Assembly: GCA_013327885.1 (NCBI GenBank)
Contig: JABUMY010000013.1
Location: 1 to 64,000 of the forward strand
Direction: 5' to 3'
DNA: 64,000 nucleotides
Origin: Flavisolibacter longurius
GTDB taxonomy: Bacteria > Bacteroidota > Bacteroidia > Chitinophagales > Chitinophagaceae
Below the pieces are notes generated by a model. It was not told where the DNA came from. It worked only from the letters and a program-made list of their open reading frames with translations, and searched no databases. A program made the translations under genes and the position numbers. This document shows, piece after piece, positions 1 through 64,000 of the stretch. Positions within the stretch are counted from its first letter, which is position 1; each line of letters opens with the position of its first letter.

Positions 1-11
1 TAGTGGTTAGC

Positions 12-341
12 TTACCATCTGCTTTTGTTGTAGCCACCGCCGCCGCCACCATTGCCGCGGAAACCACCACCGCCGCCATTGCCGCGGGCAGGCCTGTCTT
101 CTTTCGGACGGGCTTCCATTACTTTGATGTTGCGACCATCAACCGTTGCATCGTTCAGTTCTTCAATGGCTTTGCTGGCTGCAGCGTTATCGCTCATTTC
201 AACAAAACCAAAGCCGCGGCTTTGACCGGTGAACTTGTCGTTGATTACTTTGGCAGAGGTCACTTCTCCATACGGCGTAAAAAATTCTCTCAAGTCTTCA
301 TCTTTGATGTTGAAGCTCAAGTTGGAAACATAAATGTTCAT
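12..341 (-). CDS. RRM-domain RNA-binding protein, Gly-rich tail
   Basis: Single RNA recognition motif protein of 109 residues. RNP2 is IYVSNL near residue 3 and RNP1 is RGFGFVEM near residue 41. The last 25 or so residues are a low-complexity Gly/Asn/Arg tail. The family binds single-stranded RNA and in bacteria is linked to cold or stress response (family knowledge). I start at the Met of MNIYVSNL because the 26 residues available upstream do not look like protein and RRM proteins of this type begin exactly there. A second RRM gene lies at 2929. Confidence 0.9.
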   Translation of the reverse strand: MNIYVSNLSFNIKDEDLREFFTPYGEVTSAKVINDKFTGQSRGFGFVEMSDNAAASKAIEELNDATVDGRNIKVMEARPKEDRPARGNGGGGGFRGNGGGGGGYNKSRW

Positions 342-640
342 GCTCTTGAAATTGAAATGGTTTAAAACTTGTGCGATGCAATGGTAAGGGTTTACTAAAT
401 TTTGCTTGGCAGAATTCATTAACGATTACAATGCGAGGCTCAAAATAACTGGATGAAGATAGGTTTTCTTTTTAGCAATAATCCCAAAACTATCACAAAG
501 ACCGCTTCCCTACTGGATACCATTCGGCAAGAAAGGCTATCTTTGAAACGATAGAAGAGTTCTTAGCATACAGGGTTCATCGTTTTCCCACCGCTGATGT
601 CTGCTGTTTTGCTGTCCCCTCCCGTCCAAAATAGGCACAT

Positions 641-910
641 ATGAATACAGAAGACATCGAAAAGTTTTTTGAAAAAAAAGCAACACTCAACGAGGATTAT
701 GTAAAGATCTCTTTCCGGCAACGGGAGGGTTTCTATGGTCTTTTTCTCAAAGATGCGGACTACAGTTACCTCAAGGCAAAAAATTTCTGGCGCATTGTTC
801 CCCAAAGCCAGTTAGAAGCGTACAAGGCTACCAAAAACGGCAACCTGGCCAGGATTTTTAACGGTGCCGAGTTCTCAAAGCTTTCTACCTATTCAGAAAG
901 TTTCGACTAA
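641..910 (+). CDS. Hypothetical 89-aa protein
   Basis: Small, charged, soluble protein with no signal peptide or membrane segment; it starts MNTEDIEKFF and ends at 910. Aromatic-rich central part (residues 27-55) suggests a small beta-containing fold. It stands alone, 80 bp before the desaturase gene on the same strand. I do not recognise a family. Codon use and the ATG after a clean gap support a real gene. Confidence 0.6.
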   Translation: MNTEDIEKFFEKKATLNEDYVKISFRQREGFYGLFLKDADYSYLKAKNFWRIVPQSQLEAYKATKNGNLARIFNGAEFSKLSTYSESFD

Positions 911-990
911 ATCATCCTGCTGGCTTAACTTCCTGCTTCACAACAACCTATTTGAACAAGGGCTCCGGCCGCTTATATTAATTTTTTGCT

Positions 991-2043
991 ATGGCTTTTA
1001 TCGATGATGTACTTATGAAACCTTCCTATGGGTGGCGCAATGCCGACGGGTCACTTTCCGTTCCTACATCGGGTCAGTTATGGAAGGAAGCATTTAGCCG
1101 GATGAACATTTTTAAGTCGCGGAAAAACTGGATCTCTTTTGCCAGTGTTTCGATGATGGTTCTTTTCCTGCCCTTCCTGTACTTTTTCCTGTTTCATTAT
1201 TTTACCTGGAAACTGCTGCTTGTTTTCCTGGCGTATGCCATGATCATCATGGGCACCCATGGCACCATCTGGTTTCACCGTTACGGTACCCACAAGGCCT
1301 ACCGTTTCAGTCATCCGTTTTGGCGGTTCTTCACCCAAAACCTGGTGATCAAAACCCTGCCCGAAGAAATTTACGTGGTTTCGCACCATGTACACCATTC
1401 CAAGTCCGATGAGCCCGGCGATCCGTACAATGCACAGGCAGGCTACCTTTACTGTATGCTGGCAGAGTTCAACCACCAGCGCATTGCCACAGACCTGAGC
1501 GAAGAAGATTATAAAAAAGTGCTCCACTTTATGCGGCATACCGGTGTGGGACTGAACAATTACCGCCAGTACCGGCGCTGGGGTTCGGTGGCATCACCGG
1601 CCTATACTGTTGGTCTTTGGATAGCGAACTGGGCGTTCTGGGCCGCGGCATTTTACTTTCTAGGCGGACCGGCGCTGGTCTGTACCATTTTCAGCGCTGC
1701 TTTTTTCTGGTTTATCCTCGTAAGGGCTTTTAACTACACCGGGCACGGAAAAGGTGAAGTAAAACACGTGGAAGGCGTGGATTTTGATACATCTAACTTG
1801 TCGGTAAACCAGTTGCGGCCGGGTCTGTTTGCGGGTGAGTGGCACAACAACCACCACTTGTACCCGGGATCGGCAAGGGCCGGTTTCCTGTCTTACCAGT
1901 TAGACCTTCCGTGGATCTATATCTTTACCCTGTACAAACTGGGCGCTGTGTCGTCTTTCCGCGATTCAAAACAGGAATTTTTGCGGAAGTATGTCATGGC
2001 AAAAGCCCCGGTTGTTCCTGCCGCAGAGAAGGTCGGGCGGTAA
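991..2043 (+). CDS. Fatty acid (acyl-CoA/acyl-lipid) desaturase
   Basis: Integral membrane di-iron desaturase of 350 residues that introduces a cis double bond into a fatty acyl chain, probably tuning membrane fluidity. All three histidine boxes are visible: HRYGTH at 96-101, HHVHH at 132-136 and HNNHH at 285-289. Hydrophobic segments lie at about 50-90 and 203-248. The spacing fits the stearoyl-CoA/delta-9 type rather than the plant-type soluble enzymes. The C-terminus lacks a cytochrome b5 domain, so electrons must come from a separate carrier (inference). The start follows a TTTTTTGCT stretch, and the gene appears to be monocistronic. Confidence 0.92.
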   Translation: MAFIDDVLMKPSYGWRNADGSLSVPTSGQLWKEAFSRMNIFKSRKNWISFASVSMMVLFLPFLYFFLFHYFTWKLLLVFLAYAMIIMGTHGTIWFHRYGTHKAYRFSHPFWRFFTQNLVIKTLPEEIYVVSHHVHHSKSDEPGDPYNAQAGYLYCMLAEFNHQRIATDLSEEDYKKVLHFMRHTGVGLNNYRQYRRWGSVASPAYTVGLWIANWAFWAAAFYFLGGPALVCTIFSAAFFWFILVRAFNYTGHGKGEVKHVEGVDFDTSNLSVNQLRPGLFAGEWHNNHHLYPGSARAGFLSYQLDLPWIYIFTLYKLGAVSSFRDSKQEFLRKYVMAKAPVVPAAEKVGR

Positions 2044-2131
2044 CAGGAGTTTGGGATAACCATGGCCGTTATACCGGCACTATGAATGCGATTGTTTGCT
2101 TCTTTTTGTACAATTTTAAAAACAGTTAATC

Positions 2132-2473
2132 ATGACAAACGTTTGGTCGAAGTACCTGCCCATTTTACGCATCATTTTAAAACGGGCTTTAACGGAAGAG
2201 CAGCAATTTGCGTTGAATGTTCCTGATTTTGAGCGGGCTGGCTTTAAGCGCAAATCCGGTTACAAATTTTTCATTCGCCTGAAAGACGGGCGCCTGGACA
2301 ATGTATTGGTTGATTCGCCTATTGCGTCTTCGCTGGCATCAACCCTGCTGGAGGATCCTGCCATTCGCGAACTGGTGCAAACCCATGAATTGCATATCAG
2401 CATGAATGCAAAATACCAACTTACTGTTAAGCACGTACCGCAGAGCGAACCCGTTTTACAGGAACAAGGGTAA
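2132..2473 (+). CDS. Hypothetical 113-aa protein
   Basis: Soluble, mixed alpha/beta protein with no recognisable motif. Residues 1-25 are basic and hydrophobic (a possible amphipathic helix) and the middle contains a KSGYKFFIRLKDGRL beta-hairpin-like stretch. Same strand as the neighbouring small gene at 2525, 51 bp downstream, so the two may be co-transcribed. Function unknown. Confidence 0.65.
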   Translation: MTNVWSKYLPILRIILKRALTEEQQFALNVPDFERAGFKRKSGYKFFIRLKDGRLDNVLVDSPIASSLASTLLEDPAIRELVQTHELHISMNAKYQLTVKHVPQSEPVLQEQG

Positions 2474-2524
2474 GCCAAGGCCGTTTGGAAGCAGCAAAAG
2501 AGAATTTTAAACAGATACGAACAG

Positions 2525-2740
2525 ATGAATTATTTCACAAAGACAATTGACGGGATCGAGTTTGGCTTCCAGGGATTTATGGAAGGCACCGACGAGGCGT
2601 GCAGGGTAACTGTGGACAGCCATAATTTTAAGATGATCGTGGGCGAAAGCGGCGACTGGGAGATCTGGCAGCAGGTACCCAATTGGATCAAGCGCCTCGA
2701 AAAGGAGCTGAGCGAAGCGATAGACAAGGAATATTGCTAG
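2525..2740 (+). CDS. Hypothetical 71-aa protein
   Basis: Short acidic protein (MNYFTKTIDG start). It has no signal peptide and a Trp-rich centre (DWEIWQQVPNWI) followed by a charged helix. A possible partner of the preceding 113-aa protein by position only. The GGTGAGT tandem array starts two bases after its stop codon. Confidence 0.6.
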   Translation: MNYFTKTIDGIEFGFQGFMEGTDEACRVTVDSHNFKMIVGESGDWEIWQQVPNWIKRLEKELSEAIDKEYC

Positions 2741-2742
2741 AG

Positions 2743-2806
2743 GGTGAGTGGTGAGTGGTGAGTGGTGAGTGGTGAGTTTGCGTGACATTCTTCGTCACCA
2801 GTCACT
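2743..2806 (+). repeat. Heptamer array GGTGAGT x5 with inverted partner
   Basis: Five perfect tandem copies of GGTGAGT fill 2743-2777, directly after the stop codon of the 71-aa gene. A short inverted partner (CGTCACCAGTCAC) follows at about 2794-2806. It is the most perfect member of the heptamer arrays seen across the window and uses the same unit as the sites at 33311 and 53891. Confidence 0.9.
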
Positions 2807-2854
2807 TTTCAGGAATATCTCTTGTGATAAATGCCCTTTGTAACAGTATTAGTA

Positions 2855-2880
2855 CTGGTGCCCTTTCCATACGGCACCAG
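2855..2880 (+). promoter_or_regulatory. Leader hairpin upstream of RRM gene
   Basis: Perfect 8-bp inverted repeat CTGGTGCC (2855-2862) and GGCACCAG (2873-2880) with a 10-base loop, about 50 bp before the RRM gene at 2929. No T-run follows, so it is more likely a leader structure or operator than a terminator. A role in cold-responsive control of the RRM gene is only a guess. Confidence 0.45.
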
Positions 2881-2928
2881 CGTTAGGTTCAATACCCTTA
2901 CCGGCAGTTGTTCTTACCAATAAAATAA

Positions 2929-3243
2929 ATGAATATGAATATTTACGTAGCAAATTTTGACACTGCCTGGAAGGATGAAGACCTGCGCCAGCTTTTTACG
3001 CCTTATGGAGAAGTTGCTTCCGCTTCGGTTGAAATGGATGTGTTTACGGAGAAATCAAGAGGTTTTGGTTATGTTGACATGCCCGACGAGTCCGCAGCGC
3101 AGGCTGCTATTGCCGCCCTGCACCAGAAAGATGTAAACGGCAGTGCACTGGATGTAAAGCAGGCCGAACCCAAGGTCATCAGCAAAGGATCGTACAAAGT
3201 AGGCAACGGTGGTGTAAATCCTTACCGTTTTCGTAAAAACTAA
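2929..3243 (+). CDS. RRM-domain RNA-binding protein
   Basis: Second single-RRM protein of the window, 104 residues: RNP2 IYVANF at residues 5-10, RNP1 RGFGYVDM near 44. Unlike the paralogue at 12-341 it ends in a short basic tail (residues 80-104) rather than a Gly repeat. The starts at 2929 and 2935 are both possible; the second matches the paralogue (MNIYV). It probably acts on RNA in the cytoplasm. A bidirectional terminator follows at 3365. Confidence 0.9.
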   Translation: MNMNIYVANFDTAWKDEDLRQLFTPYGEVASASVEMDVFTEKSRGFGYVDMPDESAAQAAIAALHQKDVNGSALDVKQAEPKVISKGSYKVGNGGVNPYRFRKN

Positions 3244-3364
3244 GACCGTTGCACATCAGTTGACGTGCTGGTTGACCTAATACCTTGTGTAACTTATTCT
3301 GACTGCCTTTACAAGCCTTTGGTTTGGATGACCAGCAATATGCCTGTTTCAGTAGAATAGATTA

Positions 3365-3397
3365 AAAAAACCCCGGTAAAACCGGGGCTATTTTTTT
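3365..3397. terminator. Bidirectional rho-independent terminator
   Basis: Stem CCCCGGT/ACCGGGG (3371-3387) with A-run before and T-run (3391-3397) after. It sits between two convergent genes, the RRM gene and the KGG gene, and can serve both. Confidence 0.85.
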
Positions 3398-3403
3398 CAA
3401 AGG

Positions 3404-3634
3404 TTAGCGCTCCATTTCGGGGCCACTGCTGTCTGGCTGGCCCGAGCGACGCCGGCCCGATGCCTGGCCGCCTTTTTTACCGGCTGCTTTTGCTTCTTCG
3501 GTACTCCATTGGTGGGCCACACCCTGCTGGTGTGCAGCACGGCCGCCCTGGCTGGCAATCTGGCGCTGGCGCTCAGCACTCATGGCGGCAAAGCCGCGTC
3601 TTGCTTTTCCTCGTTCATTGCTGGTTTCTTCCAT
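3404..3634 (-). CDS. KGG-repeat general stress protein
   Basis: 76-residue hydrophilic protein with the stress-induced KGG motif family pattern: RGFAAMSAERQRQIASQGG at 13-31 and a KKGGQASG repeat at 53-60. The family (YciG/GsiB-like) is small, disordered and induced by stress (family knowledge). No membrane segment. Transcribed toward the RRM gene with which it shares the terminator at 3365-3397. Confidence 0.8.
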   Translation of the reverse strand: MEETSNERGKARRGFAAMSAERQRQIASQGGRAAHQQGVAHQWSTEEAKAAGKKGGQASGRRRSGQPDSSGPEMER

Positions 3635-4196
3635 ACATCAGGTATTTAAAAGTTAAGGGGGTTAGCGGCTACTCGTTCATAACCAGTGATTTTACAAGCG
3701 TTTGCTTCTCTTGGTTTTGAACAGGTTCAAATTAGTGATGAACTTGAAAAAAACGATGTTTCGGCCGGTTCTATTTATCCACGGCAATGCAGAGGTATAT
3801 GTGTTTTGGAGTGCAAATTTTAGTGTGGAAAACCGAGGGCGCAATCTTTACCCTAGACGTCTTCAGGATTTCCGGTTGATGATTCCATAGGATTTTCATC
3901 ACTTTGGCTTGGCCAATTTGGTTTTAACACGTTTCTTAATCTATGTGAACCGATAGCTAAGCGGTTGAAGACGTATGACTTATGCTAGTTCCAATAATTT
4001 CAGGCAAAAGGCTGCGGTTTTTCTGCATTGTAATAGGACGTAGTTTGATGGCCATTTGATAATAATGGAGATGAGTATAACCACAACCCCTATTATTCGG
4101 CCGCTATTTTCTATTGCTTATAATTTATTGTCCTGATCGTAAACGATTTGCCCTTCGGGTGGAAGGAAAGATGAGACGTATTGTAGAATGAGAATA
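3635..4196. other. Gene-free gap
   Basis: No convincing gene. A 62-codon frame at 3702-3890 lacks protein-like composition. The stretch is AT-richer than its neighbours. A small CCCTTCGGG hairpin (4151-4159) is the only structure I see. Confidence 0.5.
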
Positions 4197-4226
4197 AGCC
4201 GGTTTTTTGATCAAAAATCAACGGCT
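4197..4226 (-). terminator. Palindrome at gene 3' end, possible terminator
   Basis: AGCCG and CGGCT arms flank a TTTTTGATCAAAAA core (4197-4226). It overlaps the stop codon of the small minus-strand gene that ends at 4226. A stem with an A/T-rich body could end transcription, but there is no long downstream T-run. Confidence 0.35.
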
Positions 4227-4480
4227 CAGAGCAATTGCTTTAGTTCCGAAATATTCACCTGTTTCAGGTACACATCCAGCAATGCGGTATCATCAAAGCT
4301 CCTGATCCGCATGTTCTTTTTGTTGTAAGCTTCAAAATAAACTTCGGCGTAAAATCCTCCAATCTGGTAAAGTACAATATCAATTCCGGCTTCCTGGCGG
4401 ATGAATAAAAAGGTTCCCCTGCTTTTTATCAGGTTGATCTGTTCTTGTTTTTCCAGGATGGCAAACTCCGGTAACGTCAT
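4226..4480 (-). CDS. Hypothetical 84-aa protein
   Basis: Small soluble protein that I start at the Met of MTLPEFAILEKQEQ; the 18 upstream codons (Cys-rich, odd) look non-coding. Pattern of alternating hydrophobic strands (TFLFIRQ, IDIVLYQIGGFYAEVYFEA) and a C-terminal leucine-rich helix. It resembles small Bacteroidetes-restricted proteins but I cannot name a family. Confidence 0.55.
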   Translation of the reverse strand: MTLPEFAILEKQEQINLIKSRGTFLFIRQEAGIDIVLYQIGGFYAEVYFEAYNKKNMRIRSFDDTALLDVYLKQVNISELKQLL

Positions 4481-5096
4481 ACACACAGTTAAGCAGTGTG
4501 GCTTGCAAACGCAGTACCGGAACGTTTTGAACAAGTTAGTTCCATCTTTTTAATTGCAACTGCGTAATCCCTTGCGCAAAATGTTGGCGCCTTTCTACAT
4601 TGACCATACTGCTTTTATAAATTGTAAACGGCGCTTTTTACTGGCACTGCATTTGGCTTAGGAAAAGCATTATCAGGTAACAACAGCGGTTGGACGTGCA
4701 GGAATGGAAAAAGGAGATGGAATCCAACCCTTTGTTTACCGGTAGCTCCGTAGCCCTGTGTTTCTATAAAAGAATTAGAATGTGTGCGAAAGCGTTTGTG
4801 TGAAACGGACGGGCGGCCTGAAAAGGCTGCCTTTCTTTTTTGCCGGCGTTGGAGCGCACAGGACAAAGTATCCACGATGGCAATTATTGCTGCCAAAGCA
4901 AACAGTTAACAAGCATGCTGGCCAAATAAGGTTACATTACACTACGTTCAGGTGGTTTGCAACCACGCATTTATAAAAACCAAGTTCAATCCTTTGGTGT
5001 ACCGGGCCGATTATAGTTGAGGCTTGGCAAGGCAAACCTGAACAGCCCTGCCCAACGAAAGTATCCGATCTCGTCACGCCACTAAACGTTTAATTT
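4481..5096. other. Gene-free gap
   Basis: About 600 bp with no supportable gene. Frames on both strands (4615-4896 minus, 4782-4976 plus) overlap each other and show no protein-like pattern. No repeats or terminators stand out. Confidence 0.45.
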
Positions 5097-5336
5097 ATGC
5101 TACTGGTTACACGCAAGATTGTTTTGGAAACACTAACCAAACATGAAACCCTAACCCTTGATGATATTAGTAAGGAAGAAAACCTGGGCATCGTACCGGA
5201 TAAAAGCCAGTTGCGCTACCTGCTGCGCCAACTGACTATGAGTGGCTTTATCCAGGTTTTGGGCGGCGCCTCACCTATTACTTATTCTATAACCACAAAG
5301 GGAATTGAGGAGTGTGACCGGTTGTTGCTGAAATGA
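5097..5336 (+). CDS. Small winged-helix-like protein
   Basis: 79 residues with a predicted helix-turn-helix/winged-helix layout: helices at 3-15 and 20-28 (LTLDDISKEENL), a recognition-like helix 34-49 (KSQLRYLLRQLTMSGFIQ) and a wing with YSITTKGIEE near 65. The 'TxxGxxE' ending is common in PadR/MarR-like small regulators (family knowledge). It lies 70 bp before a response regulator gene. DNA binding is inferred, not shown. Confidence 0.6.
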   Translation: MLLVTRKIVLETLTKHETLTLDDISKEENLGIVPDKSQLRYLLRQLTMSGFIQVLGGASPITYSITTKGIEECDRLLLK

Positions 5337-5405
5337 TTACCGCCATCAAATGAACTGTCTGGTCTTGGACAGGAGAAAACGTAGTCGACAAATTTCAATG
5401 CTTTC

Positions 5406-5834
5406 ATGAATAAAAACGGTCCTATAATCGTAATTGAAGATGATACTGACGATCAGGACATTCTGACCGAAATCTTCAAAAAACAAGGCTATCCCAACGA
5501 GATTATCTTTTTTGTAGAACCAGAAAAGGCACTCCATTATTTGAACCACATGGAAGTGCTGCCATTCCTGATCCTTTCCGACATCAACATGCCGAAGCTA
5601 AATGGATTGGCCCTTAAACGAAAGATCCACACCGATGCTGCTTTGCAGGCCAAGTGTATTCCTTACCTGTTTTTTACAACAACGGCCAGCAAAGGAGCCG
5701 TGATAGAAGCGTACAGTTCCTCGGCGCAGGGCTTTTTTATCAAGGAGCGATCGATGGCAGAACTGGAAAAGACAATCAATATAATCATCGAATACTGGCA
5801 GCGGTGTTATGCTCCCAACCACTACGATGAATAA
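5406..5834 (+). CDS. Single-domain response regulator (CheY/Rcp1-like)
   Basis: 142-residue receiver domain without an output domain. Visible active site: acidic pair E11/D12/D13, phospho-acceptor D59 in LILSDINMP, T91-T93 and K113 in GFFIKERS. Such stand-alone receivers relay phosphate from hybrid or PAS-rich histidine kinases (family knowledge). No kinase is adjacent, but the large multi-PAS kinase at 9549 lacks its own receiver and is a possible partner (inference). Confidence 0.9.
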   Translation: MNKNGPIIVIEDDTDDQDILTEIFKKQGYPNEIIFFVEPEKALHYLNHMEVLPFLILSDINMPKLNGLALKRKIHTDAALQAKCIPYLFFTTTASKGAVIEAYSSSAQGFFIKERSMAELEKTINIIIEYWQRCYAPNHYDE

Positions 5835-5881
5835 AAATTGCTCCCTGATATAAAGGGGCAGGGTTATTGTTCCAACAAGGT

Positions 5882-6082
5882 ATGTCTGCAGATGATTCCC
5901 ACACACCCGTAACGTTGTTGTTTCCTTCCATAGAGGCCATATCGGCATTCAAAAAAGAATGTGCCTGCGCCGATTTTTATATTGACAGGGATGCACTTTC
6001 ATTGGTAGGTTCGTTTCAGCAAGCGCAGATCGATATCGCCATTGGAAAATACGGTGCCCGGTTTGTAACAGCAAATGCATAA
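5882..6082 (+). CDS. Hypothetical 66-aa protein
   Basis: Short protein starting MSADDSHTPV (an upstream ATG at 5867 is also possible). It contains a pattern VTLLFPSIEAISAFKKE then DALSLVGSF, which reads like a small beta-alpha-beta domain. No membrane segment. Between the response regulator and the 154-aa gene on the same strand. Function unknown. Confidence 0.5.
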   Translation: MSADDSHTPVTLLFPSIEAISAFKKECACADFYIDRDALSLVGSFQQAQIDIAIGKYGARFVTANA

Positions 6083-6239
6083 GACCTGATTTTTGCCTTC
6101 CCCAATGTATACGGCAAGAACGTTTCGGTGTATCACAGCAAACGCAACGCACTACAAGTTTTCTTTCTTGCACCAACCTGCAACGGAGCCTGATGCCATT
6201 GCAACAGCCTTGTTGCCGGCTGGCAAAAAATGAAATACC

Positions 6240-6704
6240 ATGATAGATCCCAAAGATGTAAGGCCCGGTAATTGGGTAATCAAAATGACAGGAATGGATG
6301 TAAATCACCTGCCTTTCTTTGCGTATAAAGCTGTAGCACTCGATGAATATCTTTTTAGCTTTAGCATGGTTTGTTTTCCCGTTCCGCTCACCACTGGCAT
6401 CTTTGGCAAATGTGGCTTTAAGCATGATTATGGCGACTGGTACATGAATATGCCTGCAGAAGACATTGATGACGGCCTGCCTTTTTTGCGCTACAGGCGG
6501 AAAGAAAAAAGTTGGTACCTGCGTGATGTAAAGATCCCGGCACAGCCGCTTTACCTGCACCAGTTGCAAAACCTTTTTCATGCGCTAACGCAGAAAGAGC
6601 TGAACGTACAGTTGGGTTTTTTTGAGAACACCGAGAACGTTGGCCCAATCAATTTTTTCGACAAGCCTTTGCAAACATCCGTTGCCAAAAAGCCCTTGTT
6701 GTAA
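6240..6704 (+). CDS. RIGN/LTPE-type Bacteroidetes protein, unknown function
   Basis: 154 residues. It has the layout of a Bacteroidetes-only family often found in phage or accessory regions. It opens with a 'DPKDVRPGNWV' segment (family form: ELRIGNWV), has 'PLTTGIFGKCGFKHDYGDWYM' in the middle (form: PIPLTEE.L.K.GF...) and 'LYLHQLQNLFHALTQKEL' at 102-119 (form: VHQLQNLYFALTGKEL). The function is not known to me. Nothing else phage-like is adjacent. Confidence 0.65.
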   Translation: MIDPKDVRPGNWVIKMTGMDVNHLPFFAYKAVALDEYLFSFSMVCFPVPLTTGIFGKCGFKHDYGDWYMNMPAEDIDDGLPFLRYRRKEKSWYLRDVKIPAQPLYLHQLQNLFHALTQKELNVQLGFFENTENVGPINFFDKPLQTSVAKKPLL

Positions 6705-6788
6705 GGATGTTTTGCCGGTGGGTTATGAAATTACAACTTCCGGATCTTTCTTGAAATGAAACAACAAAGGCTGAAAGATCCTTTTCCT

Positions 6789-7859
6789 TTACCCGGTGTA
6801 CCGGTAACAAGCCGCATTGATATTCATACCTGCGCCAACAGAGGCAAACATCGCCAGGTCACCTTGTACCAATTCATGCCGCGTATCATTTCCCTTGCGA
6901 ATACTATCGAACAACGTAGGTATGGTGGCAACCGAACTGTTGCCCAAATACCCAATGGACATGGGCATGATGTTGTGCGGCACAGGCAGGCCGTATAATT
7001 TATAAAATGCCTGCACAATGGCATCGTCCATTTTTTCATTGGCCTGGTGAATAAAAATTTTTTTCAGCTCGCTGACCGGTGCGCCACTTTTTTCAAGGCA
7101 ATCTTTCATAGCAAGAGGTACATGTTTCAGTGCATATTCATACACCTTCCGGCCTTGCATTTTCAAAAACCGAAGGTTCTGTCCACTCCCCCCGCAATAG
7201 GAAGTAGCCATGTTGAGAAACGGCAATTCGTCTGCACAATGGCTTATCGCATTTATTGCCAGCAGGCCGTTGCCGCCTGCCTCCCGGTATTCCAGTACGG
7301 TAGCCCCGGCCCCATCGCTAAAGATCATACTGTCGCGGTCAGCCGGGTCAATTACCCGGGATAGGGTTTCCGCACCAATCACCAGGGCCTTTTTGGCAAA
7401 CCCTGCTTTAAAAAAAGCATCCGCCTGCATTACACCCAGCAACCATCCCGGGCATCCAAACAGCAGGTCAAAGGCAATGCAGCCCGGATGTTTGATACCC
7501 AGTTTTTGTTTCACCCTGCTGGCCAGTGCCGGCACCGTATCAGCCTGCCCGTTGGGAAAGGCAACATCGCCAAAATTATGGGCAACAATAAGCAGGTCCA
7601 GGCTTTCGGGATCGATCCTGCTATCCTCCAGCGCCTGGGCCGCAGCCATTGCAGCAATGTCCGATGTATTTTGTTCGGGCAAGGCATAACGTCTTTCGGA
7701 AATACCTGTGATCTTTTGAAATTTTTCGATGATGCTTTCATTGGAAGCCGCAAGGGGCAAACCATTCTCACCATAAAATTCATGCTGACTGAAATCCGCG
7801 TTCTTTACAATAACCGGTGGAATGTAACTGCCGCTGCCAATGATCACTGTCGCATTCAT
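6789..7859 (-). CDS. 3-oxoacyl-ACP synthase III family protein
   Basis: 356 residues, thiolase-fold KAS III. It condenses an acyl-CoA primer with malonyl-ACP or makes related C-C bonds. The full catalytic triad is visible: Cys136 in LLFGCPGWL, His271 in IFIHQANEK and Asn307 in GYLGNSSVATIP. The length and the N-terminal VIIGSGSYIPP fit FabH-like enzymes. The divergent primer-binding loop suggests an accessory KAS III, not necessarily the housekeeping FabH (inference). It is monocistronic, and no other fatty acid synthesis gene is adjacent. Confidence 0.88.
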   Translation of the reverse strand: MNATVIIGSGSYIPPVIVKNADFSQHEFYGENGLPLAASNESIIEKFQKITGISERRYALPEQNTSDIAAMAAAQALEDSRIDPESLDLLIVAHNFGDVAFPNGQADTVPALASRVKQKLGIKHPGCIAFDLLFGCPGWLLGVMQADAFFKAGFAKKALVIGAETLSRVIDPADRDSMIFSDGAGATVLEYREAGGNGLLAINAISHCADELPFLNMATSYCGGSGQNLRFLKMQGRKVYEYALKHVPLAMKDCLEKSGAPVSELKKIFIHQANEKMDDAIVQAFYKLYGLPVPHNIMPMSIGYLGNSSVATIPTLFDSIRKGNDTRHELVQGDLAMFASVGAGMNINAACYRYTG

Positions 7860-8405
7860 GGATTCAATTTTACCTTTTGCCAGATCAGATTATGTTGGCA
7901 TAAATGTATTCAATCAGCAACGATTAATCAATTGAAAAGATGGTTACGTGTTACCATACGAGCCTGCTATTGTGTCGTAAAAAGCAAAGTTTGTGAAACA
8001 AGCACTACCGCTTTCGGATGTTTGGTGCAGACACGACAGGCCGGAAAAAAGCATTGGTACCCGAAAGGTCGACCTCGAAAAAATCTGTTTGCAGGCAAAA
8101 ACAGGGTTGAGGCTGGCTGGCTGCAGAAAGTAAAACAGGGTTATCGGGTGAAAAGTGTATCTTCTCCTGCTATTTGCGATGAGTTATACCCAATGACCTA
8201 GTAATGAAAATAAAAAAACAGTGAGGGGGTAAAACAGAGTGATGAAAGGTTCTGTACCGTCTTGTTTTTGGTACTGTTTGTTTTGCCACGGTGCCTGCAC
8301 GGTTTAACCCAGTCGTTCAGCGTGCAGGAACAAACGCCGCGTCGCTATTCTGAAAGTATCGCAGCCTTGTTGTGCCCGTTTTTGCAAACCTTAAATTGAA
8401 TCAGT
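7860..8405. other. Gene-free gap
   Basis: About 545 bp upstream of both neighbours (the KAS III start on minus, the 100-aa gene on plus). The only long frame is the antisense shadow of the KAS III gene. I see no strong promoter box or repeat. Confidence 0.45.
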
Positions 8406-8708
8406 ATGCCCATTTATTATTTTATCTATGCAGCGATCGCAATTAGTGGTGTCCTTTTCCTGTTGCGGTATTTCATTGGCAAAAAAGCTTCCTTGTCAAC
8501 CCAGCTCTTTTTACAGGGTTTGCATGCTGAAAACAACGGCGATTACGAAGCTGCAGCCGTTACCTACGAGTCTGCACTGGTGGAAATAAAGAAAGGCCGG
8601 TTCAACAGTTCACTGCAAAAAAAGATCCTGGAAAAATTAAAAGTGTTGCAGCTGGTCATTGATTATCAGAATGACCAGAATTTTATCCGGACGAACAAAG
8701 CTCGTTAA
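8406..8708 (+). CDS. Small membrane-anchored protein with TPR-like helix pair
   Basis: 100 residues: one N-terminal transmembrane helix (residues 4-24, FIYAAIAISGVLFLLRYFI) followed by a cytoplasmic helix pair (LFLQGLHAENNGDYEAAAVTYESAL) that looks like a single TPR unit, then a charged helix. Function unknown; perhaps a membrane tether for a partner protein. Confidence 0.6.
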   Translation: MPIYYFIYAAIAISGVLFLLRYFIGKKASLSTQLFLQGLHAENNGDYEAAAVTYESALVEIKKGRFNSSLQKKILEKLKVLQLVIDYQNDQNFIRTNKAR

Positions 8709-8778
8709 GCAGGCAAGCAGTTAACGCGGCAACATTCTTTGGCTTCCATTTCAAAACAACACGTTAAACACCGCAGTC

Positions 8779-9069
8779 ATGACCTATACTCTCGACAGCG
8801 AAACCATTGCAGCCCTTGGCCTGGTCAAAAGTGAAAAAAGCATCAACGCATCGGTGGCACCGGATGCAAGGATCTTCCAGTTTTCCAATATCGAAAACGT
8901 TTATATTATGGAAAGTGATCTTTACGGCAACCCAATGCCCGAAGGGACTATTTTTCTTGTTTTTGAAGGCCGCGCCGGTTTATTGGGAAAACAGATCAGC
9001 GTGGAAAGGCTGCGCAACAGCAGTGAAGAGGAGATCAGAAAGATAGTGGAAGACAATCACAATGGTTAA
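8779..9069 (+). CDS. Hypothetical 96-aa protein
   Basis: Soluble acidic protein beginning MTYTLDSETIAALGL with a GRAGLLGKQISVERL segment and an acidic C-terminal helix. It lies 70 bp after the TPR-like gene on the same strand. No family recognised. Confidence 0.6.
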   Translation: MTYTLDSETIAALGLVKSEKSINASVAPDARIFQFSNIENVYIMESDLYGNPMPEGTIFLVFEGRAGLLGKQISVERLRNSSEEEIRKIVEDNHNG

Positions 9070-9548
9070 GGTGTTCGGTTTGTTGAAGAGCGGTTAAACA
9101 ATACTGTCAAGCGCTTTCACTTCAAATTGATATGAACCTTTTTCTTGCTTGAAAAGAAAAGTTTCCTTCGTGCTATTATTTTGCTGCAGTAGCAGGTGTT
9201 TCCCACCCGTCACTTCTCCTTTTTGGAGAAGGTGGCGCCAATCCGAAGTGGCCAACAGGCTACTGGTCGGGCTGCCATTCAAATAGGATTGGCTTTGCGA
9301 AGCAGCTTTGTTCCCGACTAGTTCATCCGGTTAAAAACAATGCGTACAAAAACATTATGCACCGCGGTTTTTGTATAAAGTGCCAGTCCGTCAAAGTGGG
9401 GAAAATATTTTTCTTTTTTTTATCTCTACCGTATATTGCCTTTGTCCAAAATAGACCCTTTCAAACTTGGTTTTGTCAAACCACGAAATGACAGGTTATC
9501 GTACCCGCTCATCAATCTTATTCGGAAAAAACCAAAAGGAGCTAGCAC
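9070..9548. other. Gap with CTTCTCC hairpin
   Basis: No convincing gene; a 62-codon minus frame (9094-9282) reads through a palindrome and is probably spurious. An inverted repeat CTTCTCC-TTTTT-GGAGAAG occupies about 9211-9234. It resembles the small palindromic intergenic repeats common in Bacteroidetes genomes (recollection, not searched). Confidence 0.45.
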
Positions 9549-12500
9549 TTGCAAGAACTGATGAAAAAACCGGCAGCAGCGCAGGTAGGGGTGAAGGAAA
9601 GAATAGTGCGGATTTTTCTTCAAACATCTTTTTATACGGTAAGCGGGTCCTGGCAGTGGAACCTGGCAACGGACGCTGTTTTCTGCAGCGATGTGATACT
9701 CACCTTTCCCCAGGAATTTGCCGGCACCCGTACTATTTTTCACCCTGACGATGTTGCCGCCGTAAAAGAAAAGCTTTTTCCTGGTATAACCATTCCGCAC
9801 CTGGCCTTCCGCATTATTACCACCTATGGCGAGGTAAAGAACATCGAGGGTACGAACGTATTTGTGCATGCAGAAAAAGGGGACAAAGGCGCTTTTCAAC
9901 GGCAGGCCATGACCGCCAGCCTGCAGGAGAAAACAGCAAAAGTTGCCGGCAGCCACCTTCGCCTGCTTGGAGAGATCGCCGAAAAAACCGAACATTTCAG
10001 CGGTATCGGCACCTGGTACTTTAATGCAGCCACGCACCAAACCTGGTATTCCGATAATGTGTTTCGGCTCCATGGTCTACCGGCTCAAAGTCTCAATTCA
10101 CACCTGAATACGTTTCATCCGTTTATTCACCCCGAAGACAGGGAACTTGTGGTAGAGTATACCGACATGGCGGTACGGAAAAAAGTACCCCTTCACCTTT
10201 CGTACCGCCTACAGCTTGCCGGCGAGGTGAAATGGCTGTCGTATAAAACACAATGGCTGTACAGCGAAAAAGGCGAGCCGGTTTTAGGCGGCGTTTTCCA
10301 GGACATTACCGAACAAAAAACTGCGGGGAAAGATATAGCCGACGCTAAAAGCCTGGTGCTATTCCAGCGGCAGCAGGTCCTGAACGATGAGCAGCAGGTG
10401 GGCTTTGGCCACTGGCAGGTAAACCTTCTTACCCGCAAAACCACCTGCTCCGACCAGTACTACCGCTTATTCGGCCTGAAGCCCCAAACGCCGGACCCAT
10501 CCCTCAATTGGTTTCTCAACTATATTCATCCCGATGACCGCCACAGGGTAGAAGCGGCCTATCGCAAGATCATCTCCGACCAAAACTTGCCGGACCTGGA
10601 GTTTCGTATTCTGCGAAGCGATGGGAGAATGCGGTATGTTTTGCAAAAGGCAAAGCTGCTGATGTTAGACCAGGAAATGATTCTGTCCGGCGTGCTGCAA
10701 GACATTACGGTGCAACGCATGCTGGAGAAAAAACTGGCGGGTCTTCAACATGACCTTCAGCTAAAAACCTGGCTGCTGCAGCAGAACGAAGCGATAGGCA
10801 ACACGATTAGCTGGATCATGGACCTGGAGGAATCTACGATCGACTGGAGCGAAAGCTTTTATAAATTAGTGGGCTTTGCCAAGGCACAGCCTTTGCAAAT
10901 CACGGAGCAAAGCTTGTTCGCTCTTGTTCATCCGCATGATGCCAGTGAGTTTCGTCAAAACTGGAACAATGCAGTACAAACAAAACAAGAGCATTCCTTT
11001 GCCTTTCGCATGCTGCAGCGCGGCTCCGTCCATTTTATGCGGGCTGACTTTCGTTTTCAGCGGCTGCACGAAAAAGCGTTCTTCCTTGGCACGTTGCAGG
11101 ATACAACCGGCCAGGAGGTATTGCAGCAGCAGTTGTCGCAGCGGGTGCAACTGGCCGAATGCCTTACCGAAAACATTGCAGACCGGGTGATGATCACCGA
11201 TAACAACAACACCATTTTGCTTTGGAATACTGCCAGCGAAAAAGCGTATGGCATTAGAAAGGCAGAGGCGGTTGGTGAAAACTTTTTTGACATTTTCCCG
11301 CACTTTAGATCCGAAGCGAACAGGCAGTTGTTTCAGCAAGTGATGGAGGGCGAAAGGGTGGTGCTACAGGAGCAGCTTTCGGTAACGGGCAATGGGTATT
11401 ACAACCTTTACCTGGTACCATTGTTCACCGATAACGAGGTCACCGGCATCCTGCATGTGGTGCACAACGTAACAGGCGAAGTAGAGTTGCGCAAAAACCT
11501 CAATGACCGCCTACAGCTTATCGAGAGCATCGTCCAGTCTTCCGTCGACCGCATTATTGCACTGGACCGTAACCTGAATTATCTCTATTGGAATAAAAAG
11601 GCGGAAGAATATTATGGCTTGTCCAAAGAAGAGGTAATTGGCAGAAACATTTTGGAGGTATTTCCGCAACTGGTGAATGATCCATCGTATGGCGAAATCC
11701 GTCGTGCCCTGCGTGGCGAAACGGTTCACATTCCTGTCAATCTTGAACAGAAAAAATATTTTGAAACCTACCTGGTTCCCATCAAAACTACTCAGGGTGA
11801 GGTAACCTCGCTGCTGTGGATGGCCCACGACCGCACCAGCGAAATGCAGGCCCAGGCCGAGCAACACAGGGCACAGCAGGAATTGAGAGAAGAACACCGG
11901 CGCCTGAAAGAAGCGCAGGCCATTGGGCATGTGGGAAGTTTTGAGTGGAGTGCTACGGAAGATGTCATTTTTTGGAGCGATGAAATGTACCGCATCCATG
12001 GGCTGAAGCCGCAGCGACAGGCGATGAACATGGAAAAAGTAGTGGCGCTTGTTCACCCCGACGACCGGGATTATTTCACCGAAAACGTAAGGCAGTGCCG
12101 CACGATGCCCATGACCAGGAGCTTTACCCACCGCATTGTAAAAGCGGACGGCGGTATCCGGACTGTGACGCGGCGGATACAGTCCTTTGGCGATGAAGAA
12201 GGCACGGTCACACATCTGAGCGGAACCCTGCAGGACATTACCGAACAGAAGGCCGCCGAAAAACAAATCAGGGAACAAACACATTTCCTGCATCGTGTGC
12301 TTGAAACCAGTCCGGACATGGTCAGCATCATGGACCTGCCTTCCAAAAAAGTACAGTACCTCAACGAGGAAACCTTTGCAGCGCACGGCTTCAGTCCAAA
12401 GCAGATGCTCACCAAAAGCCGCGAAGAACTGGTCAATATCATTCATGAAGAGGACAGACCTGTTTTGGCTACCTATTATGAAAGCCTTGCCGTTGCTTCA

Positions 12501-15500
12501 GACGACGAAACGGTGACAGCCAAATACCGGGCAAAAAATAGCCGTGGGCAGTGGAAATGGTTCTTAGTACGGGGACGGGTTTTCCAGCGGGATGAACACG
12601 GAACCGTGACACAGATCCTGAACGTGATTGAAGACATCACACAACGGGAACAAGCCCAGCTGGAGCTCATCAGACTAAAGGAACAACTGGCCCAAAAAGC
12701 CACTGACAAATACCTCACGCTTTTCAATTCCATCGATGAAGGATTTTACCTGCTTGAAGTGGAATTTGATGAAAACGGCAAAGCCGTTGATTTTTTATAT
12801 CACGAGGAAAACCCGGCCGCTGTCCGCATCATGGCCACCAGCATGAGAGGGAAGAGAATTTCCGAATTCAGCACTGGTTATGAACCGTATTGGTTCGACA
12901 TTTTTGGCAGCGTAGCCCTCACTGGCGAAAGCCAGCGATTGGAACGTTATGCGGCGCCCAATCAAAAATGGTTTAGTTTCTATGTCACCAAAATAGGCGA
13001 CGAAAAGAGCCGGCAAATTGCCCTCATTTTCCAGGATATTACTGACCGCAAACAGGCCGAAGAAGCCTTGCGGGAAAGTGAGGAGCGAAAAGCATTCTTG
13101 TTAAAACTAAATGATGTTCTGGGGCCGTTGACAGACATTGCTGCTATACAATATACCGCTTGTGAACTGTTAGCACAGACCCTTGGCGTATCACGTGTGC
13201 ATTATGGAGAAGTAACGGACGATGATCAGCACATCGTAGTGAAAACAGGTTATGCGGCTGCAGATGAAATGAAGATTAGTGGCACCTTTCATATGGAGAG
13301 TTTCGGACCCCAAATCATTAGCGAACTTCGAAAAGGCAAGGCGCTAATTGTTGAAAATATTAGGGACAAAACAGACCTTACTGCGGAAGAGAAGGCCAAT
13401 TATGCCGCCCTTTCATTGGAATCATTTGCTGTATTTTCTTTGGTAAAGAATAACCGGTTTTCTGCCACGCTTAATATTCATAACAATACACCACGGCGCT
13501 GGAGGGAGGGTGAATTGTTTATTATGAAAGAAACGGCTGAACGGATATGGACAGCAGTACAGCGAGCCAGGGCCGAAGCAGGCCTGAAAGAGTTTACCCT
13601 GAAGCTGGAACAGCAGGTAGAAGAACGGACGGCCGATTTGCAGGAAAGCAAGGAAATTCTGCAATCGGTTTTTGATGCATCGCTTCATGCCATCATCTTG
13701 TTTGAAGCCGTGCGGAATGATAGGGGAACAATAACTGATTACAAAGTCCTACTCAATAATGCCGTTACAATCAAATGGAACGGCCGCAGCCTTGTTGGTA
13801 AACTCTACGGCGAAGAGTTCCCTCACATCAGGGAGTACGGCATCTTTAACGCCTATAACAAAGTAATGGAAACCGGCGAGCCCATGGCAATGGAAGTGCT
13901 TTACGAAGGAGAAGGTTTTCGGAACTGGTTTACTATCTCCGCCGTCAGGTATGGTGAAAATAAACTAGTGGCCACAGCCGAAGACATCACCGAACGGAAG
14001 AAGGCGGAAGAAGAGGTGCAAAAAAATCTCACCGTGCTGAAACAGGCTGAAGACATAGCGGCTATTGGCAGTTGGGAGTACCACGTTTCTACAAGACGTT
14101 TTAACTGGAGCGATGGCATGTACCGCTTGTTTGATTTGCCTGTAGGCTCGCGGGTGCAACCCGACATCTACTTGCATCACGCATTGGAAGAAGACCGTTC
14201 CGTTGCCAAACGCATCATCAAAAACCTGCAGAAGCTTCACCAGTCTTTTGAAGAACAGATACGCATCAAAACAGGCAATGGTGTTCACGACCTGAAGGTG
14301 AAAGCTACCGCAATTGCTGATGAAAATGGAACCGTGCAACGCATTGTTGGTGTGGATATGGATCTGACAGACATTGTACAAGCGCAGGAGCAACTTGAAC
14401 GAAGCCGGTACTGGCTGGAAGAAACGGCCAAAGCGTCACCAGATGCTATCACCATTTATGACCTGCAAAAGAAAGAGCCTGTTTACCTCAATAACTGTTT
14501 GGCTGAGTGGACCGGCAAAACGCCGGAAGAATTGGTTGCCATGGGCATTGAAGGGCGGCTGCAATTGATTCATGTAGATGACCGCCTGCGGGTGCTTCAT
14601 TTCAATGAAAAAATAAAGGCAGCCAGCGATGGTAAGCTGCTGACCATTGAATACCGGATCTATGGGCGGGAAGAAAAGATGCTCTGGATACACAATCGTT
14701 CCAAGGTTTTTCAACGCGATGCTTCCGGCACGGTAACGCATATCCTGAGTGTGTTACAGGATGTAACCGAAAGCAAAGCAGCAGACCGGATGCAAAAAGT
14801 GCTGAACGCTTCGCTTGAACAAAAGAACCAGGAGCTGAAAACAGCCAACGAAGAGATTACGTCTTTTGCTTTTGTCGCCAGCCACGATCTGAAAGAGCCT
14901 CTCCGGAAGATGCACACTTTTGGCGACTGGTTGTTAAAAAATGAGCACGGGCTTTCTGCAGATGGTAAGGCAGCTCTCCAAAAAATGAACAATTCTGTAC
15001 AGCGGCTTGACCTGCTGACAAATGATATTCTTACGCTGACCAAAGTGCATGTGAGTAACGTGGCACACAAGCCTATAGACCTGAACGCAATAATGGACCT
15101 GGTAAAGCAGGATCTGCGGGATTTGATAGAGCAGTCCAACGCCCTGCTCGACATTTCATTGCTGCCCACCATTTTTGGGGTGGCCAGTCACTTGCGGCAC
15201 CTGTTTAAAAACCTGGTGAGTAACAGCATTAAGTTTCAGCAGGCCGGCGTACAGCCAAAGGTTTTTATCAAGGGAGAAAAAGGGGCTGTTTACCTGAAGA
15301 TTTCTATTGCCGACAATGGGATTGGCATCGCACCCGAATACCACCAGCGGATCTTTGAAATGTTCAGGCGCCTGCACGGCCTTACAGAATATGAGGGTAC
15401 CGGCATGGGGCTGGCCATCTGCAAAAAGATCATGGAAAAACACGGTGGAAAAATAACAGTGGACAGCAACGAAGGCGAGGGGGCAACATTTACCTGCTGG

Positions 15501-15527
15501 TTCCCATTAGCGTTACTTGTGTCGTAA
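9549..15527 (+). CDS. Giant soluble multi-PAS/GAF sensor histidine kinase
   Basis: About 1990 residues, no transmembrane segment, so a cytoplasmic sensor. I count twelve PAS-like units at roughly 30-105, 150-258, 283-392, 417-525, 535-650, 657-770, 790-905, 912-1037, 1055-1175, 1372-1490, 1505-1618 and 1622-1750. Many are PAS_3/PAC type with 'HPDDR' and 'LQDITEQK' signatures. A GAF domain lies at about 1180-1345. The kinase core follows: His1779 in ASHDLKEPLRK, N-box LVSNSIKF, G1 ADNGIGI and G2 GTGMGLAI. No receiver or output domain. Starts: TTG at 9549 has AAAAGGAG seven bases upstream; ATG at 9561 (four residues shorter) is the alternative. Signal unknown; the free receiver at 5406 is a candidate partner. 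Confidence 0.9.
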   Translation: MQELMKKPAAAQVGVKERIVRIFLQTSFYTVSGSWQWNLATDAVFCSDVILTFPQEFAGTRTIFHPDDVAAVKEKLFPGITIPHLAFRIITTYGEVKNIEGTNVFVHAEKGDKGAFQRQAMTASLQEKTAKVAGSHLRLLGEIAEKTEHFSGIGTWYFNAATHQTWYSDNVFRLHGLPAQSLNSHLNTFHPFIHPEDRELVVEYTDMAVRKKVPLHLSYRLQLAGEVKWLSYKTQWLYSEKGEPVLGGVFQDITEQKTAGKDIADAKSLVLFQRQQVLNDEQQVGFGHWQVNLLTRKTTCSDQYYRLFGLKPQTPDPSLNWFLNYIHPDDRHRVEAAYRKIISDQNLPDLEFRILRSDGRMRYVLQKAKLLMLDQEMILSGVLQDITVQRMLEKKLAGLQHDLQLKTWLLQQNEAIGNTISWIMDLEESTIDWSESFYKLVGFAKAQPLQITEQSLFALVHPHDASEFRQNWNNAVQTKQEHSFAFRMLQRGSVHFMRADFRFQRLHEKAFFLGTLQDTTGQEVLQQQLSQRVQLAECLTENIADRVMITDNNNTILLWNTASEKAYGIRKAEAVGENFFDIFPHFRSEANRQLFQQVMEGERVVLQEQLSVTGNGYYNLYLVPLFTDNEVTGILHVVHNVTGEVELRKNLNDRLQLIESIVQSSVDRIIALDRNLNYLYWNKKAEEYYGLSKEEVIGRNILEVFPQLVNDPSYGEIRRALRGETVHIPVNLEQKKYFETYLVPIKTTQGEVTSLLWMAHDRTSEMQAQAEQHRAQQELREEHRRLKEAQAIGHVGSFEWSATEDVIFWSDEMYRIHGLKPQRQAMNMEKVVALVHPDDRDYFTENVRQCRTMPMTRSFTHRIVKADGGIRTVTRRIQSFGDEEGTVTHLSGTLQDITEQKAAEKQIREQTHFLHRVLETSPDMVSIMDLPSKKVQYLNEETFAAHGFSPKQMLTKSREELVNIIHEEDRPVLATYYESLAVASDDETVTAKYRAKNSRGQWKWFLVRGRVFQRDEHGTVTQILNVIEDITQREQAQLELIRLKEQLAQKATDKYLTLFNSIDEGFYLLEVEFDENGKAVDFLYHEENPAAVRIMATSMRGKRISEFSTGYEPYWFDIFGSVALTGESQRLERYAAPNQKWFSFYVTKIGDEKSRQIALIFQDITDRKQAEEALRESEERKAFLLKLNDVLGPLTDIAAIQYTACELLAQTLGVSRVHYGEVTDDDQHIVVKTGYAAADEMKISGTFHMESFGPQIISELRKGKALIVENIRDKTDLTAEEKANYAALSLESFAVFSLVKNNRFSATLNIHNNTPRRWREGELFIMKETAERIWTAVQRARAEAGLKEFTLKLEQQVEERTADLQESKEILQSVFDASLHAIILFEAVRNDRGTITDYKVLLNNAVTIKWNGRSLVGKLYGEEFPHIREYGIFNAYNKVMETGEPMAMEVLYEGEGFRNWFTISAVRYGENKLVATAEDITERKKAEEEVQKNLTVLKQAEDIAAIGSWEYHVSTRRFNWSDGMYRLFDLPVGSRVQPDIYLHHALEEDRSVAKRIIKNLQKLHQSFEEQIRIKTGNGVHDLKVKATAIADENGTVQRIVGVDMDLTDIVQAQEQLERSRYWLEETAKASPDAITIYDLQKKEPVYLNNCLAEWTGKTPEELVAMGIEGRLQLIHVDDRLRVLHFNEKIKAASDGKLLTIEYRIYGREEKMLWIHNRSKVFQRDASGTVTHILSVLQDVTESKAADRMQKVLNASLEQKNQELKTANEEITSFAFVASHDLKEPLRKMHTFGDWLLKNEHGLSADGKAALQKMNNSVQRLDLLTNDILTLTKVHVSNVAHKPIDLNAIMDLVKQDLRDLIEQSNALLDISLLPTIFGVASHLRHLFKNLVSNSIKFQQAGVQPKVFIKGEKGAVYLKISIADNGIGIAPEYHQRIFEMFRRLHGLTEYEGTGMGLAICKKIMEKHGGKITVDSNEGEGATFTCWFPLALLVS

Positions 15528-15619
15528 CAAATAGTGTAAGCAACGGGTGAAAAAAAGTTGTACGAAAAGGATCATTTTTATCTTGTGCTAACGGCTTCTA
15601 CACCTTTTACGACAAGGCC

Positions 15620-15644
15620 CTGCTGTAGGGTTATTTTACAGCAG
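15620..15644. repeat. Palindrome upstream of lipoprotein
   Basis: Perfect 8-bp inverted repeat CTGCTGTA (15620-15627) and TACAGCAG (15637-15644), 93 bp after the kinase stop codon and 70 bp before the lipoprotein start. Without a T-run it could be a weak terminator or an operator. Confidence 0.4.
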
Positions 15645-15713
15645 TCCTGCATTGTGGCAAAATAGTTGGGGTGATAGGAAAGAAAAGTTCATAACCCTCA
15701 ACAACATAATCAT

Positions 15714-15959
15714 ATGAAACGTGTATTGATCATGGGCGGATTGGCACTGGCGATGATTAGCTGTGCTAACAGCGACAGCAGCAGTACAGGGGCTTCGGAT
15801 ACTGCCACACCAACCGATATTACCACGCCAACCGGCACCGGTGTAAACACGGGCTCGGGATTAAGCTCCGACACGGGTATTACTTCGGGTACAGATACCA
15901 CCACCGGCGGCCATACCGGTACCGTTTCTGACACCACCGTCATTAAGCAACAGCCTTAG
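15714..15959 (+). CDS. Small Ser/Thr/Gly-rich lipoprotein (copy 1)
   Basis: 81 residues: type II signal peptide with lipobox AMISC (Cys17) followed by a low-complexity Ser/Thr/Gly/Asp tail, so a tethered, disordered surface or periplasmic lipoprotein. It is a paralogue of the gene at 16159. Both share the N-terminus, the tail type, a QP ending and an identical upstream string GGCAAAATAGTTG (15656-15668 here). Confidence 0.7.
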   Translation: MKRVLIMGGLALAMISCANSDSSSTGASDTATPTDITTPTGTGVNTGSGLSSDTGITSGTDTTTGGHTGTVSDTTVIKQQP

Positions 15960-16158
15960 CACAACTTGTAGAAATTATGTTTGCAGAAGGCATCGCTTTA
16001 TGCCGGGAAACCGGTAATTGTTTCGCCGAACATTTTCTAAGACAACTTTTCGTCGTGTGATAAATAGAATATCTCAATATCTTACTATCCCAATATCACT
16101 CTTTCTTCCAGCTTTGGCAAAATAGTTGAATAGGATTGCAGGAACGAAAGCAAAAAGT

Positions 16159-16377
16159 ATGAAACGAATTCTTTTGGTATTGGGTGTAGCGATGGGAATA
16201 CTCAGTTGTGCAGAGAATGAAGGCACTTCTACCCACGGAAACGCTGATTCGGTAACGACCACAACTGTGAATACAACCAATTCGGGTGCGGTGGGAGCCG
16301 GTTTTGGGTCTGGTGGTAATGCTACTACCGATACCGGAACGGTGAACAGCAGCGATACAGCCAATAAACAGCCATAG
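16159..16377 (+). CDS. Small Ser/Thr/Gly-rich lipoprotein (copy 2)
   Basis: 72 residues starting MKRILLVLGVAMGILSC, with the lipobox GILSC (Cys17), then a Thr/Asn/Gly-rich tail ending KQP. I start at the Met of MKRILL because it aligns with copy 1; the longer frame adds 11 residues overlapping the conserved upstream string GGCAAAATAGTTG (16116-16128). Probably a tandem duplicate of the gene at 15714. Confidence 0.7.
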   Translation: MKRILLVLGVAMGILSCAENEGTSTHGNADSVTTTTVNTTNSGAVGAGFGSGGNATTDTGTVNSSDTANKQP

Positions 16378-16492
16378 AAAAATGTTTGCAGATATGGCAG
16401 CTAACGGCCAGGGACAATCGTTTTTTGGCAAGCGGGATGGCTGCAGGATTTTCGCCTATGCTGTTTTGTGCCGGCTATGTTTCAGGAAATCT

Positions 16493-16500
16493 TAAGTTTG
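16493..16500 (+). promoter_or_regulatory. -7 box TAAGTTTG
   Basis: Matches the Bacteroidetes primary-sigma -7 consensus TAnnTTTG and lies 32 bp before the TTG start of the YdjM-like gene. No good -33 TTTG at the usual distance. Confidence 0.45.
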
Positions 16501-16531
16501 GGTTTGCTCTTCACCACTTACACAAAAACGA

Positions 16532-17557
16532 TTGGATTCACTCACCCATATTGTGCTTGGTGCCTGCATTGGCGAAGCCATTGCCGGCCGCTACATGGAC
16601 AAGCGGGCCTTGTTTTATGGCGCCCTTGCCCAAAGTGTGCCGGATGTTGATTTTGTAACGGCTTTTTTTTTACATGGCGCTGAAAACGTCGTGGCGCACA
16701 GGGGCTTTACCCATTCGATCCTTTTTGGTATCGCGGCAACCGTTTTCCTGACCTGGCTGGTAAAAGATGTCATCCACAAAACACCGCTGCCCCTAAAAAA
16801 TGTATTCCTGCTTTTTGCTGTCAATATTTTTACGCACCTTTTTATCGATACGTTCAATGCTTACGGCGTAGGGTTATTGGTTCCGTTCAGCGACCATCGC
16901 TTTACCTTCAATGTGCTGTTCGTTGCCGATCCCCTGTTTTCAATTGCGCCGTTCATTGCGTTTTTGTTCCTCCTTTTTTTAAACAAGTCGCACCGGCGGC
17001 GGGTTGCCTGGATCCGCACCGGCATCTTTGTATCGGCTTTTTACCTGTGCATTGCCGTTATGAACAAGCTGGTGGTAACAAGGGATGTGCGGCGAAGCCT
17101 GCAGGCGCAGGGAAAGCCAACCGAATTTTTTACCACACCTTCGCCTTTTAACAGCCTGCTTTGGTTTGTGGCTGCAAAAGACAAGGATGGTTACCATACC
17201 GGCTACCGCTCGGTGTTTGACAAGGGCCCGGTTGACCTTCATTATGTTCCCCGCAATGAAAAGCGTACCGATACCATTCAAAACCAAAAGGACATCCGCC
17301 TGCTAAAGGATTTCGCCCAGGGTTATTACACCTTTGAGCAGTGGGGCGACACGGCCATACTAAATGTGCTTCGCTTTGGACAGGTGGTGGGCTGGTACGA
17401 CACGGCACAGCCATTTGCGTTTCACTACTACCTGACCTTCCCCGAAAAAAACGACCTGGTAGTGCAGCGCGGCCGGTTTATGCATTGGAACCGGAAAACC
17501 ATGGCTGCTTTTTTCAGGCGGATGATGGGGGAGACAAGGAAGGGAACCGCAGAATAA
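16532..17557 (+). CDS. YdjM-like membrane-bound metal-dependent hydrolase family
   Basis: 341 residues. The N-terminus MDSLTHIVLGACIGEAI, the PDVD at about 37-40 and the HRGFTHS at about 56-62 are the hallmark His/Asp motifs of the YdjM (DUF457) family of membrane-bound predicted hydrolases. Four or more membrane helices lie in the first 180 residues, followed by a soluble C-terminal region. The start codon is TTG: the conserved MDSLTH begins exactly there and a -7 box sits upstream. Substrate unknown. It converges with the phospholipase D gene across an 18-bp inverted repeat. Confidence 0.85.
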   Translation: MDSLTHIVLGACIGEAIAGRYMDKRALFYGALAQSVPDVDFVTAFFLHGAENVVAHRGFTHSILFGIAATVFLTWLVKDVIHKTPLPLKNVFLLFAVNIFTHLFIDTFNAYGVGLLVPFSDHRFTFNVLFVADPLFSIAPFIAFLFLLFLNKSHRRRVAWIRTGIFVSAFYLCIAVMNKLVVTRDVRRSLQAQGKPTEFFTTPSPFNSLLWFVAAKDKDGYHTGYRSVFDKGPVDLHYVPRNEKRTDTIQNQKDIRLLKDFAQGYYTFEQWGDTAILNVLRFGQVVGWYDTAQPFAFHYYLTFPEKNDLVVQRGRFMHWNRKTMAAFFRRMMGETRKGTAE

Positions 17558-17678
17558 CGAACAAGGAATACTGAATGCCGAAGGATTTAGATCGATGAGC
17601 CCTTTTTGTGTTTAGCCTGCCATTGTGAGAAAAGGTCGAACGGAGGACACCCACTTCAACATTCCTTGTTCGTTATTC
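17552..17678. repeat. 18-bp perfect inverted repeat between convergent genes
   Basis: GAATAACGAACAAGGAAT at 17552-17569 (its TAA is the stop codon of the YdjM-like gene) is perfectly inverted at 17661-17678. Each arm extends outward from or toward the gap in degenerate 7-bp units (ATAACGA, ACAAGGA, ATACTGA, ATGCCGA; reverse TCAACAT, TCCTTGT, TCGTTAT). Long loop of about 90 bp. Belongs with the heptamer arrays. Confidence 0.85.
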
Positions 17679-17699
17679 ACCTGTTCGATATTCATTCTC

Positions 17700-18914
17700 T
17701 TATTCTTCCTGCTTAAAATAAAACGTGCCGATGGCCAGCATGGTGCGCAGGGCGTGGAAGCAAAAAAACCGCCAGAGCTGGCGCAGCGAAAAAAGCCCGA
17801 AGTTGTAATCTTCTTCTTTGATGCGGACGCATTTGTCCCGGATAACCGCATCGATCTCTCCTTGCAGTTCGGCAGCCAGTTCTGCGTCCCTCACCAGCAG
17901 GTTCAGCTCCACGCTGGCCTGGGCACTCAGGTCATTGATGTTGTACGACCCCACGGTTAAGAAACGGCTGTCCACCACAGCTACTTTTGCATGCAGCACG
18001 GTGGGCTGGTATTCGTAAACCTCGATGCCGTTGCGAAACATCCAGTTGTACAGGTAACGTTCGGCGTGTTTGGTAAAAGCCACGTCCGATGTGCTGGCCA
18101 GGACCACTTTTACCGAAACGCCTCTTTTCACGGCCTTGCTTAACCGGTTTCGAAGCGAAAGTCCCGGGAGAAAATAGCTGCAGACGATGGTGATATCTTT
18201 TTTCGCTTCCTTAAAAAGTTTGTGGTAAGCAAAATAAATTTCGAGCTTGCGCCGCACCCAGTCGTTTTGCAGCACACGAACACCCACTGCGTCTTCTTTG
18301 GCGATGTAATCGAAAAGGTCGTGCAGCTTTTTGCGCAGCAGGTTTCGTTTGGTGCGGTCACGCTCCCAGATCTTGATGCAGATATCATAAAGCTCCAGCA
18401 CGGCATCGCCTTCTACCAGCAGCGCCATGTCGAGCCAGGCGGGCTGCCCGGGCAGGTCGTTGTAACGGTCGGCAATATTGCTTCCGCTAACCAGTGCTTT
18501 TTGGTGATCAACAACAAATACTTTGTGATGTAGCCTTCGGCCGAAATAAAAATCCGAACCCCGAAATAGAGGCTCGAAAAAGCGAAAGTGAACGCCGGCG
18601 CCTTCGAGCTTTTGAATAAATTCTTTAGAAAGGGTACGGGAAGCATAGCCATCGGCCATGACATAAACCGACACACCACGTTGGGCCGTTTCCATTAGTT
18701 TTTCTGCCAGCGCCGTACCAGTTTGGTCGGCCGAAAAAATATAGGTCTGCAGGTAAATGGAATGCCTGGCCTCATCGATAAGGCGGTGGAGGGCGTCAAA
18801 AAAAGGAGCGCCACCTTTTACAAGGGTCACTTTGTTTTTCTGGCTGAACTTATCACCCGTTCGGCCAGCCTGTATCCTGTTGAAAAAATTGGTTTCCATT
18901 TCTTGCTTAACCAA
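17700..18914 (-). CDS. Phospholipase D family / cardiolipin synthase-like protein
   Basis: 404 residues with two HKD motifs: H129-x-K131-x4-D136 in HHKVFVVD and H308-x-K310-x4-D315 in HAKVAVVD, each followed by a GS(N/Y)N segment. This is the cardiolipin synthase/ClsB arrangement, two PLD domains joined by a linker; members transfer phosphatidyl groups. It lacks the N-terminal membrane helices of ClsA, as ClsB-type enzymes do. The C-terminus has a short hydrophobic patch. A stand-alone gene. Confidence 0.88.
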   Translation of the reverse strand: MVKQEMETNFFNRIQAGRTGDKFSQKNKVTLVKGGAPFFDALHRLIDEARHSIYLQTYIFSADQTGTALAEKLMETAQRGVSVYVMADGYASRTLSKEFIQKLEGAGVHFRFFEPLFRGSDFYFGRRLHHKVFVVDHQKALVSGSNIADRYNDLPGQPAWLDMALLVEGDAVLELYDICIKIWERDRTKRNLLRKKLHDLFDYIAKEDAVGVRVLQNDWVRRKLEIYFAYHKLFKEAKKDITIVCSYFLPGLSLRNRLSKAVKRGVSVKVVLASTSDVAFTKHAERYLYNWMFRNGIEVYEYQPTVLHAKVAVVDSRFLTVGSYNINDLSAQASVELNLLVRDAELAAELQGEIDAVIRDKCVRIKEEDYNFGLFSLRQLWRFFCFHALRTMLAIGTFYFKQEE

Positions 18915-19057
18915 CAGGCAAATTAAGCGCTAGGGTTCAATCCTGCAATTTGGGGCGGTCCATTTCCGTTTCCTCACCGGTTTTACCCACACGGGCAAGG
19001 CAGCCTATGCTGGTCTATTATTTGAAAGTAACTTTAGGAAGCGTTAAATGAATCCTT

Positions 19058-19666
19058 ATGGCAAAATATAAAAGCGAAGATTTGCTCAATGACCTGATTG
19101 CCGATGTGAACAGGATAAAAGAATCGGCCTCCTTTTTCCAGTCCTCCGATCGTAACAAACTGGCTTACAGTCCCGACAAAGCAAAATGGAGCGTAGTGCA
19201 GATACTGGAGCACCTGAATGCATACAACCGGTATTATCTGCCGCGAATGGAGAAAGAACTGGCGGTTACCTCGCAGGGACACAGCGCCTGGTTTGACTCG
19301 GGCTTTTGGGGTGAGAAGTTTACAAAAATGATGAAGCCTTCCAATGTGTACCAGGTAAAGAACAAAATGAAGGCGATGAAGGCCTACACCTTTAGCAACA
19401 ACCTGAATATAGACACGGTGCTGAAAGAGTTTATCGGGCACCAGGACAAACTGTTGCAGTTGCTGGAACTGGCCAAAACCCGCGACCTGAATACTATCCG
19501 TATTGCTACTACGCTTACCAACTTGGTGAAGCTGAAGATCGGCGATATGTTCCGCTTTCTGATTGCGCATGAGCAGCGCCACATGATACAGGCCCGCAAC
19601 ATGCTGAAAGAAGTCGGTATCACCACCGAAAAATTCCCGGTGATCCTGCAGGCGGTACCGCGATAA
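19058..19666 (+). CDS. DinB-like four-helix protein
   Basis: 202 residues with the DinB/YfiT helical bundle pattern: WSVVQILEHLNAYNRYYLPRM near 47-67 carries the first metal His and AHEQRHMIQARN near 171-182 the others. The family is metal-binding and acts as thiol-dependent transferase in some members (family knowledge); substrate here unknown. The upstream ATG at 19046 is out of frame and short, so 19058 is the start. Ends 4 bp before the rimM stop on the other strand. Confidence 0.85.
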   Translation: MAKYKSEDLLNDLIADVNRIKESASFFQSSDRNKLAYSPDKAKWSVVQILEHLNAYNRYYLPRMEKELAVTSQGHSAWFDSGFWGEKFTKMMKPSNVYQVKNKMKAMKAYTFSNNLNIDTVLKEFIGHQDKLLQLLELAKTRDLNTIRIATTLTNLVKLKIGDMFRFLIAHEQRHMIQARNMLKEVGITTEKFPVILQAVPR

Positions 19667-19669
19667 ACC

Positions 19670-20185
19670 TTATTGATAAATTTGGAGTAAACCCTCGGGC
19701 AGTTGAACAATCACCTGCCCCTTTTTTTTGTCTATCCGTACAATGGTTTCTTCGTGCAGGGGAATCAGGGCTTCCTTGCCATTGAGGTCGATGCGGCAAA
19801 GCACCTGGTGCGGCTGTTCGATCACTTCGAGGATCTTTCCCAGTATTTTGTCTTCTTCCACAATTTCGTACCCCAAAAAAGAAATGGGAGCGGATTTGGA
19901 GGAGAACTTTTTGAAATCAGCTTCGGGTAGCCATACCTGTTTTTGGGTGAGCTTATTGGCCTGTTCGCGGGTATTGATGCCCTCCAGCTTGATGTAAATC
20001 TCGTCCTCGGTCTTGATCTTGGTGCTTTCAATAAACCAGGGAAGAAAGCTTTCTTTTTTTTCTTCAACAAACAGGGCGGCAAGTCCTTTGAGGGAGGTTT
20101 TTTTGCCTAGGGTATGCTTTAGCACGATCTCGCCTTTCAGTCCGAAAGTGGTCACAAATTTTCCAATGTTGAAGTACTCTGTCAT
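19670..20185 (-). CDS. rimM: Ribosome maturation factor RimM
   Basis: 171 residues, usual size. N-terminal RimM beta-barrel starting YFNIGKFVTTFGLKGEIVLKH and a C-terminal PRC-barrel (VLCRIDLNGKEALIPLHEETIVRID). Binds S19 and helps mature the 30S head. In many bacteria rimM follows rpsP on the same strand; here the two are divergent, 276 bp apart, each with its own -7 box. Confidence 0.92.
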   Translation of the reverse strand: MTEYFNIGKFVTTFGLKGEIVLKHTLGKKTSLKGLAALFVEEKKESFLPWFIESTKIKTEDEIYIKLEGINTREQANKLTQKQVWLPEADFKKFSSKSAPISFLGYEIVEEDKILGKILEVIEQPHQVLCRIDLNGKEALIPLHEETIVRIDKKKGQVIVQLPEGLLQIYQ

Positions 20186-20198
20186 AATTTGATGGCGG

Positions 20199-20206
20199 CA
20201 AAGATA
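20199..20206 (-). promoter_or_regulatory. -7 box TATCTTTG for rimM
   Basis: Perfect TAnnTTTG on the minus strand, its end 13 bp before the rimM ATG, predicting a leader of only a few bases. No clear -33 box. Confidence 0.5.
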
Positions 20207-20407
20207 AGGCCGGGCACCATGGCAGCCGGCTTTCCGGTGCAGACCACCGTTGTTTGTAAGCTTACAATTGAAATTCCAACAGGCTATTTCTGCTGATTCA
20301 GCGCATGAAAACCACCCGGCTTGACCCCTGACAGGGCCTGTAGCACCGCTTATCCCGCTTAAAAAACTTTATCATCTCTTTTTGTTTGATATTTTAGCGG
20401 CAACACT

Positions 20408-20415
20408 TAGATTTG
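20408..20415 (+). promoter_or_regulatory. -7 box TAGATTTG for rpsP
   Basis: Perfect TAnnTTTG, 46 bp before the rpsP start codon. TTTG strings lie at 20391-20398, closer than the usual 19-20 bp spacer, so the -33 element is uncertain. Confidence 0.5.
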
Positions 20416-20461
20416 CACACTTAAATTTTATTGTTTCACCGCATTTAAATTTCTATTTAAG

Positions 20462-20911
20462 ATGCCAGTTAAAATCCGGTTACAAAGACACGGGTCTAAA
20501 AAGAGACCCTTCTACTTCATCGTTGTTGCTGATGCGAGAGCTCCCCGCGATGGTAAGTTCATTCAGAAATTAGGTACCTACAACCCCCAAACGCAGCCTG
20601 CCACCATTCAGTTGGATCGTCAGCGTGCACTGGACTGGTTAGGCAAAGGCGCCCAACCTACGGACACCGTTCGGAAGATTTTATCGTACAAAGGCGTGTT
20701 GTACCTGAAGCACCTGCTTCGTGGTGTAACACTGGGCTTGTTTGACGAAGCAACGGCAATGACGAAATTCCAGACATGGCATACTGAGCATGAAGCGCAG
20801 ATTCGTCGTCGTCAGGATGAAGCTCAACGGGAAAGAAGAGCCAGAAGAAACCCTGCTTACCAGCGCCGCGACAGAAGACCGGCCCCAGGTGGTGCGGAAT
20901 CCGAAGGATAA
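20462..20911 (+). CDS. rpsP: 30S ribosomal protein S16
   Basis: 149 residues. The first 80 are canonical S16 ([20 protein letters not shown], then [13 protein letters not shown]). The rest is an Arg/Glu-rich extension ([20 protein letters not shown]) not present in the E. coli protein. Extended S16 proteins are usual in Bacteroidetes (general knowledge). A strong terminator follows at once, so the gene is transcribed without trmD or rplS. Confidence 0.95.
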
Positions 20912-20940
20912 TTCATCATCCGAGACCTTCAATTTTTTTA

Positions 20941-20972
20941 AGTCCTCCGCCTTTGGCGGGGGACTTTTTTTT
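20941..20972 (+). terminator. rpsP terminator
   Basis: GTCCTCCGCC-TTTG-GGCGGGGGAC stem (one G-T pair) and an eight-T run, 30 bp after the rpsP stop. The inverted-repeat element starts right after the T-run. Confidence 0.85.
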
Positions 20973-21251
20973 GGCCCCCTGTCCCCCGGTGGGGGCACTT
21001 AGGCCGTTGTTTCTTTTTCTCTGCAACATTTCCTACAGCAAAATGATTTTTATTGCTGCATAGAATTACCAGCCGCACAAGTGTGCGACGCAACGTATGC
21101 CAAATAGCAGTACTTCCGCTTAGTACATAAAAAAGAAAAACGCCTGTTGTTGAAACAGGCATTTTTTATTGTAAGAAAAGTATTACTTAAAGAAAGACTG
21201 AAAAAGAAAGATGGCATCGACCTAAGTGCCCCCACCGGGGGACAGGGGGCC
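20973..21251. mobile_element. TIR element copy 1 (279 bp, MITE-like)
   Basis: Perfect 31-bp terminal inverted repeats (20973-21003 and 21221-21251), starting GGCCCCCTGTCCCCCGG. The interior has a core (about 21061-21120, with GTGTGCGACGCAAC) and a terminator-like hairpin GCCTGTT/AACAGGC + T-run (21142-21168). No coding capacity. The right end stops one base before the ffh stop codon. Related copies: 28882-29155 and 31805-32179; core alone at 49148-49200. No target duplication seen. Confidence 0.8.
21142..21168. terminator. Terminator hairpin inside TIR element copy 1
   Basis: GCCTGTT (21142-21148), AACAGGC (21154-21160), then ATTTTTTATT; preceded by A-rich sequence, so it can act on both strands, including ffh readthrough. 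Confidence 0.65.
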
Positions 21252-21252
21252 A

Positions 21253-22584
21253 TTACCTTTTCATTCCCGGCATGCCTGGCATCATGCGGCCCATCGGCAT
21301 CTTGTTCATCATCTTCATCATTTCCCGCATTTGTTCAAACTGCTTCATAAAGGCATTCACTTCGCTAATGTCTTTACCACTGCCCTTGGCAATGCGCTTA
21401 CGGCGGCTGCTGTCGATCTCATCGGGATTGGCCCGCTCGAAAGGCGTCATGGAATTGATGATGGCTTCCACGCCTTTAAAAGCGTCGTCGCTGATGTCGA
21501 TGTCTTTCATTGCCTTGCCTACGCCAGGGATCATGGCCATCAGGTCCTTCAGGTTACCCATGCGCTTGATCTGCTCCAGTTGCTGCTTAAAATCGGCAAA
21601 GTCAAACTGGTTCTTGCGGATCTTTTTTTCCAGCTTTTTGGCCTGTTCTTCGTCAAACTGGGCCTGTGCTTTTTCTACAAGGGTTGTAATGTCACCCATG
21701 CCCAGTATACGCTGTGCCATCCGCTCGGGATAAAACACATCCAGCGTATCCATTTTTTCGCCGCTGCTGATAAACTTAATGGGTTTGTCAACCGTGTATT
21801 TAATGGAAAGCGCCGCACCACCACGGGTGTCGCCGTCTAATTTGGTGAGAACAACACCGCTAAAGTCAAGGCGGTCGTTAAAGGCCTTGGCCGTGTTCAC
21901 GGCATCCTGGCCGGTCATGCTGTCCACCACAAACAGGATCTCGTTGGGGTTAACAGCCGACTTGATGTTGGCCACTTCGGTCATCATTGCCTCGTCAATG
22001 GCCAGGCGGCCTGCCGTATCAATGATCACAACATTCTTGTTTTTGCTGCGGGCATCGCGAATGGCATTTTGTGCAATCTCCACAGGGTTTTTGTTCTCCA
22101 GTTCCACGTGCACATCCACCCCGATCTGCTCACCGAGCACCCGTAACTGCTCCATAGCTGCAGGGCGGTAAACGTCGGCCGCAACCAGGATAGGAGAGAG
22201 CTTTTTTTGCTTTTTAAGGTAGGCCGCCAGCTTGGCGCTAAAGGTGGTTTTACCCGAACCTTGCAAACCGGCAATAAGGATAACGGCCGGTGCACCTTTG
22301 GCATTAAAATCGGCAGCTTCGTTGCCCATCAGCTCTACCAGTTCGTCTTTCACGATCTTCACCATCAACTGACTGGGAGAGATGGCGTTGATCACTTTTT
22401 CACCGGTGGCCTTGTCCTTTACCTTGTCGGTAAATTCCTTGGCAATTTTATAGTTCACGTCGGCATCTACCAGGGCACGGCGAATTTCCTTTACCGTGGT
22501 GGCAACGTTCAATTCGGTAATACGGCCTTCGCCTTTGAGGCCTTTAAAGGCCGACTCGAGACGGTCACTTAAACTTTCAAACAT
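21253..22584 (-). CDS. ffh: Signal recognition particle protein Ffh
   Basis: 443 residues. N domain (1-85), GTPase with P-loop GLQGSGKTT (106-114), DTAGR (189-193) and TKLDGD (247-252), and a Met-rich M domain ending MPMGRMMPGMPGMKR. Binds signal peptides and 4.5S RNA and docks with FtsY for cotranslational membrane insertion. Stand-alone gene with a ~65-base leader and its own promoter; its stop codon abuts TIR element copy 1. Confidence 0.97.
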   Translation of the reverse strand: MFESLSDRLESAFKGLKGEGRITELNVATTVKEIRRALVDADVNYKIAKEFTDKVKDKATGEKVINAISPSQLMVKIVKDELVELMGNEAADFNAKGAPAVILIAGLQGSGKTTFSAKLAAYLKKQKKLSPILVAADVYRPAAMEQLRVLGEQIGVDVHVELENKNPVEIAQNAIRDARSKNKNVVIIDTAGRLAIDEAMMTEVANIKSAVNPNEILFVVDSMTGQDAVNTAKAFNDRLDFSGVVLTKLDGDTRGGAALSIKYTVDKPIKFISSGEKMDTLDVFYPERMAQRILGMGDITTLVEKAQAQFDEEQAKKLEKKIRKNQFDFADFKQQLEQIKRMGNLKDLMAMIPGVGKAMKDIDISDDAFKGVEAIINSMTPFERANPDEIDSSRRKRIAKGSGKDISEVNAFMKQFEQMREMMKMMNKMPMGRMMPGMPGMKR

Positions 22585-22649
22585 AAATCACAGATTTCTA
22601 GTCGCTATTAAGATAAAAACCAACGAATAGCCGTTGGAAAAAATCTGCG

Positions 22650-22680
22650 CAAAGATACAGCGTGTCCGGTACTACGGAAA
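22650..22680 (-). promoter_or_regulatory. ffh promoter
   Basis: Minus strand: TTTC (22677-22680), 19-base spacer, then TATCTTTG (22650-22657), a perfect TAnnTTTG with a near-consensus -33 box. Predicted start about 60 bases before the ffh ATG. Confidence 0.6.
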
Positions 22681-22790
22681 CAGAATAAAAAAGTGCCATG
22701 TGTAGTGGTTGTGCAGTTTTCACGAGTCTTGGGAGGTATAGTTTATTATACGTGGCAAGTCTCTTTTCACTATAGGTATAGACATGCAAT

Positions 22791-22826
22791 AAAAAAGAGT
22801 GAACAAATCTGTTCACTCTTTTAATT
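22791..22826. terminator. Terminator of sigma factor gene
   Basis: GAGTGAACA/TGTTCACTC perfect 9-bp stem with an AATC loop; A-run on one side and TTTTAATT on the other. It ends minus-strand transcription 39 bp after the sigma gene. Confidence 0.8.
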
Positions 22827-22864
22827 AAGTAAGGCAAAATTTGAGGATGGCTGTTGTGTAAAGT

Positions 22865-23734
22865 TTAGGCGCCTAAATAACTCCTTAATAAGTCACTTTT
22901 CTGGTGGCTTCTCAGTTTCAGGATGGCCTTGTCTTTTATCTGGCGTACTCTTTCCCGGGTAAGGTTAAAGCGTTCGCCGATGTCTTCCAGGCTCAGGGGA
23001 TGATCCACCCCAATGCCAAAGAAATAACAGATCACGTCTTTTTGTCTTTCGGTAAGCGTTTGCAGCGAACGGTCGATTTCGGTTTTCAGCGACTCGTTGT
23101 AGATCAGTACTCCATCGGTCTTTTCGGCGTTTTTGTTTTCCAGCACATCGTACAGTGTGCTTTCTTCTCCTTCCGAAAGGGGGGTGTCCATGCTGAGGTG
23201 ACGGGCATTGATACCAAGAGAAGATTCTACTTCATCCAGGTCCATTCCCAGCAATTCAGCCAGTTCTTCCGGCGAGGGTTCCCGCTCAAATTCCTGCTCC
23301 AGTTGCGAAAAGGCCTTGTGAATGCGGTTCGTTAATCCCACTTTATTCAGTGGTAAGCGAACGATCCGGGCTTGTTCGGCAATGGCCTGCAGAATAGACT
23401 GACGAATCCACCATACGGCGTAAGAAATGAATTTGAAACCTTTGGTTTCGTCGAAGCGTTGTGCGGCTTTGATGAGTCCGAGGTTGCCTTCGTTGATCAG
23501 GTCCGGCAGGGAGAGCCCCTGGTTTTGGTACTGCTTGGCAACGGATACCACGAAGCGCAGGTTGGCTTTTGTCAGCCGGTCCAGTGCACGTTGGTCGCCT
23601 TGTTTGATGAGTGTTGCTAAGCGGACTTCTTCTTCGGGAGTAATGAGTTCGACCTTGCCGATCTCCTGGAGGTACTTTTCGAGGCTTTGAGATTCACGAT
23701 TGGTAATAGATTTCGTGATCTTTAATTGACGCAT
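22865..23734 (-). CDS. rpoD: Primary RNA polymerase sigma factor (RpoD/SigA)
   Basis: About 290 residues, the short primary sigma factor of Bacteroidetes, without region 1.1. Region 2 includes [19 protein letters not shown] and [13 protein letters not shown]; region 4 has [20 protein letters not shown] with the helix-turn-helix. It directs RNA polymerase to TTTG/TAnnTTTG promoters. I use the second Met ([15 protein letters not shown]), the start typical for this family; an in-frame ATG two codons upstream is possible. Confidence 0.95.
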
Positions 23735-23811
23735 GCTCATAGGATTGATTTTGATTGGTTATTTCAAGATTGATGTTTTACGTTTTGGTTAGATAACATC
23801 CCAAAATACCG

Positions 23812-23832
23812 ATCACAGTTCTGGTACACAAA
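23812..23832 (-). promoter_or_regulatory. Possible sigma gene promoter (weak)
   Basis: Minus strand: TTTG (23829-23832), then after about 10 bases GTATTTTG-like sequence at 23812-23818. The -7 box is one base off the TAnnTTTG consensus and the spacer is shorter than normal, so this is a weak call. Confidence 0.2.
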
Positions 23833-23939
23833 GCAATTGATTTTGGTTTTGCAATATCCAAATTAGGGAATAAAACTATATGAAAAATTTTTTTTAGAAA
23901 AATTTCGATTAAGGCTTTTGAAAATTGTCGGAAAAATAT

Positions 23940-23969
23940 TTTGACGGTTGCACTATTTTACTATTATTG
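23940..23969 (+). promoter_or_regulatory. Promoter of START-like gene
   Basis: TTTG (23940-23943), 18-base spacer, TATTATTG (23962-23969, one mismatch to TAnnTTTG). Predicted leader about 20-25 bases before the ATG at 23998. Confidence 0.5.
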
Positions 23970-23997
23970 CAGCCCTTGACGGTAGTAAATCCCCAGC

Positions 23998-24378
23998 ATG
24001 AGTAAAAAACAATTATACACGTTAGAGTACCCGGTGCGTTGTTCGCCTACTATCTTATATGACTTCCTTGCAAACCCCTCGGGCCTGCAGGAATGGTTTG
24101 CTGATAAGGTGGATGAACGCGATGGGGTGTTCTATTTCTCGTGGAATGGATCGGAAGAAGAAGCAGAAGTACTGGAAAAAGAAGATGATAAATTTATTCG
24201 CTTTCACTGGAGCCATGCGCCAACCGATGAATATTTTGAATTCAAGATCGAAAAATCAGAGGTCACCAATCAAACAATCCTGGTGATTAAAGATTTCGCC
24301 GAAAAGCGGGATATCAAAGACCAAAGCATGCTTTGGGATCACCAGGTGAAAGACCTTTTTCACCGTTTAGGTAACTAA
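23998..24378 (+). CDS. START-like (SRPBCC fold) domain protein
   Basis: 126 residues starting MSKKQLYTLEYPVRCSPTILYDFLANPSGLQEWFAD, the beginning of a helix-grip START/AHSA1-like domain found as a stand-alone protein in Bacteroidetes. It probably binds a hydrophobic ligand (fold knowledge); ligand unknown. Its 3' end overlaps the convergent 195-aa gene by 12 bp. Confidence 0.8.
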   Translation: MSKKQLYTLEYPVRCSPTILYDFLANPSGLQEWFADKVDERDGVFYFSWNGSEEEAEVLEKEDDKFIRFHWSHAPTDEYFEFKIEKSEVTNQTILVIKDFAEKRDIKDQSMLWDHQVKDLFHRLGN

Positions 24379-24954
24379 TCCTGCCAGGTAAAGCCACGAG
24401 CTTTCCAAATAATTTGCTGCCGCATCCCACTCAGAAAGGGACCATCGGGCAGCAATTTTTATATGGAACTGTTGCACCAGTATTTCCCTGAAGTCTTCTT
24501 TGCCAAGCGAATTAATGGCGCGGTAGTTTTCCGGATCAAAATGATGTTGCCAGGGATCGGTGTGGATGCCAACGAAATAATTCTTTGCCGCAAGGGAAGG
24601 ATGGGCTGCCAGCAATTTTTCCTTTGCCTGTTCTTTGTACGTTCCTGCTACCTGCAGCGTGCTGCTGAAAAAATGGCCCCACCAAAACATGCTGCGGATA
24701 AACAGGAGGTTCTGGCCGCCCGAGATGCGGGGATAGTCCAGCACCACGTAGGGAAGCCCGAGGTAGTTTTCGCCTTTGGAAATTTTGGGTGAGGGTGTGG
24801 GTGGTAACCCAGCCTTAAGCGACTCGACCCGCTCCTGCAATTCCCCAAGCAACAAAACTGTTTTTTGAATGATACTATTTTTTGTTAAGATGATCTCCGC
24901 ATTGCCAACCAACGCTGCCTCCGAAGGGGAAAGCCTTATTTTTGAACCTTGCAT
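24367..24954 (-). CDS. Hypothetical 195-aa protein with inserted Pro-rich repeat peptide
   Basis: Soluble protein of unknown family; conserved-looking parts are the N-terminal helices (1-48) and GLPYVVLDYPRISG...RSMFWWGHFF (66-93). Residues about 50-64 (LPPTPSPKISKGENY) look unlike the rest. They read like the peptide encoded by a common Bacteroidetes palindromic repeat, so a repeat may have inserted in frame. Divergent from the LptF/LptG gene (16 bp). Confidence 0.75.
   Translation of the reverse strand: MQGSKIRLSPSEAALVGNAEIILTKNSIIQKTVLLLGELQERVESLKAGLPPTPSPKISKGENYLGLPYVVLDYPRISGGQNLLFIRSMFWWGHFFSSTLQVAGTYKEQAKEKLLAAHPSLAAKNYFVGIHTDPWQHHFDPENYRAINSLGKEDFREILVQQFHIKIAARWSLSEWDAAANYLESSWLYLAGLVT
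24937..24944 (+). promoter_or_regulatory. -7 box TATTTTTG for permease gene
   Basis: Perfect TAnnTTTG, 27 bp before the GTG start of the LptF/LptG-like gene. It lies inside the 5' end of the divergent 195-aa gene. Confidence 0.45.
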
Positions 24955-24970
24955 TTGCTAAAGGTAACCT

Positions 24971-26413
24971 GTGATTAAAAAATTAGACTTACTGGTCATA
25001 AAAGCCTTTGTTGGCCCCTTCATTGCCACCTTTTTTATTACCCTGCTGGTGCTGGTGATGCAGTTCTTTTGGCTGTACATCGACGATTTTGTGGGCAAAG
25101 GACTGGGCGTTGGCCTGATCATGGAGTTTATCGGTTACCAAAGCACGTCACTGGTGCCGCTTGCACTGCCGCTGGCTGTGTTGCTTTCTTCGCTGATGAC
25201 CTTTGGTAACCTGGGAGAGAGTTACGAACTGGTGGCCATCAAATCGGCCGGCATTTCACTACTACGTTTTATGCAGCCCCTGTTTTTCATGAGCATCTTT
25301 ATCAGTGGGCTGGCCTTTCTTTTTTCCAATTACGTTATCCCGGTTTCCAACCTCAAAAGCCGAACCATGCTAACGGACATCGTTTATGCCAAGCCGGCTT
25401 TCGACCTGAAGGAAGGTGTGTTCTACGACAAGATCCCGGGCTTCTCCATCAAGATCGGGAAAAAAGAAAAGAACGACAGCGTTATCCGAGACATTATCAT
25501 TTACGAACAAAAGGATTACCTGCAGGATAATTTTATCGTGGCCTCCGATGGCATCATGCGTATTGCCGATAACAAGCAGGACCTGGAGTTTCACTTGAAG
25601 AACGGCTGGCGATACGAAGAGCGGGGCATGTCAGGTTCGCCAACGGAGTACATTCGCTTGGGCTTTAAAGAATACCGCAAAAGTTTTGACTTAAGCTCGT
25701 TTGGCTTACAGCAGCGCACGGCCGACAGCGTAAATAAGAACAATGCACGGATGCTCAGCATGCGCCAGTTAAATACGTCGATCGATTCGATAGAAAAGGT
25801 AAATGCCGGCATCAACGACAGGGTCAAGCGGGATGTGTATTCATTGGTGCCCGCTGTAAACAACATGGACAGCAACTGGAAGGACAAGGCGGTAAAGGTG
25901 AAGAAGAAATCCCTGGATGATTTTATTCCCGACAGTCTTGCGGCACAGATCGACCAGCGTGTCCTGAGTAAAATAGAAAGCCTGCGCTCAGCAAGCGAAT
26001 CGAGCCTGTTGCTTTACAAAGACCAGGCACGAACGCTGCGGCTTTACGAGATCGAATGGCACAAAAAACTGACGCTTTCCCTGGCCTGCGTGGTGATGTT
26101 TCTTATTGGCGCACCGCTGGGCTCCATTATCCGCAAAGGCGGACTGGGAACACCGCTGGTCTTTGCCATCGGCTTTTTTATGGTGTATTATTTCAGCAGC
26201 ACCTCCGGTGAAAAATTTGCCAAGGAAGGCTCGTGGAGCATGATCACAGGCATGTGGTTTTCGTTTATAATCCTGATACCTGTTGGCATCTTTCTTATTT
26301 ATAAAGCCATGAACGATTCGCAGGTATTCAACAAGGATTTTTACAAACGCTGGATACGCAAGCTGCAATTGTTGCTTGGCACATATGGCATAAGTGCAGA
26401 GGCCGGGAAGTGA
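24971..26413 (+). CDS. LptF/LptG family permease (YjgP/YjgQ)
   Basis: 480 residues. N-terminal membrane helices (about 10-36, 57-78, 100-121), a large periplasmic domain (about 130-350) and three C-terminal helices (about 365-440). This is the LptF/LptG layout, the inner-membrane part of the LPS exporter LptB2FGC. Bacteroidetes proteins have a longer insert than E. coli ones (residues 230-340 here). The start is GTG: the conserved MIKKLDLLVIKAFVGPF begins there. No lptB or lptC nearby. Confidence 0.88.
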   Translation: MIKKLDLLVIKAFVGPFIATFFITLLVLVMQFFWLYIDDFVGKGLGVGLIMEFIGYQSTSLVPLALPLAVLLSSLMTFGNLGESYELVAIKSAGISLLRFMQPLFFMSIFISGLAFLFSNYVIPVSNLKSRTMLTDIVYAKPAFDLKEGVFYDKIPGFSIKIGKKEKNDSVIRDIIIYEQKDYLQDNFIVASDGIMRIADNKQDLEFHLKNGWRYEERGMSGSPTEYIRLGFKEYRKSFDLSSFGLQQRTADSVNKNNARMLSMRQLNTSIDSIEKVNAGINDRVKRDVYSLVPAVNNMDSNWKDKAVKVKKKSLDDFIPDSLAAQIDQRVLSKIESLRSASESSLLLYKDQARTLRLYEIEWHKKLTLSLACVVMFLIGAPLGSIIRKGGLGTPLVFAIGFFMVYYFSSTSGEKFAKEGSWSMITGMWFSFIILIPVGIFLIYKAMNDSQVFNKDFYKRWIRKLQLLLGTYGISAEAGK

Positions 26414-26589
26414 GATTTTTCATTTCCTGATGAAATAAGTTACACCTGTTCTTAGGGAAGTAGCCTTGGAAAATTGCTTCGATAAAGTTGAAAGCAGGCC
26501 ACTAATGCGAAACAATTTCTTCCCACCTTTGCGCAGCATCTGGTATCATTTTTACCTACAGTCTTTTACGATCCCTAAAGCAGAACAGT

Positions 26590-27612
26590 TTGACAGCAAC
26601 GCAGCATTCAAGTAAGCGCAACATCAAACTCCAGCGTACCATTGCCCTGGTTTCATCGGCATTGCTGATCGCGAAGTTCTGGGCCTATTATATTACGCAT
26701 TCGGTTTCGGTGCTAACCGATGCACTGGAAAGCATTGTGAACGTGGTGGCAGGTTTTATTGGTTTGTACAGCCTTTATGTGGCCGCCAAGCCAAGGGACA
26801 TTGATCACCCTTACGGTCATGGCAAGGCCGAATTTATTTCGGCTGCTGTAGAAGGTACGATGGTGCTGATAGCCGGTGTGCTGATCATTTACAGCGCTGC
26901 CAAAAACCTCATTTACCCGGTACCCATTCAGCAGCTCGATGTGGGCATCTATATTGTAGCCGGTACTGCCGTGGTCAATTGGCTGCTGGGGTTTATCTCC
27001 CTGCAGCAAGGGAAAAAGAGCGGCTCTCTTGCCCTCGTGGCCAGTGGTCGTCACCTGCAAACCGATACCTATTCAACGCTGGCGATCATTGCCGGCCTGC
27101 TGCTTATTTCGGTAACAGGTAAAATTTGGATCGATGGCGTGGTGGCCATCTGCTTCGGGCTTTACATCATTTTTACCGGGTATAAAATTTTACGGGTGTC
27201 CCTTGCCGGTATCATGGATGAAGCCGACATGGACTTGCTGGAAAAACTGGTGGGCCTCCTGGAGAAAAACCGTCGCGATAATTGGGTTGACCTGCACAAC
27301 CTGCGGGTGATCAAATACGGTAATGTACTGCACGTGGACTGTCACCTTACCGTGCCCTGGTACCTGAACGTAGCACAGGCGCATGACGAAGTGGACACGC
27401 TGGGAGAGTTGATTCGCGGCGAGTTTGGCGAATCCCTGGAATTGTTTGTGCACAGCGACGGCTGTAAATATTTTCAATGTCATATCTGCAAGAAAATGGA
27501 TTGCCCGGTACGGCAGCATCCTTTTGAAAATGTGATCGACTGGAACCTTGACAATGCCCTGCAGAATGAGCGGCATGGATACAGTGATTTGCAGGAGGAG
27601 CGGGGAACGTGA
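26590..27612 (+). CDS. Cation diffusion facilitator (CDF) metal exporter
   Basis: 340 residues, six membrane helices, then a cytoplasmic C-terminal domain. Metal-site motifs are visible: DALESIVN in helix 2, DHPYGHGKAEF in the loop and HLQTDTYST in helix 5. It exports Zn2+, Fe2+ or similar in exchange for protons. The Cys/His-rich end (CKYFQCHICKKMDCPVRQH) is unusual and may bind metal. It appears to use a TTG start (no in-frame ATG near). A heptamer array begins within its stop codon. Confidence 0.88.
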   Translation: MTATQHSSKRNIKLQRTIALVSSALLIAKFWAYYITHSVSVLTDALESIVNVVAGFIGLYSLYVAAKPRDIDHPYGHGKAEFISAAVEGTMVLIAGVLIIYSAAKNLIYPVPIQQLDVGIYIVAGTAVVNWLLGFISLQQGKKSGSLALVASGRHLQTDTYSTLAIIAGLLLISVTGKIWIDGVVAICFGLYIIFTGYKILRVSLAGIMDEADMDLLEKLVGLLEKNRRDNWVDLHNLRVIKYGNVLHVDCHLTVPWYLNVAQAHDEVDTLGELIRGEFGESLELFVHSDGCKYFQCHICKKMDCPVRQHPFENVIDWNLDNALQNERHGYSDLQEERGT

Positions 27613-27687
27613 GACGGGAGACGAGAGACGTCAAACGAAAAACAATAGACGACAGATGGTAGATGAGAAACGGTAGACGTTAGACGT
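27611..27687 (+). repeat. Heptamer array, 11 units of GAGACGN type
   Basis: Eleven consecutive 7-bp units in strict register from 27611 (inside the TGA stop): GAGACGG, GAGACGA, GAGACGT, CAAACGA, AAAACAA, TAGACGA, then CAGATGG, TAGATGA, GAAACGG, TAGACGT, TAGACGT. No inverted partner at this site, but the same unit occurs in reverse at 29934-29968. Confidence 0.9.
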
Positions 27688-27730
27688 GATTTGCCGCTCT
27701 TCGCATAATGGCTTGTACGGGCTACTCAAC

Positions 27731-27762
27731 TTGTGAACTTATAAACAAGTGAACCCGTGAAC
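27731..27762 (+). repeat. Octamer array, 4 units of NNGTGAAC type
   Basis: TTGTGAAC, TTATAAAC, AAGTGAAC, CCGTGAAC in 8-bp register, followed by a short inverted TCACGGAAC. It lies 57 bp before the OsmC gene. Confidence 0.65.
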
Positions 27763-27818
27763 TCACGGAACTTCATTTCACTATCCCGCTGCATCTTTGT
27801 TGCCCAAAAACAACAGGC

Positions 27819-28208
27819 ATGAAAACAACCACCATCTGGAAAGGCGGCACCGCTTATGATTCGTTTCAAAACAACGCTAAGATTGAATTGAACTCGGCTA
27901 CCGGGTTTAGCCCCAAGGCATTGCTCCTGTCTGGACTGGCCGGTTGTACGGGCATTGATGTCGTGGACATCCTGGAAAAGATGCGGGTGCCGTTTGCCGG
28001 TGTTGAGATCAGTGCCGAAGCCGATCAAACCGATGAAAATCCAAAAGTATTTAAAACCATTCACCTTACCTACACCGTAAAGACAGGTGAAGAAAATCGT
28101 GATAAGGTTCGCAAGGCAATTGACCTTTCGCTGGAAAAATATTGCGGTGTTGCGGCCATGCTGCAGAAAAATTCTGCCATTGAATATGAAATCGTTCTTG
28201 GAGAATAA
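27819..28208 (+). CDS. OsmC family peroxide-reducing protein
   Basis: 129 residues, the OsmC/Ohr fold. The two redox cysteines are present: Cys43 in LAGCTGIDVVD and Cys109 in EKYCGVAAM. Family members reduce organic hydroperoxides with dithiol donors. It lies 29 bp before a peroxiredoxin gene on the same strand; the pair is probably one oxidative-stress operon. Confidence 0.88.
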   Translation: MKTTTIWKGGTAYDSFQNNAKIELNSATGFSPKALLLSGLAGCTGIDVVDILEKMRVPFAGVEISAEADQTDENPKVFKTIHLTYTVKTGEENRDKVRKAIDLSLEKYCGVAAMLQKNSAIEYEIVLGE

Positions 28209-28237
28209 CCGTATTTTTAAAACAAAAAACGAAAGAT

Positions 28238-28876
28238 ATGAGCTTACGTTTAGGCGATGCCGCCCCCAATTTTAAGGCCCAAACCACCGAAGGCGAAATT
28301 GATTTTTACGAATTTCTTGGCGATAGCTGGGGTGTCCTGTTTTCGCATCCTGCTGACTACACACCTGTATGTACCACGGAGCTTGGCCGCACGGCCCAAC
28401 TGAAAGACGAGTTTGCCAAACGCAATGTAAAAGTGCTGGCCGTTAGTGTTGACCCGCTGGACAAGCATTTTGGCTGGCGTTCGGACATCAACGAAACACA
28501 AAACTGCAATGTTGATTTTCCCATCATTGCCGATGAGAGCCGTGAAGTGGCCACCCTGTATGATATGATTCATCCCAATGCATCAGCTACGGCTACGGTG
28601 CGGTCGCTGTTTGTGATCGGGCCCGATAAAGCCGTGAAGCTGATGATCACTTATCCTGCCTCTACGGGCAGAAACTTCAATGAAGTGTTGCGTGTTATTG
28701 ATTCGCTGCAACTAACGTCGAAGCATAGCCTGGCAACACCAGCCGATTGGAAGCAGGGTGAAGACGCCATTGTGGTGCCAGCCGTTTCTACCGAAGACGC
28801 CATGAAGAAATTTCCCAAAGGTGTAAAAGTGATCAAGCCTTACCTGCGCTATACGCCGGTACCGGACCAGGAGTAA
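28238..28876 (+). CDS. 1-Cys peroxiredoxin (Prx6 type)
   Basis: 212 residues. Peroxidatic Cys45 lies in the PVCTTE motif (SHPADYTPVCTTELG). The long C-terminal extension and the lack of a clear resolving Cys-Pro pair fit the Prx6/1-Cys group. Reduces H2O2 and alkyl peroxides. Second gene of the probable OsmC operon; followed at once by TIR element copy 2. Confidence 0.92.
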   Translation: MSLRLGDAAPNFKAQTTEGEIDFYEFLGDSWGVLFSHPADYTPVCTTELGRTAQLKDEFAKRNVKVLAVSVDPLDKHFGWRSDINETQNCNVDFPIIADESREVATLYDMIHPNASATATVRSLFVIGPDKAVKLMITYPASTGRNFNEVLRVIDSLQLTSKHSLATPADWKQGEDAIVVPAVSTEDAMKKFPKGVKVIKPYLRYTPVPDQE

Positions 28877-28881
28877 AGCAC

Positions 28882-29155
28882 GGCCCCTGTCCTCCGGTGG
28901 GGGAACTTAGGCCGGTGTTTCATTGTAATACACTGTTATTTTCTACAGTAAATTGTTTTTTTTGCTGAATAGAATTACAGAAAGTACAAGAGTGCGACGC
29001 AACAAAAGCCAAATAGTACTGCTTTAGCTTAGTACAAAAGAAGAATGCCTGTTTACACAACAGGCATTTTTTATTACAAGAAAGTTATTGCTTAAAGACT
29101 AACTGAAAAAGAAAAGTGTAGCGGACCTAAGTTCCCCCACCGGGGGACAGGGGGC
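28882..29155. mobile_element. TIR element copy 2 (274 bp, MITE-like)
   Basis: About 30-bp terminal inverted repeats (28882-28911 and 29126-29155) with few mismatches, same ends as copy 1. The core at about 28970-29035 (GTGCGACGCAACAAAAG) and a hairpin (29044-29068) are conserved in order with copy 1. It fills the space between the stop codons of the peroxiredoxin and the pseudouridine synthase; the right end is one base from the latter stop. Non-coding. Confidence 0.8.
29044..29072. terminator. Terminator hairpin inside TIR element copy 2
   Basis: AATGCCTGTT / AACAGGCATT stem (29044-29053, 29059-29068) then TTTTATT. It can end transcription of both convergent neighbours. Confidence 0.7.
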
Positions 29156-29156
29156 T

Positions 29157-29882
29157 CTACTTCTTTTGCTTCCCCAACTGGTTGAGGCTTGCCCGCAGGT
29201 CTTTGGGCAGCGGTGCTTCCAGCACAATGTCTTCACCACGCATGCCTTTAAAGCTCAGTTGCGACGAATGCAAAGCCAGCCGGGAAAGAATAGGACGTTC
29301 TTCGTCCTCCGACTGCGAAAGCTTGTAATTGCGCTTGATCTGCGAGATCAGGAGCGGCTTTCCATCGCCATACAAGGGGTCGCAGGCGATGGGATGACCA
29401 AGGTGTTTCATGTGCACACGGATCTGGTGGGTACGGCCGGTAAGAATGCGGAACTCCATCCAGGAATAATAGCGGAAATTTTCCACCATCTTGTATTCAG
29501 TGATCGATTCCTTGCCTTTGCGCCATACGGTCATCAGTCCTTTTTTATTCGGATGTTCGGCAATGGGTTCGTTGATCACACCTTCCTCCTGTGCCGGTTT
29601 TCCCAACACAAGCCCATTGTATATCTTGCGGGTTTCACGGGCTTCAAATTGTTGTGAAAGGTGTTTGTGCATGGCTTCATTCAGCGCAAAAACAACAATG
29701 CCGCTCGTGTCCCTGTCGAGGCGGTGAACGGTAAAAACCTGTCCAAACTGCTCCTGCAGAATGGTTTTCAGTGAAACCTCTTTGCCCTCCCTGTCGGGAA
29801 TTGTCAGCAAGCCCGCGGGCTTGTTGATAGCGATATACGATTCGTCTTGTAAAAGAATATGATCTGCCAGCTTGAATGCCAT
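29157..29882 (-). CDS. RluA/RluD family pseudouridine synthase
   Basis: 241 residues, catalytic Asp56 in HRLDRDTSG, and the typical GRTHQIRVHMKHLGHPIACDPLYG segment near 150-173. Without an S4 domain it resembles RluA/RluC-like enzymes that modify 23S rRNA or tRNA uridines; target not decidable. The stop codon abuts TIR element copy 2. The heptamer array at 29934 lies upstream, between it and the next synthase gene. Confidence 0.9.
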   Translation of the reverse strand: MAFKLADHILLQDESYIAINKPAGLLTIPDREGKEVSLKTILQEQFGQVFTVHRLDRDTSGIVVFALNEAMHKHLSQQFEARETRKIYNGLVLGKPAQEEGVINEPIAEHPNKKGLMTVWRKGKESITEYKMVENFRYYSWMEFRILTGRTHQIRVHMKHLGHPIACDPLYGDGKPLLISQIKRNYKLSQSEDEERPILSRLALHSSQLSFKGMRGEDIVLEAPLPKDLRASLNQLGKQKK

Positions 29883-29933
29883 GCGTTAACTTAGTTTGGT
29901 GTATACAAAAGGAAGTTTGAACCTGACGGAATA

Positions 29934-29968
29934 CCGTCTCACCTTTCCCGCTTCACGTTTTACGTCTG
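29934..29968 (-). repeat. Heptamer array, reverse of GAGACGN type
   Basis: CCGTCTC, ACCTTTC, CCGCTTC, ACGTTTT, ACGTCTG in 7-bp register, ending two bases before the stop codon of the rluB-like gene. Read on that gene's strand these are N-AGACG-type units following its stop, as at 27611. Confidence 0.75.
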
Positions 29969-29970
29969 TT

Positions 29971-30963
29971 TTATTTTCCTTTGGTAAAGAACTTCAGGTT
30001 ACGAACTTCTTTCTCAGTGAGAAAGCGCCACTTGCCACGGTTGACATTTTTCTTGGTTAGCCCGGCAAAGACAACGCGGTCCAGCGCCTTTACATCATAG
30101 CCAAAATGTTCAAATATGCGGCGCACCACGCGGTTGCGGCCACTGTGCAGTTCAACGCCAACCTGTGTCGGGTCCTGCGCATCCGTGAAGGCCAGTACAT
30201 CCACATTGGCCACGCCATCTTCCAGCGGAACACCTTTGAGAATGGCATCAAAATGTGCTCTTGTTAGGGGCTTGTCTAACGTTACCGCGTACACTTTTTT
30301 GATCTCGTTACTCGGATGCGTGAGCATTTGCGAGAGATCGCCATCATTGGTCAGCAGCAGTACACCGGATGTGTTCCTGTCCAGGCGGCCAACAGGGTAG
30401 AGGCGTGTGTCCGGCGCATTTTTCAAAAGATCCAGCACCGTTTTGCGTTGTTGAGGATCGTCGGTGGTGGTAAGATAATCTTTCGGTTTGTTGAGCAGAA
30501 TATAGACCAGGTCTTCTACCGGTGCAATTTTCTTTCCGGCTACCGAGACCGTATCTGTCAGCTTTACCTTATGACCGGGTTCCAGCACCAGCGTACCGTT
30601 CACCTTTACTTTGCCAGCCTTGATAAGGTCCACCGCATCGCGGCGCGAACAAACACCACTGTGGGCAATGTATTTGTTCAGCGGCATGTCCTCGTTCATT
30701 GGCTTTGCCTTTTGCACTTTGAACTTTGACTTGGGAGCTTCCAGGTTGTATTTGGGTGCTTCGGCTCTTTGTTCGGGTTTGTCACCGCCGGCTTTAGTTA
30801 CACCAAAGCGGGAGCGTGGGGGACCGGATGGTTTTGCTTTTTTGAAGCGTTCTTCTCTCTCTTTTCTCGCTTCGCGTTTTTCTTTGCGGAATTCTTCTTT
30901 TTTTGCGCCACCTTTTTTGGGGCCGCCTTTGTAAAACTTCTCGAAGCCTGAGCCTTTTTTCAT
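29971..30963 (-). CDS. rluB: S4-domain pseudouridine synthase (RluB/RsuA family)
   Basis: 330 residues from the Met of MKKGSGFEKFYKG. A Lys/Arg-rich disordered N-terminus (about 85 residues) precedes an S4 RNA-binding domain (PLNKYIAHSGVCSRRDAVDLI) and the catalytic domain with GRLDRNTSGVLLLTNDG. Modifies 23S rRNA uridine (RluB-like) or 16S (RsuA). The basic N-terminal extension is a Bacteroidetes-type feature. The longer frame upstream (MAGLFYFC...) runs through the promoter and is rejected. Confidence 0.88.
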   Translation of the reverse strand: MKKGSGFEKFYKGGPKKGGAKKEEFRKEKREARKEREERFKKAKPSGPPRSRFGVTKAGGDKPEQRAEAPKYNLEAPKSKFKVQKAKPMNEDMPLNKYIAHSGVCSRRDAVDLIKAGKVKVNGTLVLEPGHKVKLTDTVSVAGKKIAPVEDLVYILLNKPKDYLTTTDDPQQRKTVLDLLKNAPDTRLYPVGRLDRNTSGVLLLTNDGDLSQMLTHPSNEIKKVYAVTLDKPLTRAHFDAILKGVPLEDGVANVDVLAFTDAQDPTQVGVELHSGRNRVVRRIFEHFGYDVKALDRVVFAGLTKKNVNRGKWRFLTEKEVRNLKFFTKGK

Positions 30964-31000
30964 GTTGGGGAGTTTTGCTGTTTTGCAACAGGATGCGGTG

Positions 31001-31008
31001 CAAAAATA
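31001..31008 (-). promoter_or_regulatory. -7 box TATTTTTG for rluB-like gene
   Basis: Perfect TAnnTTTG on the minus strand, 37 bp before the ATG at 30963; it supports that start over the longer frame. Confidence 0.5.
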
Positions 31009-31059
31009 GAAAAGCCCCGCCATCGGCAGGACTTATCAATTGTTATTTTTCAGTAGGGG

Positions 31060-31713
31060 TTAACGATTTCTGTCTTTTTTCGGCATACGCTTGCTGCGCA
31101 TTTCCTCAAATTTTTTGGCTTGTTCCGGCGTCAGCACGGCTTTTCCCTGTGTCATGTACTGCTGTGCCAGCGATTGAAACTGTGTTCTTTTTTGCTCCTG
31201 GCTCAGGTTATTATTTGCACGGATGTCTTTTGACTTTGTTTGAAACTCTTGAAAAATGCCTTTCAGCTTTGTCTCCTGGTCGGTTGTCAGGTTCAGTTCT
31301 TTTTTAAAGAAAGCCGCCTGTTGGCCCATGTTTCCTCGTTTACCATAGCCTTTGCCTTTTTCGCCTCTTTGTCCTTTCTGGCCTCTTTCTTTCAGCGCAG
31401 CCCTGTTCTTTTTCATTTCTTCCTGCTGTGCAGGTGTAAGAATGGACTGGTACTGTGTTCTGTACTTTTCCTGGAGGGCTTTGCGCTGCTCAGGCGTTAC
31501 GCTGCCGCTTTTTTTCAAGTCCTGCATTTCCTTGCGCTGGGCTTCGCGGAGGCTTTGCATTTTGGCCTTTTGATCGGCTGTGAGGTTCAGGTTATGAAAG
31601 GACTGTTCTTTTCTGTCGCCTTTGTGGTGACGGCCTTTGTCTTCGGTTGTTTGTGCCTGTGATACACCTACAAGGAGCAGGATTGCGAATGCTGTTGCCA
31701 AGATTTTTTTCAT
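31060..31713 (-). CDS. Spy/CpxP-like periplasmic protein
   Basis: 217 residues from MKKILATAFAILLLVGVSQAQ, a Sec signal peptide with cleavage after about 20. The mature part is highly basic, helical and Gln/Lys-rich with repeated LTxxQxxK and LTPxQ motifs (NLTADQKAKM, SVTPEQRKAL, ILTPAQQEEM, NLTTDQETKL, VLTPEQAKKF), typical of LTXXQ/Spy proteins that act as periplasmic chaperones or metal/stress sensors. The N-terminal extension of the open frame reads through TIR element copy 3 and is rejected. Confidence 0.85.
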   Translation of the reverse strand: MKKILATAFAILLLVGVSQAQTTEDKGRHHKGDRKEQSFHNLNLTADQKAKMQSLREAQRKEMQDLKKSGSVTPEQRKALQEKYRTQYQSILTPAQQEEMKKNRAALKERGQKGQRGEKGKGYGKRGNMGQQAAFFKKELNLTTDQETKLKGIFQEFQTKSKDIRANNNLSQEQKRTQFQSLAQQYMTQGKAVLTPEQAKKFEEMRSKRMPKKDRNR

Positions 31714-31941
31714 AGTATAAATTATTGTCTGTGTTAAATGGAACGGTATAAAGACGAACCGCTTCGTTTGAAGTTTAAAACGGCCATGGTTAATTATCGT
31801 TAAAGGCCCCCTGTCCCCCGGTGGGGGAACCTGGGTCATCGTGAGTTTATTTATTACAATGTTTCTTTAGGAGAACCAGTTTAGCGCTGGCCGCGCCAGC
31901 TTTTTTATTTCGCACGGAGGGAAGGAGAAAAGGAAAAGGGC

Positions 31942-31983
31942 CATAGGCAATAGGCAATCCGCAATCCGCAATCCGCAACAAGC
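31942..31983 (+). repeat. Heptamer array inside TIR element copy 3
   Basis: CATAGGC, AATAGGC, AATCCGC x3, AACAAGC: six units in 7-bp register in the middle of the element. Confidence 0.8.
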
Positions 31984-32078
31984 AAATGAGAACGCTGCAA
32001 ATAAGACCCTCCTTTGCTCCCTGGCTTCGTGCGACAACTTTACCTGCGCAGCAGGAAAAATTCAATGTTCTCCTAAAA

Positions 32079-32112
32079 AAAGAACAGGACGTTGAAGCTC
32101 GTCCTGTTCTTT
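32079..32112. terminator. Terminator hairpin inside TIR element copy 3
   Basis: AAAGAACAGGAC / GTCCTGTTCTTT perfect 12-bp stem, 10-base loop, A-run on one side and T's on the other; suited to end rlmN transcription. Confidence 0.75.
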
Positions 32113-32179
32113 AACCTAAGGTATAATTGAAAAAGAAAGTAACATGGAACTAAGTTCCCCCACCGGGGGACAGGGGGCC

Positions 32180-33244
32180 CTAGTTTTTATTCGCCAATTG
32201 CCCGCAAGCGGCATCGATGTCCTTTCCGCGGCTGCGGCGAAGACGGGCATTCACCTTGTTTTTGGCCAGGTAGTCCATAAACTCCGTCATGCGTTGTTCG
32301 GTGGGCTTTTCAAACTTGGCAAAATCGATGGGATTGTATTCAATGATGTTCACCAGGTCGGCCGGTACCTGCCGGTACACTTTTATCAATTCATCGGCGT
32401 CCTTTTGGCTGTCGTTGAAATTGTTAAAGAGAATATATTCCAGCGTGATCTCGTTCTTTGTCTGTTTGTAAAAATGGTTCAGCGCATCAATGATCGCTTT
32501 CAGGTTGTTGGTCTCATTGATCGGCATGATCTCGTTGCGCTTTTGATCGTTGGCCGCATGCAGCGAAAGCGCCAGCTTGAACTTCACGTTATCGTCGCCC
32601 AACTGTCGGATCATCTTGGCCACGCCGGCCGTAGAAACGGTAATGCGCCGCGGACTCATAGCCAGCCCGTCTTCCGCCGTGATCTTTTCAATGGCCTTTA
32701 ACACGTTCTTATAGTTCAACAGCGGCTCGCCCATGCCCATAAAAACAATGTTCGAAAGCTTTTTGCCATAAATCCTTTCGCACTGTTGGTTCAATAGCAC
32801 CACTTCGTCATAAATCTCGTCAAAATCAAGGTTACGTTTCCGTTCGATATATCCCGTAGCACAAAACCGGCAGCTTAGCGAACAGCCGATCTGGGAAGAG
32901 ACGCAGGCCGTATAGCGGCTTTCGGTTGGGATCAGCACGCCTTCGCAAAGATGGCCCTCATGGGTTTGGAAACCGGTCTTTACCGTGCCATCGGCACTGT
33001 GTTGCGTGGAGTGAACGCTAAGGGCAGGCAGGAAGAAATTCTCCCCCAGTTTCTGGCGAAGCTCTTTACTCAGGTTGGTCATATCGGCAAAGGAGTGAGC
33101 GCCTTTTTGCCAGAGCCATTCCCAAACCTGCTTTACACGGAATTTTTTTTCATCCATGGAGAGGAAAAGATCTTCCAGTTCGGTATAGCTCAGTTGCCTG
33201 ATATTGCGGGCCGTTTTTGTCCGGGCCATTGCTGTTGATGCCAT
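32180..33244 (-). CDS. rlmN: Radical SAM rRNA/tRNA methyltransferase RlmN
   Basis: 354 residues. The 4Fe-4S/SAM motif C121-x3-C125-x2-C128 (CSLSCRFCATG) is visible, with the methyl-carrying catalytic cysteines C114 and C347 (near the C-terminus, AACGQL). Methylates C2 of A2503 in 23S rRNA and A37 in some tRNAs. Start at 33244 or, because the -7 box ends only four bases before it, at 33229 (MARTKTARN). The stop codon is directly followed by TIR element copy 3. Confidence 0.93.
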   Translation of the reverse strand: MASTAMARTKTARNIRQLSYTELEDLFLSMDEKKFRVKQVWEWLWQKGAHSFADMTNLSKELRQKLGENFFLPALSVHSTQHSADGTVKTGFQTHEGHLCEGVLIPTESRYTACVSSQIGCSLSCRFCATGYIERKRNLDFDEIYDEVVLLNQQCERIYGKKLSNIVFMGMGEPLLNYKNVLKAIEKITAEDGLAMSPRRITVSTAGVAKMIRQLGDDNVKFKLALSLHAANDQKRNEIMPINETNNLKAIIDALNHFYKQTKNEITLEYILFNNFNDSQKDADELIKVYRQVPADLVNIIEYNPIDFAKFEKPTEQRMTEFMDYLAKNKVNARLRRSRGKDIDAACGQLANKN

Positions 33245-33248
33245 CGTG

Positions 33249-33256
33249 CAAAGATA
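33249..33256 (-). promoter_or_regulatory. -7 box TATCTTTG for rlmN
   Basis: Perfect TAnnTTTG on the minus strand with a TTTC about 18 bp further upstream. It ends four bases before the ATG at 33244, so the mRNA is leaderless or translation begins at 33229. Confidence 0.5.
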
Positions 33257-33310
33257 ATTTAAAGGTTTCAGGTGAAAGTGTCACAGGTCTTATCTTGCAC
33301 CGATTTAACA

Positions 33311-33401
33311 TGGTGAGTGGTCAGTGGTGAATGGTGAGTTAAAGAACTCCATTTCCAAAATTGACAATTGACTACTCACCACTTACGATTCACCATTCAC
33401 G
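33311..33401 (+). repeat. Heptamer hairpin array GGTGAGT type
   Basis: Forward units TGGTGAG, TGGTCAG, TGGTGAA, TGGTGAG (33311-33338) and reverse units ACTCACC, ACTTACG, ATTCACC, ATTCACG (33374-33401), all in 7-bp register. The reverse arm ends 9 bp before the thiolase ATG. Same unit as at 2743 and 53891. Confidence 0.9.
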
Positions 33402-33410
33402 TTTCTTGCT

Positions 33411-34613
33411 ATGCAAAATGTTTATGTAATTGATGCCATCCGTACACCGCTGGGAAAATATGGCGGTGCGCTGGCTGCTGTTCGTCCCGATGACCTCTTG
33501 GCTCATGTTATTCGCGAACTGGTAAAACGCAATCCGTCTGTAGATGTGGAAGCCATTGAAGATGTGATTGCCGGTGCTGCCAACCAGGCTGGTGAGGACA
33601 ACCGGAACGTAGCCCGCATGGCGTCACTCCTGGCCGGCTTACCAGCGACTGTTCCGGGCAATACGGTGAATCGTCTTTGCGCCTCCGGACTCCAAGCCAT
33701 TATGGATGGCAGCAGGCAGATCGCCAGTGGCGATGCCGAACTGGTCATTGCCTGCGGCGTGGAAAGCATGAGCCGGGCACCGTTTGTCATGGGCAAAGCC
33801 GCGACGCCGTTTCAGCGAACAACCGAAATGTACGATACCACGCTCGGCTGGCGCTTTGTCAACAATAAGCTGGCAGACATGCATCATCCCTACAGCATGG
33901 GCGAAACCGGCGAGAATGTGGCCAAAAAATGGAACATCAGCCGGGAAGCACAGGATGAGTGGGCCTTTTCGTCCCAGGAAAAATATTTTGCAGCCTGGGA
34001 GGCGGGTAAATGGAATGAGGAAATTGTTCCTATAGACGTGCCCGGTGAAAAAAGTTCGGTAACAGTTTTTGATACCGACGAACACCCCCGTAAAACTTCG
34101 CTGGAAAAACTGGCTTCCTTGAAACCTGCTTTTGTAAAAGATGGAACGGTAACAGCAGGTAATGCCGCTGGGATAAACGACGGTGCAGCCGCTATGTTAT
34201 TGGCCAACGAAGCTGCTATAAAAAAATATGGGTTGAAGCCATTGGCAAGGGTCGTTTCTTCCGCCGTTGCGGGAGTTGATCCGGCGGTGATGGGGATTGG
34301 TCCTGTTCCCGCAACAAAAAAAGCCTTGCAGCGGGCAGGGCTTTCCGTGGCGGATCTTGACCTTGTGGAACTAAACGAAGCTTTTGCCTCCCAGGTACTG
34401 GCTTGTCTGCACGACTTGGAATTAGACCCGGCAAAGGTGAATGTCAATGGCGGCTCCATTGCCCTTGGACATCCGCTGGGTTGTAGCGGTGTTCGGCTTG
34501 CCACCACGCTTTTGCACGAAATGAAGCGCAGGGGCAGCCGGTACGGACTGGCTACCATGTGCGTAGGCGTAGGGCAGGGGGCAAGCATAGTTTTTGAAGG
34601 GCTGCAGGCATGA
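33411..34613 (+). CDS. pcaF: Thiolase, 3-oxoadipyl-CoA/acetyl-CoA acyltransferase type
   Basis: 400 residues. Thiolase triad visible: Cys90 in NRLCASGL, His354 in GHPLG and Cys384 in TMCVGVGQG. The N-terminal string [19 protein letters not shown] and [13 protein letters not shown] are close to the PcaF/PaaJ group that cleaves 3-oxoadipyl-CoA to succinyl-CoA and acetyl-CoA. No aromatic degradation gene is adjacent, so a general beta-ketothiolase role is equally possible. Overlaps the next gene by 4 bp (ATGA). Confidence 0.85.
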
Positions 34614-35065
34614 GATCGTTTATTGCAGTTTTTATGTTGCTGGCTGTTTTGTCATCGTGCTTTCTGTTTAAGGAATACAAGCGGTCAGAATTTACGTATT
34701 CGCGGAATGGCACAACAACCTCACTTCCGTTGGTGGTGCCAAGAGGTTTTGTGAAAACAGAAGAAGTGGATACGGCCGGCGTATTGCTGAAAACATTTTA
34801 TTATGAAAATGGAGCTGTTCTGTATGCCGCTTATGTAAACGATACGGCAACAAGCCTGCAGCCAATTGATGCCCGTCTGCACGAGCCACAGTATCATCGC
34901 CTGGGTGGGCTGGTGTACAAAGGGCAGGATGCGAATGAATTGTTCTACCGCGAGATCCGCCAGGGCAATCTCCGTTTTGGCTACCGCCTGGTGCCCTCTG
35001 CCTGGGAATTGCTGTTTGATTCTGCTACCAATCACGCCTCTTTGCAACGACCATTGGGCTTTTAA
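34610..35065 (+). CDS. Small lipoprotein, unknown function
   Basis: 151 residues with a type II signal peptide, lipobox VLSSC (Cys17). The rest is mostly beta-strand without a known motif; it includes [14 protein letters not shown]. Its start overlaps the thiolase stop (ATGA), so the two are translationally coupled although a functional link is not obvious. Confidence 0.75.
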
Positions 35066-35091
35066 AAGAAGAGAAAGGTTGTTACACCAGT

Positions 35092-35667
35092 TTAGTCGAA
35101 GCTAACGTTGCGGTACAAGTCTTTTACCGGGCAGGAAAAGCCAATGCTTTCAATGGTCAGCGTGTCATCCGGATCGGTTAGTTCGCGGAAGTTCCAGGAG
35201 TCTTCGGCTTGTTTGGTGTAGTGTTCCACCATGTATTCAAGTGAGGAAAGAAGAATATATTCTTTCAGGGAGGGTAAGCTGCGATATAGTTTGAACTTTT
35301 GCCCGCGGTCGTACAATTGTGTACTTTCAGAAAGCACCTCAATGATCACAACAGGATTGGTGATAGTGTCGTTGCGGCCCTGCCACCGCTCAATTTCCCC
35401 ACAAACAATGCTGATGTCAGGATAGGTAAACAAGGTATTGGCCTCATTGTGCACCTTCAGGTCACTGGGAAATGCCTCGCATTTTTTGCCGGAAAGAAAA
35501 TTGTCAATCGCCGTCAGCGAATTTCTCACTAGTCTGTTATGAGCTATCGACCCACCGGCCATAGCAAAGATTTCTCCCTTGTAATATTCGTGCTTTTCAT
35601 CAGCCGTTTCTTCCAAGGAGAGGTAGTCTTCAATACTGATAAATTGTATAACCGGAACAGCACTCAT
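35092..35667 (-). CDS. Uma2 family (DUF820) PD-(D/E)xK nuclease-like protein
   Basis: 191 residues with the Uma2 pattern: ISIEDYLSLEETADEKHEYYKGEIFAMAGGS at the N-terminus, YPDISIVCGE near 80 and VVIIEVLSESTQLYDRGQKFKLYRS near 107-131 (PDxS...ExxS...K, the nuclease-fold active site). Family abundant in cyanobacteria and Bacteroidetes; biological role unknown. No partner gene. Confidence 0.85.
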   Translation of the reverse strand: MSAVPVIQFISIEDYLSLEETADEKHEYYKGEIFAMAGGSIAHNRLVRNSLTAIDNFLSGKKCEAFPSDLKVHNEANTLFTYPDISIVCGEIERWQGRNDTITNPVVIIEVLSESTQLYDRGQKFKLYRSLPSLKEYILLSSLEYMVEHYTKQAEDSWNFRELTDPDDTLTIESIGFSCPVKDLYRNVSFD

Positions 35668-35681
35668 ACTCGCTTTTTTCC

Positions 35682-35689
35682 AAATTTAC
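35682..35689 (-). promoter_or_regulatory. -7 box TAAATTTG for Uma2 gene
   Basis: Perfect TAnnTTTG on the minus strand, 14 bp before the ATG at 35667. It overlaps the region just after the hisS stop codon. Confidence 0.4.
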
Positions 35690-35703
35690 ACTTTCCGGCG
35701 CCC

Positions 35704-37080
35704 TCAGGCAAAAGGAAGCGCCGGCAGTTCTTCAAACGAAATTTTTTGCTGCTGCCCGGTGCGGAGGTCTTTTACCATGGCTGCACCTTCGGCTAATTCC
35801 GATGAACCAATGATCACGATAAACGGAATGCCTTTCTTCTCTGCATACTTGAATTGCTTGTCAAACTTTTGCGCCTCGTGAAAGATCTCTCCCGCAATGC
35901 CCACCTTGCGAACTTGTTGCAACAAGCCGTAAGCCTTTTTGCTTTCTTCTTCTCCCAAGTTAAAGAACAGCACCTTGGTGCCTTCCGCCACTGCCTCTGG
36001 AAATAGGGCCAATTCTTCCATTACATCGTAGATCCTGTCCACACCAAACGAAATGCCCACACCCGGAATGTTCGGTACGCCAAACAATCCTGTCAGGTCA
36101 TCGTAGCGGCCACCGCCCCCAATGCTTCCCATCTTTACGCCGATTGCTTTCACCTCGTAGATGGTGCCGGTGTAATAATTCAGCCCGCGGGCAAGGGTAG
36201 GGTCAACAATGATCTTGTTGGTGGTGCTGATGTTTTTTGTCTGCCCCAAAATGGTTTGCAGTTCCTGCAAGCCGGCAGCACCGGTTTCGTCACCGGCAAA
36301 AAGCGTTTGCAAGGCTGCTAAAATGGCTTCGTTACTGGCTGCCTTTTCGGTGATCTGCAGGTAACTGGCAACAACCGTAATTTGTTCTTCATTAAGGCCG
36401 CGGTGCACCAGTTCTTCTTTTACTTTTTCAATACCAATCTTATCCAGCTTGTCGATGGCGATGGTAATGTCCGTCATCTTTTCGCTTCCACCGGCAAAAT
36501 TTGCCAGGGCTGCCAAAATCTTACGGCTGTTAAGTCTTATTTCTACGGGTATGCCTAACTGTTCAAATACGGTTGAATAAATACTGGTCAGTTCCACTTC
36601 GTTCAGCAGCGACCGGCTGCCCACTACATCGGCATCGCACTGGTAAAACTCCCGGTAGCGACCCCGCTGCGGCCTGTCGGCTCGCCATACCGGCTGCACC
36701 TGGTAACGTTTGTACGGAAACGTTAGTTGCCCGTGGTTCATGGCCACGTATCGGGCAAAAGGAATGGTGAGGTCATATTTCAGGGCTCGTTCCGTAAGGT
36801 TAACATCATTCTTTCCCTGCAATACATTTTCAAAAGCAAGTTTTGATTTATCGATCTTTTTCGGATCGCCAAGGCCGTTGTTCAGGATCTTGAATATGAG
36901 CTTATCGCCTTCCTCGCCGTATTTGCCCATCAGGGTTTCCAGGTTTTCCATGGCTGGTGTTTCCAGCGGCTGAAAACCATACAATTCAAAAACAGCTTTG
37001 ATCGTAGAAAGAATATATTGACGCTTGCGTACAACATCAGGACCAAAATCACGGGTGCCTTGCGGGAGAGAAGGTTTCAT
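35704..37080 (-). CDS. hisS: Histidyl-tRNA synthetase
   Basis: 458 residues, class II synthetase. Motif 2 region PQRGRYREFYQCDADVVG, His-specific LARGLNYYTGTIYEV and motif 3 GVGISFGVDRIYDVM are visible, followed by the anticodon-binding domain (from about 355). Charges tRNA-His. Lies downstream of the phosphatase gene on the same strand across a heptamer array. Confidence 0.96.
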   Translation of the reverse strand: MKPSLPQGTRDFGPDVVRKRQYILSTIKAVFELYGFQPLETPAMENLETLMGKYGEEGDKLIFKILNNGLGDPKKIDKSKLAFENVLQGKNDVNLTERALKYDLTIPFARYVAMNHGQLTFPYKRYQVQPVWRADRPQRGRYREFYQCDADVVGSRSLLNEVELTSIYSTVFEQLGIPVEIRLNSRKILAALANFAGGSEKMTDITIAIDKLDKIGIEKVKEELVHRGLNEEQITVVASYLQITEKAASNEAILAALQTLFAGDETGAAGLQELQTILGQTKNISTTNKIIVDPTLARGLNYYTGTIYEVKAIGVKMGSIGGGGRYDDLTGLFGVPNIPGVGISFGVDRIYDVMEELALFPEAVAEGTKVLFFNLGEEESKKAYGLLQQVRKVGIAGEIFHEAQKFDKQFKYAEKKGIPFIVIIGSSELAEGAAMVKDLRTGQQQKISFEELPALPFA

Positions 37081-37083
37081 GAA

Positions 37084-37118
37084 AATTTACAGTTTACAGT
37101 TGAAAGTTTACAGTGGTA
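37084..37118 (-). repeat. Heptamer array AGTTTAC type
   Basis: AATTTAC, AGTTTAC, AGTTGAA, AGTTTAC, AGTGGTA in 7-bp register, in the 53-bp gap between the phosphatase stop and the hisS start. AAAACTG at 37119 could be the start of the inverted arm. Confidence 0.7.
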
Positions 37119-37133
37119 AAAACTGTAGTGTTT

Positions 37134-37601
37134 TTACATTTTTTCGGCAGCGTAGTTGCTGATTATTTTTTCGCAGGTTTCATTAATCAACTTGTACACC
37201 TCGTGGTATCCGGGTTCGGTACCATACCAGGGATCGGGAACGGAAGCGTTCTTGCCCGGGTGAAGCTCGTTTAAAAACAGGTCTACTTTTGCCGGGTCGT
37301 ATTTTTCTTTGGCGATCATCCGGATGTCATCGATCACATCATCTGCCATGGCATAGATCTTATCGTAACGATCAAAATCTTCTTTGACAAACCGCCTTGC
37401 TTTTTGCTCGCAAATATCAATGCCATTGAGCTTCGCCACTTTTTGCGACAGGTGATGCGGCGCTTCACCAACATGGTAACCATTAGTGCCGGCGCTTTCC
37501 ACCGTCCAGTCCAGGCCAGCCTCTTTTGCCTTTTGCTTTAAAATGCCTTCTGCCAGCGGGCTGCGGCAAATATTTCCTAAACACACCATCAGGATTTTCA
37601 T
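37134..37601 (-). CDS. Low-molecular-weight protein-tyrosine phosphatase
   Basis: 155 residues starting MKILMVCLGNICRSPLAEG. The signature C7-x5-R13-S14 (CLGNICRS) is complete and the general acid Asp lies in the DPWYG loop near 112. Usually dephosphorylates tyrosine kinases or exported polysaccharide regulators. I reject the 11-residue longer frame because the conserved N-terminus begins at 37601. Confidence 0.93.
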   Translation of the reverse strand: MKILMVCLGNICRSPLAEGILKQKAKEAGLDWTVESAGTNGYHVGEAPHHLSQKVAKLNGIDICEQKARRFVKEDFDRYDKIYAMADDVIDDIRMIAKEKYDPAKVDLFLNELHPGKNASVPDPWYGTEPGYHEVYKLINETCEKIISNYAAEKM

Positions 37602-37620
37602 CAGACTATTTTTTGCTGCG

Positions 37621-37628
37621 CAAAAGTA
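37621..37628 (-). promoter_or_regulatory. -7 box TACTTTTG for phosphatase gene
   Basis: Perfect TAnnTTTG on the minus strand, ending 19 bp before the ATG at 37601; supports that start. Confidence 0.5.
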
Positions 37629-37707
37629 AGCCATAACACCGGGAAAGAATTTTAGGCTTGCTTATGGAAACATCCGGGGCCACACATCTTTACTGGAAAC
37701 ACACACC

Positions 37708-38511
37708 ATGACCAGCCAGCAAATTTTAACCTCCGATGTGATCGACATTCTTTTCGAGCACCGCAACAAGCAATACGGTGCTTACCAGCTTCGGCGTACC
37801 TATCACCGCCACCTCCTGCAATCGCTTGCCATTGGCGTTGGCTTTGCCTTTTTGGTCTTCTATTTTATTCCTGCCTCTTCGGAAGCAAGTGTCTTCATTG
37901 AAGATAAACCCGACGTAATTGTAAGCACCATTGTTTTCCCGGACGAACCCAAACCCCTTCCGCCGGACCTTCCCAAACCACAACAGGCCCAGGCTGTGCG
38001 ACAGGAAAAATTTATCGATCAATTCAAAATGACCAACAACGAAGTAGTAGATCCAGTGCCGTCGATCGACAAGCTAGAACTGGCCGCTGTTTCTTCGCAA
38101 ACATTTGCGGGTCCCGACCTGAATGGCTTGCAGCCCTTGGTGCCTGAAACAAAAGGCAACGGCAATGGCATTGCGGAAGAAAGGGCGCCGGCGAAAGAAG
38201 AAATTATCCCCGACCGGCAGCCTCAGTTTCCCGGTGGCGTGCAGGCCTGGATCGACTTTCTTAGCCGGTACCTGGTGGCACCATCAACGCTGGAAGCGGG
38301 TGAAAAAAGAACGGTACTGATTCGGTTTCATGTGGCCGAAGATGGCAGCGTTACCAATTTTAACGTGGTACGTTCCGCCGGTGCCCAGTTTGACAATGAA
38401 GTGATCCGCGTTCTTAAAAAAATGCCGAAGTGGACACCGGCTTTGCAAGGTGGTCGTCCGCTGCCGGTAAGTTTTACCCAGCCTGTAACCTTTGTGGGAG
38501 TAGAAGACTAA
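37708..38511 (+). CDS. TonB-like energy transducer
   Basis: 267 residues. The N-terminal block DVIDILFEHRNKQYGAYQLRRTYHRH is shared with the tonB gene at 60730 and marks a Bacteroidetes TonB subtype. Then one membrane helix (about 36-54), a Pro-rich periplasmic spacer (about 72-90) and a C-terminal TonB domain ending GRPLPVSFTQPVTFVG. Couples ExbB/ExbD to outer-membrane receptors. ExbB/ExbD genes are 20 kb away; the following genes complete the second half of the cluster. Confidence 0.9.
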   Translation: MTSQQILTSDVIDILFEHRNKQYGAYQLRRTYHRHLLQSLAIGVGFAFLVFYFIPASSEASVFIEDKPDVIVSTIVFPDEPKPLPPDLPKPQQAQAVRQEKFIDQFKMTNNEVVDPVPSIDKLELAAVSSQTFAGPDLNGLQPLVPETKGNGNGIAEERAPAKEEIIPDRQPQFPGGVQAWIDFLSRYLVAPSTLEAGEKRTVLIRFHVAEDGSVTNFNVVRSAGAQFDNEVIRVLKKMPKWTPALQGGRPLPVSFTQPVTFVGVED

Positions 38512-38545
38512 AAAATGGCTAACTTGCCCAACCCAAAATTTTAGT

Positions 38546-38785
38546 ATGATAGAAGAATTTCAGGAGAAGCAGCGCAAGCAACGCACCAAGGTGCGGTCAA
38601 CCGTTGATTATTCGATGGGATCTGTTTTCCTGCTCCTGGGGATCTATTTCCTGGTGTACGAAAAGTTAGGATTGAAACTCCTGGACCGGGAACCTTCCAG
38701 CATTGATTACTTCATTGGCGCCATGTTTGTTTTATATGGATGCTGGCGTATTTACCGGGGGTATAAAAAGAATTATTTCAGATGA
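38546..38785 (+). CDS. Small two-helix membrane protein
   Basis: 79 residues: charged N-terminus, two membrane helices (about 25-41 and 54-70) separated by a polar loop, and a basic C-terminus. It overlaps the next gene by 4 bp (ATGA) and follows tonB by 34 bp, so it belongs to the cluster; function unknown. Confidence 0.75.
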   Translation: MIEEFQEKQRKQRTKVRSTVDYSMGSVFLLLGIYFLVYEKLGLKLLDREPSSIDYFIGAMFVLYGCWRIYRGYKKNYFR

Positions 38786-39693
38786 GAAGACTGGGGTTTG
38801 GCTTGTTGGCGATGCTGGCAATTCTGTGTCTGGGAAGTTGCAATAACCAGGCAACAGTAAAAACTGGCAGTCGGTTCGACAGCGGAACATTGTATATTAG
38901 TTGCGATGAAAGCTTTAAGCCGGTGATCGATGCGCAGGTGCAGGTGTTCACCAACACGTATCCGAATGCCAAGCTCGTGGTGCAATACAAATCAGAAGCG
39001 GATTGCCTGCGTGACTTTTTGGTAGATTCGGTAAGAATGGTGATCGTAACCCGGCCCTACACCGCTGGTGAAAGGCGCCTGATAGCAGACTCTTTGAAAC
39101 TGGCAACTGATTTTGGCACCGTTGCTTACGATGCTATTGCCGTTGTGGTGCACCCGCAGGCAACCGACTCCTTATTTACCATGGGAGAGATCAGGGAACT
39201 GCTGGCCGGAAATTCTAAGAAAAACCTAATTCCGGTGCTCGACGGGGTTTCGGCAACAAGTACGGTGCGGTTTATGCTAGACTCGGTCCTCCGCAACCAG
39301 TCGCTGGGAAAGAATGTAGTGGCCGCCAACGGCAGTCGCGAAGTGATCGACTACGTGGCAAGAACACCAAGAGCGATTGGTTTTGTGGGCAGTTCGTGGG
39401 TAGGGAATATAGATGACACGGCGCAGGTAAATCAAATGAAGAAAGTGCGGCTGGCCCGGGTAGAAAGTACAGACAGCGTGGGGGGATTTGTGTTGCCGGT
39501 GCAATACCTGATTTATACCCGCACCTATCCCATGATAAGAAGTCTTATCTATGTACAAAAGGGAAAAGAGCAGGGGTTGGCTGGCAGCTTTGCAAATTTT
39601 TTGCGAAACGACCGCGGTCAGTTAATTTTCAGGCGCTCTTACCTGTTTCCAGCCATCCGGCCGTTTTATATGCGGGATGCCCAAACGGAGTGA
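38782..39693 (+). CDS. PstS-like substrate-binding lipoprotein
   Basis: 303 residues, lipobox CLGSC (Cys20) after a short signal sequence. The mature part has the phosphate-binding-protein fold of PstS: GTLYISCDESFKPVIDAQVQVF at the start and SREVIDYVARTPRAIGFVGSSW in the middle. No Pst permease is nearby; in this TonB cluster such proteins are accessory. Ligand not decidable. Confidence 0.85.
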   Translation: MRRLGFGLLAMLAILCLGSCNNQATVKTGSRFDSGTLYISCDESFKPVIDAQVQVFTNTYPNAKLVVQYKSEADCLRDFLVDSVRMVIVTRPYTAGERRLIADSLKLATDFGTVAYDAIAVVVHPQATDSLFTMGEIRELLAGNSKKNLIPVLDGVSATSTVRFMLDSVLRNQSLGKNVVAANGSREVIDYVARTPRAIGFVGSSWVGNIDDTAQVNQMKKVRLARVESTDSVGGFVLPVQYLIYTRTYPMIRSLIYVQKGKEQGLAGSFANFLRNDRGQLIFRRSYLFPAIRPFYMRDAQTE

Positions 39694-39756
39694 ACTTTAA
39701 CAAGTAGGTATTAAGCGAAAGCAGATAATTTTAAATCTTAAAAAGAAAATCGAAAA

Positions 39757-41418
39757 ATGAAGAAGTCAGCAATTGTTTTATTATTCGCTGCAGTGTTCTC
39801 CTTCAATGCCATGGCACAGTCCGTGCAGGAAGGCGTATCACATTGGTACGCTGAAAGATACCAGAGTGCCCGGCAGACATTTGAGAAACTCACCGCTGCC
39901 AATCCCAATAATCTTGAAGCGGTGTACTGGTTAGGACAAACAATGCTGGCACAAGAGGATATTGCCGGCGCAAGGGCTTTGTACCAAAAAACCCTGGCCG
40001 CTAACGGCAATGCTCCCTGGATACTTGCTGGCATGGGCCATATTAACCTGCTCGACGGCAAAAGCGCCGAAGCCCGCCAGATGTTTGATGCCGCCATTGC
40101 CGCCAGCAAAGGCAAAAAAGCAAACGACGTCAACATTCTTACGGCTGTTGGCCGCGCCAATGTACAGGCTTACACCGACCAGAAAAAGCTGGGTGACCTG
40201 GAATATGCTGTTGCCAAGCTGAACGAAGCGGCACAGATTGCTCCTACCAATCCTGATGTTTTCCTGGTGTTAGGAAATGCCTATCGCAAAATGCACCGCG
40301 GTGGTGATGCCGTTCAGGCTTACCGCAAGGCGGGCAACTATGCACCGGCACTGTTTCGTGTGGCTTCTCTTTACCAGTCGCAGCGCAACTGGGACGTGGT
40401 GACCGAGAACCTCAATTCCGCCATCGCCGCCGATCCAAAATTTGCTCCTGCATTTTACGAGCTGTATTATTATAACCTTCTGTATAAAAAGGATTTTACA
40501 GCTGCTGCTGATTTTGCCAACAAGTTTATTGGCGTAGCCGATCAAAGCCCCGAGAATCTTTACCTGAAAGCGCAAACCGAGTTTGTTCAGGAAAAGTTCA
40601 CCGATGCCATTGCTACGGCTAACCAGATCATCTCCGGAACCAGCAATAACCCAAGACCCCGGGTTTATCGCCTGCTGGCCAACAGCTTTTTGCGTACAAA
40701 AGATACTTCCAGCGCTTGTACCAATGCCGGTCTCCTGCTCGAAAAAGCAAAAGGCGAAGACCTGTACGGCACCGATTATATCCTGCATGCCACTTCCTGC
40801 GGCAAAGGCAATCCTGACCTGATCCGCGCCGACATTGCCAAGGCAGTGGAAATGGACAGTGTGCTTTCCCGCCAGGTAGAAATGCTGAACGAAGCCATTG
40901 AAAACGCCCAGGCCAACAACAACAAGTTGCTGGAAGGTGAGCTTCGCCTGATGTCGTACGAACTGCGCAATGCCCAGGGCCGTGCGTCAAAAGATGAGTT
41001 GATCAGTTATGTTGCCGTACCGTTCTACCTGGGTGGCAACTACGAAAAAGCTGACAGCATCGCACAGATCTATTCTACTTCTTCTCCCGACAGCATTCAC
41101 GGTTTTTACTGGAGTGCGTTGGCCAGAACCGCTATCGATACCAATATGCAACAAGGCATCGCAATGCCCATGTGGGATAAAGTGCTGACCATTGCTGAGG
41201 GTAGCAAGGAGCGTTTTTCTAACCAGGGTGTAAGAGCCGCCACATCACTGGCTGTTTACCACACCAACATCAAAGCCGACAGGGCAACGGCGTTGACCTA
41301 CGTAACCCGTGGTTTGGCCTTTGATCCGGCCAACGAAAACCTGCTGAACATACAAAAAGTGCTTTCGCAGGCAGCAAAACCGACCCCCGCTCCAAAAGGC
41401 AAAGGCAAGGCAAGTTGA
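39757..41418 (+). CDS. Exported TPR-repeat protein
   Basis: 553 residues, Sec signal peptide (1-21, MKKSAIVLLFAAVFSFNAMA), then many tetratricopeptide repeats such as NPNNLEAVYWLGQTMLAQED and NPDVFLVLGNAYRKMHRGGDAVQAYRKA, and a Lys/Pro-rich C-terminus. Periplasmic scaffold; last gene of the tonB/PstS-like cluster, with a terminator 20 bp after. Confidence 0.85.
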   Translation: MKKSAIVLLFAAVFSFNAMAQSVQEGVSHWYAERYQSARQTFEKLTAANPNNLEAVYWLGQTMLAQEDIAGARALYQKTLAANGNAPWILAGMGHINLLDGKSAEARQMFDAAIAASKGKKANDVNILTAVGRANVQAYTDQKKLGDLEYAVAKLNEAAQIAPTNPDVFLVLGNAYRKMHRGGDAVQAYRKAGNYAPALFRVASLYQSQRNWDVVTENLNSAIAADPKFAPAFYELYYYNLLYKKDFTAAADFANKFIGVADQSPENLYLKAQTEFVQEKFTDAIATANQIISGTSNNPRPRVYRLLANSFLRTKDTSSACTNAGLLLEKAKGEDLYGTDYILHATSCGKGNPDLIRADIAKAVEMDSVLSRQVEMLNEAIENAQANNNKLLEGELRLMSYELRNAQGRASKDELISYVAVPFYLGGNYEKADSIAQIYSTSSPDSIHGFYWSALARTAIDTNMQQGIAMPMWDKVLTIAEGSKERFSNQGVRAATSLAVYHTNIKADRATALTYVTRGLAFDPANENLLNIQKVLSQAAKPTPAPKGKGKAS

Positions 41419-41440
41419 AATAGCTGATATTAACGATATA

Positions 41441-41466
41441 AACCCCCGTGAAAACGGGGGTTTTTC
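41441..41466 (+). terminator. Terminator after TPR gene
   Basis: AACCCCCGT-GAAA-ACGGGGG stem with a TTTTTCTTT run. Separates the TonB-type cluster from the nuo operon. Confidence 0.85.
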
Positions 41467-41515
41467 TTTGGGAACAAGTGCCGGAAATTAATGCTGCTTA
41501 TTACCAATCCTAACT

Positions 41516-41523
41516 TATTTTTG
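41516..41523 (+). promoter_or_regulatory. -7 box TATTTTTG for nuo operon
   Basis: Perfect TAnnTTTG, 20 bp before the nuoA ATG. No clear -33 TTTG at 19-20 bp, so strength or the need for an activator is unknown. Confidence 0.5.
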
Positions 41524-41542
41524 CCTGCCATTTTGGAAAACT

Positions 41543-41953
41543 ATGTTTACACTCCTTCAATCAGACCTTAGCAGGGCCGTATCCGATGTGAGCAGTGCCA
41601 CAAGTTGGTTGCCGATTGCCTTCCAGTTTTTGTTTGCCTTTGGTATGATTGGTACCCTGATGGTGGTAACACACCTGCTGGGACCCAAGCGCCAAACCTC
41701 GGATAAACTCCAGACCTTTACCTCCGGTATCAAAAGCCATGGTGAAGCCCGCCAGCCAATGGCCATCAAGTATTTCCTGGTTGCCATCCTGTTTGTGCTG
41801 TTTGACGTAGAGATCATTTTCTTTTACCCTTACGCGGTAAATTTTAAAGGGCTGGGTTGGAGTGGTTTTTGGGCAGTGTTTATGTTTGTTTCGTTCTTTC
41901 TTTGCGGTTTTATCTATATCGTTAAGAAAGGAGCGCTGAAATGGGAAGATTAA
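41543..41953 (+). CDS. nuoA: NADH-quinone oxidoreductase subunit A
   Basis: 136 residues, three membrane helices (about 25-46, 76-96, 104-126). It contains the complex I ND3-like segment FDVEIIFFYPYAVNFK. First gene of the nuo operon, part of the membrane arm near the quinone site. An octamer hairpin array fills the gap to nuoB. Confidence 0.95.
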   Translation: MFTLLQSDLSRAVSDVSSATSWLPIAFQFLFAFGMIGTLMVVTHLLGPKRQTSDKLQTFTSGIKSHGEARQPMAIKYFLVAILFVLFDVEIIFFYPYAVNFKGLGWSGFWAVFMFVSFFLCGFIYIVKKGALKWED

Positions 41954-42041
41954 TGGGATAATGCGATCATGTGCCAATGCGATAATTGAAAAATCAGCAA
42001 AGCCATTATCAACTTATCGAATTATCAAACTATCAAATTAC
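41954..42041 (+). repeat. Octamer hairpin array between nuoA and nuoB
   Basis: 8-bp register: forward units TGGGATAA, TGCGATCA, TGTGCCAA, TGCGATAA directly after the nuoA stop; reverse units CAACTTAT, CGAATTAT, CAAACTAT, CAAATTAC ending 5 bp before nuoB. Shares its unit with the nuoD-nuoE array. Confidence 0.85.
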
Positions 42042-42046
42042 GTTTT

Positions 42047-42631
42047 ATGGGTCGTCCGGTTGAATATAATATCAAAGAAAAACCCCTCGAAAGGGATATC
42101 AGTATCGTGGATATGCCTGATGGTCACCAGGGTGAAGGCTTTTTTGCTACAAAGCTCAGTGATGTGGTGGGATTGGCAAGAAAGAACTCGCTTTGGCCGC
42201 TGCCGTTTGCCACCAAGTGCTGCGGAATTGAGTTCATGGCAACCATGGCCTCGCATTACGACCTGGCCCGTTTTGGCAGTGAACGTTTGGGTTTTTCGCC
42301 ACGCCAGTGCGACCTGTTGATGGTAATCGGTCTTATTTCTAAAAAAATGGCCCCGGTTATCAAGCAGGTATACCTGCAAATGGCAGAACCCCGGTGGGTG
42401 ATGGCCATTGGCGCCTGTGCGTCCAGCGGCGGCATTTTCGATACCTACAGCGTTTTGCAGGGAGTTGACCAGGTGATCCCGGTGGATGTGTACGTTCCGG
42501 GCTGTCCGCCCCGGCCGGAAGCTATACTGGATGGCTTTATGAAAGTGCAGGACCTGGTGGGCAAAGAAAGCCTGCGCAGAAGAAGCAGTGATCATTATCA
42601 GAAACTTTTGGCGAGTTACGGAATACAGTAG
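42047..42631 (+). CDS. nuoB: NADH-quinone oxidoreductase subunit B
   Basis: 194 residues. Cluster N2 ligands visible: CCGIEFMAT near 59, Cys in GACASSGG near 124 and PGCPPRPE near 152. Passes electrons to quinone at the junction of the arms. Its stop is followed by a heptamer array. Confidence 0.96.
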   Translation: MGRPVEYNIKEKPLERDISIVDMPDGHQGEGFFATKLSDVVGLARKNSLWPLPFATKCCGIEFMATMASHYDLARFGSERLGFSPRQCDLLMVIGLISKKMAPVIKQVYLQMAEPRWVMAIGACASSGGIFDTYSVLQGVDQVIPVDVYVPGCPPRPEAILDGFMKVQDLVGKESLRRRSSDHYQKLLASYGIQ

Positions 42632-42633
42632 AA

Positions 42634-42710
42634 GCTATGAGCTATGAGCTGCGAGCCCCGAGCATTTTGCTCTGCTCTCAGCTCACAGCTTAAGGCTAAA
42701 AGCTCAAAAA
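42634..42710 (+). repeat. Heptamer hairpin array between nuoB and nuoC
   Basis: GCTATGA x2, GCTGCGA, GCCCCGA, then (42676-42710) TCTCAGC, TCACAGC, TTAAGGC, TAAAAGC, TCAAAAA: forward arm starts two bases after the stop, reverse arm ends two bases before the nuoC ATG. Confidence 0.9.
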
Positions 42711-42712
42711 AT

Positions 42713-43282
42713 ATGGCTTTAAGCAACGATTTCATTAAACAAAAACTGACAGACCGCTTTGGCGAACAGGTTTCCAATTTCGAGGAGCCTTATGGGATGC
42801 TGACTTTTGAAGTGACCAAAGACCTCAACCTGGACGTGCTTCAATTTTTATACGAAGACCCGCAGTTATCCTTTCAATTTCTTACCGATTTGACCGCCGT
42901 GCATTATCCCGCTTTTAAGGGACGGGAAATTGCTGTTGTGTATCACCTGCACAACCTGGTGGAGAATTGCCGCATCCGGTTTAAGGTGTTTGCACCCATT
43001 GAGCAACCGGATGTTTTCAGTGCGACAAAGTTTTTTGAAGCGGCCAACTGGCTGGAGCGGGAAGCCTATGATTTCTTCGGGGTTAATTTTGTAAACCATC
43101 CCAACCTGCGCCGTATTCAGAACGTGGACGAGATGGATTATTTCCCCCTGCGGAAAGAATACCCTTTGGAAGATCAAACAAGATTTGACAAGGACGACGA
43201 AATGTTTGGACGGGGTGGAAGCTTTGATTTTGGTAACCGGAATGAAGACGGATCACCGCGAACCATTCCGGAAAGTTTATAA
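42713..43282 (+). CDS. nuoC: NADH-quinone oxidoreductase subunit C
   Basis: 189 residues (MALSNDFIK start), with the 30-kDa subunit signature ANWLEREAYDFFGVNFVNHPNLRRI near 105-130. Peripheral arm, structural near the quinone site. Separate from nuoD (not fused). The in-frame ATG upstream at 42644 lies inside the array and is rejected. Confidence 0.95.
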   Translation: MALSNDFIKQKLTDRFGEQVSNFEEPYGMLTFEVTKDLNLDVLQFLYEDPQLSFQFLTDLTAVHYPAFKGREIAVVYHLHNLVENCRIRFKVFAPIEQPDVFSATKFFEAANWLEREAYDFFGVNFVNHPNLRRIQNVDEMDYFPLRKEYPLEDQTRFDKDDEMFGRGGSFDFGNRNEDGSPRTIPESL

Positions 43283-43341
43283 AAGGAAGTAAATGCCGAA
43301 AACAGGAAATCAATCCTAACAAAAAAGCTGACTAATTATTC

Positions 43342-44571
43342 ATGTCGACGACAGATAAAAATATAATTCTTCCGGAAGGAAACATTGGAACCGGAACCAC
43401 CCGCATCAACCTGGGACCAACACACCCGGCCACGCATGGGGTGTTTCAAAACATTTTGGAGCTGGATGGCGAGACGATCGTTTCTACCGAAATAACGATC
43501 GGTTATGTGCACAGGGCCATTGAAAAAATTGCCGAACGCAGGCCGCTTTACCAGATTACCCCACTCACCGACCGGTTAAACTATTGTTCGTCGCCCATCA
43601 ACAATATGGGTTGGCACATGACCTGCGAAAAGCTGCTTGGCGTCAAAACGCCTAAGCGGGTTGACTATCTCCGTGTTATTATCATGGAGCTGGCCCGGAT
43701 TGCCGATCACCTGATCTGCAACGGCGTAATGGGTGTGGACACGGGAGCTTTTACCGGGTTCCTGTACCTGATGCAATACCGCGAGCTTATCTACGAGATC
43801 TGGGAGCAGGTATGTGGTGCCCGCCTGACGACCAACATTGGCCGCATTGGTGGTTTCGAACGCAACTTCAACAACATTGCTTTTGAAAAGCTTGAGCGGT
43901 TTTTGGCTGAGTATCCCAAAGCCCTGAAAGAATTTGAAGAGTTGTTTTTACGCAACCGCATCTTTATGGATCGTACCATGGGTGCCGGTCCAATCAGTGG
44001 CGAAAGAGCCCTGAACTACGGTTTTACCGGGCCTAACCTCCGCGCCGCCGGTGTCGACTACGACGTGCGGGTGCATTCGCCTTACAGCAGTTACGAAGAT
44101 TTTGATTTTGTTATCCCAACCGGTACCACCGGGGATTGCTACGACCGCTTTTTGGTGCGCCAGCAGGAAATGTGGGAATCGCTGAAGATCATTGAGCAGG
44201 CTTACCGCAAAGTGCAGGAATTTAAAGGGGCGGAAGCAGAGGTGTTTCATGCCGATGTGCCGGAATACTACCTGCCGGAGAAAAAAGATGTGTACACCAA
44301 AATGGAGGCGCTCATCTATCACTTCAAAATTATTATGGGTGAAGTGAACATGCCTCCTGGTGAAGTGTACCACTCTGTAGAAGGTGGCAACGGCGAGCTG
44401 GGTTTTTATCTGATCAGTGATGGTGGCCGCAGCCCGTACCGTTTGCACCTGAGACGGCCTTGTTTTATTTATTACCAGGCATTTGAAGAACTGATCAAAG
44501 GCAGCATGTTAAGTGATGCCATTATTGTGATGTCATCGCTGAACCTGATCGCAGGGGAGATGGATGGGTAA
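43342..44571 (+). CDS. nuoD: NADH-quinone oxidoreductase subunit D
   Basis: 409 residues, usual size. Starts NLGPTHPATHGVFQNILELDGE after a short lead, typical of the 49-kDa subunit, with IGYVHRAIEKIAERRPLYQ and LTDRLNYCSSPINNMGW. The C-terminus ends MSSLNLIAGEMDG. Forms the quinone pocket with NuoB. Confidence 0.97.
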   Translation: MSTTDKNIILPEGNIGTGTTRINLGPTHPATHGVFQNILELDGETIVSTEITIGYVHRAIEKIAERRPLYQITPLTDRLNYCSSPINNMGWHMTCEKLLGVKTPKRVDYLRVIIMELARIADHLICNGVMGVDTGAFTGFLYLMQYRELIYEIWEQVCGARLTTNIGRIGGFERNFNNIAFEKLERFLAEYPKALKEFEELFLRNRIFMDRTMGAGPISGERALNYGFTGPNLRAAGVDYDVRVHSPYSSYEDFDFVIPTGTTGDCYDRFLVRQQEMWESLKIIEQAYRKVQEFKGAEAEVFHADVPEYYLPEKKDVYTKMEALIYHFKIIMGEVNMPPGEVYHSVEGGNGELGFYLISDGGRSPYRLHLRRPCFIYYQAFEELIKGSMLSDAIIVMSSLNLIAGEMDG

Positions 44572-44651
44572 TGTGACAATTAGCCTATGTGATAATTTGA
44601 TAATGGAACAAATTCATACTTATCAAATTATCGAATTATCAAATTATCGAA
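44572..44651 (+). repeat. Octamer hairpin array between nuoD and nuoE
   Basis: 8-bp register from the base after the nuoD stop: TGTGACAA, TTAGCCTA, TGTGATAA, TTTGATAA forward; TTATCAAA, TTATCGAA, TTATCAAA, TTATCGAA (44620-44651) reverse. nuoE ATG at 44659. Confidence 0.9.
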
Positions 44652-44658
44652 TTAGAAA

Positions 44659-45156
44659 ATGACGTTTTCAGAAGAAAAACTAAAAAAGGTTCACGAGATC
44701 GTTGCCCGCTACCCGGAGGGAAAGCAGAAAAGTGCGTTGATACCGGTGCTTCACCTGGCCCAGGAAGAGAACGGCGGCTGGCTGAGTGCCGAGGTGATGG
44801 ACTACGTAGCCAGCCTGTTGCAACTGACTTCTATTGAGGTTTACGAAGTAGCAACCTTTTACAGCATGTACAACCTAAAGCCGGTGGGTCGCTACCTTTT
44901 TGAAGTGTGCCAGACTGGTCCCTGTATGGTAAATGGCAGCGACGATATTATTGCTTACATCAAGCAAAAACTGGGAATTGCCGTAGGCGAAACAACAGCC
45001 GACGGCATGTTTACCTTAAAGACGGTGGAATGCCTGGGCGCCTGCGGGTATGCACCCATGATGCAGTTGGGTAAGTTTTACAAAGAGCACCTGACAAAAG
45101 AAAAAGTGGACCAGATCATTGAAGAATGCCGTCGCACAGCGGCTGCTCAAAACTGA
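44659..45156 (+). CDS. nuoE: NADH-quinone oxidoreductase subunit E
   Basis: 165 residues, thioredoxin-like [2Fe-2S] subunit. Cluster N1a ligands: Cys in CQTGPCM near 88-94 and CLGACGYAP near 124. Part of the NADH dehydrogenase module with NuoF. Its TGA stop overlaps the ATG of the following inserted gene by one base. Confidence 0.95.
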   Translation: MTFSEEKLKKVHEIVARYPEGKQKSALIPVLHLAQEENGGWLSAEVMDYVASLLQLTSIEVYEVATFYSMYNLKPVGRYLFEVCQTGPCMVNGSDDIIAYIKQKLGIAVGETTADGMFTLKTVECLGACGYAPMMQLGKFYKEHLTKEKVDQIIEECRRTAAAQN

Positions 45157-45593
45157 TGAAGAAGACCTTTTTCATACTAGCCTTTTTTGTAGCCACCCTG
45201 CAGGGATGGTCGCAAACTGCCGTGGAAAAAGCGGTGGTGGAAAGAACCTACCGGTTAAGCCAAGCTGTTTTTAGCACGAAAGACAGCCTGGCGGTGGAAG
45301 ACCTGTTTGCCAAAAAGCTTACCTATGGTCATTCCAGCGGCAAAATGGAAACAAGGGAAGAAGCCATAAAGGCCATTACCAAGAACCCATCGCGGTACGC
45401 CGATACGGCCATCAGCAATATCAGTGTGATCACTGATGGAGATGATGTGGCCATTGTGCGGCATCATTTTAAAGCATCGGAACAAAAAGCCGACGGCACT
45501 GCAGGTTCACTCAACCTTGGTATTATGCTGGTGTGGGTGAAAGAAGGCGGCAAGTGGCGCCTGATGGGCCGGCAGGCCTTTAAGCTGAACTAA
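45156..45593 (+). CDS. Exported NTF2-like (SnoaL/DUF4440-type) protein inside nuo operon
   Basis: 145 residues. Signal peptide MKKTFFILAFFVATLQGWSQ, then a nuclear transport factor 2-like cone fold (SLAVEDLFAKKLTYGHSSGKMETREEAIKAI, LVWVKEGGKWRLMGRQAFKLN). Such proteins bind small ligands or act as enzymes with unknown substrates. It is translationally coupled to nuoE (TGATG) although complex I has no such subunit, so it is either a hitchhiker or an accessory factor. Confidence 0.8.
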   Translation: MKKTFFILAFFVATLQGWSQTAVEKAVVERTYRLSQAVFSTKDSLAVEDLFAKKLTYGHSSGKMETREEAIKAITKNPSRYADTAISNISVITDGDDVAIVRHHFKASEQKADGTAGSLNLGIMLVWVKEGGKWRLMGRQAFKLN

Positions 45594-45650
45594 ATGCCGG
45601 AAGCTACCCGTAGCTTTCGTTCGTTATAAAAATTAAACCAAAACTACCTT

Positions 45651-46430
45651 ATGAGAACGAATCGTATTCGTCCCTTGAACTGTTCTTTGTCATTCGTAAT
45701 CGTTTGTATGCTGGCGACATCCTGTGTCAGCGTGAACCGCTTTTCCGATAATACTTATGCTGCCCGCGATAAAGACCGCAAGGCATTTGTACAAACCAAG
45801 GATGGCGTGATCACGGAAGCCGATGAAGTAAAGCTGCGCAGCCCGTTGATCGGCAGGTCAACCATCCAGTTGGATGGCGATGTGAAAATACCGGTAAAAG
45901 AAGTGCTGGCTTACCAAAACGGCACGGCCTATTACCGCAGCATACGGGGGCAGTTTGCGCCCCGTATCAACAAAGGCCTGATCAACATGTACAGGACCAT
46001 TGAAACGTATACCGACTTCTCCACGACGTCATCGGGGAGAAGCGGTACCCGAACCCGGCACCAGGTTATCTACTGGCTGCAGAAGGGCGACCAGGCGGAA
46101 ACCGTGATGCTAACGCCGGACGTAACGGAGCAATACGTAAAAGACTATGCGCCGGCTATGGAATACATGGACCTGTTCCGCCACAACCAGAAAAAGGTCA
46201 GAACCTGGTCGTTGATCAATACCGCTTCTGTTTTTGGCGGACTGGTACTGGCAGGTACACTGGGATCGAACAATACAACTGCCGGCAACACGGCAGTTAT
46301 CGCTGGTGGCGGATTGTTCTTTGGTGGGCTTGTCAATGGTTTTGTGAATAAAATACGGAAAGGAAAAAACTATACAAACCTGCAGTTGGCTATCGACGAA
46401 TACAACTACCAGGTAAAGCGGAAAAAGTAA
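45651..46430 (+). CDS. Putative lipoprotein inside nuo operon
   Basis: 259 residues, type II signal sequence with lipobox LATSC (Cys25); a mostly beta first half (to about 170), then a Gly-rich hydrophobic segment (about 188-227) and a basic C-terminus. No family recognised. It lies between the NTF2-like gene and nuoF on the same strand, with short gaps (57 and 37 bp). Confidence 0.75.
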   Translation: MRTNRIRPLNCSLSFVIVCMLATSCVSVNRFSDNTYAARDKDRKAFVQTKDGVITEADEVKLRSPLIGRSTIQLDGDVKIPVKEVLAYQNGTAYYRSIRGQFAPRINKGLINMYRTIETYTDFSTTSSGRSGTRTRHQVIYWLQKGDQAETVMLTPDVTEQYVKDYAPAMEYMDLFRHNQKKVRTWSLINTASVFGGLVLAGTLGSNNTTAGNTAVIAGGGLFFGGLVNGFVNKIRKGKNYTNLQLAIDEYNYQVKRKK

Positions 46431-46467
46431 CATTGAAAGAATTTACTGTCTGTAGACAGTTTGTACT

Positions 46468-47823
46468 ATGAGCAAAAAATTATTATTAGCGAACGCACAT
46501 ATCGAAAACATCCGTTTGTACGATGTTTATCGCAGGCATGGTGGTTATGCTGCCGTGGAAAAAGCCTTTAAAATGGCGCCTGCGGATATTGTGGAGGAAG
46601 TAAAAAAGAGTGGTCTTCGCGGTCGTGGTGGCGCCGGTTTCCCAACCGGTATGAAGTGGAGCTTTCTGGCCAAGCCTGAAGGCGTTCCCCGTTACCTCGT
46701 TTGCAATGCGGATGAATCCGAACCGGGAACCTTCAAGGATCGTTACCTGATGGAATTCATTCCGCACCTGCTGATCGAAGGCCTGATCATTTCTTCGTTT
46801 GCACTGGGCTCTAACCGCACCTATATCTACATCCGCGGTGAATATGCCTGGATCGTCGACATTTTGGAACAAGCGATTGCTGAAGCAAAAGCGGCCGGTT
46901 TCCTTGGAAAAAATATATTGAACACGGGCTTCGACTGCGAGATTTATGTCCAGCGTGGCGCCGGCGCTTATATCTGCGGTGAAGAAACAGCCCTGCTGGA
47001 ATCCCTCGAAGGCAAGCGTGGCAATCCCCGCATCAAGCCGCCCTTCCCGGCGGTAAAAGGTTTGTACGGTGCACCCACGGTGGTGAATAACGTAGAAACG
47101 CTGGCAGCCGTTGTACCCATCATCAACATTGGCGGCGAAGAGTATGCAAAGATTGGCGTAGGCAAATCCACCGGTACAAAACTCATTTCTGCCTGCGGCA
47201 ACATCAACAAGCCGGGCATTTATGAAATAGACATGACCATTTCTGTAGAAGAGTTTATCTACAGCGATGAGTATTGCGGCGGTATCCCTAAAGGAAAACG
47301 CCTGAAAGCCTGTATCCCCGGCGGATCGTCGGTGCCTATTCTGCCTGCCAACCTTTTGCTGAAAACAGCCAAAGGGGAGCAGCGGATGATGACCTATGAA
47401 AGCCTGGCCGATGGCGGTTTTGCCACCGGATCTATGATGGGTTCGGGTGGTTTTATTGTGCTGGACGAAGACCAGTGCGTGGTGCGTCACACCATGACCC
47501 TGGCCCGCTTTTATCGCCACGAAAGTTGCGGGCAGTGTTCGCCCTGCCGCGAAGGAACGGGTTGGATGGAGAAGATCCTGACCAACATCGAGAATGGCAA
47601 AGGCAAAATGAGCGACATCGACCTATTGTGGGACATTCAAAGCAAGATCGAAGGCAACACCATTTGCCCGCTGGGCGATGCGGCAGCCTGGCCGGTGGCA
47701 GCAGCCATCCGTCACTTCCGCGATGAATTTGAATGGCATGTGACCAACCCCGACGAAGCATTAACAAGAAACTTTGGACTGGCCCACTACGCCGATCCGA
47801 TAGAAGTGGCGGCAACGCCGTAA
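46468..47823 (+). CDS. nuoF: NADH-quinone oxidoreductase subunit F
   Basis: 451 residues. FMN/NADH site GRGGAGFPTGMKW (near 52) and GAGAYICGEETALLESLEG (near 165), and the N3 cluster CGQCSPCREGTGW near 354. Oxidises NADH and passes electrons to the Fe-S chain. Confidence 0.97.
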   Translation: MSKKLLLANAHIENIRLYDVYRRHGGYAAVEKAFKMAPADIVEEVKKSGLRGRGGAGFPTGMKWSFLAKPEGVPRYLVCNADESEPGTFKDRYLMEFIPHLLIEGLIISSFALGSNRTYIYIRGEYAWIVDILEQAIAEAKAAGFLGKNILNTGFDCEIYVQRGAGAYICGEETALLESLEGKRGNPRIKPPFPAVKGLYGAPTVVNNVETLAAVVPIINIGGEEYAKIGVGKSTGTKLISACGNINKPGIYEIDMTISVEEFIYSDEYCGGIPKGKRLKACIPGGSSVPILPANLLLKTAKGEQRMMTYESLADGGFATGSMMGSGGFIVLDEDQCVVRHTMTLARFYRHESCGQCSPCREGTGWMEKILTNIENGKGKMSDIDLLWDIQSKIEGNTICPLGDAAAWPVAAAIRHFRDEFEWHVTNPDEALTRNFGLAHYADPIEVAATP

Positions 47824-47914
47824 AGAAGCTGCAAGCTGTCAGCTTCTAGCTACAAGCCGAAGGGCAGTAGTAAAAGAGCTAGCAGCCAGAAGCTAATAGC
47901 TAAAAGCTTATTTC
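47824..47914 (+). repeat. Heptamer hairpin array between nuoF and nuoG
   Basis: 7-bp register right after the stop: AGAAGCT, GCAAGCT, GTCAGCT, TCTAGCT, ACAAGCC forward; AAAGAGC, TAGCAGC, CAGAAGC, TAATAGC, TAAAAGC reverse (47873-47907). nuoG ATG at 47918. Confidence 0.9.
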
Positions 47915-47917
47915 ACT

Positions 47918-49087
47918 ATGGCTGAAGAAAAGAAACTGTTTAAGGTTACGATCGATAACATTACCACCGAGGTGGAGCCGGGAACGACCATCCTGATGGC
48001 GGCCCGAAAAATTGGTGGCGACATCGTACCGCCAACCATGTGTTATTACAGCAAGCTGCAGAACACAGGTGGCTACTGCCGCACTTGCCTGGTCCGGGTG
48101 GCTGCCGGCTCTACGGCCGATCCGCGACCAATGCCAAAGCTGGTAGCAAGCTGCCGTACGGCGGTGATGGACGGTATGATTGTAGAGAACATCACCAACC
48201 CGGCCGTACTGGAAGCCCGCAAAGGTGTGGTGGAGTTCCTGCTGCTGAACCACCCTCTGGACTGTCCCGTTTGCGACCAGGCCGGCGAATGCGACCTGCA
48301 GGACCTGAGCTACGAGCACGGTACCGAAGGCACCCGCTATGAATTCAAGCGCAGAACATTTGAGCGTATCGATATCGGCCCGAACATCCAGTTGCACATG
48401 ACCCGTTGCATTCTTTGCTACCGTTGTGTGCACACGGCTAACCAGGTTGCCGGCAACCGCGACCATGGTGTGCTGGACCGCGGCGATCATGCACAAATAG
48501 CAACCTATATTCAGAAATCACTGGAAAGCCCGATGATCGGCAATGTCATTGACGTTTGTCCCGTAGGTGCCCTTACCGACAGAACCTTCCGGTTTAAAAA
48601 CCGGGTATGGTTCACCAAGCCGGTAGATGCTCACCGCGATTGTCCGCATTGCACCGGCAAGGTGCGCCTTTGGATGCGCGGCGACGATGTGCTGCGGGTT
48701 ACAGCCCGCAAAGACCAGTGGGGCGAAGTGGAAGAATGGATCTGTAACGAATGCCGCTTTGAAAAGAAAAAAGTAAGCGATTGGGTCATTGAAGGACCAA
48801 CCAAATTAGACAGGCATTCGGTTATCAATGCCGGTCATTATGTGAACCTGGTGACACCAAAAGAAACCCTGAAAGAAGTGATGGGTGGCCGCGATCCGAA
48901 ACGGTTGCTGGATATCAAAACCATTTCGGATGTAAACCAGGTGGATCTTGATGTGCTTCCCGGGCCGGCAACCAGCGCAACGTTCAACGGCAATCCCGAT
49001 TCGGTAGGTACCAATGTTACCGATGTGAAGAATGGAATGGGGAGGAACCTGGCCGGAACGGACAGCACTAACCCGAACACACCCTAA
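47918..49087 (+). CDS. nuoG: NADH-quinone oxidoreductase subunit G, short form
   Basis: 389 residues, less than half of the E. coli protein. It keeps the [2Fe-2S] ferredoxin part (CYYSKLQNTGGYCRTC), the N4-type region (HPLDCPVCDQAGECDLQDL), RCILCYRC and VCPVGALTDRTFRF. The molybdopterin-like C-terminal domain is missing. The last 40 residues are Asn/Thr/Gly-rich. Short NuoG forms are known in Bacteroidetes (general knowledge), so this is probably functional. Confidence 0.93.
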   Translation: MAEEKKLFKVTIDNITTEVEPGTTILMAARKIGGDIVPPTMCYYSKLQNTGGYCRTCLVRVAAGSTADPRPMPKLVASCRTAVMDGMIVENITNPAVLEARKGVVEFLLLNHPLDCPVCDQAGECDLQDLSYEHGTEGTRYEFKRRTFERIDIGPNIQLHMTRCILCYRCVHTANQVAGNRDHGVLDRGDHAQIATYIQKSLESPMIGNVIDVCPVGALTDRTFRFKNRVWFTKPVDAHRDCPHCTGKVRLWMRGDDVLRVTARKDQWGEVEEWICNECRFEKKKVSDWVIEGPTKLDRHSVINAGHYVNLVTPKETLKEVMGGRDPKRLLDIKTISDVNQVDLDVLPGPATSATFNGNPDSVGTNVTDVKNGMGRNLAGTDSTNPNTP

Positions 49088-49147
49088 CGAACAGCAGAAC
49101 AGACGAGCAAGGAACAGATGAATGGTGAAGGACGGGGAAGGTGACGA

Positions 49148-49200
49148 ATAGAATTTCATAACGTACAAGTGTGCGACGCAACAAAAGTTGAATAGTAGCA
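49148..49200 (+). repeat. Solo core copy of the TIR element family
   Basis: The stretch with ATAGAATT, GTACAAGTGTGCGACGCAAC and AAAAG, followed by AATAGTAGCA, matches the cores of TIR element copies 1 and 2, but no TIRs flank it. It lies between nuoG and nuoH. Confidence 0.7.
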
Positions 49201-49220
49201 CCCGAGTTGACAAACAAAAA

Positions 49221-49276
49221 AAAGCTTCAAGTGAAAAGCAATGTGCTTGCCGCTTGCCGCTAACAGCTAATAGCTA
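49221..49276 (+). repeat. Heptamer array upstream of nuoH
   Basis: AAAGCTT, CAAGTGA, AAAGCAA, TGTGCTT, GCCGCTT, GCCGCTA, ACAGCTA, ATAGCTA in 7-bp register; the last base is the A of the nuoH ATG. A less regular GAACAG-type array (about 49088-49140) follows the nuoG stop. Confidence 0.75.
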
Positions 49277-50322
49277 TGTTACTACAAATTGATTGGTTCC
49301 TTATTCTGGAAAAATTTATCCTGATCGCCGTAATTGTAACTACGGCGCTGGTGGTAGCGATGTACAGCACCTATGCGGAACGGAAGGTTGCTGCGTTTTT
49401 GCAGGACAGGATTGGTCCCGATCGTGCCGGTCCGTTCGGCTTGCTGCAGCCAATGGCCGATGGTGTCAAGCTGTTCATGAAAGAAGAGATCATCCCGCTG
49501 ACATCTTCCAAATCACTTTTTATCATGGGCCCCTTGCTGGCAATGATAACAGCCACCATGACAAGTGCCGTCATTCCCTGGGGATGGACCATTGACGTTG
49601 CCGGCCGGCAGGTGCCGCTGCAGGTTGCCGATATCAACATTGGTATCCTTTACATTTTTGGCGTGGTGAGCCTGGGTGTGTATGGCATCATGATCGGTGG
49701 CTGGGCCTCCAACAATAAATTTTCACTCCTCGCCGCTATCCGTGGCGCTTCGCAAATGATCTCTTACGAACTGGCCATGGGCCTTTCCCTGATCGCCGTG
49801 CTGATGCTGGTAGGCGATCTGCGGATGAGCACCATTGTAGGTCACCAGGTAGAAAACGGCTGGAATATTATTTACCAGCCCCTGGGTTTCCTGATCTTTT
49901 TGATCTGTTCGCTGGCAGAGTGTAACCGTACGCCGTTTGACCTGCCGGAAGCCGAGAATGAATTGAACTTTGGTTACCACCAGGAATACTCTTCCATGAA
50001 GCTGGGTTTTTACTTGTTTGCCGAATACATCAACATGTTTATCAGCGGTGTTATCATGGCCACACTTTATTTTGGCGGGTACGATATTCCGTTTATCGAT
50101 GAAGTAGGCATGTGGGGTAACCAGTGGTGGGTTGGATTGATTGGCTTTGCCGTACTGATGGCGAAAGCCTTCTTTTTCATCTTCCTGTTCATGTGGATCC
50201 GCTGGACCATTCCGCGTTTCCGTTTCGACCAGTTGATGAACCTGGGCTGGAAAGGGCTTTTGCCCCTGGCGCTGGGCAATATGCTGCTAACGGCAGTGAT
50301 CGTTTTACTGCTGAATAAATAA
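49276..50322 (+). CDS. nuoH: NADH-quinone oxidoreductase subunit H
   Basis: 348 residues, eight membrane helices, ND1-like. Hallmarks: YAERKVAAFLQDRIGPDRAG near 33-52, and CNRTPFDLPEAENELNFGYHQEYS near 216-239. Links the quinone cavity to the proton channels. Confidence 0.96.
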   Translation: MLLQIDWFLILEKFILIAVIVTTALVVAMYSTYAERKVAAFLQDRIGPDRAGPFGLLQPMADGVKLFMKEEIIPLTSSKSLFIMGPLLAMITATMTSAVIPWGWTIDVAGRQVPLQVADINIGILYIFGVVSLGVYGIMIGGWASNNKFSLLAAIRGASQMISYELAMGLSLIAVLMLVGDLRMSTIVGHQVENGWNIIYQPLGFLIFLICSLAECNRTPFDLPEAENELNFGYHQEYSSMKLGFYLFAEYINMFISGVIMATLYFGGYDIPFIDEVGMWGNQWWVGLIGFAVLMAKAFFFIFLFMWIRWTIPRFRFDQLMNLGWKGLLPLALGNMLLTAVIVLLLNK

Positions 50323-50393
50323 ATGATTTTTAAACAACGGATGGAGCAGAACGGCTAATTTTGCGGCCGTTAAAAGAAGAAGAGGAAAAGACG

Positions 50394-50942
50394 ATGCAAG
50401 CATTAACAAACAGAAAAACAGTGGTGGAGCGCAAGCCAATGACCCTGGCTGAAAAGCTGTACCTGCCGGCGATCTTCAAAGGCATGGGTATCACGTTCTC
50501 GCACTTATTTAAAAAAGCGCCAACCATCAGGTACCCGGAAGAAAAGCGTCCTTTTGCCGATGTTTTCCGTGGATTGCATATTCTGAACCGGGACGAAGAA
50601 GGCCGCGAACGCTGTACGGCTTGCGGTCTTTGTGCGGTAGCCTGCCCGGCTGAAGCCATTACCATGGAGGCGGCAGAGCGCCAGACAGGGGAAGAAAACC
50701 TGTACCGCGAAGAAAAATACGCTGCCAAGTACGAGATCAACATGCTGCGTTGCATTTTCTGCGGCCTGTGCGAAGAGGCTTGTCCGAAGGATGCCATCTA
50801 CCTGACAAAAACAGTTGCGCCGGCAAACTACGGCCGCAAAGGTTTTATTTATAAAAAAGAAGATTTACTGATTCCAAACCCGGTAACGGACCCCGAAGGT
50901 TACAAAGAAGCCAAGGGTACGTTCAACACAAAACCGGAATAA
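50394..50942 (+). CDS. nuoI: NADH-quinone oxidoreductase subunit I
   Basis: 182 residues with two 4Fe-4S motifs: CTACGLCAVACP near 80 and CIFCGLCEEACPKDAIYL near 120, clusters N6a/N6b. I start at the ATG of MQALTNRKTVVE; the frame is open 11 codons further to a TTG at 50361, which is unlikely. Confidence 0.95.
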   Translation: MQALTNRKTVVERKPMTLAEKLYLPAIFKGMGITFSHLFKKAPTIRYPEEKRPFADVFRGLHILNRDEEGRERCTACGLCAVACPAEAITMEAAERQTGEENLYREEKYAAKYEINMLRCIFCGLCEEACPKDAIYLTKTVAPANYGRKGFIYKKEDLLIPNPVTDPEGYKEAKGTFNTKPE

Positions 50943-50957
50943 AATAGAACCTACTGC

Positions 50958-51539
50958 ATGGGTATTACACAAATACTATTCTGGGCGCTGACGGCAGTGG
51001 CCCTTTTTAGCGCAATGCTGGTGGTAACCAGTAAAAATCCGGTGTACAGTGTACTGTGGCTGATTGTTACCTTCTTTACCATCTCGGGCCACTACCTGTT
51101 GCTGAATGCGCAGTTCCTGGCCATTGTGAACATTATTGTTTATGCCGGCGCCATTATGGTGCTCTTCCTGTTTGTGATCATGCTGATGAACCTGAGCAAG
51201 GAAACCGAACCGCAAAAGAACAAATGGCTGCGGTTGGCCGGGGCCGTTGCTGGAGGCAGTTTGCTGCTGGTGCTCGTGGCGGCGCTGCGTACCACCGAAA
51301 CAAGAATGACGGAACTGGGTACCGGCGAGATTGGCCTGATTCAAAACCTGGGCAAGGTGTTGTTTACCGAATACGTGGTTCCGTTTGAGATCGCCAGCAT
51401 CCTGTTTTTAAGTGCCATGATCGGTGCGGTAGTGATTGGCAAAAAAGAAAAGCCGGTGATTGAGGATGAGATCCTGGAAGCGGATGTGATACAATCAGAG
51501 ATTCACGAAAACGAAACCGCCGGGTACCTGAAGCATTAA
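50958..51539 (+). CDS. nuoJ: NADH-quinone oxidoreductase subunit J
   Basis: 193 residues, five membrane helices, ND6-like ([44 protein letters not shown]). It has an unusual charged C-terminal tail of about 25 residues ([14 protein letters not shown]). Confidence 0.95.
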
Positions 51540-51555
51540 CCGTTACTATATTATT

Positions 51556-51885
51556 ATGGACATCAAGTATTACATTTTTCTTTCCCTCGCCTTGTTTGTC
51601 ATTGGCATTGTAGGGGTGCTTACCCGGCGCAATGCCATCATCATATTTATGTGTGTCGAGTTGATGCTGAACTCCGTTAACCTGCTGTTGGTGGCGTTCT
51701 CTAAAATGCATCACCTGGCAGGCGCCGCTACCAATCCAACCGCCGGAACCGACGGGCAGTTGTTTGTATTCTTTATCATGGTAGTAGCCGCTGCGGAAGT
51801 GAGTGTGGGCCTGGCCATTATCGTTATGCTCTTCCGCAATACACATTCTGTGGACGTGAACTTTTTAAACAGACTAAAACACTAA
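51556..51885 (+). CDS. nuoK: NADH-quinone oxidoreductase subunit K
   Basis: 109 residues, three membrane helices, ND4L-like, with the conserved Glu in [14 protein letters not shown] and [17 protein letters not shown]. Heptamer array follows its stop. Confidence 0.96.
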
Positions 51886-51889
51886 GAAA

Positions 51890-51966
51890 GCTGCGAGCCA
51901 TGAGCTGTGAGCCACGAGCCAGAAGGTTCAGAAGCTCAAGGCTCATAGCTCAAAGCTCATAGCTTA
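51890..51966 (+). repeat. Heptamer hairpin array between nuoK and nuoL
   Basis: 7-bp register: GCTGCGA, GCCATGA, GCTGTGA, GCCACGA, GCCAGAA forward; AAGCTCA, AGGCTCA, TAGCTCA, AAGCTCA, TAGCTTA reverse (51932-51966), ending 4 bp before nuoL. Shares its unit with the nuoB-nuoC array. Confidence 0.9.
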
Positions 51967-51970
51967 TAAC

Positions 51971-53890
51971 ATGAAGAACTTAATTTTACTCATTCCGCTG
52001 CTGCCGTTCCTGGGCTTTTTGATCAATGGATTGGGACGGAAACATTTATCCAAAGGGGCCATTGGTACCATTGGCAGTGGTGTGATCCTGGGTTCCTTTG
52101 CCATTAGTTTGTATGCTTTCCTTAACCTGGATGCGTTCACCGGCGAACGGGCCATTTCGTCCAGTGCCCGCATTTTGGGAAACCCCGTGATCCGTTATTT
52201 TGATTTTATCCGCGTAGGAAACTTCCGCGTTCCGTTTGCGTTCCAGATCGACCAGCTCTCAACGCTGTTTCTCCTGATCATTACCGGCGTTGGTTTCCTG
52301 ATCCATGTTTATTCGACGGCTTATATGCACGAAGAAAAACGGGAACATTTTGGTCGCTATTTCGCCTACCTCAATTTGTTTGTGTTTTCGATGCTGCTGC
52401 TGGTGATGGGCGCCAACTTCGTGATTATGTTTATTGGTTGGGAAGGGGTTGGTCTTTGTTCTTACCTGCTGATCGGCTATTGGTTTAAAAATGTAGATTA
52501 TACCAAAGCAGCCAAAAAAGCGTTTGTCATGAACCGCATTGGTGACCTTGGCTTTTTGCTGGCCGTGTTCTGGCTTATTGCCAAACTGGGCACGGTAAGC
52601 TATGCAGATGTTTTTACAACGGCTGCACTTGACCGTTTGTCCTCCACCGATTTGATTGGCATTACCCTGCTCCTGTTTTTGGGAGCTACCGGTAAAAGTG
52701 CACAGATACCGCTGTACACCTGGCTGCCCGATGCGATGGCTGGTCCCACGCCGGTATCCGCACTGATCCACGCCGCTACGATGGTTACCGCCGGTATTTA
52801 TATGATTGCCCGCAGCAACGTGCTATTTACGGCAGCGCCGGCAACGCTTTCCGTCATTGCCATTATTGGTGCGGCAACTGCGCTGTTGGCTGCCACCATT
52901 GCCATCCGGCAAAACGACATTAAAAAAGTGCTGGCGTATTCTACCGTCAGCCAGTTGGGATACATGTTCCTGGCACTGGGAACCGGCGCTTACGTGGCGG
53001 CTGTTTTCCATGTCATGACGCATGCCTTCTTCAAAGCCCTGTTGTTCCTTGGTTCCGGTTCGGTGATCCACGCCGTGAGTGGCAACCAGGACATTCGCAC
53101 TATGGGTGGCCTGCGCAAAAAACTGCCGGTGACCTATGCCACTTTCTTTGTGGGCTGTTTGGCCATTGCCGGTATTGCGCCGCTGAGCGGTTTCTTTTCC
53201 AAAGATGCCATCCTGTTAAGCGCTTTCGATAGCAATAAGATCTTGTACGCAGTAGGATTGTTTACCGCTGCACTGACCGCATTTTATATGTTCCGCCTCC
53301 TGTTCATCACCTTTGGCGGTTCGTTCCGCGGCACCGAAGAGCAAAAGCATCACATTCACGAAAGTCCTGCGGCCATGACCATCCCACTAATCGTTTTGGC
53401 GGTGCTGTCCATTATCGGTGGCTGGATCGGCATTCCTGCCCTGTTCATGGAAGGTGGCGACAAGCTTGCTGAATATTTAGGCCCTGTGGTGAAATCAAAA
53501 GCGATCCATGTGGATCATGCTACCGAGTGGATACTTGTGGCACTAACAACGGTGATAGCACTGGTAGCCATTGCCATTGCGTATACCCGTTACCGTAACT
53601 ACCGCGACGAAAAAGAAACCGGCTTTACCAGGCTGCTGGAGAACAAATGGTATGTGGATGAATTGTACGACACGGTTATTGTGCGTCCGCTGAACAGCTT
53701 TGGTGGTTTTGTGCACCGCTTTATCGAAAAAGGTACCATCGATGCGATGGTTAACGGTGTGGGCCGGCTGGTAAATTATGGTGGTCGCCAATTGCGCTGG
53801 CTGCAAAGCGGGCAGGTTGGTAACTACGTGCTGCTGATGGTCATTAGCATGGTGCTTTTGTTCCTGCTGCAATTCTTTTTGAGAAAATAA
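51971..53890 (+). CDS. nuoL: NADH-quinone oxidoreductase subunit L
   Basis: 639 residues, about sixteen membrane helices, antiporter-like proton pump. Typical strings: MNRIGDLGFLLAVF, PLYTWLPDAMAGPTPVSALIHAATMVTAG and AYSTVSQLGYMFLALG. The C-terminus carries the lateral-helix region. Confidence 0.96.
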   Translation: MKNLILLIPLLPFLGFLINGLGRKHLSKGAIGTIGSGVILGSFAISLYAFLNLDAFTGERAISSSARILGNPVIRYFDFIRVGNFRVPFAFQIDQLSTLFLLIITGVGFLIHVYSTAYMHEEKREHFGRYFAYLNLFVFSMLLLVMGANFVIMFIGWEGVGLCSYLLIGYWFKNVDYTKAAKKAFVMNRIGDLGFLLAVFWLIAKLGTVSYADVFTTAALDRLSSTDLIGITLLLFLGATGKSAQIPLYTWLPDAMAGPTPVSALIHAATMVTAGIYMIARSNVLFTAAPATLSVIAIIGAATALLAATIAIRQNDIKKVLAYSTVSQLGYMFLALGTGAYVAAVFHVMTHAFFKALLFLGSGSVIHAVSGNQDIRTMGGLRKKLPVTYATFFVGCLAIAGIAPLSGFFSKDAILLSAFDSNKILYAVGLFTAALTAFYMFRLLFITFGGSFRGTEEQKHHIHESPAAMTIPLIVLAVLSIIGGWIGIPALFMEGGDKLAEYLGPVVKSKAIHVDHATEWILVALTTVIALVAIAIAYTRYRNYRDEKETGFTRLLENKWYVDELYDTVIVRPLNSFGGFVHRFIEKGTIDAMVNGVGRLVNYGGRQLRWLQSGQVGNYVLLMVISMVLLFLLQFFLRK

Positions 53891-53960
53891 AATGGTGAGT
53901 AGTGAATGGTTAGTGGTGAGTAGGTCTTTCAAAACTCACCATTCACCACTCACCACTCAC
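53891..53960 (+). repeat. Heptamer hairpin array between nuoL and nuoM
   Basis: 7-bp register from the base after the nuoL stop: AATGGTG, AGTAGTG, AATGGTT, AGTGGTG forward; AACTCAC, CATTCAC, CACTCAC x2 reverse. Same unit family as 2743 and 33311. nuoM ATG at 53974. Confidence 0.9.
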
Positions 53961-53973
53961 ACCAATTGTTGAT

Positions 53974-55458
53974 ATGATTGTCTTATCCCTTTTTCTGGTT
54001 CCCTTGCTTGGTGGGTTGATTTCCTTTTTTATTAAGGAGGAAAAAGCCGTTCGCACCTGGGCATTTGTTGTTTCGCTGGTGACGATGGCGCTGGCCGTAG
54101 CCGGAACCCGTTTTATTACATCAGAAGATGCCCTGCAGTTTTCCGCACCCTGGATGGGCGCACTGAATTCCACGTTTTCGCTGAAGCTGGATGGCATGGC
54201 CAAGCTGCTTTGCCTGCTGACAGGAATTGCTTACCCCGTGATCTTTTTTTCTACCTGGAATACGGCCTACCGCAAGCCGCATAACTTTTTTGGACTGATG
54301 CTGCTGGCACAAGCCGGCCTGATGGGGGTGTTTACGTCCATGGATGCGCTCTTGTTTTATTTCTTCTGGGAACTGGCGCTGATACCGGTTTATTTTCTTT
54401 GCTCCGGCTGGGGTGGCGAAAAAAGAATCCAGGTTACGTTCAAGTTCTTTATTTATACGTTTACTGCTTCGGTGCTGATGCTCATCGGGCTTCTTTATCT
54501 CTATTTTCAAACGCCTGACCGTTCGTTTTCCATCGAATCGTTTTACGCACTGGCTAGCCAGGGCAACTGGAATCAAACCCTTGCTTTCTGGTTGCTGTTT
54601 GCCGCATTCGCGGTGAAGATGCCCGTATTTCCGTTTCATACCTGGCAGCCCGATACCTACGAGCAGTCGCCCAACGCGGTGACCATGGTACTGAGTGGCC
54701 TGATGGTAAAAATGGGTGTGTACGGCGTGATCCGCTGGGTGCTTCCGGTTACCGCTTCCGCCGCTTATTCCTGGGGTGATGTGGTTTCCACCATGGCCGT
54801 TATCGGTATCATCTATGCATCGATCCTCGCCATTCAGCAAAACGACTTAAAGCGACTGATTGCTTATTCCTCCATTGCACACATCGGCATCATGGCGCTG
54901 GCCATTTTTGCCGAAACACAAATGGCCCTGCAAGGTGTGATGATGCAGATGTTTAACCACGGTGTCAACATCATTGGCTTGTGGATAGTGGTGGAAATGA
55001 TCGAGCGGCAATTTGGTACCCGCAAGCTTTCGGAATTAGGAGGTATTGCCGCCAAAGCGCCGGCACTGGCAACGTTGCTGGTGATCATGGCCTTTGCCAA
55101 TATTTCGCTGCCGCTGACCAATGCTTTTGTGGGAGAGTTCCTGATGTTTGCCGGCATCTTCACGTCAACGTACAGCAAATACAATTTTGTGTTTACCACG
55201 CTGGCCTTGCTAAGTATTATCCTGGCAGCAGTGTATACGCTTACTATGGTGCAGAAAGTTTTCTTTGGACCGGTGAACGACCGCACCGCCAACGCCGTGG
55301 ATATCCGGCTGAATGAAAAACTGGCCCTGGGTGCGCTGGTGGTGATCATCTTCCTGTTTGGCGTTTACCCGCAGCCGCTGCTGAACATTACCAGCGAATA
55401 CACGGAAACCATCATTACAAATTCAACAAGGGTGTTAACTCAAACCTTGAACAAATAA
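53974..55458 (+). CDS. nuoM: NADH-quinone oxidoreductase subunit M
   Basis: 494 residues, ND4-like proton pump with about fourteen helices. Strings FPFHTWQPDTYEQSPNAVTMVLSGLMVKMGVYG and AYSSIAHIGIMALAIFAE are diagnostic. It is one base away from nuoN. Confidence 0.96.
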   Translation: MIVLSLFLVPLLGGLISFFIKEEKAVRTWAFVVSLVTMALAVAGTRFITSEDALQFSAPWMGALNSTFSLKLDGMAKLLCLLTGIAYPVIFFSTWNTAYRKPHNFFGLMLLAQAGLMGVFTSMDALLFYFFWELALIPVYFLCSGWGGEKRIQVTFKFFIYTFTASVLMLIGLLYLYFQTPDRSFSIESFYALASQGNWNQTLAFWLLFAAFAVKMPVFPFHTWQPDTYEQSPNAVTMVLSGLMVKMGVYGVIRWVLPVTASAAYSWGDVVSTMAVIGIIYASILAIQQNDLKRLIAYSSIAHIGIMALAIFAETQMALQGVMMQMFNHGVNIIGLWIVVEMIERQFGTRKLSELGGIAAKAPALATLLVIMAFANISLPLTNAFVGEFLMFAGIFTSTYSKYNFVFTTLALLSIILAAVYTLTMVQKVFFGPVNDRTANAVDIRLNEKLALGALVVIIFLFGVYPQPLLNITSEYTETIITNSTRVLTQTLNK

Positions 55459-55459
55459 T

Positions 55460-56827
55460 ATGAACGCATTACTTCTTTCAGCTGTTTCGGGTGTGATTAT
55501 GATGTTCAGCGGTTTTGCGCTGAGCCGCGGCGCTGTTCGAACACTTGCCCAGGTACTCCTTGCCCTCGTTGTTGTGTCGGCCGCGCTGGAGTTAAGAGGC
55601 GTTAGTTTTTTTGACATCGATACAAAAGGCATGCTGGCCTTCGACAATTTTGCTTTGTTGTTTTCCCTGATCGCAGCGCTTTGTACCCTTGTGTTTACCC
55701 TGCTTTCAGGAAAAGACATGGAAAGAGTGGGAACGAGCTATTCCGACTATTTTGCCCTGATCTTTTTTATTCTCGCCGGTATCGTGATCTCGTCTTCGTT
55801 CCAGTCCCTGCTGCTCCTGTTTTTGGGTATCGAGATCATTTCCATCCCGCTTTACATTTTGGCCGGCACCGATAAGCTGAACCTGAAAAGCAACGAAGCC
55901 AGTTTGAAATACTTCCTGATGGGATCTTTCTCGACCGGCTTGCTGCTGATGGGCATTGCGTTGGTGTATGGTGCAACAGGCACCTTCAGCACGGTGGACA
56001 TGCAGGTCTCTACCGAATCGGTTCCTGTACTGTTTCTGGCTGGCTTGCTCCTGCTGATGTTTGCCATCTCGTTCAAGGCATCGGCTGCACCGTTCCATTT
56101 CTGGACGCCGGACGTATACGATGGTTCGCCAACGGTATTTACTTCGTTCATGGCAACCGTCGTAAAAGCGGCGGTTTTCATTGCGTTTATGCGACTTTTT
56201 TCCGCCGCCTTTGGCAATATCAGCGGCGAATGGAAACTGGTTGCCGCCATCATTGTGGCTACGACTTTGTTTATCGGAAACATAACGGCTGTTTTCCAGC
56301 AGAGCGTAAAGCGTATGCTCGCTTATTCTTCCATTGCGCAGGCAGGCTTTATGATGCTGGCCATCTATACACTGACCACGGAAGCCCGTGAAGGTCTTAT
56401 CCTGTATGGAACGGCCTACTCGCTGGCTACGATCGGCATCTTTGCCGTACTGGCCAAAATGCCCGATTATACGTTTGATGGCTTCAACGGCTTTGCAAAA
56501 CAGCAGCCACTGATCGCTGCCACGCTGGTGATTTTTTTGCTGTCACTCGCAGGCATTCCGCTAACGGCAGGTTTTCTTTCCAAGTTTTATATGCTGAAGG
56601 CAACAGTAGCGGTAGGCAATATCTGGCTGGCCATATTTGCCGTGCTGATGGCAGCCGTGTCGGTTTATTATTATTTCCGCCTGATACAAGCCATGTATTT
56701 TAAAGATGGCACTGCAACGATCCGTAATGTTGGCACCGGCTTTAAAGTAACACTCATAGCCGTAGCGGCATTCACCATTATCCTTGGTGTGTATCCGAAC
56801 CTACTCCTGTACTGGCTTTATTTTTAG
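55460..56827 (+). CDS. nuoN: NADH-quinone oxidoreductase subunit N
   Basis: 455 residues, ND2-like proton pump with about fourteen helices (ASLKYFLMGSFSTGLLLMGIALVYG, FHFWTPDVYDGSP, AYSSIAQAGFMMLAIYTL). Last gene of the operon, before a heptamer array and a strong terminator. Confidence 0.95.
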   Translation: MNALLLSAVSGVIMMFSGFALSRGAVRTLAQVLLALVVVSAALELRGVSFFDIDTKGMLAFDNFALLFSLIAALCTLVFTLLSGKDMERVGTSYSDYFALIFFILAGIVISSSFQSLLLLFLGIEIISIPLYILAGTDKLNLKSNEASLKYFLMGSFSTGLLLMGIALVYGATGTFSTVDMQVSTESVPVLFLAGLLLLMFAISFKASAAPFHFWTPDVYDGSPTVFTSFMATVVKAAVFIAFMRLFSAAFGNISGEWKLVAAIIVATTLFIGNITAVFQQSVKRMLAYSSIAQAGFMMLAIYTLTTEAREGLILYGTAYSLATIGIFAVLAKMPDYTFDGFNGFAKQQPLIAATLVIFLLSLAGIPLTAGFLSKFYMLKATVAVGNIWLAIFAVLMAAVSVYYYFRLIQAMYFKDGTATIRNVGTGFKVTLIAVAAFTIILGVYPNLLLYWLYF

Positions 56828-56988
56828 GAATAGCGAGTAGCAAGTAGTAAATAGCAAGTAGCCTTTCATTGCAAAACATTATATTCTTACAAACCTCCTG
56901 AGCAACCAGGAGGTTTTTTTTATGGAAAGAAATGGTGGCGTGAAATGGCTACTGGCTACTCGCCGCTTACTACTCGCATCTTACTTAT
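56828..56988 (+). repeat. Heptamer arms flanking the nuo terminator
   Basis: Forward units GAATAGC, GAGTAGC, AAGTAGT, AAATAGC, AAGTAGC (56828-56862) from the base after the nuoN stop; reverse units GGCTACT x2, CGCCGCT, TACTACT, CGCATCT, TACTTAT (56947-56988) up to 13 bp before the permease start. A terminator lies between the arms. Confidence 0.85.
56892..56921 (+). terminator. nuo operon terminator
   Basis: AACCTCCTG-AGCAAC-CAGGAGGTT stem (56892-56915) then six more T's; a strong rho-independent terminator 64 bp after nuoN. Confidence 0.9.
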
Positions 56989-57001
56989 CTTCGGTTTCTG
57001 C

Positions 57002-58273
57002 ATGAAGAAGGGGGATATCGTTTCGCTTTCCGTTCGCACCATCCGCAGCAATAAGCTTCGCAGCGTTTTGACCATTGCCATTATTGCATTGGGCATAACG
57101 GCGTTGGTGGGCATTATTACGGCCATACAGGCCATGAACCAAAAGCTGACCGAAAGTTTTTCTACGATGGGTGCCAATGGCTTTGTCATCCGGTTTAAAG
57201 AACGAAATGTTCGCGTTGATAATCGCCAGGTTAAAATGGAAGTAGCAAGGAGAGGCACGCTACAGGAAAAACGTTCGAACCTGGGACAGCGCATCACCCT
57301 GCAACAGGCAGAAGCTTTCCGGGAATTATTTGCTTATCCTGCAGCCGTTGGCCTTTCGGTTTTTGGCGGAAGCCTGATCAGCGTTGCAACGGAAGCCCGT
57401 CGTCTTAATCCAACCGTTTCGCTTTTTGGTGTGGACCAGCATTACATCGATCTGAATGGCGTGGAGCTGGCCGCAGGCCGCAACTTCAGTCGGCAGGAGA
57501 TAAGCGCCGGCACCGAAACCTGTATCCTTGGTCATGACGTGGCAGAAAAGCTTTTTGGCTCCAACACTTACCTGGCGGTTGGCAAAAAAGTACGTATTCA
57601 AAACCATGTTTACCGGGTAACCGGCGTGCTGAAAAGCAGGGGATCGCTGTTTGGTTTTAGTAGGGATAACATAACGCTTGTGGGTTACAAAAACCTGGTG
57701 CGCAACTTCCGTTACAACAGCTTTACCATTGGCGTAAAAGCGCCGGACTTGGCAAGGATTGAAGAAGCCATGGCCGAAGCGGAAGGCGCTTTTCGGCAGG
57801 CAAGAAAACTGGCTGTGACGGAGAGCAGTAATTTTTTGCTGGAGCGAAATAACAGCCTGGCCCAACGGGCTATCAACAGTTTGCGTTTTATCACCATCGC
57901 GGTTACGCTGATTGGTTTTATTACGCTAATTGGTGCTGCGATTGGCCTGATGAACATTATGTTAGTATCGGTTGCCGAACGCACAAAGGAAGTTGGACTG
58001 CTCAAAGCCATCGGCGCCAAAAAAAGCACCATCCGTATGCAGTTCTTAACCGAAGCTGTTGTGATCAGTCTTGCCGGCGCCTTCATCGGAATTGCGTTGG
58101 GAATAGCCCTGGGAAACCTTTTTGCCCTGTTGCTGCAAACCGATTTTGTAGTGCCCTGGAACTGGATTTTTTATGGTGTCATTCTTTGTTCAGTCGCAGG
58201 ACTTGCAGCCGGTAGTTATCCTGCCCTGAAAGCCGGCAATCTCAATCCCATTGAGGCTTTGCGGTATGAGTAG
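57002..58273 (+). CDS. MacB/FtsX-type ABC transporter permease
   Basis: 423 residues from MKKGDIVSLSVRTIRSNKLRSVLTI, the standard MacB-type start. One membrane helix at about 20-42, a large periplasmic MacB-PCD-type domain, and three C-terminal helices (about 300-325, 350-380, 388-408; motif GLLKAIGAKKSTIRMQFLTEA). Ends NPIEALRYE. No ATP-binding subunit is adjacent, so the partner is encoded elsewhere. The 19-codon longer frame runs through the heptamer array. Confidence 0.88.
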   Translation: MKKGDIVSLSVRTIRSNKLRSVLTIAIIALGITALVGIITAIQAMNQKLTESFSTMGANGFVIRFKERNVRVDNRQVKMEVARRGTLQEKRSNLGQRITLQQAEAFRELFAYPAAVGLSVFGGSLISVATEARRLNPTVSLFGVDQHYIDLNGVELAAGRNFSRQEISAGTETCILGHDVAEKLFGSNTYLAVGKKVRIQNHVYRVTGVLKSRGSLFGFSRDNITLVGYKNLVRNFRYNSFTIGVKAPDLARIEEAMAEAEGAFRQARKLAVTESSNFLLERNNSLAQRAINSLRFITIAVTLIGFITLIGAAIGLMNIMLVSVAERTKEVGLLKAIGAKKSTIRMQFLTEAVVISLAGAFIGIALGIALGNLFALLLQTDFVVPWNWIFYGVILCSVAGLAAGSYPALKAGNLNPIEALRYE

Positions 58274-58468
58274 AAATAAAATTTAGCCGCATTAATTTGT
58301 TAAAAAGAAAAGATACCCCTTAACTTTAACGCTCTCGGGTTGGAGTTATGAACGATTCGTTTATAAAAAAAAAAATCGGGGGAAACATTCGATTGATTTT
58401 TTTCAGTAGAATTGTGCAATCAACAACGCAATTTTTTCTTAAAATTTCTAAATTAAAAATTTACAATC

Positions 58469-59332
58469 ATGGCAGAGTCTAGACCGACTGCAACATCAAC
58501 TGTGAAAGCTACAACATCAGTTCAATCGAAGAAATCAAGCAATGCCATATCGTGGCTGGCTCCCATTATTTGTGTTATTGCCGGTTATGTTATCTGGCGC
58601 TACATCTTTGGCAATGCTGATGGATTTACGCAACCCGATCCAGCCGGTGGCTTCTGGCCTGCACACAAGGGACCAAAGTCTGCCATCAATGGTATCTATG
58701 AAGGTGGAATTATCGTACCTCTCCTGATTGGAATGTTATTAATGGTAGTTGTGTTCTCTATTGAGCGTTTCCTCACAATCAACAAAGCGTTGGGCAAAGG
58801 AAATATTTCTGAGTTTGTACGCAAGGTGCAGTATCACCTGGCTAACCGCAACGTAGATGCAGCAATGGCTGAGTGCGACAAGCAGCGTGGCTCTGTTGCC
58901 AACGTTATGAAGGCTGGTCTGCGTCGTTACAAAGACATGATCGACAACAACGAATTCAACATGGAGCAAAAAGTAGCATCTATCCAGCAGGAAGTTGAAG
59001 AAGCAACTGCTCTTGAACTGCCGATGCTGCAGAAAAACCTCGTGTTCCTTTCTACCATCGTATCCGTTGGTACCCTCGTAGCCCTGTTGGGAACGGTAAT
59101 GGGTATGATTCGTTCCTTCTCGGCCCTGGGTGCTGAAGGTGGTGGCGGTAACGCTGGTGCCCTGGCGCAAGGTATCTCTGAGGCCCTGTATAACACAGCT
59201 ATCGGTATCGGTACATCGGCCCTGGCGCTTGTTATGTACAACATCTTCACAACAAGAATCGACAGCATCACTTACGGTATTGACGAATCAGGATTCACTT
59301 TAACACAGTCTTTTGCTTCTTTGTACAAATAA
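58469..59332 (+). CDS. exbB: ExbB/TolQ/MotA proton channel protein
   Basis: 287 residues, four membrane helices (about 30-46, 75-96, 186-206, 236-260 region). The signature STIVSVGTLVALLGTVMGMIRSF is the MotA/TolQ/ExbB domain. A Thr/Ser/Lys-rich N-terminal tail of about 27 residues precedes the first helix. First gene of the TonB energising operon. Confidence 0.93.
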   Translation: MAESRPTATSTVKATTSVQSKKSSNAISWLAPIICVIAGYVIWRYIFGNADGFTQPDPAGGFWPAHKGPKSAINGIYEGGIIVPLLIGMLLMVVVFSIERFLTINKALGKGNISEFVRKVQYHLANRNVDAAMAECDKQRGSVANVMKAGLRRYKDMIDNNEFNMEQKVASIQQEVEEATALELPMLQKNLVFLSTIVSVGTLVALLGTVMGMIRSFSALGAEGGGGNAGALAQGISEALYNTAIGIGTSALALVMYNIFTTRIDSITYGIDESGFTLTQSFASLYK

Positions 59333-59394
59333 GAAGCGCTGTGTTTATGGAATAATGGAATCTTTTGAGTCTCAATACAAAATCTGATTAGCAT

Positions 59395-60069
59395 ATGCCA
59401 AGTGTAAAAATGCCGAAAAAAAGCACGGATACGGACATGACCCCCTTTGTGGACGTGGCCTTTATCCTGTTGACTTTCTTTATCATGGCAACAAAGTTTA
59501 AGCCGCCGGAGCCGTTGACGATCACCACACCACAATCTGTTTCTTCTACCAAGCTGGATGAAAAAGATGCGTTGATGATTTCCTTTGACTCGTCCGGCAG
59601 GGTTTACCTGAACCTGAACCTGGGTAAATCTGAAGACGACGAGATGAAGCTCGACTTCATCAAGCGGGTCAATACCGAAGCCAACCTTGGACTGACGGAT
59701 GAACACATGCAGAAGTTTGTTCGCAATTCCATGATCGGGTCGCCACTGACAGAACTGAAGGCGATTATGAACCTGCCTATTGCCGAATGGGAAAAAGTTC
59801 GCCAGAAGGGAATCCCTGTGGATTCTTCCAACAACGAGCTGTCCCGCTGGATGGGAGCTGCTCGTCAAACCTTCGGTGCCCGTCAGATCGACATCATGAT
59901 CAAGGGTGACAACAATGCCCGGTACCCCGATTTTAAAGGCGTGATTGAAGCCCTGCGGGCCAACGAAATGTTCAAGTACAAGCTAATCACCGATCCAAGA
60001 GGTGTTCCTGTTGGTTCGGAGCTGTACAAGATCAGGCAAGCCGGCGGCGGAACTGAATCCGATTCGTAA
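59395..60069 (+). CDS. exbD: ExbD/TolR biopolymer transport protein (1)
   Basis: 224 residues, one membrane helix (about 17-33) in MTPFVDVAFILLTFFIMATKF with the proton-carrying Asp, then a periplasmic domain longer than E. coli ExbD. Two exbD genes in tandem are typical in Bacteroidetes (general knowledge). Confidence 0.92.
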   Translation: MPSVKMPKKSTDTDMTPFVDVAFILLTFFIMATKFKPPEPLTITTPQSVSSTKLDEKDALMISFDSSGRVYLNLNLGKSEDDEMKLDFIKRVNTEANLGLTDEHMQKFVRNSMIGSPLTELKAIMNLPIAEWEKVRQKGIPVDSSNNELSRWMGAARQTFGARQIDIMIKGDNNARYPDFKGVIEALRANEMFKYKLITDPRGVPVGSELYKIRQAGGGTESDS

Positions 60070-60088
60070 ACAATTTAAATTTTAAAGT

Positions 60089-60673
60089 ATGGCATCATTA
60101 GATAGCGGCGGTGGCGACAGTGGCCATAAGAAAGGGCCTGGCGTCAAAAAGGCCAAAAAGCTTTCAACCCGTATTGACATGACACCGTTGGTGGACCTGG
60201 GATTTCTGCTCATCACCTTCTTTATTTTTACCGCAACGATGAGTACGCCCAATACCATGCGCCTCATCATGCCGAAAGATGAAAAGGACCCTGAGAAGCA
60301 AACAGAAGTAAAAGAGTCTTCTACGCTGACGATCCTAATGGGGAAAGACAACCACGTGTATTATTACGAAGGCCAGTTGAAAAGCGATGGCTCCAACTTC
60401 AGCAGCTCTACGTACAAAGAAATCCGTGAAGTGATCCAGAACAAGCGGACCGCTGTTATGCAGCAGGGACGTGCCTTGGGTCAGCACCCCGATTCTTTGG
60501 ACAAGGACTTTGTTGTGGTGATTAAGCCCAACGCAGATGCAACCTATAAAAATACTGTAGACGTATTAGATGAAATGACCATTAATGGTGTAAAGCGTTT
60601 TGCGATTGTTGATATTTCTGAACCCGATAAGCAAGCCATTGCTTTGACGGAGCAGGGAAGCCCCGGTCAATAA
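60089..60673 (+). CDS. exbD: ExbD/TolR biopolymer transport protein (2)
   Basis: 194 residues; MTPLVDLGFLLITFFIFTATM carries the channel Asp. Basic N-terminus (HKKGPGVKKAKKLSTR). Follows the first exbD by 19 bp; the periplasmic part differs, so the two may form a heteromer. Confidence 0.92.
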   Translation: MASLDSGGGDSGHKKGPGVKKAKKLSTRIDMTPLVDLGFLLITFFIFTATMSTPNTMRLIMPKDEKDPEKQTEVKESSTLTILMGKDNHVYYYEGQLKSDGSNFSSSTYKEIREVIQNKRTAVMQQGRALGQHPDSLDKDFVVVIKPNADATYKNTVDVLDEMTINGVKRFAIVDISEPDKQAIALTEQGSPGQ

Positions 60674-60729
60674 CCACAAAATTTGTGGAAACGTTTTTGA
60701 AACAGCATCTAATTACAAATAACTGAAAC

Positions 60730-61563
60730 ATGGAAGCAAACAAGATTTTACAGGCTGATCTGCTTGACCTCCTCTTCGAAGACCGTAACAAAGAATACGG
60801 TGCTTACGAACTGCGGAGAAAATATAACAAGCGCATCACCTTAGCACTTACCATCACGGCAACTATTGCTGCTTTGATTGTAGGCGCTACATTCCTTTCA
60901 AAGGCCTTGGGCCCAAGCGAGGACGCAATCGTAGAGGTTCGTGATGTTGTGGTGGAGAACATCCAGGAGGAAGCACCACCGCCACCGCCGCCGCCGCCAC
61001 CACCGCCACAGGCACCGCCGCCGCCGCCACAACTGGAAACGGCCAAGTTTACCCCACCTGTAATCAAAAAAGACGAAGAGGTAAAGCAGGAAGAAATTCC
61101 GCCAATTGAAAAATTGGAGCAGGTTGTGGTAGCCGATAAAAGCCAGGAAGGTTTGAAAGGGCCGGATATCTTAGCCCCTCCCGTTGTAGATAACAATACA
61201 AAAGTGGTAGAAGTTAAGCCAGCCGAAGACGAAAACAAGGTATTTGAAAAGGTAGAAATTGAAGCCAGCGTAAACATCAACCAATGGCGCCGTCACCTGG
61301 AAAGCCAGTTGCAGCGTTACATTGAAGATGCTGCCAGCTCCGGCATGACACCTGGCACGTACACAGTAAACGTTCGCTTTCTGGTAGAAAGAGACGGTAG
61401 TATCACTGATGTACGTTCCCTGAACGATCCCGGTTACGGGTTAGGACAAGGCGCTGTGGAAACAGTAAAACGCGGCCCGAAATGGAACCCGGGCGAGCAG
61501 AACGGACGGAAAGTACGTTCGTACCACACACAGCCTATCACGTTTGTGATCCAGGACATGTAA
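60730..61563 (+). CDS. tonB: TonB energy transducer
   Basis: 277 residues. Cytoplasmic block LDLLFEDRNKEYGAYELRRKYNKR, one helix (about 36-56), a Pro-rich stretch (PPPPPPPPPPPQAPPPPP, about 79-97) and a C-terminal TonB domain (TVNVRFLVERDGSITDVRSLNDPG, ending TQPITFVIQDM). Completes the exb operon; a paralogue without the long Pro run lies at 37708. Confidence 0.93.
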   Translation: MEANKILQADLLDLLFEDRNKEYGAYELRRKYNKRITLALTITATIAALIVGATFLSKALGPSEDAIVEVRDVVVENIQEEAPPPPPPPPPPPQAPPPPPQLETAKFTPPVIKKDEEVKQEEIPPIEKLEQVVVADKSQEGLKGPDILAPPVVDNNTKVVEVKPAEDENKVFEKVEIEASVNINQWRRHLESQLQRYIEDAASSGMTPGTYTVNVRFLVERDGSITDVRSLNDPGYGLGQGAVETVKRGPKWNPGEQNGRKVRSYHTQPITFVIQDM

Positions 61564-61582
61564 TTCAACCGAATGTTATAAT

Positions 61583-61613
61583 AAATCCCTCTGCTTGCAG
61601 GGGGATTTTTTTT
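61583..61613 (+). terminator. exb/tonB operon terminator
   Basis: AATCCCTCTGC-TT-GCAGGGGGATT stem (one G-T pair) and an eight-T run, about 20 bp after the tonB stop. Confidence 0.88.
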
Positions 61614-61702
61614 GCTGCACTAGGCTACTGTTTAAGGCCTTGTCGGAAGCTCTTAGCTACTGAACAGGCGCAATTTTAGCGTTACCCCGTACACCCTGCC
61701 AA

Positions 61703-61732
61703 TTGCAAATTGCGGCGAGGCCTTTACTTTTG
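61703..61732 (+). promoter_or_regulatory. mnmE promoter, possibly leaderless
   Basis: TTG (61703-61705), 19-base spacer, TACTTTTG (61725-61732), a perfect -7 box. It ends only 3 bases before the ATG at 61736, predicting a leaderless mRNA or a start right at the ATG. Confidence 0.5.
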
Positions 61733-61735
61733 CCC

Positions 61736-63121
61736 ATGTCTTTGCATTTATCCGGTTGGGATGATACGATTGTAGCACTGGCCACGCCGCCCGGCGTGGG
61801 TGCTTTGGGCATTATCCGCCTGAGTGGGAGAAAAGCCATTGAAGTGGTGAACGCCCTGTTCCCCTCAAAAGATTTATCCAAACAGCCTTCTCATACATTG
61901 CATGTCGGTTTGTTGAAGAACGGACCCACCGTGCTGGATGAAGTTGTCGTGTCCCTATACAAGGCGCCACGGTCTTATACCGGCGAAGACATTGCCGAGA
62001 TCAGTTGCCACGGTTCGCCCTTTATACACCAGCAGGTAATAGGGGCCTGTATGGAAAAAGGTGCCCGGTTGGCCAAGCCCGGCGAATTTACCCAGCGAGC
62101 TTTTTTGGCCGGCAAGCTTGACCTGGCACAGGCCGAAGCTGTGGCCGACCTGATTGCCAGCAATACCGCCGCCTCGCACCAAACGGCCTTGCACAACATC
62201 CGGGGAGGTTTTTCGCAGGCATTAAAAGACCTGCGGGAACAAATGATCCGTTTTTCTGCCCTGATTGAATTGGAACTTGATTTTTCGCAGGAGGATGTGG
62301 AGTTTGCCGACCGTACGCAATTGAAGGAACTTGTGAACGGCGCTGCTGTGCATACCCAACAGTTGTTGCAGTCTTTCAAGCTTGGCAATGTGATTAAAAA
62401 CGGCGTTAGCGTAGCGATCATTGGAAAACCCAATGCCGGTAAATCCACACTGCTGAATACACTGCTGAATGAAGACCGGGCTATTGTGAGCGATATACCG
62501 GGAACCACGAGGGATACGATAGAAGAAGTGATTAACATTGATGGAATTCTGTTCCGGTTGATCGATACCGCGGGCATCCGGACGCATACGACCGACTCCA
62601 TTGAGTCGGTTGGCATTGAAAAAAGCCTGGCGAAAATGCGGGGAGCGGATGTGGTCATTTATCTTTTTGACGTGAACGAAACCGACCCGGCCGAACTTGG
62701 AAAAACTATTGGGGAGATGAAGGGGGAAGGGATTGAATTTTTGCTGGTAGCCAACAAAGCCGACTTGGTGGACGAAGCTGCGGTGCGGCAAAAGTTTGCT
62801 ACCACAGTAGGTGTGATTTTTATTTCAGCAAAGTCAGGCGCCCATCTGGATGTGCTGAAAAACAAAATGGTGGATGCCGTGCTGCAGGACGGCGTGCAAG
62901 GTGAAAGCGTTGTGGTAACAAATGCCCGGCATTTTCATGCTTTGCAGGAGGTAAATAAATCACTAGTGGAGGTGGCTGAAGGACTGGAAACCGGCTTGCC
63001 GGGTGACCTGCTGGCGCTGGACATTCGTCGCTGCCTGCACTACCTGGGCGTTATCACCGGCGAAGTAAGCAATGAAGATTTGCTGGATTATGTGTTCAGT
63101 AAATTCTGTATCGGGAAGTAA
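61736..63121 (+). CDS. mnmE: tRNA modification GTPase MnmE
   Basis: 461 residues starting MSLHLSGWDDTIVALATPPGVGALGIIRLSG, the conserved N-terminus. It has the G domain (GKPNAGKSTLLNTLL, DIPGTTRDT, DTAGIR) inserted in a helical domain, and it ends with the conserved CIGK. With MnmG it makes the 5-carboxymethylaminomethyl group on U34 of some tRNAs. The 11-codon upstream frame begins with TTG inside the promoter and is rejected. Confidence 0.96.
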   Translation: MSLHLSGWDDTIVALATPPGVGALGIIRLSGRKAIEVVNALFPSKDLSKQPSHTLHVGLLKNGPTVLDEVVVSLYKAPRSYTGEDIAEISCHGSPFIHQQVIGACMEKGARLAKPGEFTQRAFLAGKLDLAQAEAVADLIASNTAASHQTALHNIRGGFSQALKDLREQMIRFSALIELELDFSQEDVEFADRTQLKELVNGAAVHTQQLLQSFKLGNVIKNGVSVAIIGKPNAGKSTLLNTLLNEDRAIVSDIPGTTRDTIEEVINIDGILFRLIDTAGIRTHTTDSIESVGIEKSLAKMRGADVVIYLFDVNETDPAELGKTIGEMKGEGIEFLLVANKADLVDEAAVRQKFATTVGVIFISAKSGAHLDVLKNKMVDAVLQDGVQGESVVVTNARHFHALQEVNKSLVEVAEGLETGLPGDLLALDIRRCLHYLGVITGEVSNEDLLDYVFSKFCIGK

Positions 63122-63202
63122 AGCAGTCAACCTGTTTATATATAATAGGCGACAGGCCCTAAAAACGGCTTTCTGCTTTTTTCTTAAATAATTGAAAGCC
63201 TT

Positions 63203-63234
63203 TTTGTTCGTATAGATTGAATCCTTTACTTTTG
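63203..63234 (+). promoter_or_regulatory. tRNA-Pro promoter
   Basis: TTTG (63203-63206), a 20-base spacer and TACTTTTG (63227-63234): the best match in the window to TTTG-N19/20-TAnnTTTG. It lies about 50 bp before the tRNA. Confidence 0.7.
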
Positions 63235-63290
63235 CACCCTCCAATTACAAGGGCATTGGGAGTAATTCCAGTGAATATGTAAGAAGGAAT

Positions 63291-63364
63291 CGGGAAGTAG
63301 CGCAGGCCGGTAGCGCACCTGGTTTGGGACCAGGGGGTCGCAGGTTCGAATCCTGTCTTCCCGA
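63291..63364 (+). tRNA. tRNA-Pro (anticodon TGG)
   Basis: 74 nt cloverleaf: acceptor CGGGAAG/CTTCCCG, D stem GCGC/GCGC, anticodon stem CCTGG/CCAGG with loop TTTGGGA (anticodon TGG), T stem GCAGG/CCTGT around TTCGAAT, discriminator A. CCA is not encoded. Its 3' half is the likely attachment site of the element to the right. Confidence 0.93.
63330..63364 (+). other. Probable attachment site (tRNA-Pro 3' end)
   Basis: Tyrosine recombinases often use tRNA 3' halves as attB. The integrase gene starts 84 bases to the right, so the left attachment core most likely lies within the T-arm/acceptor region. The matching right copy is outside the window. Confidence 0.55.
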
Positions 63365-63386
63365 CAGATAGAAATCAAACCCAGAG

Positions 63387-63476
63387 CGGGTTTCAGACGA
63401 ACGAGGTACTACCATTTTTAAAACCGATTGAAAAAATTGGGGGAAAAATGGGGAATCAACGAACGACTGAAACCCG
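63387..63476. repeat. Inverted repeat between tRNA and integrase
   Basis: CGGGTTTCAG (63387-63396) and CTGAAACCCG (63467-63476) form a perfect 10-bp inverted repeat that spans the integrase start. It may be an integrase arm site or control its expression. Confidence 0.5.
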
Positions 63477-64000
63477 TTTTTGTAAAGGGACGGTCGCAGT
63501 CGCGCCACACAAAGGTGGAATCCGGCTGCGCTGGTCCTACAAGGGGAAGCGACAGGAACTGTTCTTCGCCACGGCCAACGAACCGAACGCTCTTTTAAAA
63601 GCCAACACGATCAAACAGATCATCGAACAGGACATCGTTACCGGTCGGTACGATGAGGACCTGAGACGTTACAAAGAACTCCTGCGGTCAGCTGCGATCC
63701 GGGAGTTGTTGGATGAGCAGCGACATTTATCTGTTCCCATATCGTGGAACAACTATCAGACTAAACTTGAGACGAAGGTGTCCGCAGCGGACATCCTGCG
63801 GGAGTTCGACCGTTACCTGGTTGTAAAAGACAAGGTTGATGATCCGAACTACTACGCACTCACCCGCAAGGTGCTGGTGAAATGGGGCGACTTTGACGTG
63901 GATGACATTCCGCTTCTGCTTAGCCGGGAGAAGTGGTCAGCAAAAACGTTTAACGACCGCCGCAACTGTCTCAATGCGTTCTTTGAATGGATGAAACGGA
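63448..64000 (+). CDS. Tyrosine recombinase/phage integrase, 5' part (runs off window)
   Basis: An open frame of at least 184 codons with no stop to the window end. It starts MGNQRTTETRFCKGTVAVAP. The first 70 residues (GTVAVAPHKGGIRLRWSYKG, then a KRQELFFATANEP segment and QDIVTGRYDEDLRRYKELL) fit the DUF3596-type arm-DNA-binding domain of phage and ICE integrases, and residues about 120-184 (SAADILREFDRYLV, TFNDRRNCLNAFFEWMK) fit the core-binding domain. The catalytic domain must lie beyond 64000. Codon use is somewhat different from the housekeeping genes (CGG/GAC-rich, by eye). The adjacent tRNA-Pro is the probable integration site. Confidence 0.85.
   Translation, partial: MGNQRTTETRFCKGTVAVAPHKGGIRLRWSYKGKRQELFFATANEPNALLKANTIKQIIEQDIVTGRYDEDLRRYKELLRSAAIRELLDEQRHLSVPISWNNYQTKLETKVSAADILREFDRYLVVKDKVDDPNYYALTRKVLVKWGDFDVDDIPLLLSREKWSAKTFNDRRNCLNAFFEWMKR

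Follow-up and report, generated by a model that had tools for sequence, protein, structure and literature searches.

Inverted arrays of degenerate 7- and 8-bp units between genes of Flavisolibacter longurius and other Chitinophagaceae

The closest precedents for the repeats analyzed here are the heptamer stems of the Nostoc trnL intron, the TAACTGA repeats and the REPs. The P6b stem of the Nostoc trnL (tRNA-Leu UAA) intron is reported to consist of degenerate heptanucleotides of Class I (TDNGATT) or Class II (NNTGAGT), its length shifting by repeat units and the classes being replaced independently between lineages (PMC4476775). TAACTGA repeats are reported from Beggiatoaceae, cyanobacteria and five Bacteroidetes as heptamer arrays in intergenic DNA close to start codons; one such array in Flexibacter litoralis lies immediately past a stop codon in reverse orientation, with other heptamer arrays nearby (PMC4679880). 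Among the long simple repeats of bacteria, heptanucleotides are described as the most common, with slippage as the proposed mechanism (Mrazek 2007, summarised in PMC4679880). REP/BIME palindromes, of which CGTC-tagged families are reported in Bacteroidetes, are dispersed, adjoin gene 3' ends and prefer convergent and unidirectional gaps (PMC3733652), and a REP lying no more than 15 nt from a stop codon is reported to lower translation (PMC12306157).

The starting point was an initial annotation of a 64,000-nt stretch of Flavisolibacter longurius DNA (contig JABUMY010000013.1; hereafter the window), which described unit arrays in at least 15 gaps between genes and knew of none described in this arrangement in Bacteroidota. 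The second statement needs amending, as TAACTGA heptamer arrays, one of them past a stop codon, have been reported from a few Bacteroidetes (PMC4679880); for the arrangement in Chitinophagaceae, no description was found in an open-licence library of papers.

Abundance, register and placement of the arrays

The observation is confirmed, and its extent is greater than first described. Within 464 kb of this genome, a 7-bp array (four-unit score ≥0.60) is present in 76 of 332 gaps against 2.8 in shuffles and an 8-bp array in 17 of 332 against 1.4, whereas period 6 rises slightly (20 gaps against 11.9) and period 9 gives 2 gaps against 0.2; about one quarter of the intergenic gaps in this genome carry arrays of 7-/8-bp units. 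The strict register claimed at the outset is borne out by intergenic match rates far above dinucleotide shuffles at lags 7, 14 and 21 (z = 12.7, 13.2 and 11.6), peaks that are absent from the coding DNA of this genome in the same match-rate autocorrelation. In 891 gaps of other Chitinophagaceae (score 0.65) the counts against shuffles are 159 and 4.0 for period 7, 55 and 1.3 for period 8, 30 and 12.3 for period 6, 5 and 0.3 for period 9, and 196 and 150 for period 4, and in E. coli K-12 one of 54 gaps holds an array. Chance or AT-richness is thus ruled out as the source by the shuffles and the E. coli control. The arrays occur genome-wide and family-wide on both strands, many related genomes showing an identical layout with different units, and with intergenic 7-nt tandem units in register above chance they resemble the long simple-sequence or heptanucleotide repeats (STRR, LSSR type).

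The window has 50 gaps of 30 nt or more, and the detector, which misses arrays of fewer than four units or of great degeneracy, finds arrays in 18 of them, two of these (39694 and 58274) being AT-rich and possibly due to chance. Tandem Repeats Finder recovers most of these arrays, direct reading of the gaps shows them too, and about half of the array gaps carry both arms, as had been stated. Genes were called with a simple ORF and codon-usage script, and some start positions are therefore off.

Arrays occupy 263 of 1033 tandem, 26 of 96 convergent and 12 of 80 divergent gaps, so that placement from stop to next start holds for tandem gaps but is not exclusive to them; in this genome alone the figures are 53 of 197, 20 of 57 and 8 of 64, divergent gaps being the poorest. 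This distribution is that reported for REPs (PMC3733652), and like REPs the arrays are palindromic, dispersed, near gene 3' ends and depleted in divergent gaps. Of the 415 arrays that lie in tandem gaps, 118 start 0–2 nt past the stop codon against 29 under random placement (~4-fold), and among 101 gaps with two arrays of the same period the pair is inverted in 61, direct in 2 and neither in 38, which upholds the description of a forward array past a stop and its reverse complement ahead of the next start. Stop-side arrays are purine-rich on the gene strand (91/107, compared with 23/88 on the start side), a polarity that holds for single arrays (24/30 stop-side, 8/27 start-side).

Eight array gaps lie in or just past the nuo operon (coordinates here and below are on the + strand unless stated). 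Octamer arms follow the nuoA stop (TGNGATAA, 41954..41987) and precede the nuoB start (ATTATCAA, 42005..42040), and a second such pair lies past the nuoD stop (GATAATTT, 44572..44607) and ahead of nuoE (TTATCAAA/TTATCGAA, 44617..44660). AGCTNNN arms are found past the nuoB stop (42632..42665) and ahead of nuoC (42672..42710; fold z -6.61), past the nuoF stop (47827..47855) and ahead of nuoG (47876..47914), with a single AGCTNNN array ahead of nuoH (49245..49275). A GAGCYNN arm past the nuoK stop (51889..51919) is paired with AGCTCAN ahead of nuoL (51933..51968; fold z -7.36), GGTGAGT past the nuoL stop (53893..53921) with ACTCACC ahead of nuoM (53934..53960; fold z -5.38), and GAGTAGC past the nuoN stop (56831..56862) with its inverted partner GCTACTC (56943..56985). 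Between the last two arms a terminator-like stem with a T run can be read (56892..56921), an identical stem lying in the loop at C11:41213; since this stem is separate, the arms there are not the terminator. Intrinsic terminators are rejected for the window arms generally, which have no T runs and lie inside the nuo operon, the hairpin at 56828-57001 having its own terminator-like stem in the loop. Congeners show the same layout at the same junctions with other units; in many relatives the nuo gaps are short and free of arrays.

Elsewhere in the window a single array of five perfect GGTGAGT units (2743..2777) begins 2 nt past a TAG stop and is absent from the matching gap of the congener G006. 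Three arrays lie on the - strand: a weak CGTTTCA-type array of uncertain exact extent (29888..29965, in the gap 29883-29970), a single GCAATNN array (31939..31985; TTGCGGA/TTGCCTA on the gene strand) and a TTTACAG array adjoining hisS (37086..37114). In a divergent gap a GGTGAGT arm (33310..33340) is followed by its inverted partner ACTCACC (33362..33400).

Unit families and the composite element CE1

Units recur in families, the 105 heptamer arrays including 22 of GCAATNN, 16 of AGCTNNN and 15 of TGGTGAG. An nnATTGA family terminates a dispersed element of ~400 bp found in 5 places. A composite element, CE1, likewise dispersed, has the GAGACGN/TCTCACG arrays as its ends and the architecture [CGTGARA]n - 60-nt core - [AACTTGTG]n - [TYTCACG]n. 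The window copy comprises a degenerate GAGACGN array as its 5' part (27600..27690), directly preceded by a gene stop (ACGTGA), a core match (27657..27741; sequence-only model R1, E 1.1e-14) and the octamer array AACTTGTG (27722..27766), the 3' TCTCACG arm not being seen in this copy; it has no match in phage and plasmid collections, and an origin from either was set aside. Near-full model matches number at least 21 in this genome (G000) and at least 24 in G006, both lower bounds because 150 first-pass candidates per genome were scored, with one weak match in G009. Five of seven checked G006 copies have flanks in common with a G000 copy, and at least one G006 copy occupies the site of the window GGTGAGT hairpin at 33310..33400. 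As judged from these sequence comparisons, CE1 is demonstrably a copied element, and it is the one family shown to combine the multiple copies, conserved interior and inverted termini of a MITE. An array as outgrowth of coding sequence is rejected because the period starts past the stop codon, the stop codon itself being only slightly above control, with the caveat that at CE1 seven of nine left-hand stop codons read GTGA immediately ahead of the array.

Most hairpins (GGTGAGT, AGCTNNN, GCAATNN) have no loop sequence in common between sites, and whole-element copying is therefore not shown for these. The original preference for local copying over spread holds for most families, which show local determination, but fails for GAGACGN/TCTCACG. 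Between this genome and G006, the nearest genome compared (~74-94% identical around the compared gaps), core positions of the array units differ at 70 of 563 and loop or flank positions of these gaps at 286 of 1408, a contrast inflated by alignment across repeats.

Origin of the arrays

The preferred reading, held tentatively and a little short of an even chance, is that the arrays are arms, or surviving single arms, of dispersed noncoding palindromic repeats of REP/MITE type, foldback-like, whose arms are degenerate 7-/8-bp satellites. An inverted-repeat element would enter a gap by ectopic copying, through a trans-acting transposase or template switching between dispersed copies. Its arms would lengthen, shorten and homogenise via slippage by units of 7–8 nt, for which indels of 7/8-nt multiples (9/26 within arrays against 6/43 elsewhere, p=0.07) weakly argue; with such homogenisation both arms would keep the consensus and lose unit-by-unit identity. 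Another family would then replace the element at the same gap, a process suggested by the pattern at shared junctions, so that congeners bear different units at one junction, and selection would clear elements out of genes and promoters, as the observed pattern suggests, leaving them to accumulate beside stop codons. An extended form of this reading, foldback-type bacterial mobile DNA with renewable 7/8-nt satellite ends, a putative enzyme of 7-8 nt step that tolerates nearly any unit, and repeated re-founding with new units throughout Chitinophagaceae and in certain other Bacteroidota, even within core operons like nuo, is a speculative and rather unlikely possibility.

Under purely local mutation, slippage would build an array, the nascent strand would snap back and switch template to add the inverted copy, nothing would be mobile and units would recur by ease of slippage; this is likewise unlikely, though several observations agree with it. 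As first noted, each site tends to have its own unit matching within the site: heptamer array pairs are alike in 69 of 141 cases within a gap against 694 of 6069 between different gaps of the same genome. Adjacent units resemble each other more than units further apart do, a result that array boundary calling favours; a TTTTGAC unit turns up in 21 of the 92 genera sampled and also in another family; and the slippage proposed for heptanucleotides fits. A snap-back copy, however, should match unit by unit, and in 61 hairpins the best-register score (15.08) is no better than with units permuted (14.39, p=0.15). Arms have a common consensus, not common unit variants; the co-variation claimed for them therefore survives at the level of the consensus only, and arms as direct copies of each other are unsupported. 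Local mutation is further opposed by CE1 being a copied element and by the variation within arrays, which falls on set columns; in 319 of 358 arrays it is spread less evenly over the columns than after permutation.

A role as functional intercistronic RNA hairpins, folding from stop to next start and tuning translation, processing or stability of the upstream or downstream gene, is a still less probable explanation. The arrays stand flush with stop and start codons, also between nuo genes within the operon, five of eight tested window segments fold better than shuffles at z < -2.2 (one gives z +0.52), and the reported effect of stop-proximal REPs on translation offers a parallel. The transcript hairpin proposed initially is thus supported as a fold, but not as the point of the arrays. 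Isolated arm mismatches in tandem gaps comprise 28 G-U and 31 A-C, compared with 17 and 4 in non-array intergenic hairpins (p=0.010), a contrast limited to isolated mismatches, as the non-array set gives 32 and 27 when all are counted and 7 and 3 for isolated ones at a stricter score. Compensatory or wobble-tolerant pairing is not apparent, isolated arm mismatches showing no G-U excess, and selection on an RNA hairpin is accordingly unsupported; arms also lack unit-by-unit covariation, and the arrays in divergent gaps and the array-free nuo gaps of relatives weigh on the same side. An Rfam search of the window yields only tRNA-Pro above gathering thresholds. RNA hairpins form, but probably as a by-product, and the arrays look like dispersed self-renewing repeat DNA, not RNA switches.

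Least probable is that the units are sites bound at 7-8 nt spacing by sequence-specific DNA- or RNA-binding proteins, with a distinct factor for each unit family, for although a conserved core with free columns is common to the sites of a family (e.g. nGCAATn, nnnAGCT), core positions differ less between congeners (with the inflation noted above) and a cold-shock-protein precedent for heptamer binding has been discussed (PMC4679880), about nine or more factors would be required in one genome, units at one junction vary between congeners, and arrays lie mostly at gene 3' ends.

No gene that would mobilise the arrays was found, and mobilisation by RAYT is unsupported: a detected heptamer array adjoins one of the eight Y1/RAYT genes of G000, which are flanked by other, GC-rich palindromes, and no Y1_Tnp match is present in the array-rich genomes L064, L069 and L061. 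Separately, the idea that hairpins persist through loss of the hairpin nuclease SbcCD was considered. SbcD is above cut-off in 1 of 34 genomes with examined nuo loci (L022 and L037 excluded), in 25 of 194 family members and in 51 of 148 genomes of a phylum sample; array gaps number 16 of 198 in 25 SbcD+ genomes and 54 of 376 in 35 SbcD- genomes (shuffles 6.0 and 6.3; by genome p=0.40), TTTTGAC arrays occur in 1 of 25 and 27 of 169 respectively (p=0.14), and G262 has arrays and SbcD together.

Meaning and relation to described repeats

On this evidence, a large part of the intergenic DNA in a common bacterial family would be no idle spacer but a zone in which unit-length repeats turn over at a strict 7/8-nt step, reaching operons as fundamental as nuo. 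Should an enzyme set the step, it would be a novel one; should replication alone set it, this family offers the best natural record to date of slippage at this length. In practice, hairpins of this sort mislead the calling of gene ends, the prediction of terminators and screens for RNA structure; a simple wobble test on isolated mismatches distinguishes them here from hairpins behaving like selected RNA.

Foldback transposons such as Galileo share internally repetitive terminal inverted repeats (PMC3573991), but are eukaryotic, kilobase-sized and have a known transposase relative, none being known here. BrickBuilt of Porphyromonas gingivalis is likewise an intergenic Bacteroidota MITE with tandem repeats (PMC4596501), but is described as one family with a 23-bp unit in its middle, whereas in the present repeats the arrays make up the inverted arms. 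The Nostoc P6b stem has the same degenerate heptamer build and the same kind of length change and class replacement, but at one site in a self-splicing intron with two classes, whereas the present repeats involve hundreds of sites between genes, numerous unit families and also octamers, and the RNA-pairing signature is not seen. TAACTGA repeats are similarly intergenic heptamer arrays, but their account presents a single unit, mostly as short direct repeats, and describes no genome-wide multi-unit inverted pairs (PMC4679880). REPs are alike in dispersal and position, but have 20-40 bp, a defined stem and a GTAG/CGTC tag where the present arms are 7/8-bp satellites, and RAYT genes here are flanked by other palindromes. 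On the best reading, then, these would be REP/MITE-like intergenic repeats of foldback type, with degenerate heptamer and octamer satellites as arms.

Heptamer and octamer arrays between genes

The window corresponds to C4:1-64000 of the F. longurius genome (G000; 5.75 Mb, 52 contigs), and periodicity was analyzed in the window together with C11:1-200000 and C22:1-200000 (464 kb). In this sample intergenic matches peak at lags of 7, 14 and 21 nt (z 12.7, 13.2 and 11.6), with smaller peaks at lags 3, 6, 15 and 24, where a coding-type signal is also present; there is no intergenic peak at lags 9, 10, 11, 13 or 20, and the 7-nt peak is absent from coding DNA. With arrays of tandem degenerate units counted at a four-unit score of at least 0.60, period 7 is found in 76 of 332 gaps (2.8 in shuffled sequence) and period 8 in 17 (1.4), compared with 20 for period 6 (11.9), 46 for period 5 (35.4) and 2 for period 9 (0.2); a slightly changed detector finds arrays in 81 of the 318 own-genome gaps of at least 30 nt. 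Among other Chitinophagaceae (891 gaps, ~100 loci) the counts are 159 for period 7 (4.0 shuffled) and 55 for period 8 (1.3), with a weaker excess at periods 6 (30 vs 12.3) and 9 (5 vs 0.3), and 100 kb of E. coli K-12 yields 1 gap with an array in 54 (0.1 shuffled). The initial annotation had proposed intergenic arrays of 7- and 8-bp units, which TRF and direct reading of the gaps bear out, and had named an excess of this periodicity over shuffled intergenic DNA as a check, which lag peaks and gap counts confirm; the arrays are real, widespread and consistent in architecture. Octamers tend to be AT-rich and heptamers GC-richer (mean G+C 0.284 vs 0.371), as seen in 27 of the 39 genomes having both.

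Of the 415 arrays in tandem gaps, 118 start within 2 nt past the upstream stop codon and 65 finish no more than 2 nt from the called start, where random placement expects 29.2 and 27.6, respectively; periodicity begins past the stop codon, not inside the gene. In the whole set, arrays are present in 263 of 1033 gaps between tandem genes, 26 of 96 between convergent genes and 12 of 80 between divergent genes (own genome: 53 of 197, 20 of 57 and 8 of 64). Arrays adjoining the stop are purine-rich on the gene strand in 91 of 107 cases and those before the next start in 23 of 88, and single arrays have the same polarity (24 of 30 and 8 of 27). Where a gap holds two arrays of the same period (n = 101), they are inverted in 61 cases, direct in 2 and neither in 38. 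Variation among units is concentrated in fixed columns in 319 of 358 arrays of the whole set, and family cores in the own genome include nGCAATn, nnnAGCT, TGGTGAG, TYTCACG and TCGCTAC.

Unit sequence at orthologous sites

Eight array gaps lie within or just 3' of the nuo operon (genes at 41543-56827; Pfam/NCBIfam matches for B, C, D, E, F, G, H, I, L, M and N, with nuoA, nuoJ and nuoK assigned by position), whose NuoH (49276-50322) shares 87% identity with the protein of a Flavisolibacter MAG, 84% with that of Paracnuella aquatica and 82% with that of Flaviaesturariibacter flavus. A second NuoH-like gene, at C48:31423-32421, has 46% identity to it. At the nuoL-nuoM junction the unit is GGTGAGT in the window and the congener G006, TTTTGAC in G003 and G010 and AACGTGA in Paracnuella (L022), and the array is absent in G007, G014, G013 and others; at the nuoB-nuoC junction AGCT types occur in the window, G006, G013 and G015, TTTTCAAA octamers in G009 and TTTTGAC in G016. 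Congeners therefore hold different units in the same layout at one nuo junction. Among the 80 nuo loci compared, many compact operons are without arrays. Among Sediminibacterium relatives, the nuoB-nuoC gap of L068 holds a plain CATGGTG..CACCATG hairpin whose place is taken in L076 by a CCATGGA array, possibly a hairpin-to-array transition.

Comparison of 50 window gaps with G006 finds arrays in both genomes in 14, in the window only in 3, in G006 only in 1 and in neither in 21, with 11 lacking an ortholog. Differences between the two genomes affect 70 of 563 aligned sites at array core positions, 62 of 298 in free columns, 286 of 1408 in loops and flanks and 453 of 2804 in non-array gaps; because repeat alignment inflates core identity, conservation of the core is weak evidence of constraint. 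Indels are multiples of 7 or 8 nt in 9 of 26 cases within arrays and 6 of 43 outside them (p = 0.07).

Within the family, an exact 20-mer of TTTTGAC units is present in 28 of 194 genomes and 21 of the 92 genera sampled (reversed control: 2 genomes), and a 21-mer in 1 of 148 phylum genomes, a member of another family in which the surrounding 16 kb have arrays in 5 of 8 gaps. Further stretches have arrays in 4 of 52 gaps for the family, 1 of 51 for the order and 4 of 19 for the class (shuffled 0.6, 0.8 and 0), and in 6 of 22 for the phylum (shuffled 0), 5 of these from the TTTTGAC-match stretch; in a wider sampling of the family, 70 of 574 gaps hold arrays (12.3 shuffled), spread very unevenly among genomes. 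SbcD exceeds the NCBIfam cut-off in 25 of 194 Chitinophagaceae genomes, compared with 51 of 148 genomes sampled across the phylum, a scarcity that is possibly a permissive background for hairpins.

Local copying, dispersed elements and RNA hairpins

Similar profiles are found in 69 of 141 heptamer array pairs from the same gap, 694 of 6069 from different gaps of one genome, 3381 of 57693 from different genomes and 112 of 5986 column-permuted controls; for octamers the values are 20 of 38, 70 of 206 and 926 of 5751. Since same-gap pairs are alike more often than other pairs, the site is the main determinant of unit sequence, though units are to some extent shared beyond it. This likeness agrees with the earlier proposal of local copying rather than spread of one sequence, and with arrays made purely by local slippage and snap-back; however, the proposal does not hold for CE1, a copied and dispersed composite element, and a purely local origin is rather unlikely.

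When up to 3 mismatches are allowed, the octamer CAACTTGTGAACTTGTGAAC occurs at 58 places (reversed control 0), and about ten of 22 distinct segments, taken as 3 kb around each of the first 30 loci, have a composite in common; elsewhere the octamer is also found as plain hairpins. As read from these loci, CE1 consists of a GTGAGGACG-like end, [CGTGARA]n, a core near AAACCGTAGCGTCATT..TATTTTCAA..ATAGCTTGTATTGGCTGTTC, [AACTTGTG]n and [TYTCACG]n; nine aligned copies span 96 columns with a mean column identity of 74%. A sequence-only model, scoring 150 candidates in each of 18 genus genomes and hence giving lower bounds, matches at least 28 copies in the own genome (at least 21 near-full) and at least 26 in G006 (at least 24 near-full); matches in G003, G009 and G007 are mainly array-only, with a single near-full but weak match in G009; none were found among the candidates from the other 13 genomes. 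Five of seven G006 copies have flanks in common with an own-genome copy, and the flanks of two match none of the own-genome copies compared. Twelve own-genome copies lie in convergent (7), tandem (3) and divergent (1) gaps, with one unplaced; the window copy, at 27600-27766, lacks the last arm. In the divergent gap 33230-33410 the window has a GGTGAGT hairpin and G006 a CE1 copy. Arrays of nnATTGA adjoin a dispersed non-coding element of ~400 bp, at one end of it, in five places (C11:9449, C11:30324, C22:8437, C22:186295 and C22:197580). A loop sequence shared between sites was looked for in the commonest hairpins and not found. Of the four readings weighed, dispersed palindromic repeats with satellite arms are favoured, tentatively and at somewhat less than an even chance.

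Other repeats accompany these. A dispersed intergenic repeat containing GCACAAGTGTGCGACGCAAC lies in the window at 21003-21252 and 28877-29156 and at C11:160349 and C11:195607, the gaps sharing at most ~220 bp, and the short motif recurs in the 49088-49275 gap and in nuo gaps of relatives. GC-rich inverted repeats CCTAAGTTCCCCC..GGGGGACAGGGGG are present at 28877-29156 and in the nuoA-nuoB gap of G011, and in relatives occupy entire gaps from stop to start. Eight Y1_Tnp (RAYT/IS200-like) matches are found in the own genome (C11:190003, C11:327791, C11:354652, C22:335084, C33:283881, C44:113780, C44:157687 and C44:176762); several flanks hold GC-rich palindromes, e.g. CCCCTCCGGGG as well as CACCGGTTG.ACCGGTGG, apparently a distinct population of classical REPs.

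That the transcript can fold into a hairpin, as first suggested from the sequence, is upheld by folding energies at 6 of 8 sites (z -7.4 to -2.0; -1.5 and +0.5 at the remaining two), although very low energies are expected of inverted arrays. If array hairpins served an RNA function, mismatches between arms, read on the gene strand, would be expected as G-U and not as A-C; however, isolated mismatches in 91 array hairpins of tandem gaps comprise 28 G-U and 31 A-C, which makes such a function improbable. In 62 non-array hairpins they comprise 17 G-U and 4 A-C (p = 0.007 within the set; p = 0.010 against array hairpins), a modest positive control, as the contrast is gone with all mismatches (32 vs 27) and a stricter cut leaves 7 vs 3. 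Covariation of the arms within a site, also proposed initially, holds for the same-gap likeness of profiles (69 of 141) but not unit by unit, where pairing of the arms in their best register does not improve on that of permuted units (15.08 vs 14.39; p = 0.15, 61 hairpins). Arrays of protein-binding sites are the least probable reading, and a very doubtful one.

Comparison with known repeats

A survey of DNA structures in prokaryotic genomes finds inverted repeats over-represented, and its relevant passages do not describe the present arrangement (PMC4060949); a survey of bacterial satellites notes heptamer-derived families, and the portion of its text searched does not mention Bacteroidetes (PMC6749651). 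TAACTGA arrays, according to the pertinent part of their description, lie near starts in Beggiatoaceae, cyanobacteria and a few Bacteroidetes, and in one case immediately past a stop in reverse orientation (PMC4679880). REPs, as excerpts describe them, have the same placement as the arrays here, adjoining gene 3' ends (PMC3733652), and they can reduce translation when a stop lies within 15 nt (PMC12306157). Closest in architecture, from the relevant section of its source, is the P6b stem of Nostoc trnL, which is built of TDNGATT or NNTGAGT heptamers and in which one class has independently and repeatedly replaced the other (PMC4476775).
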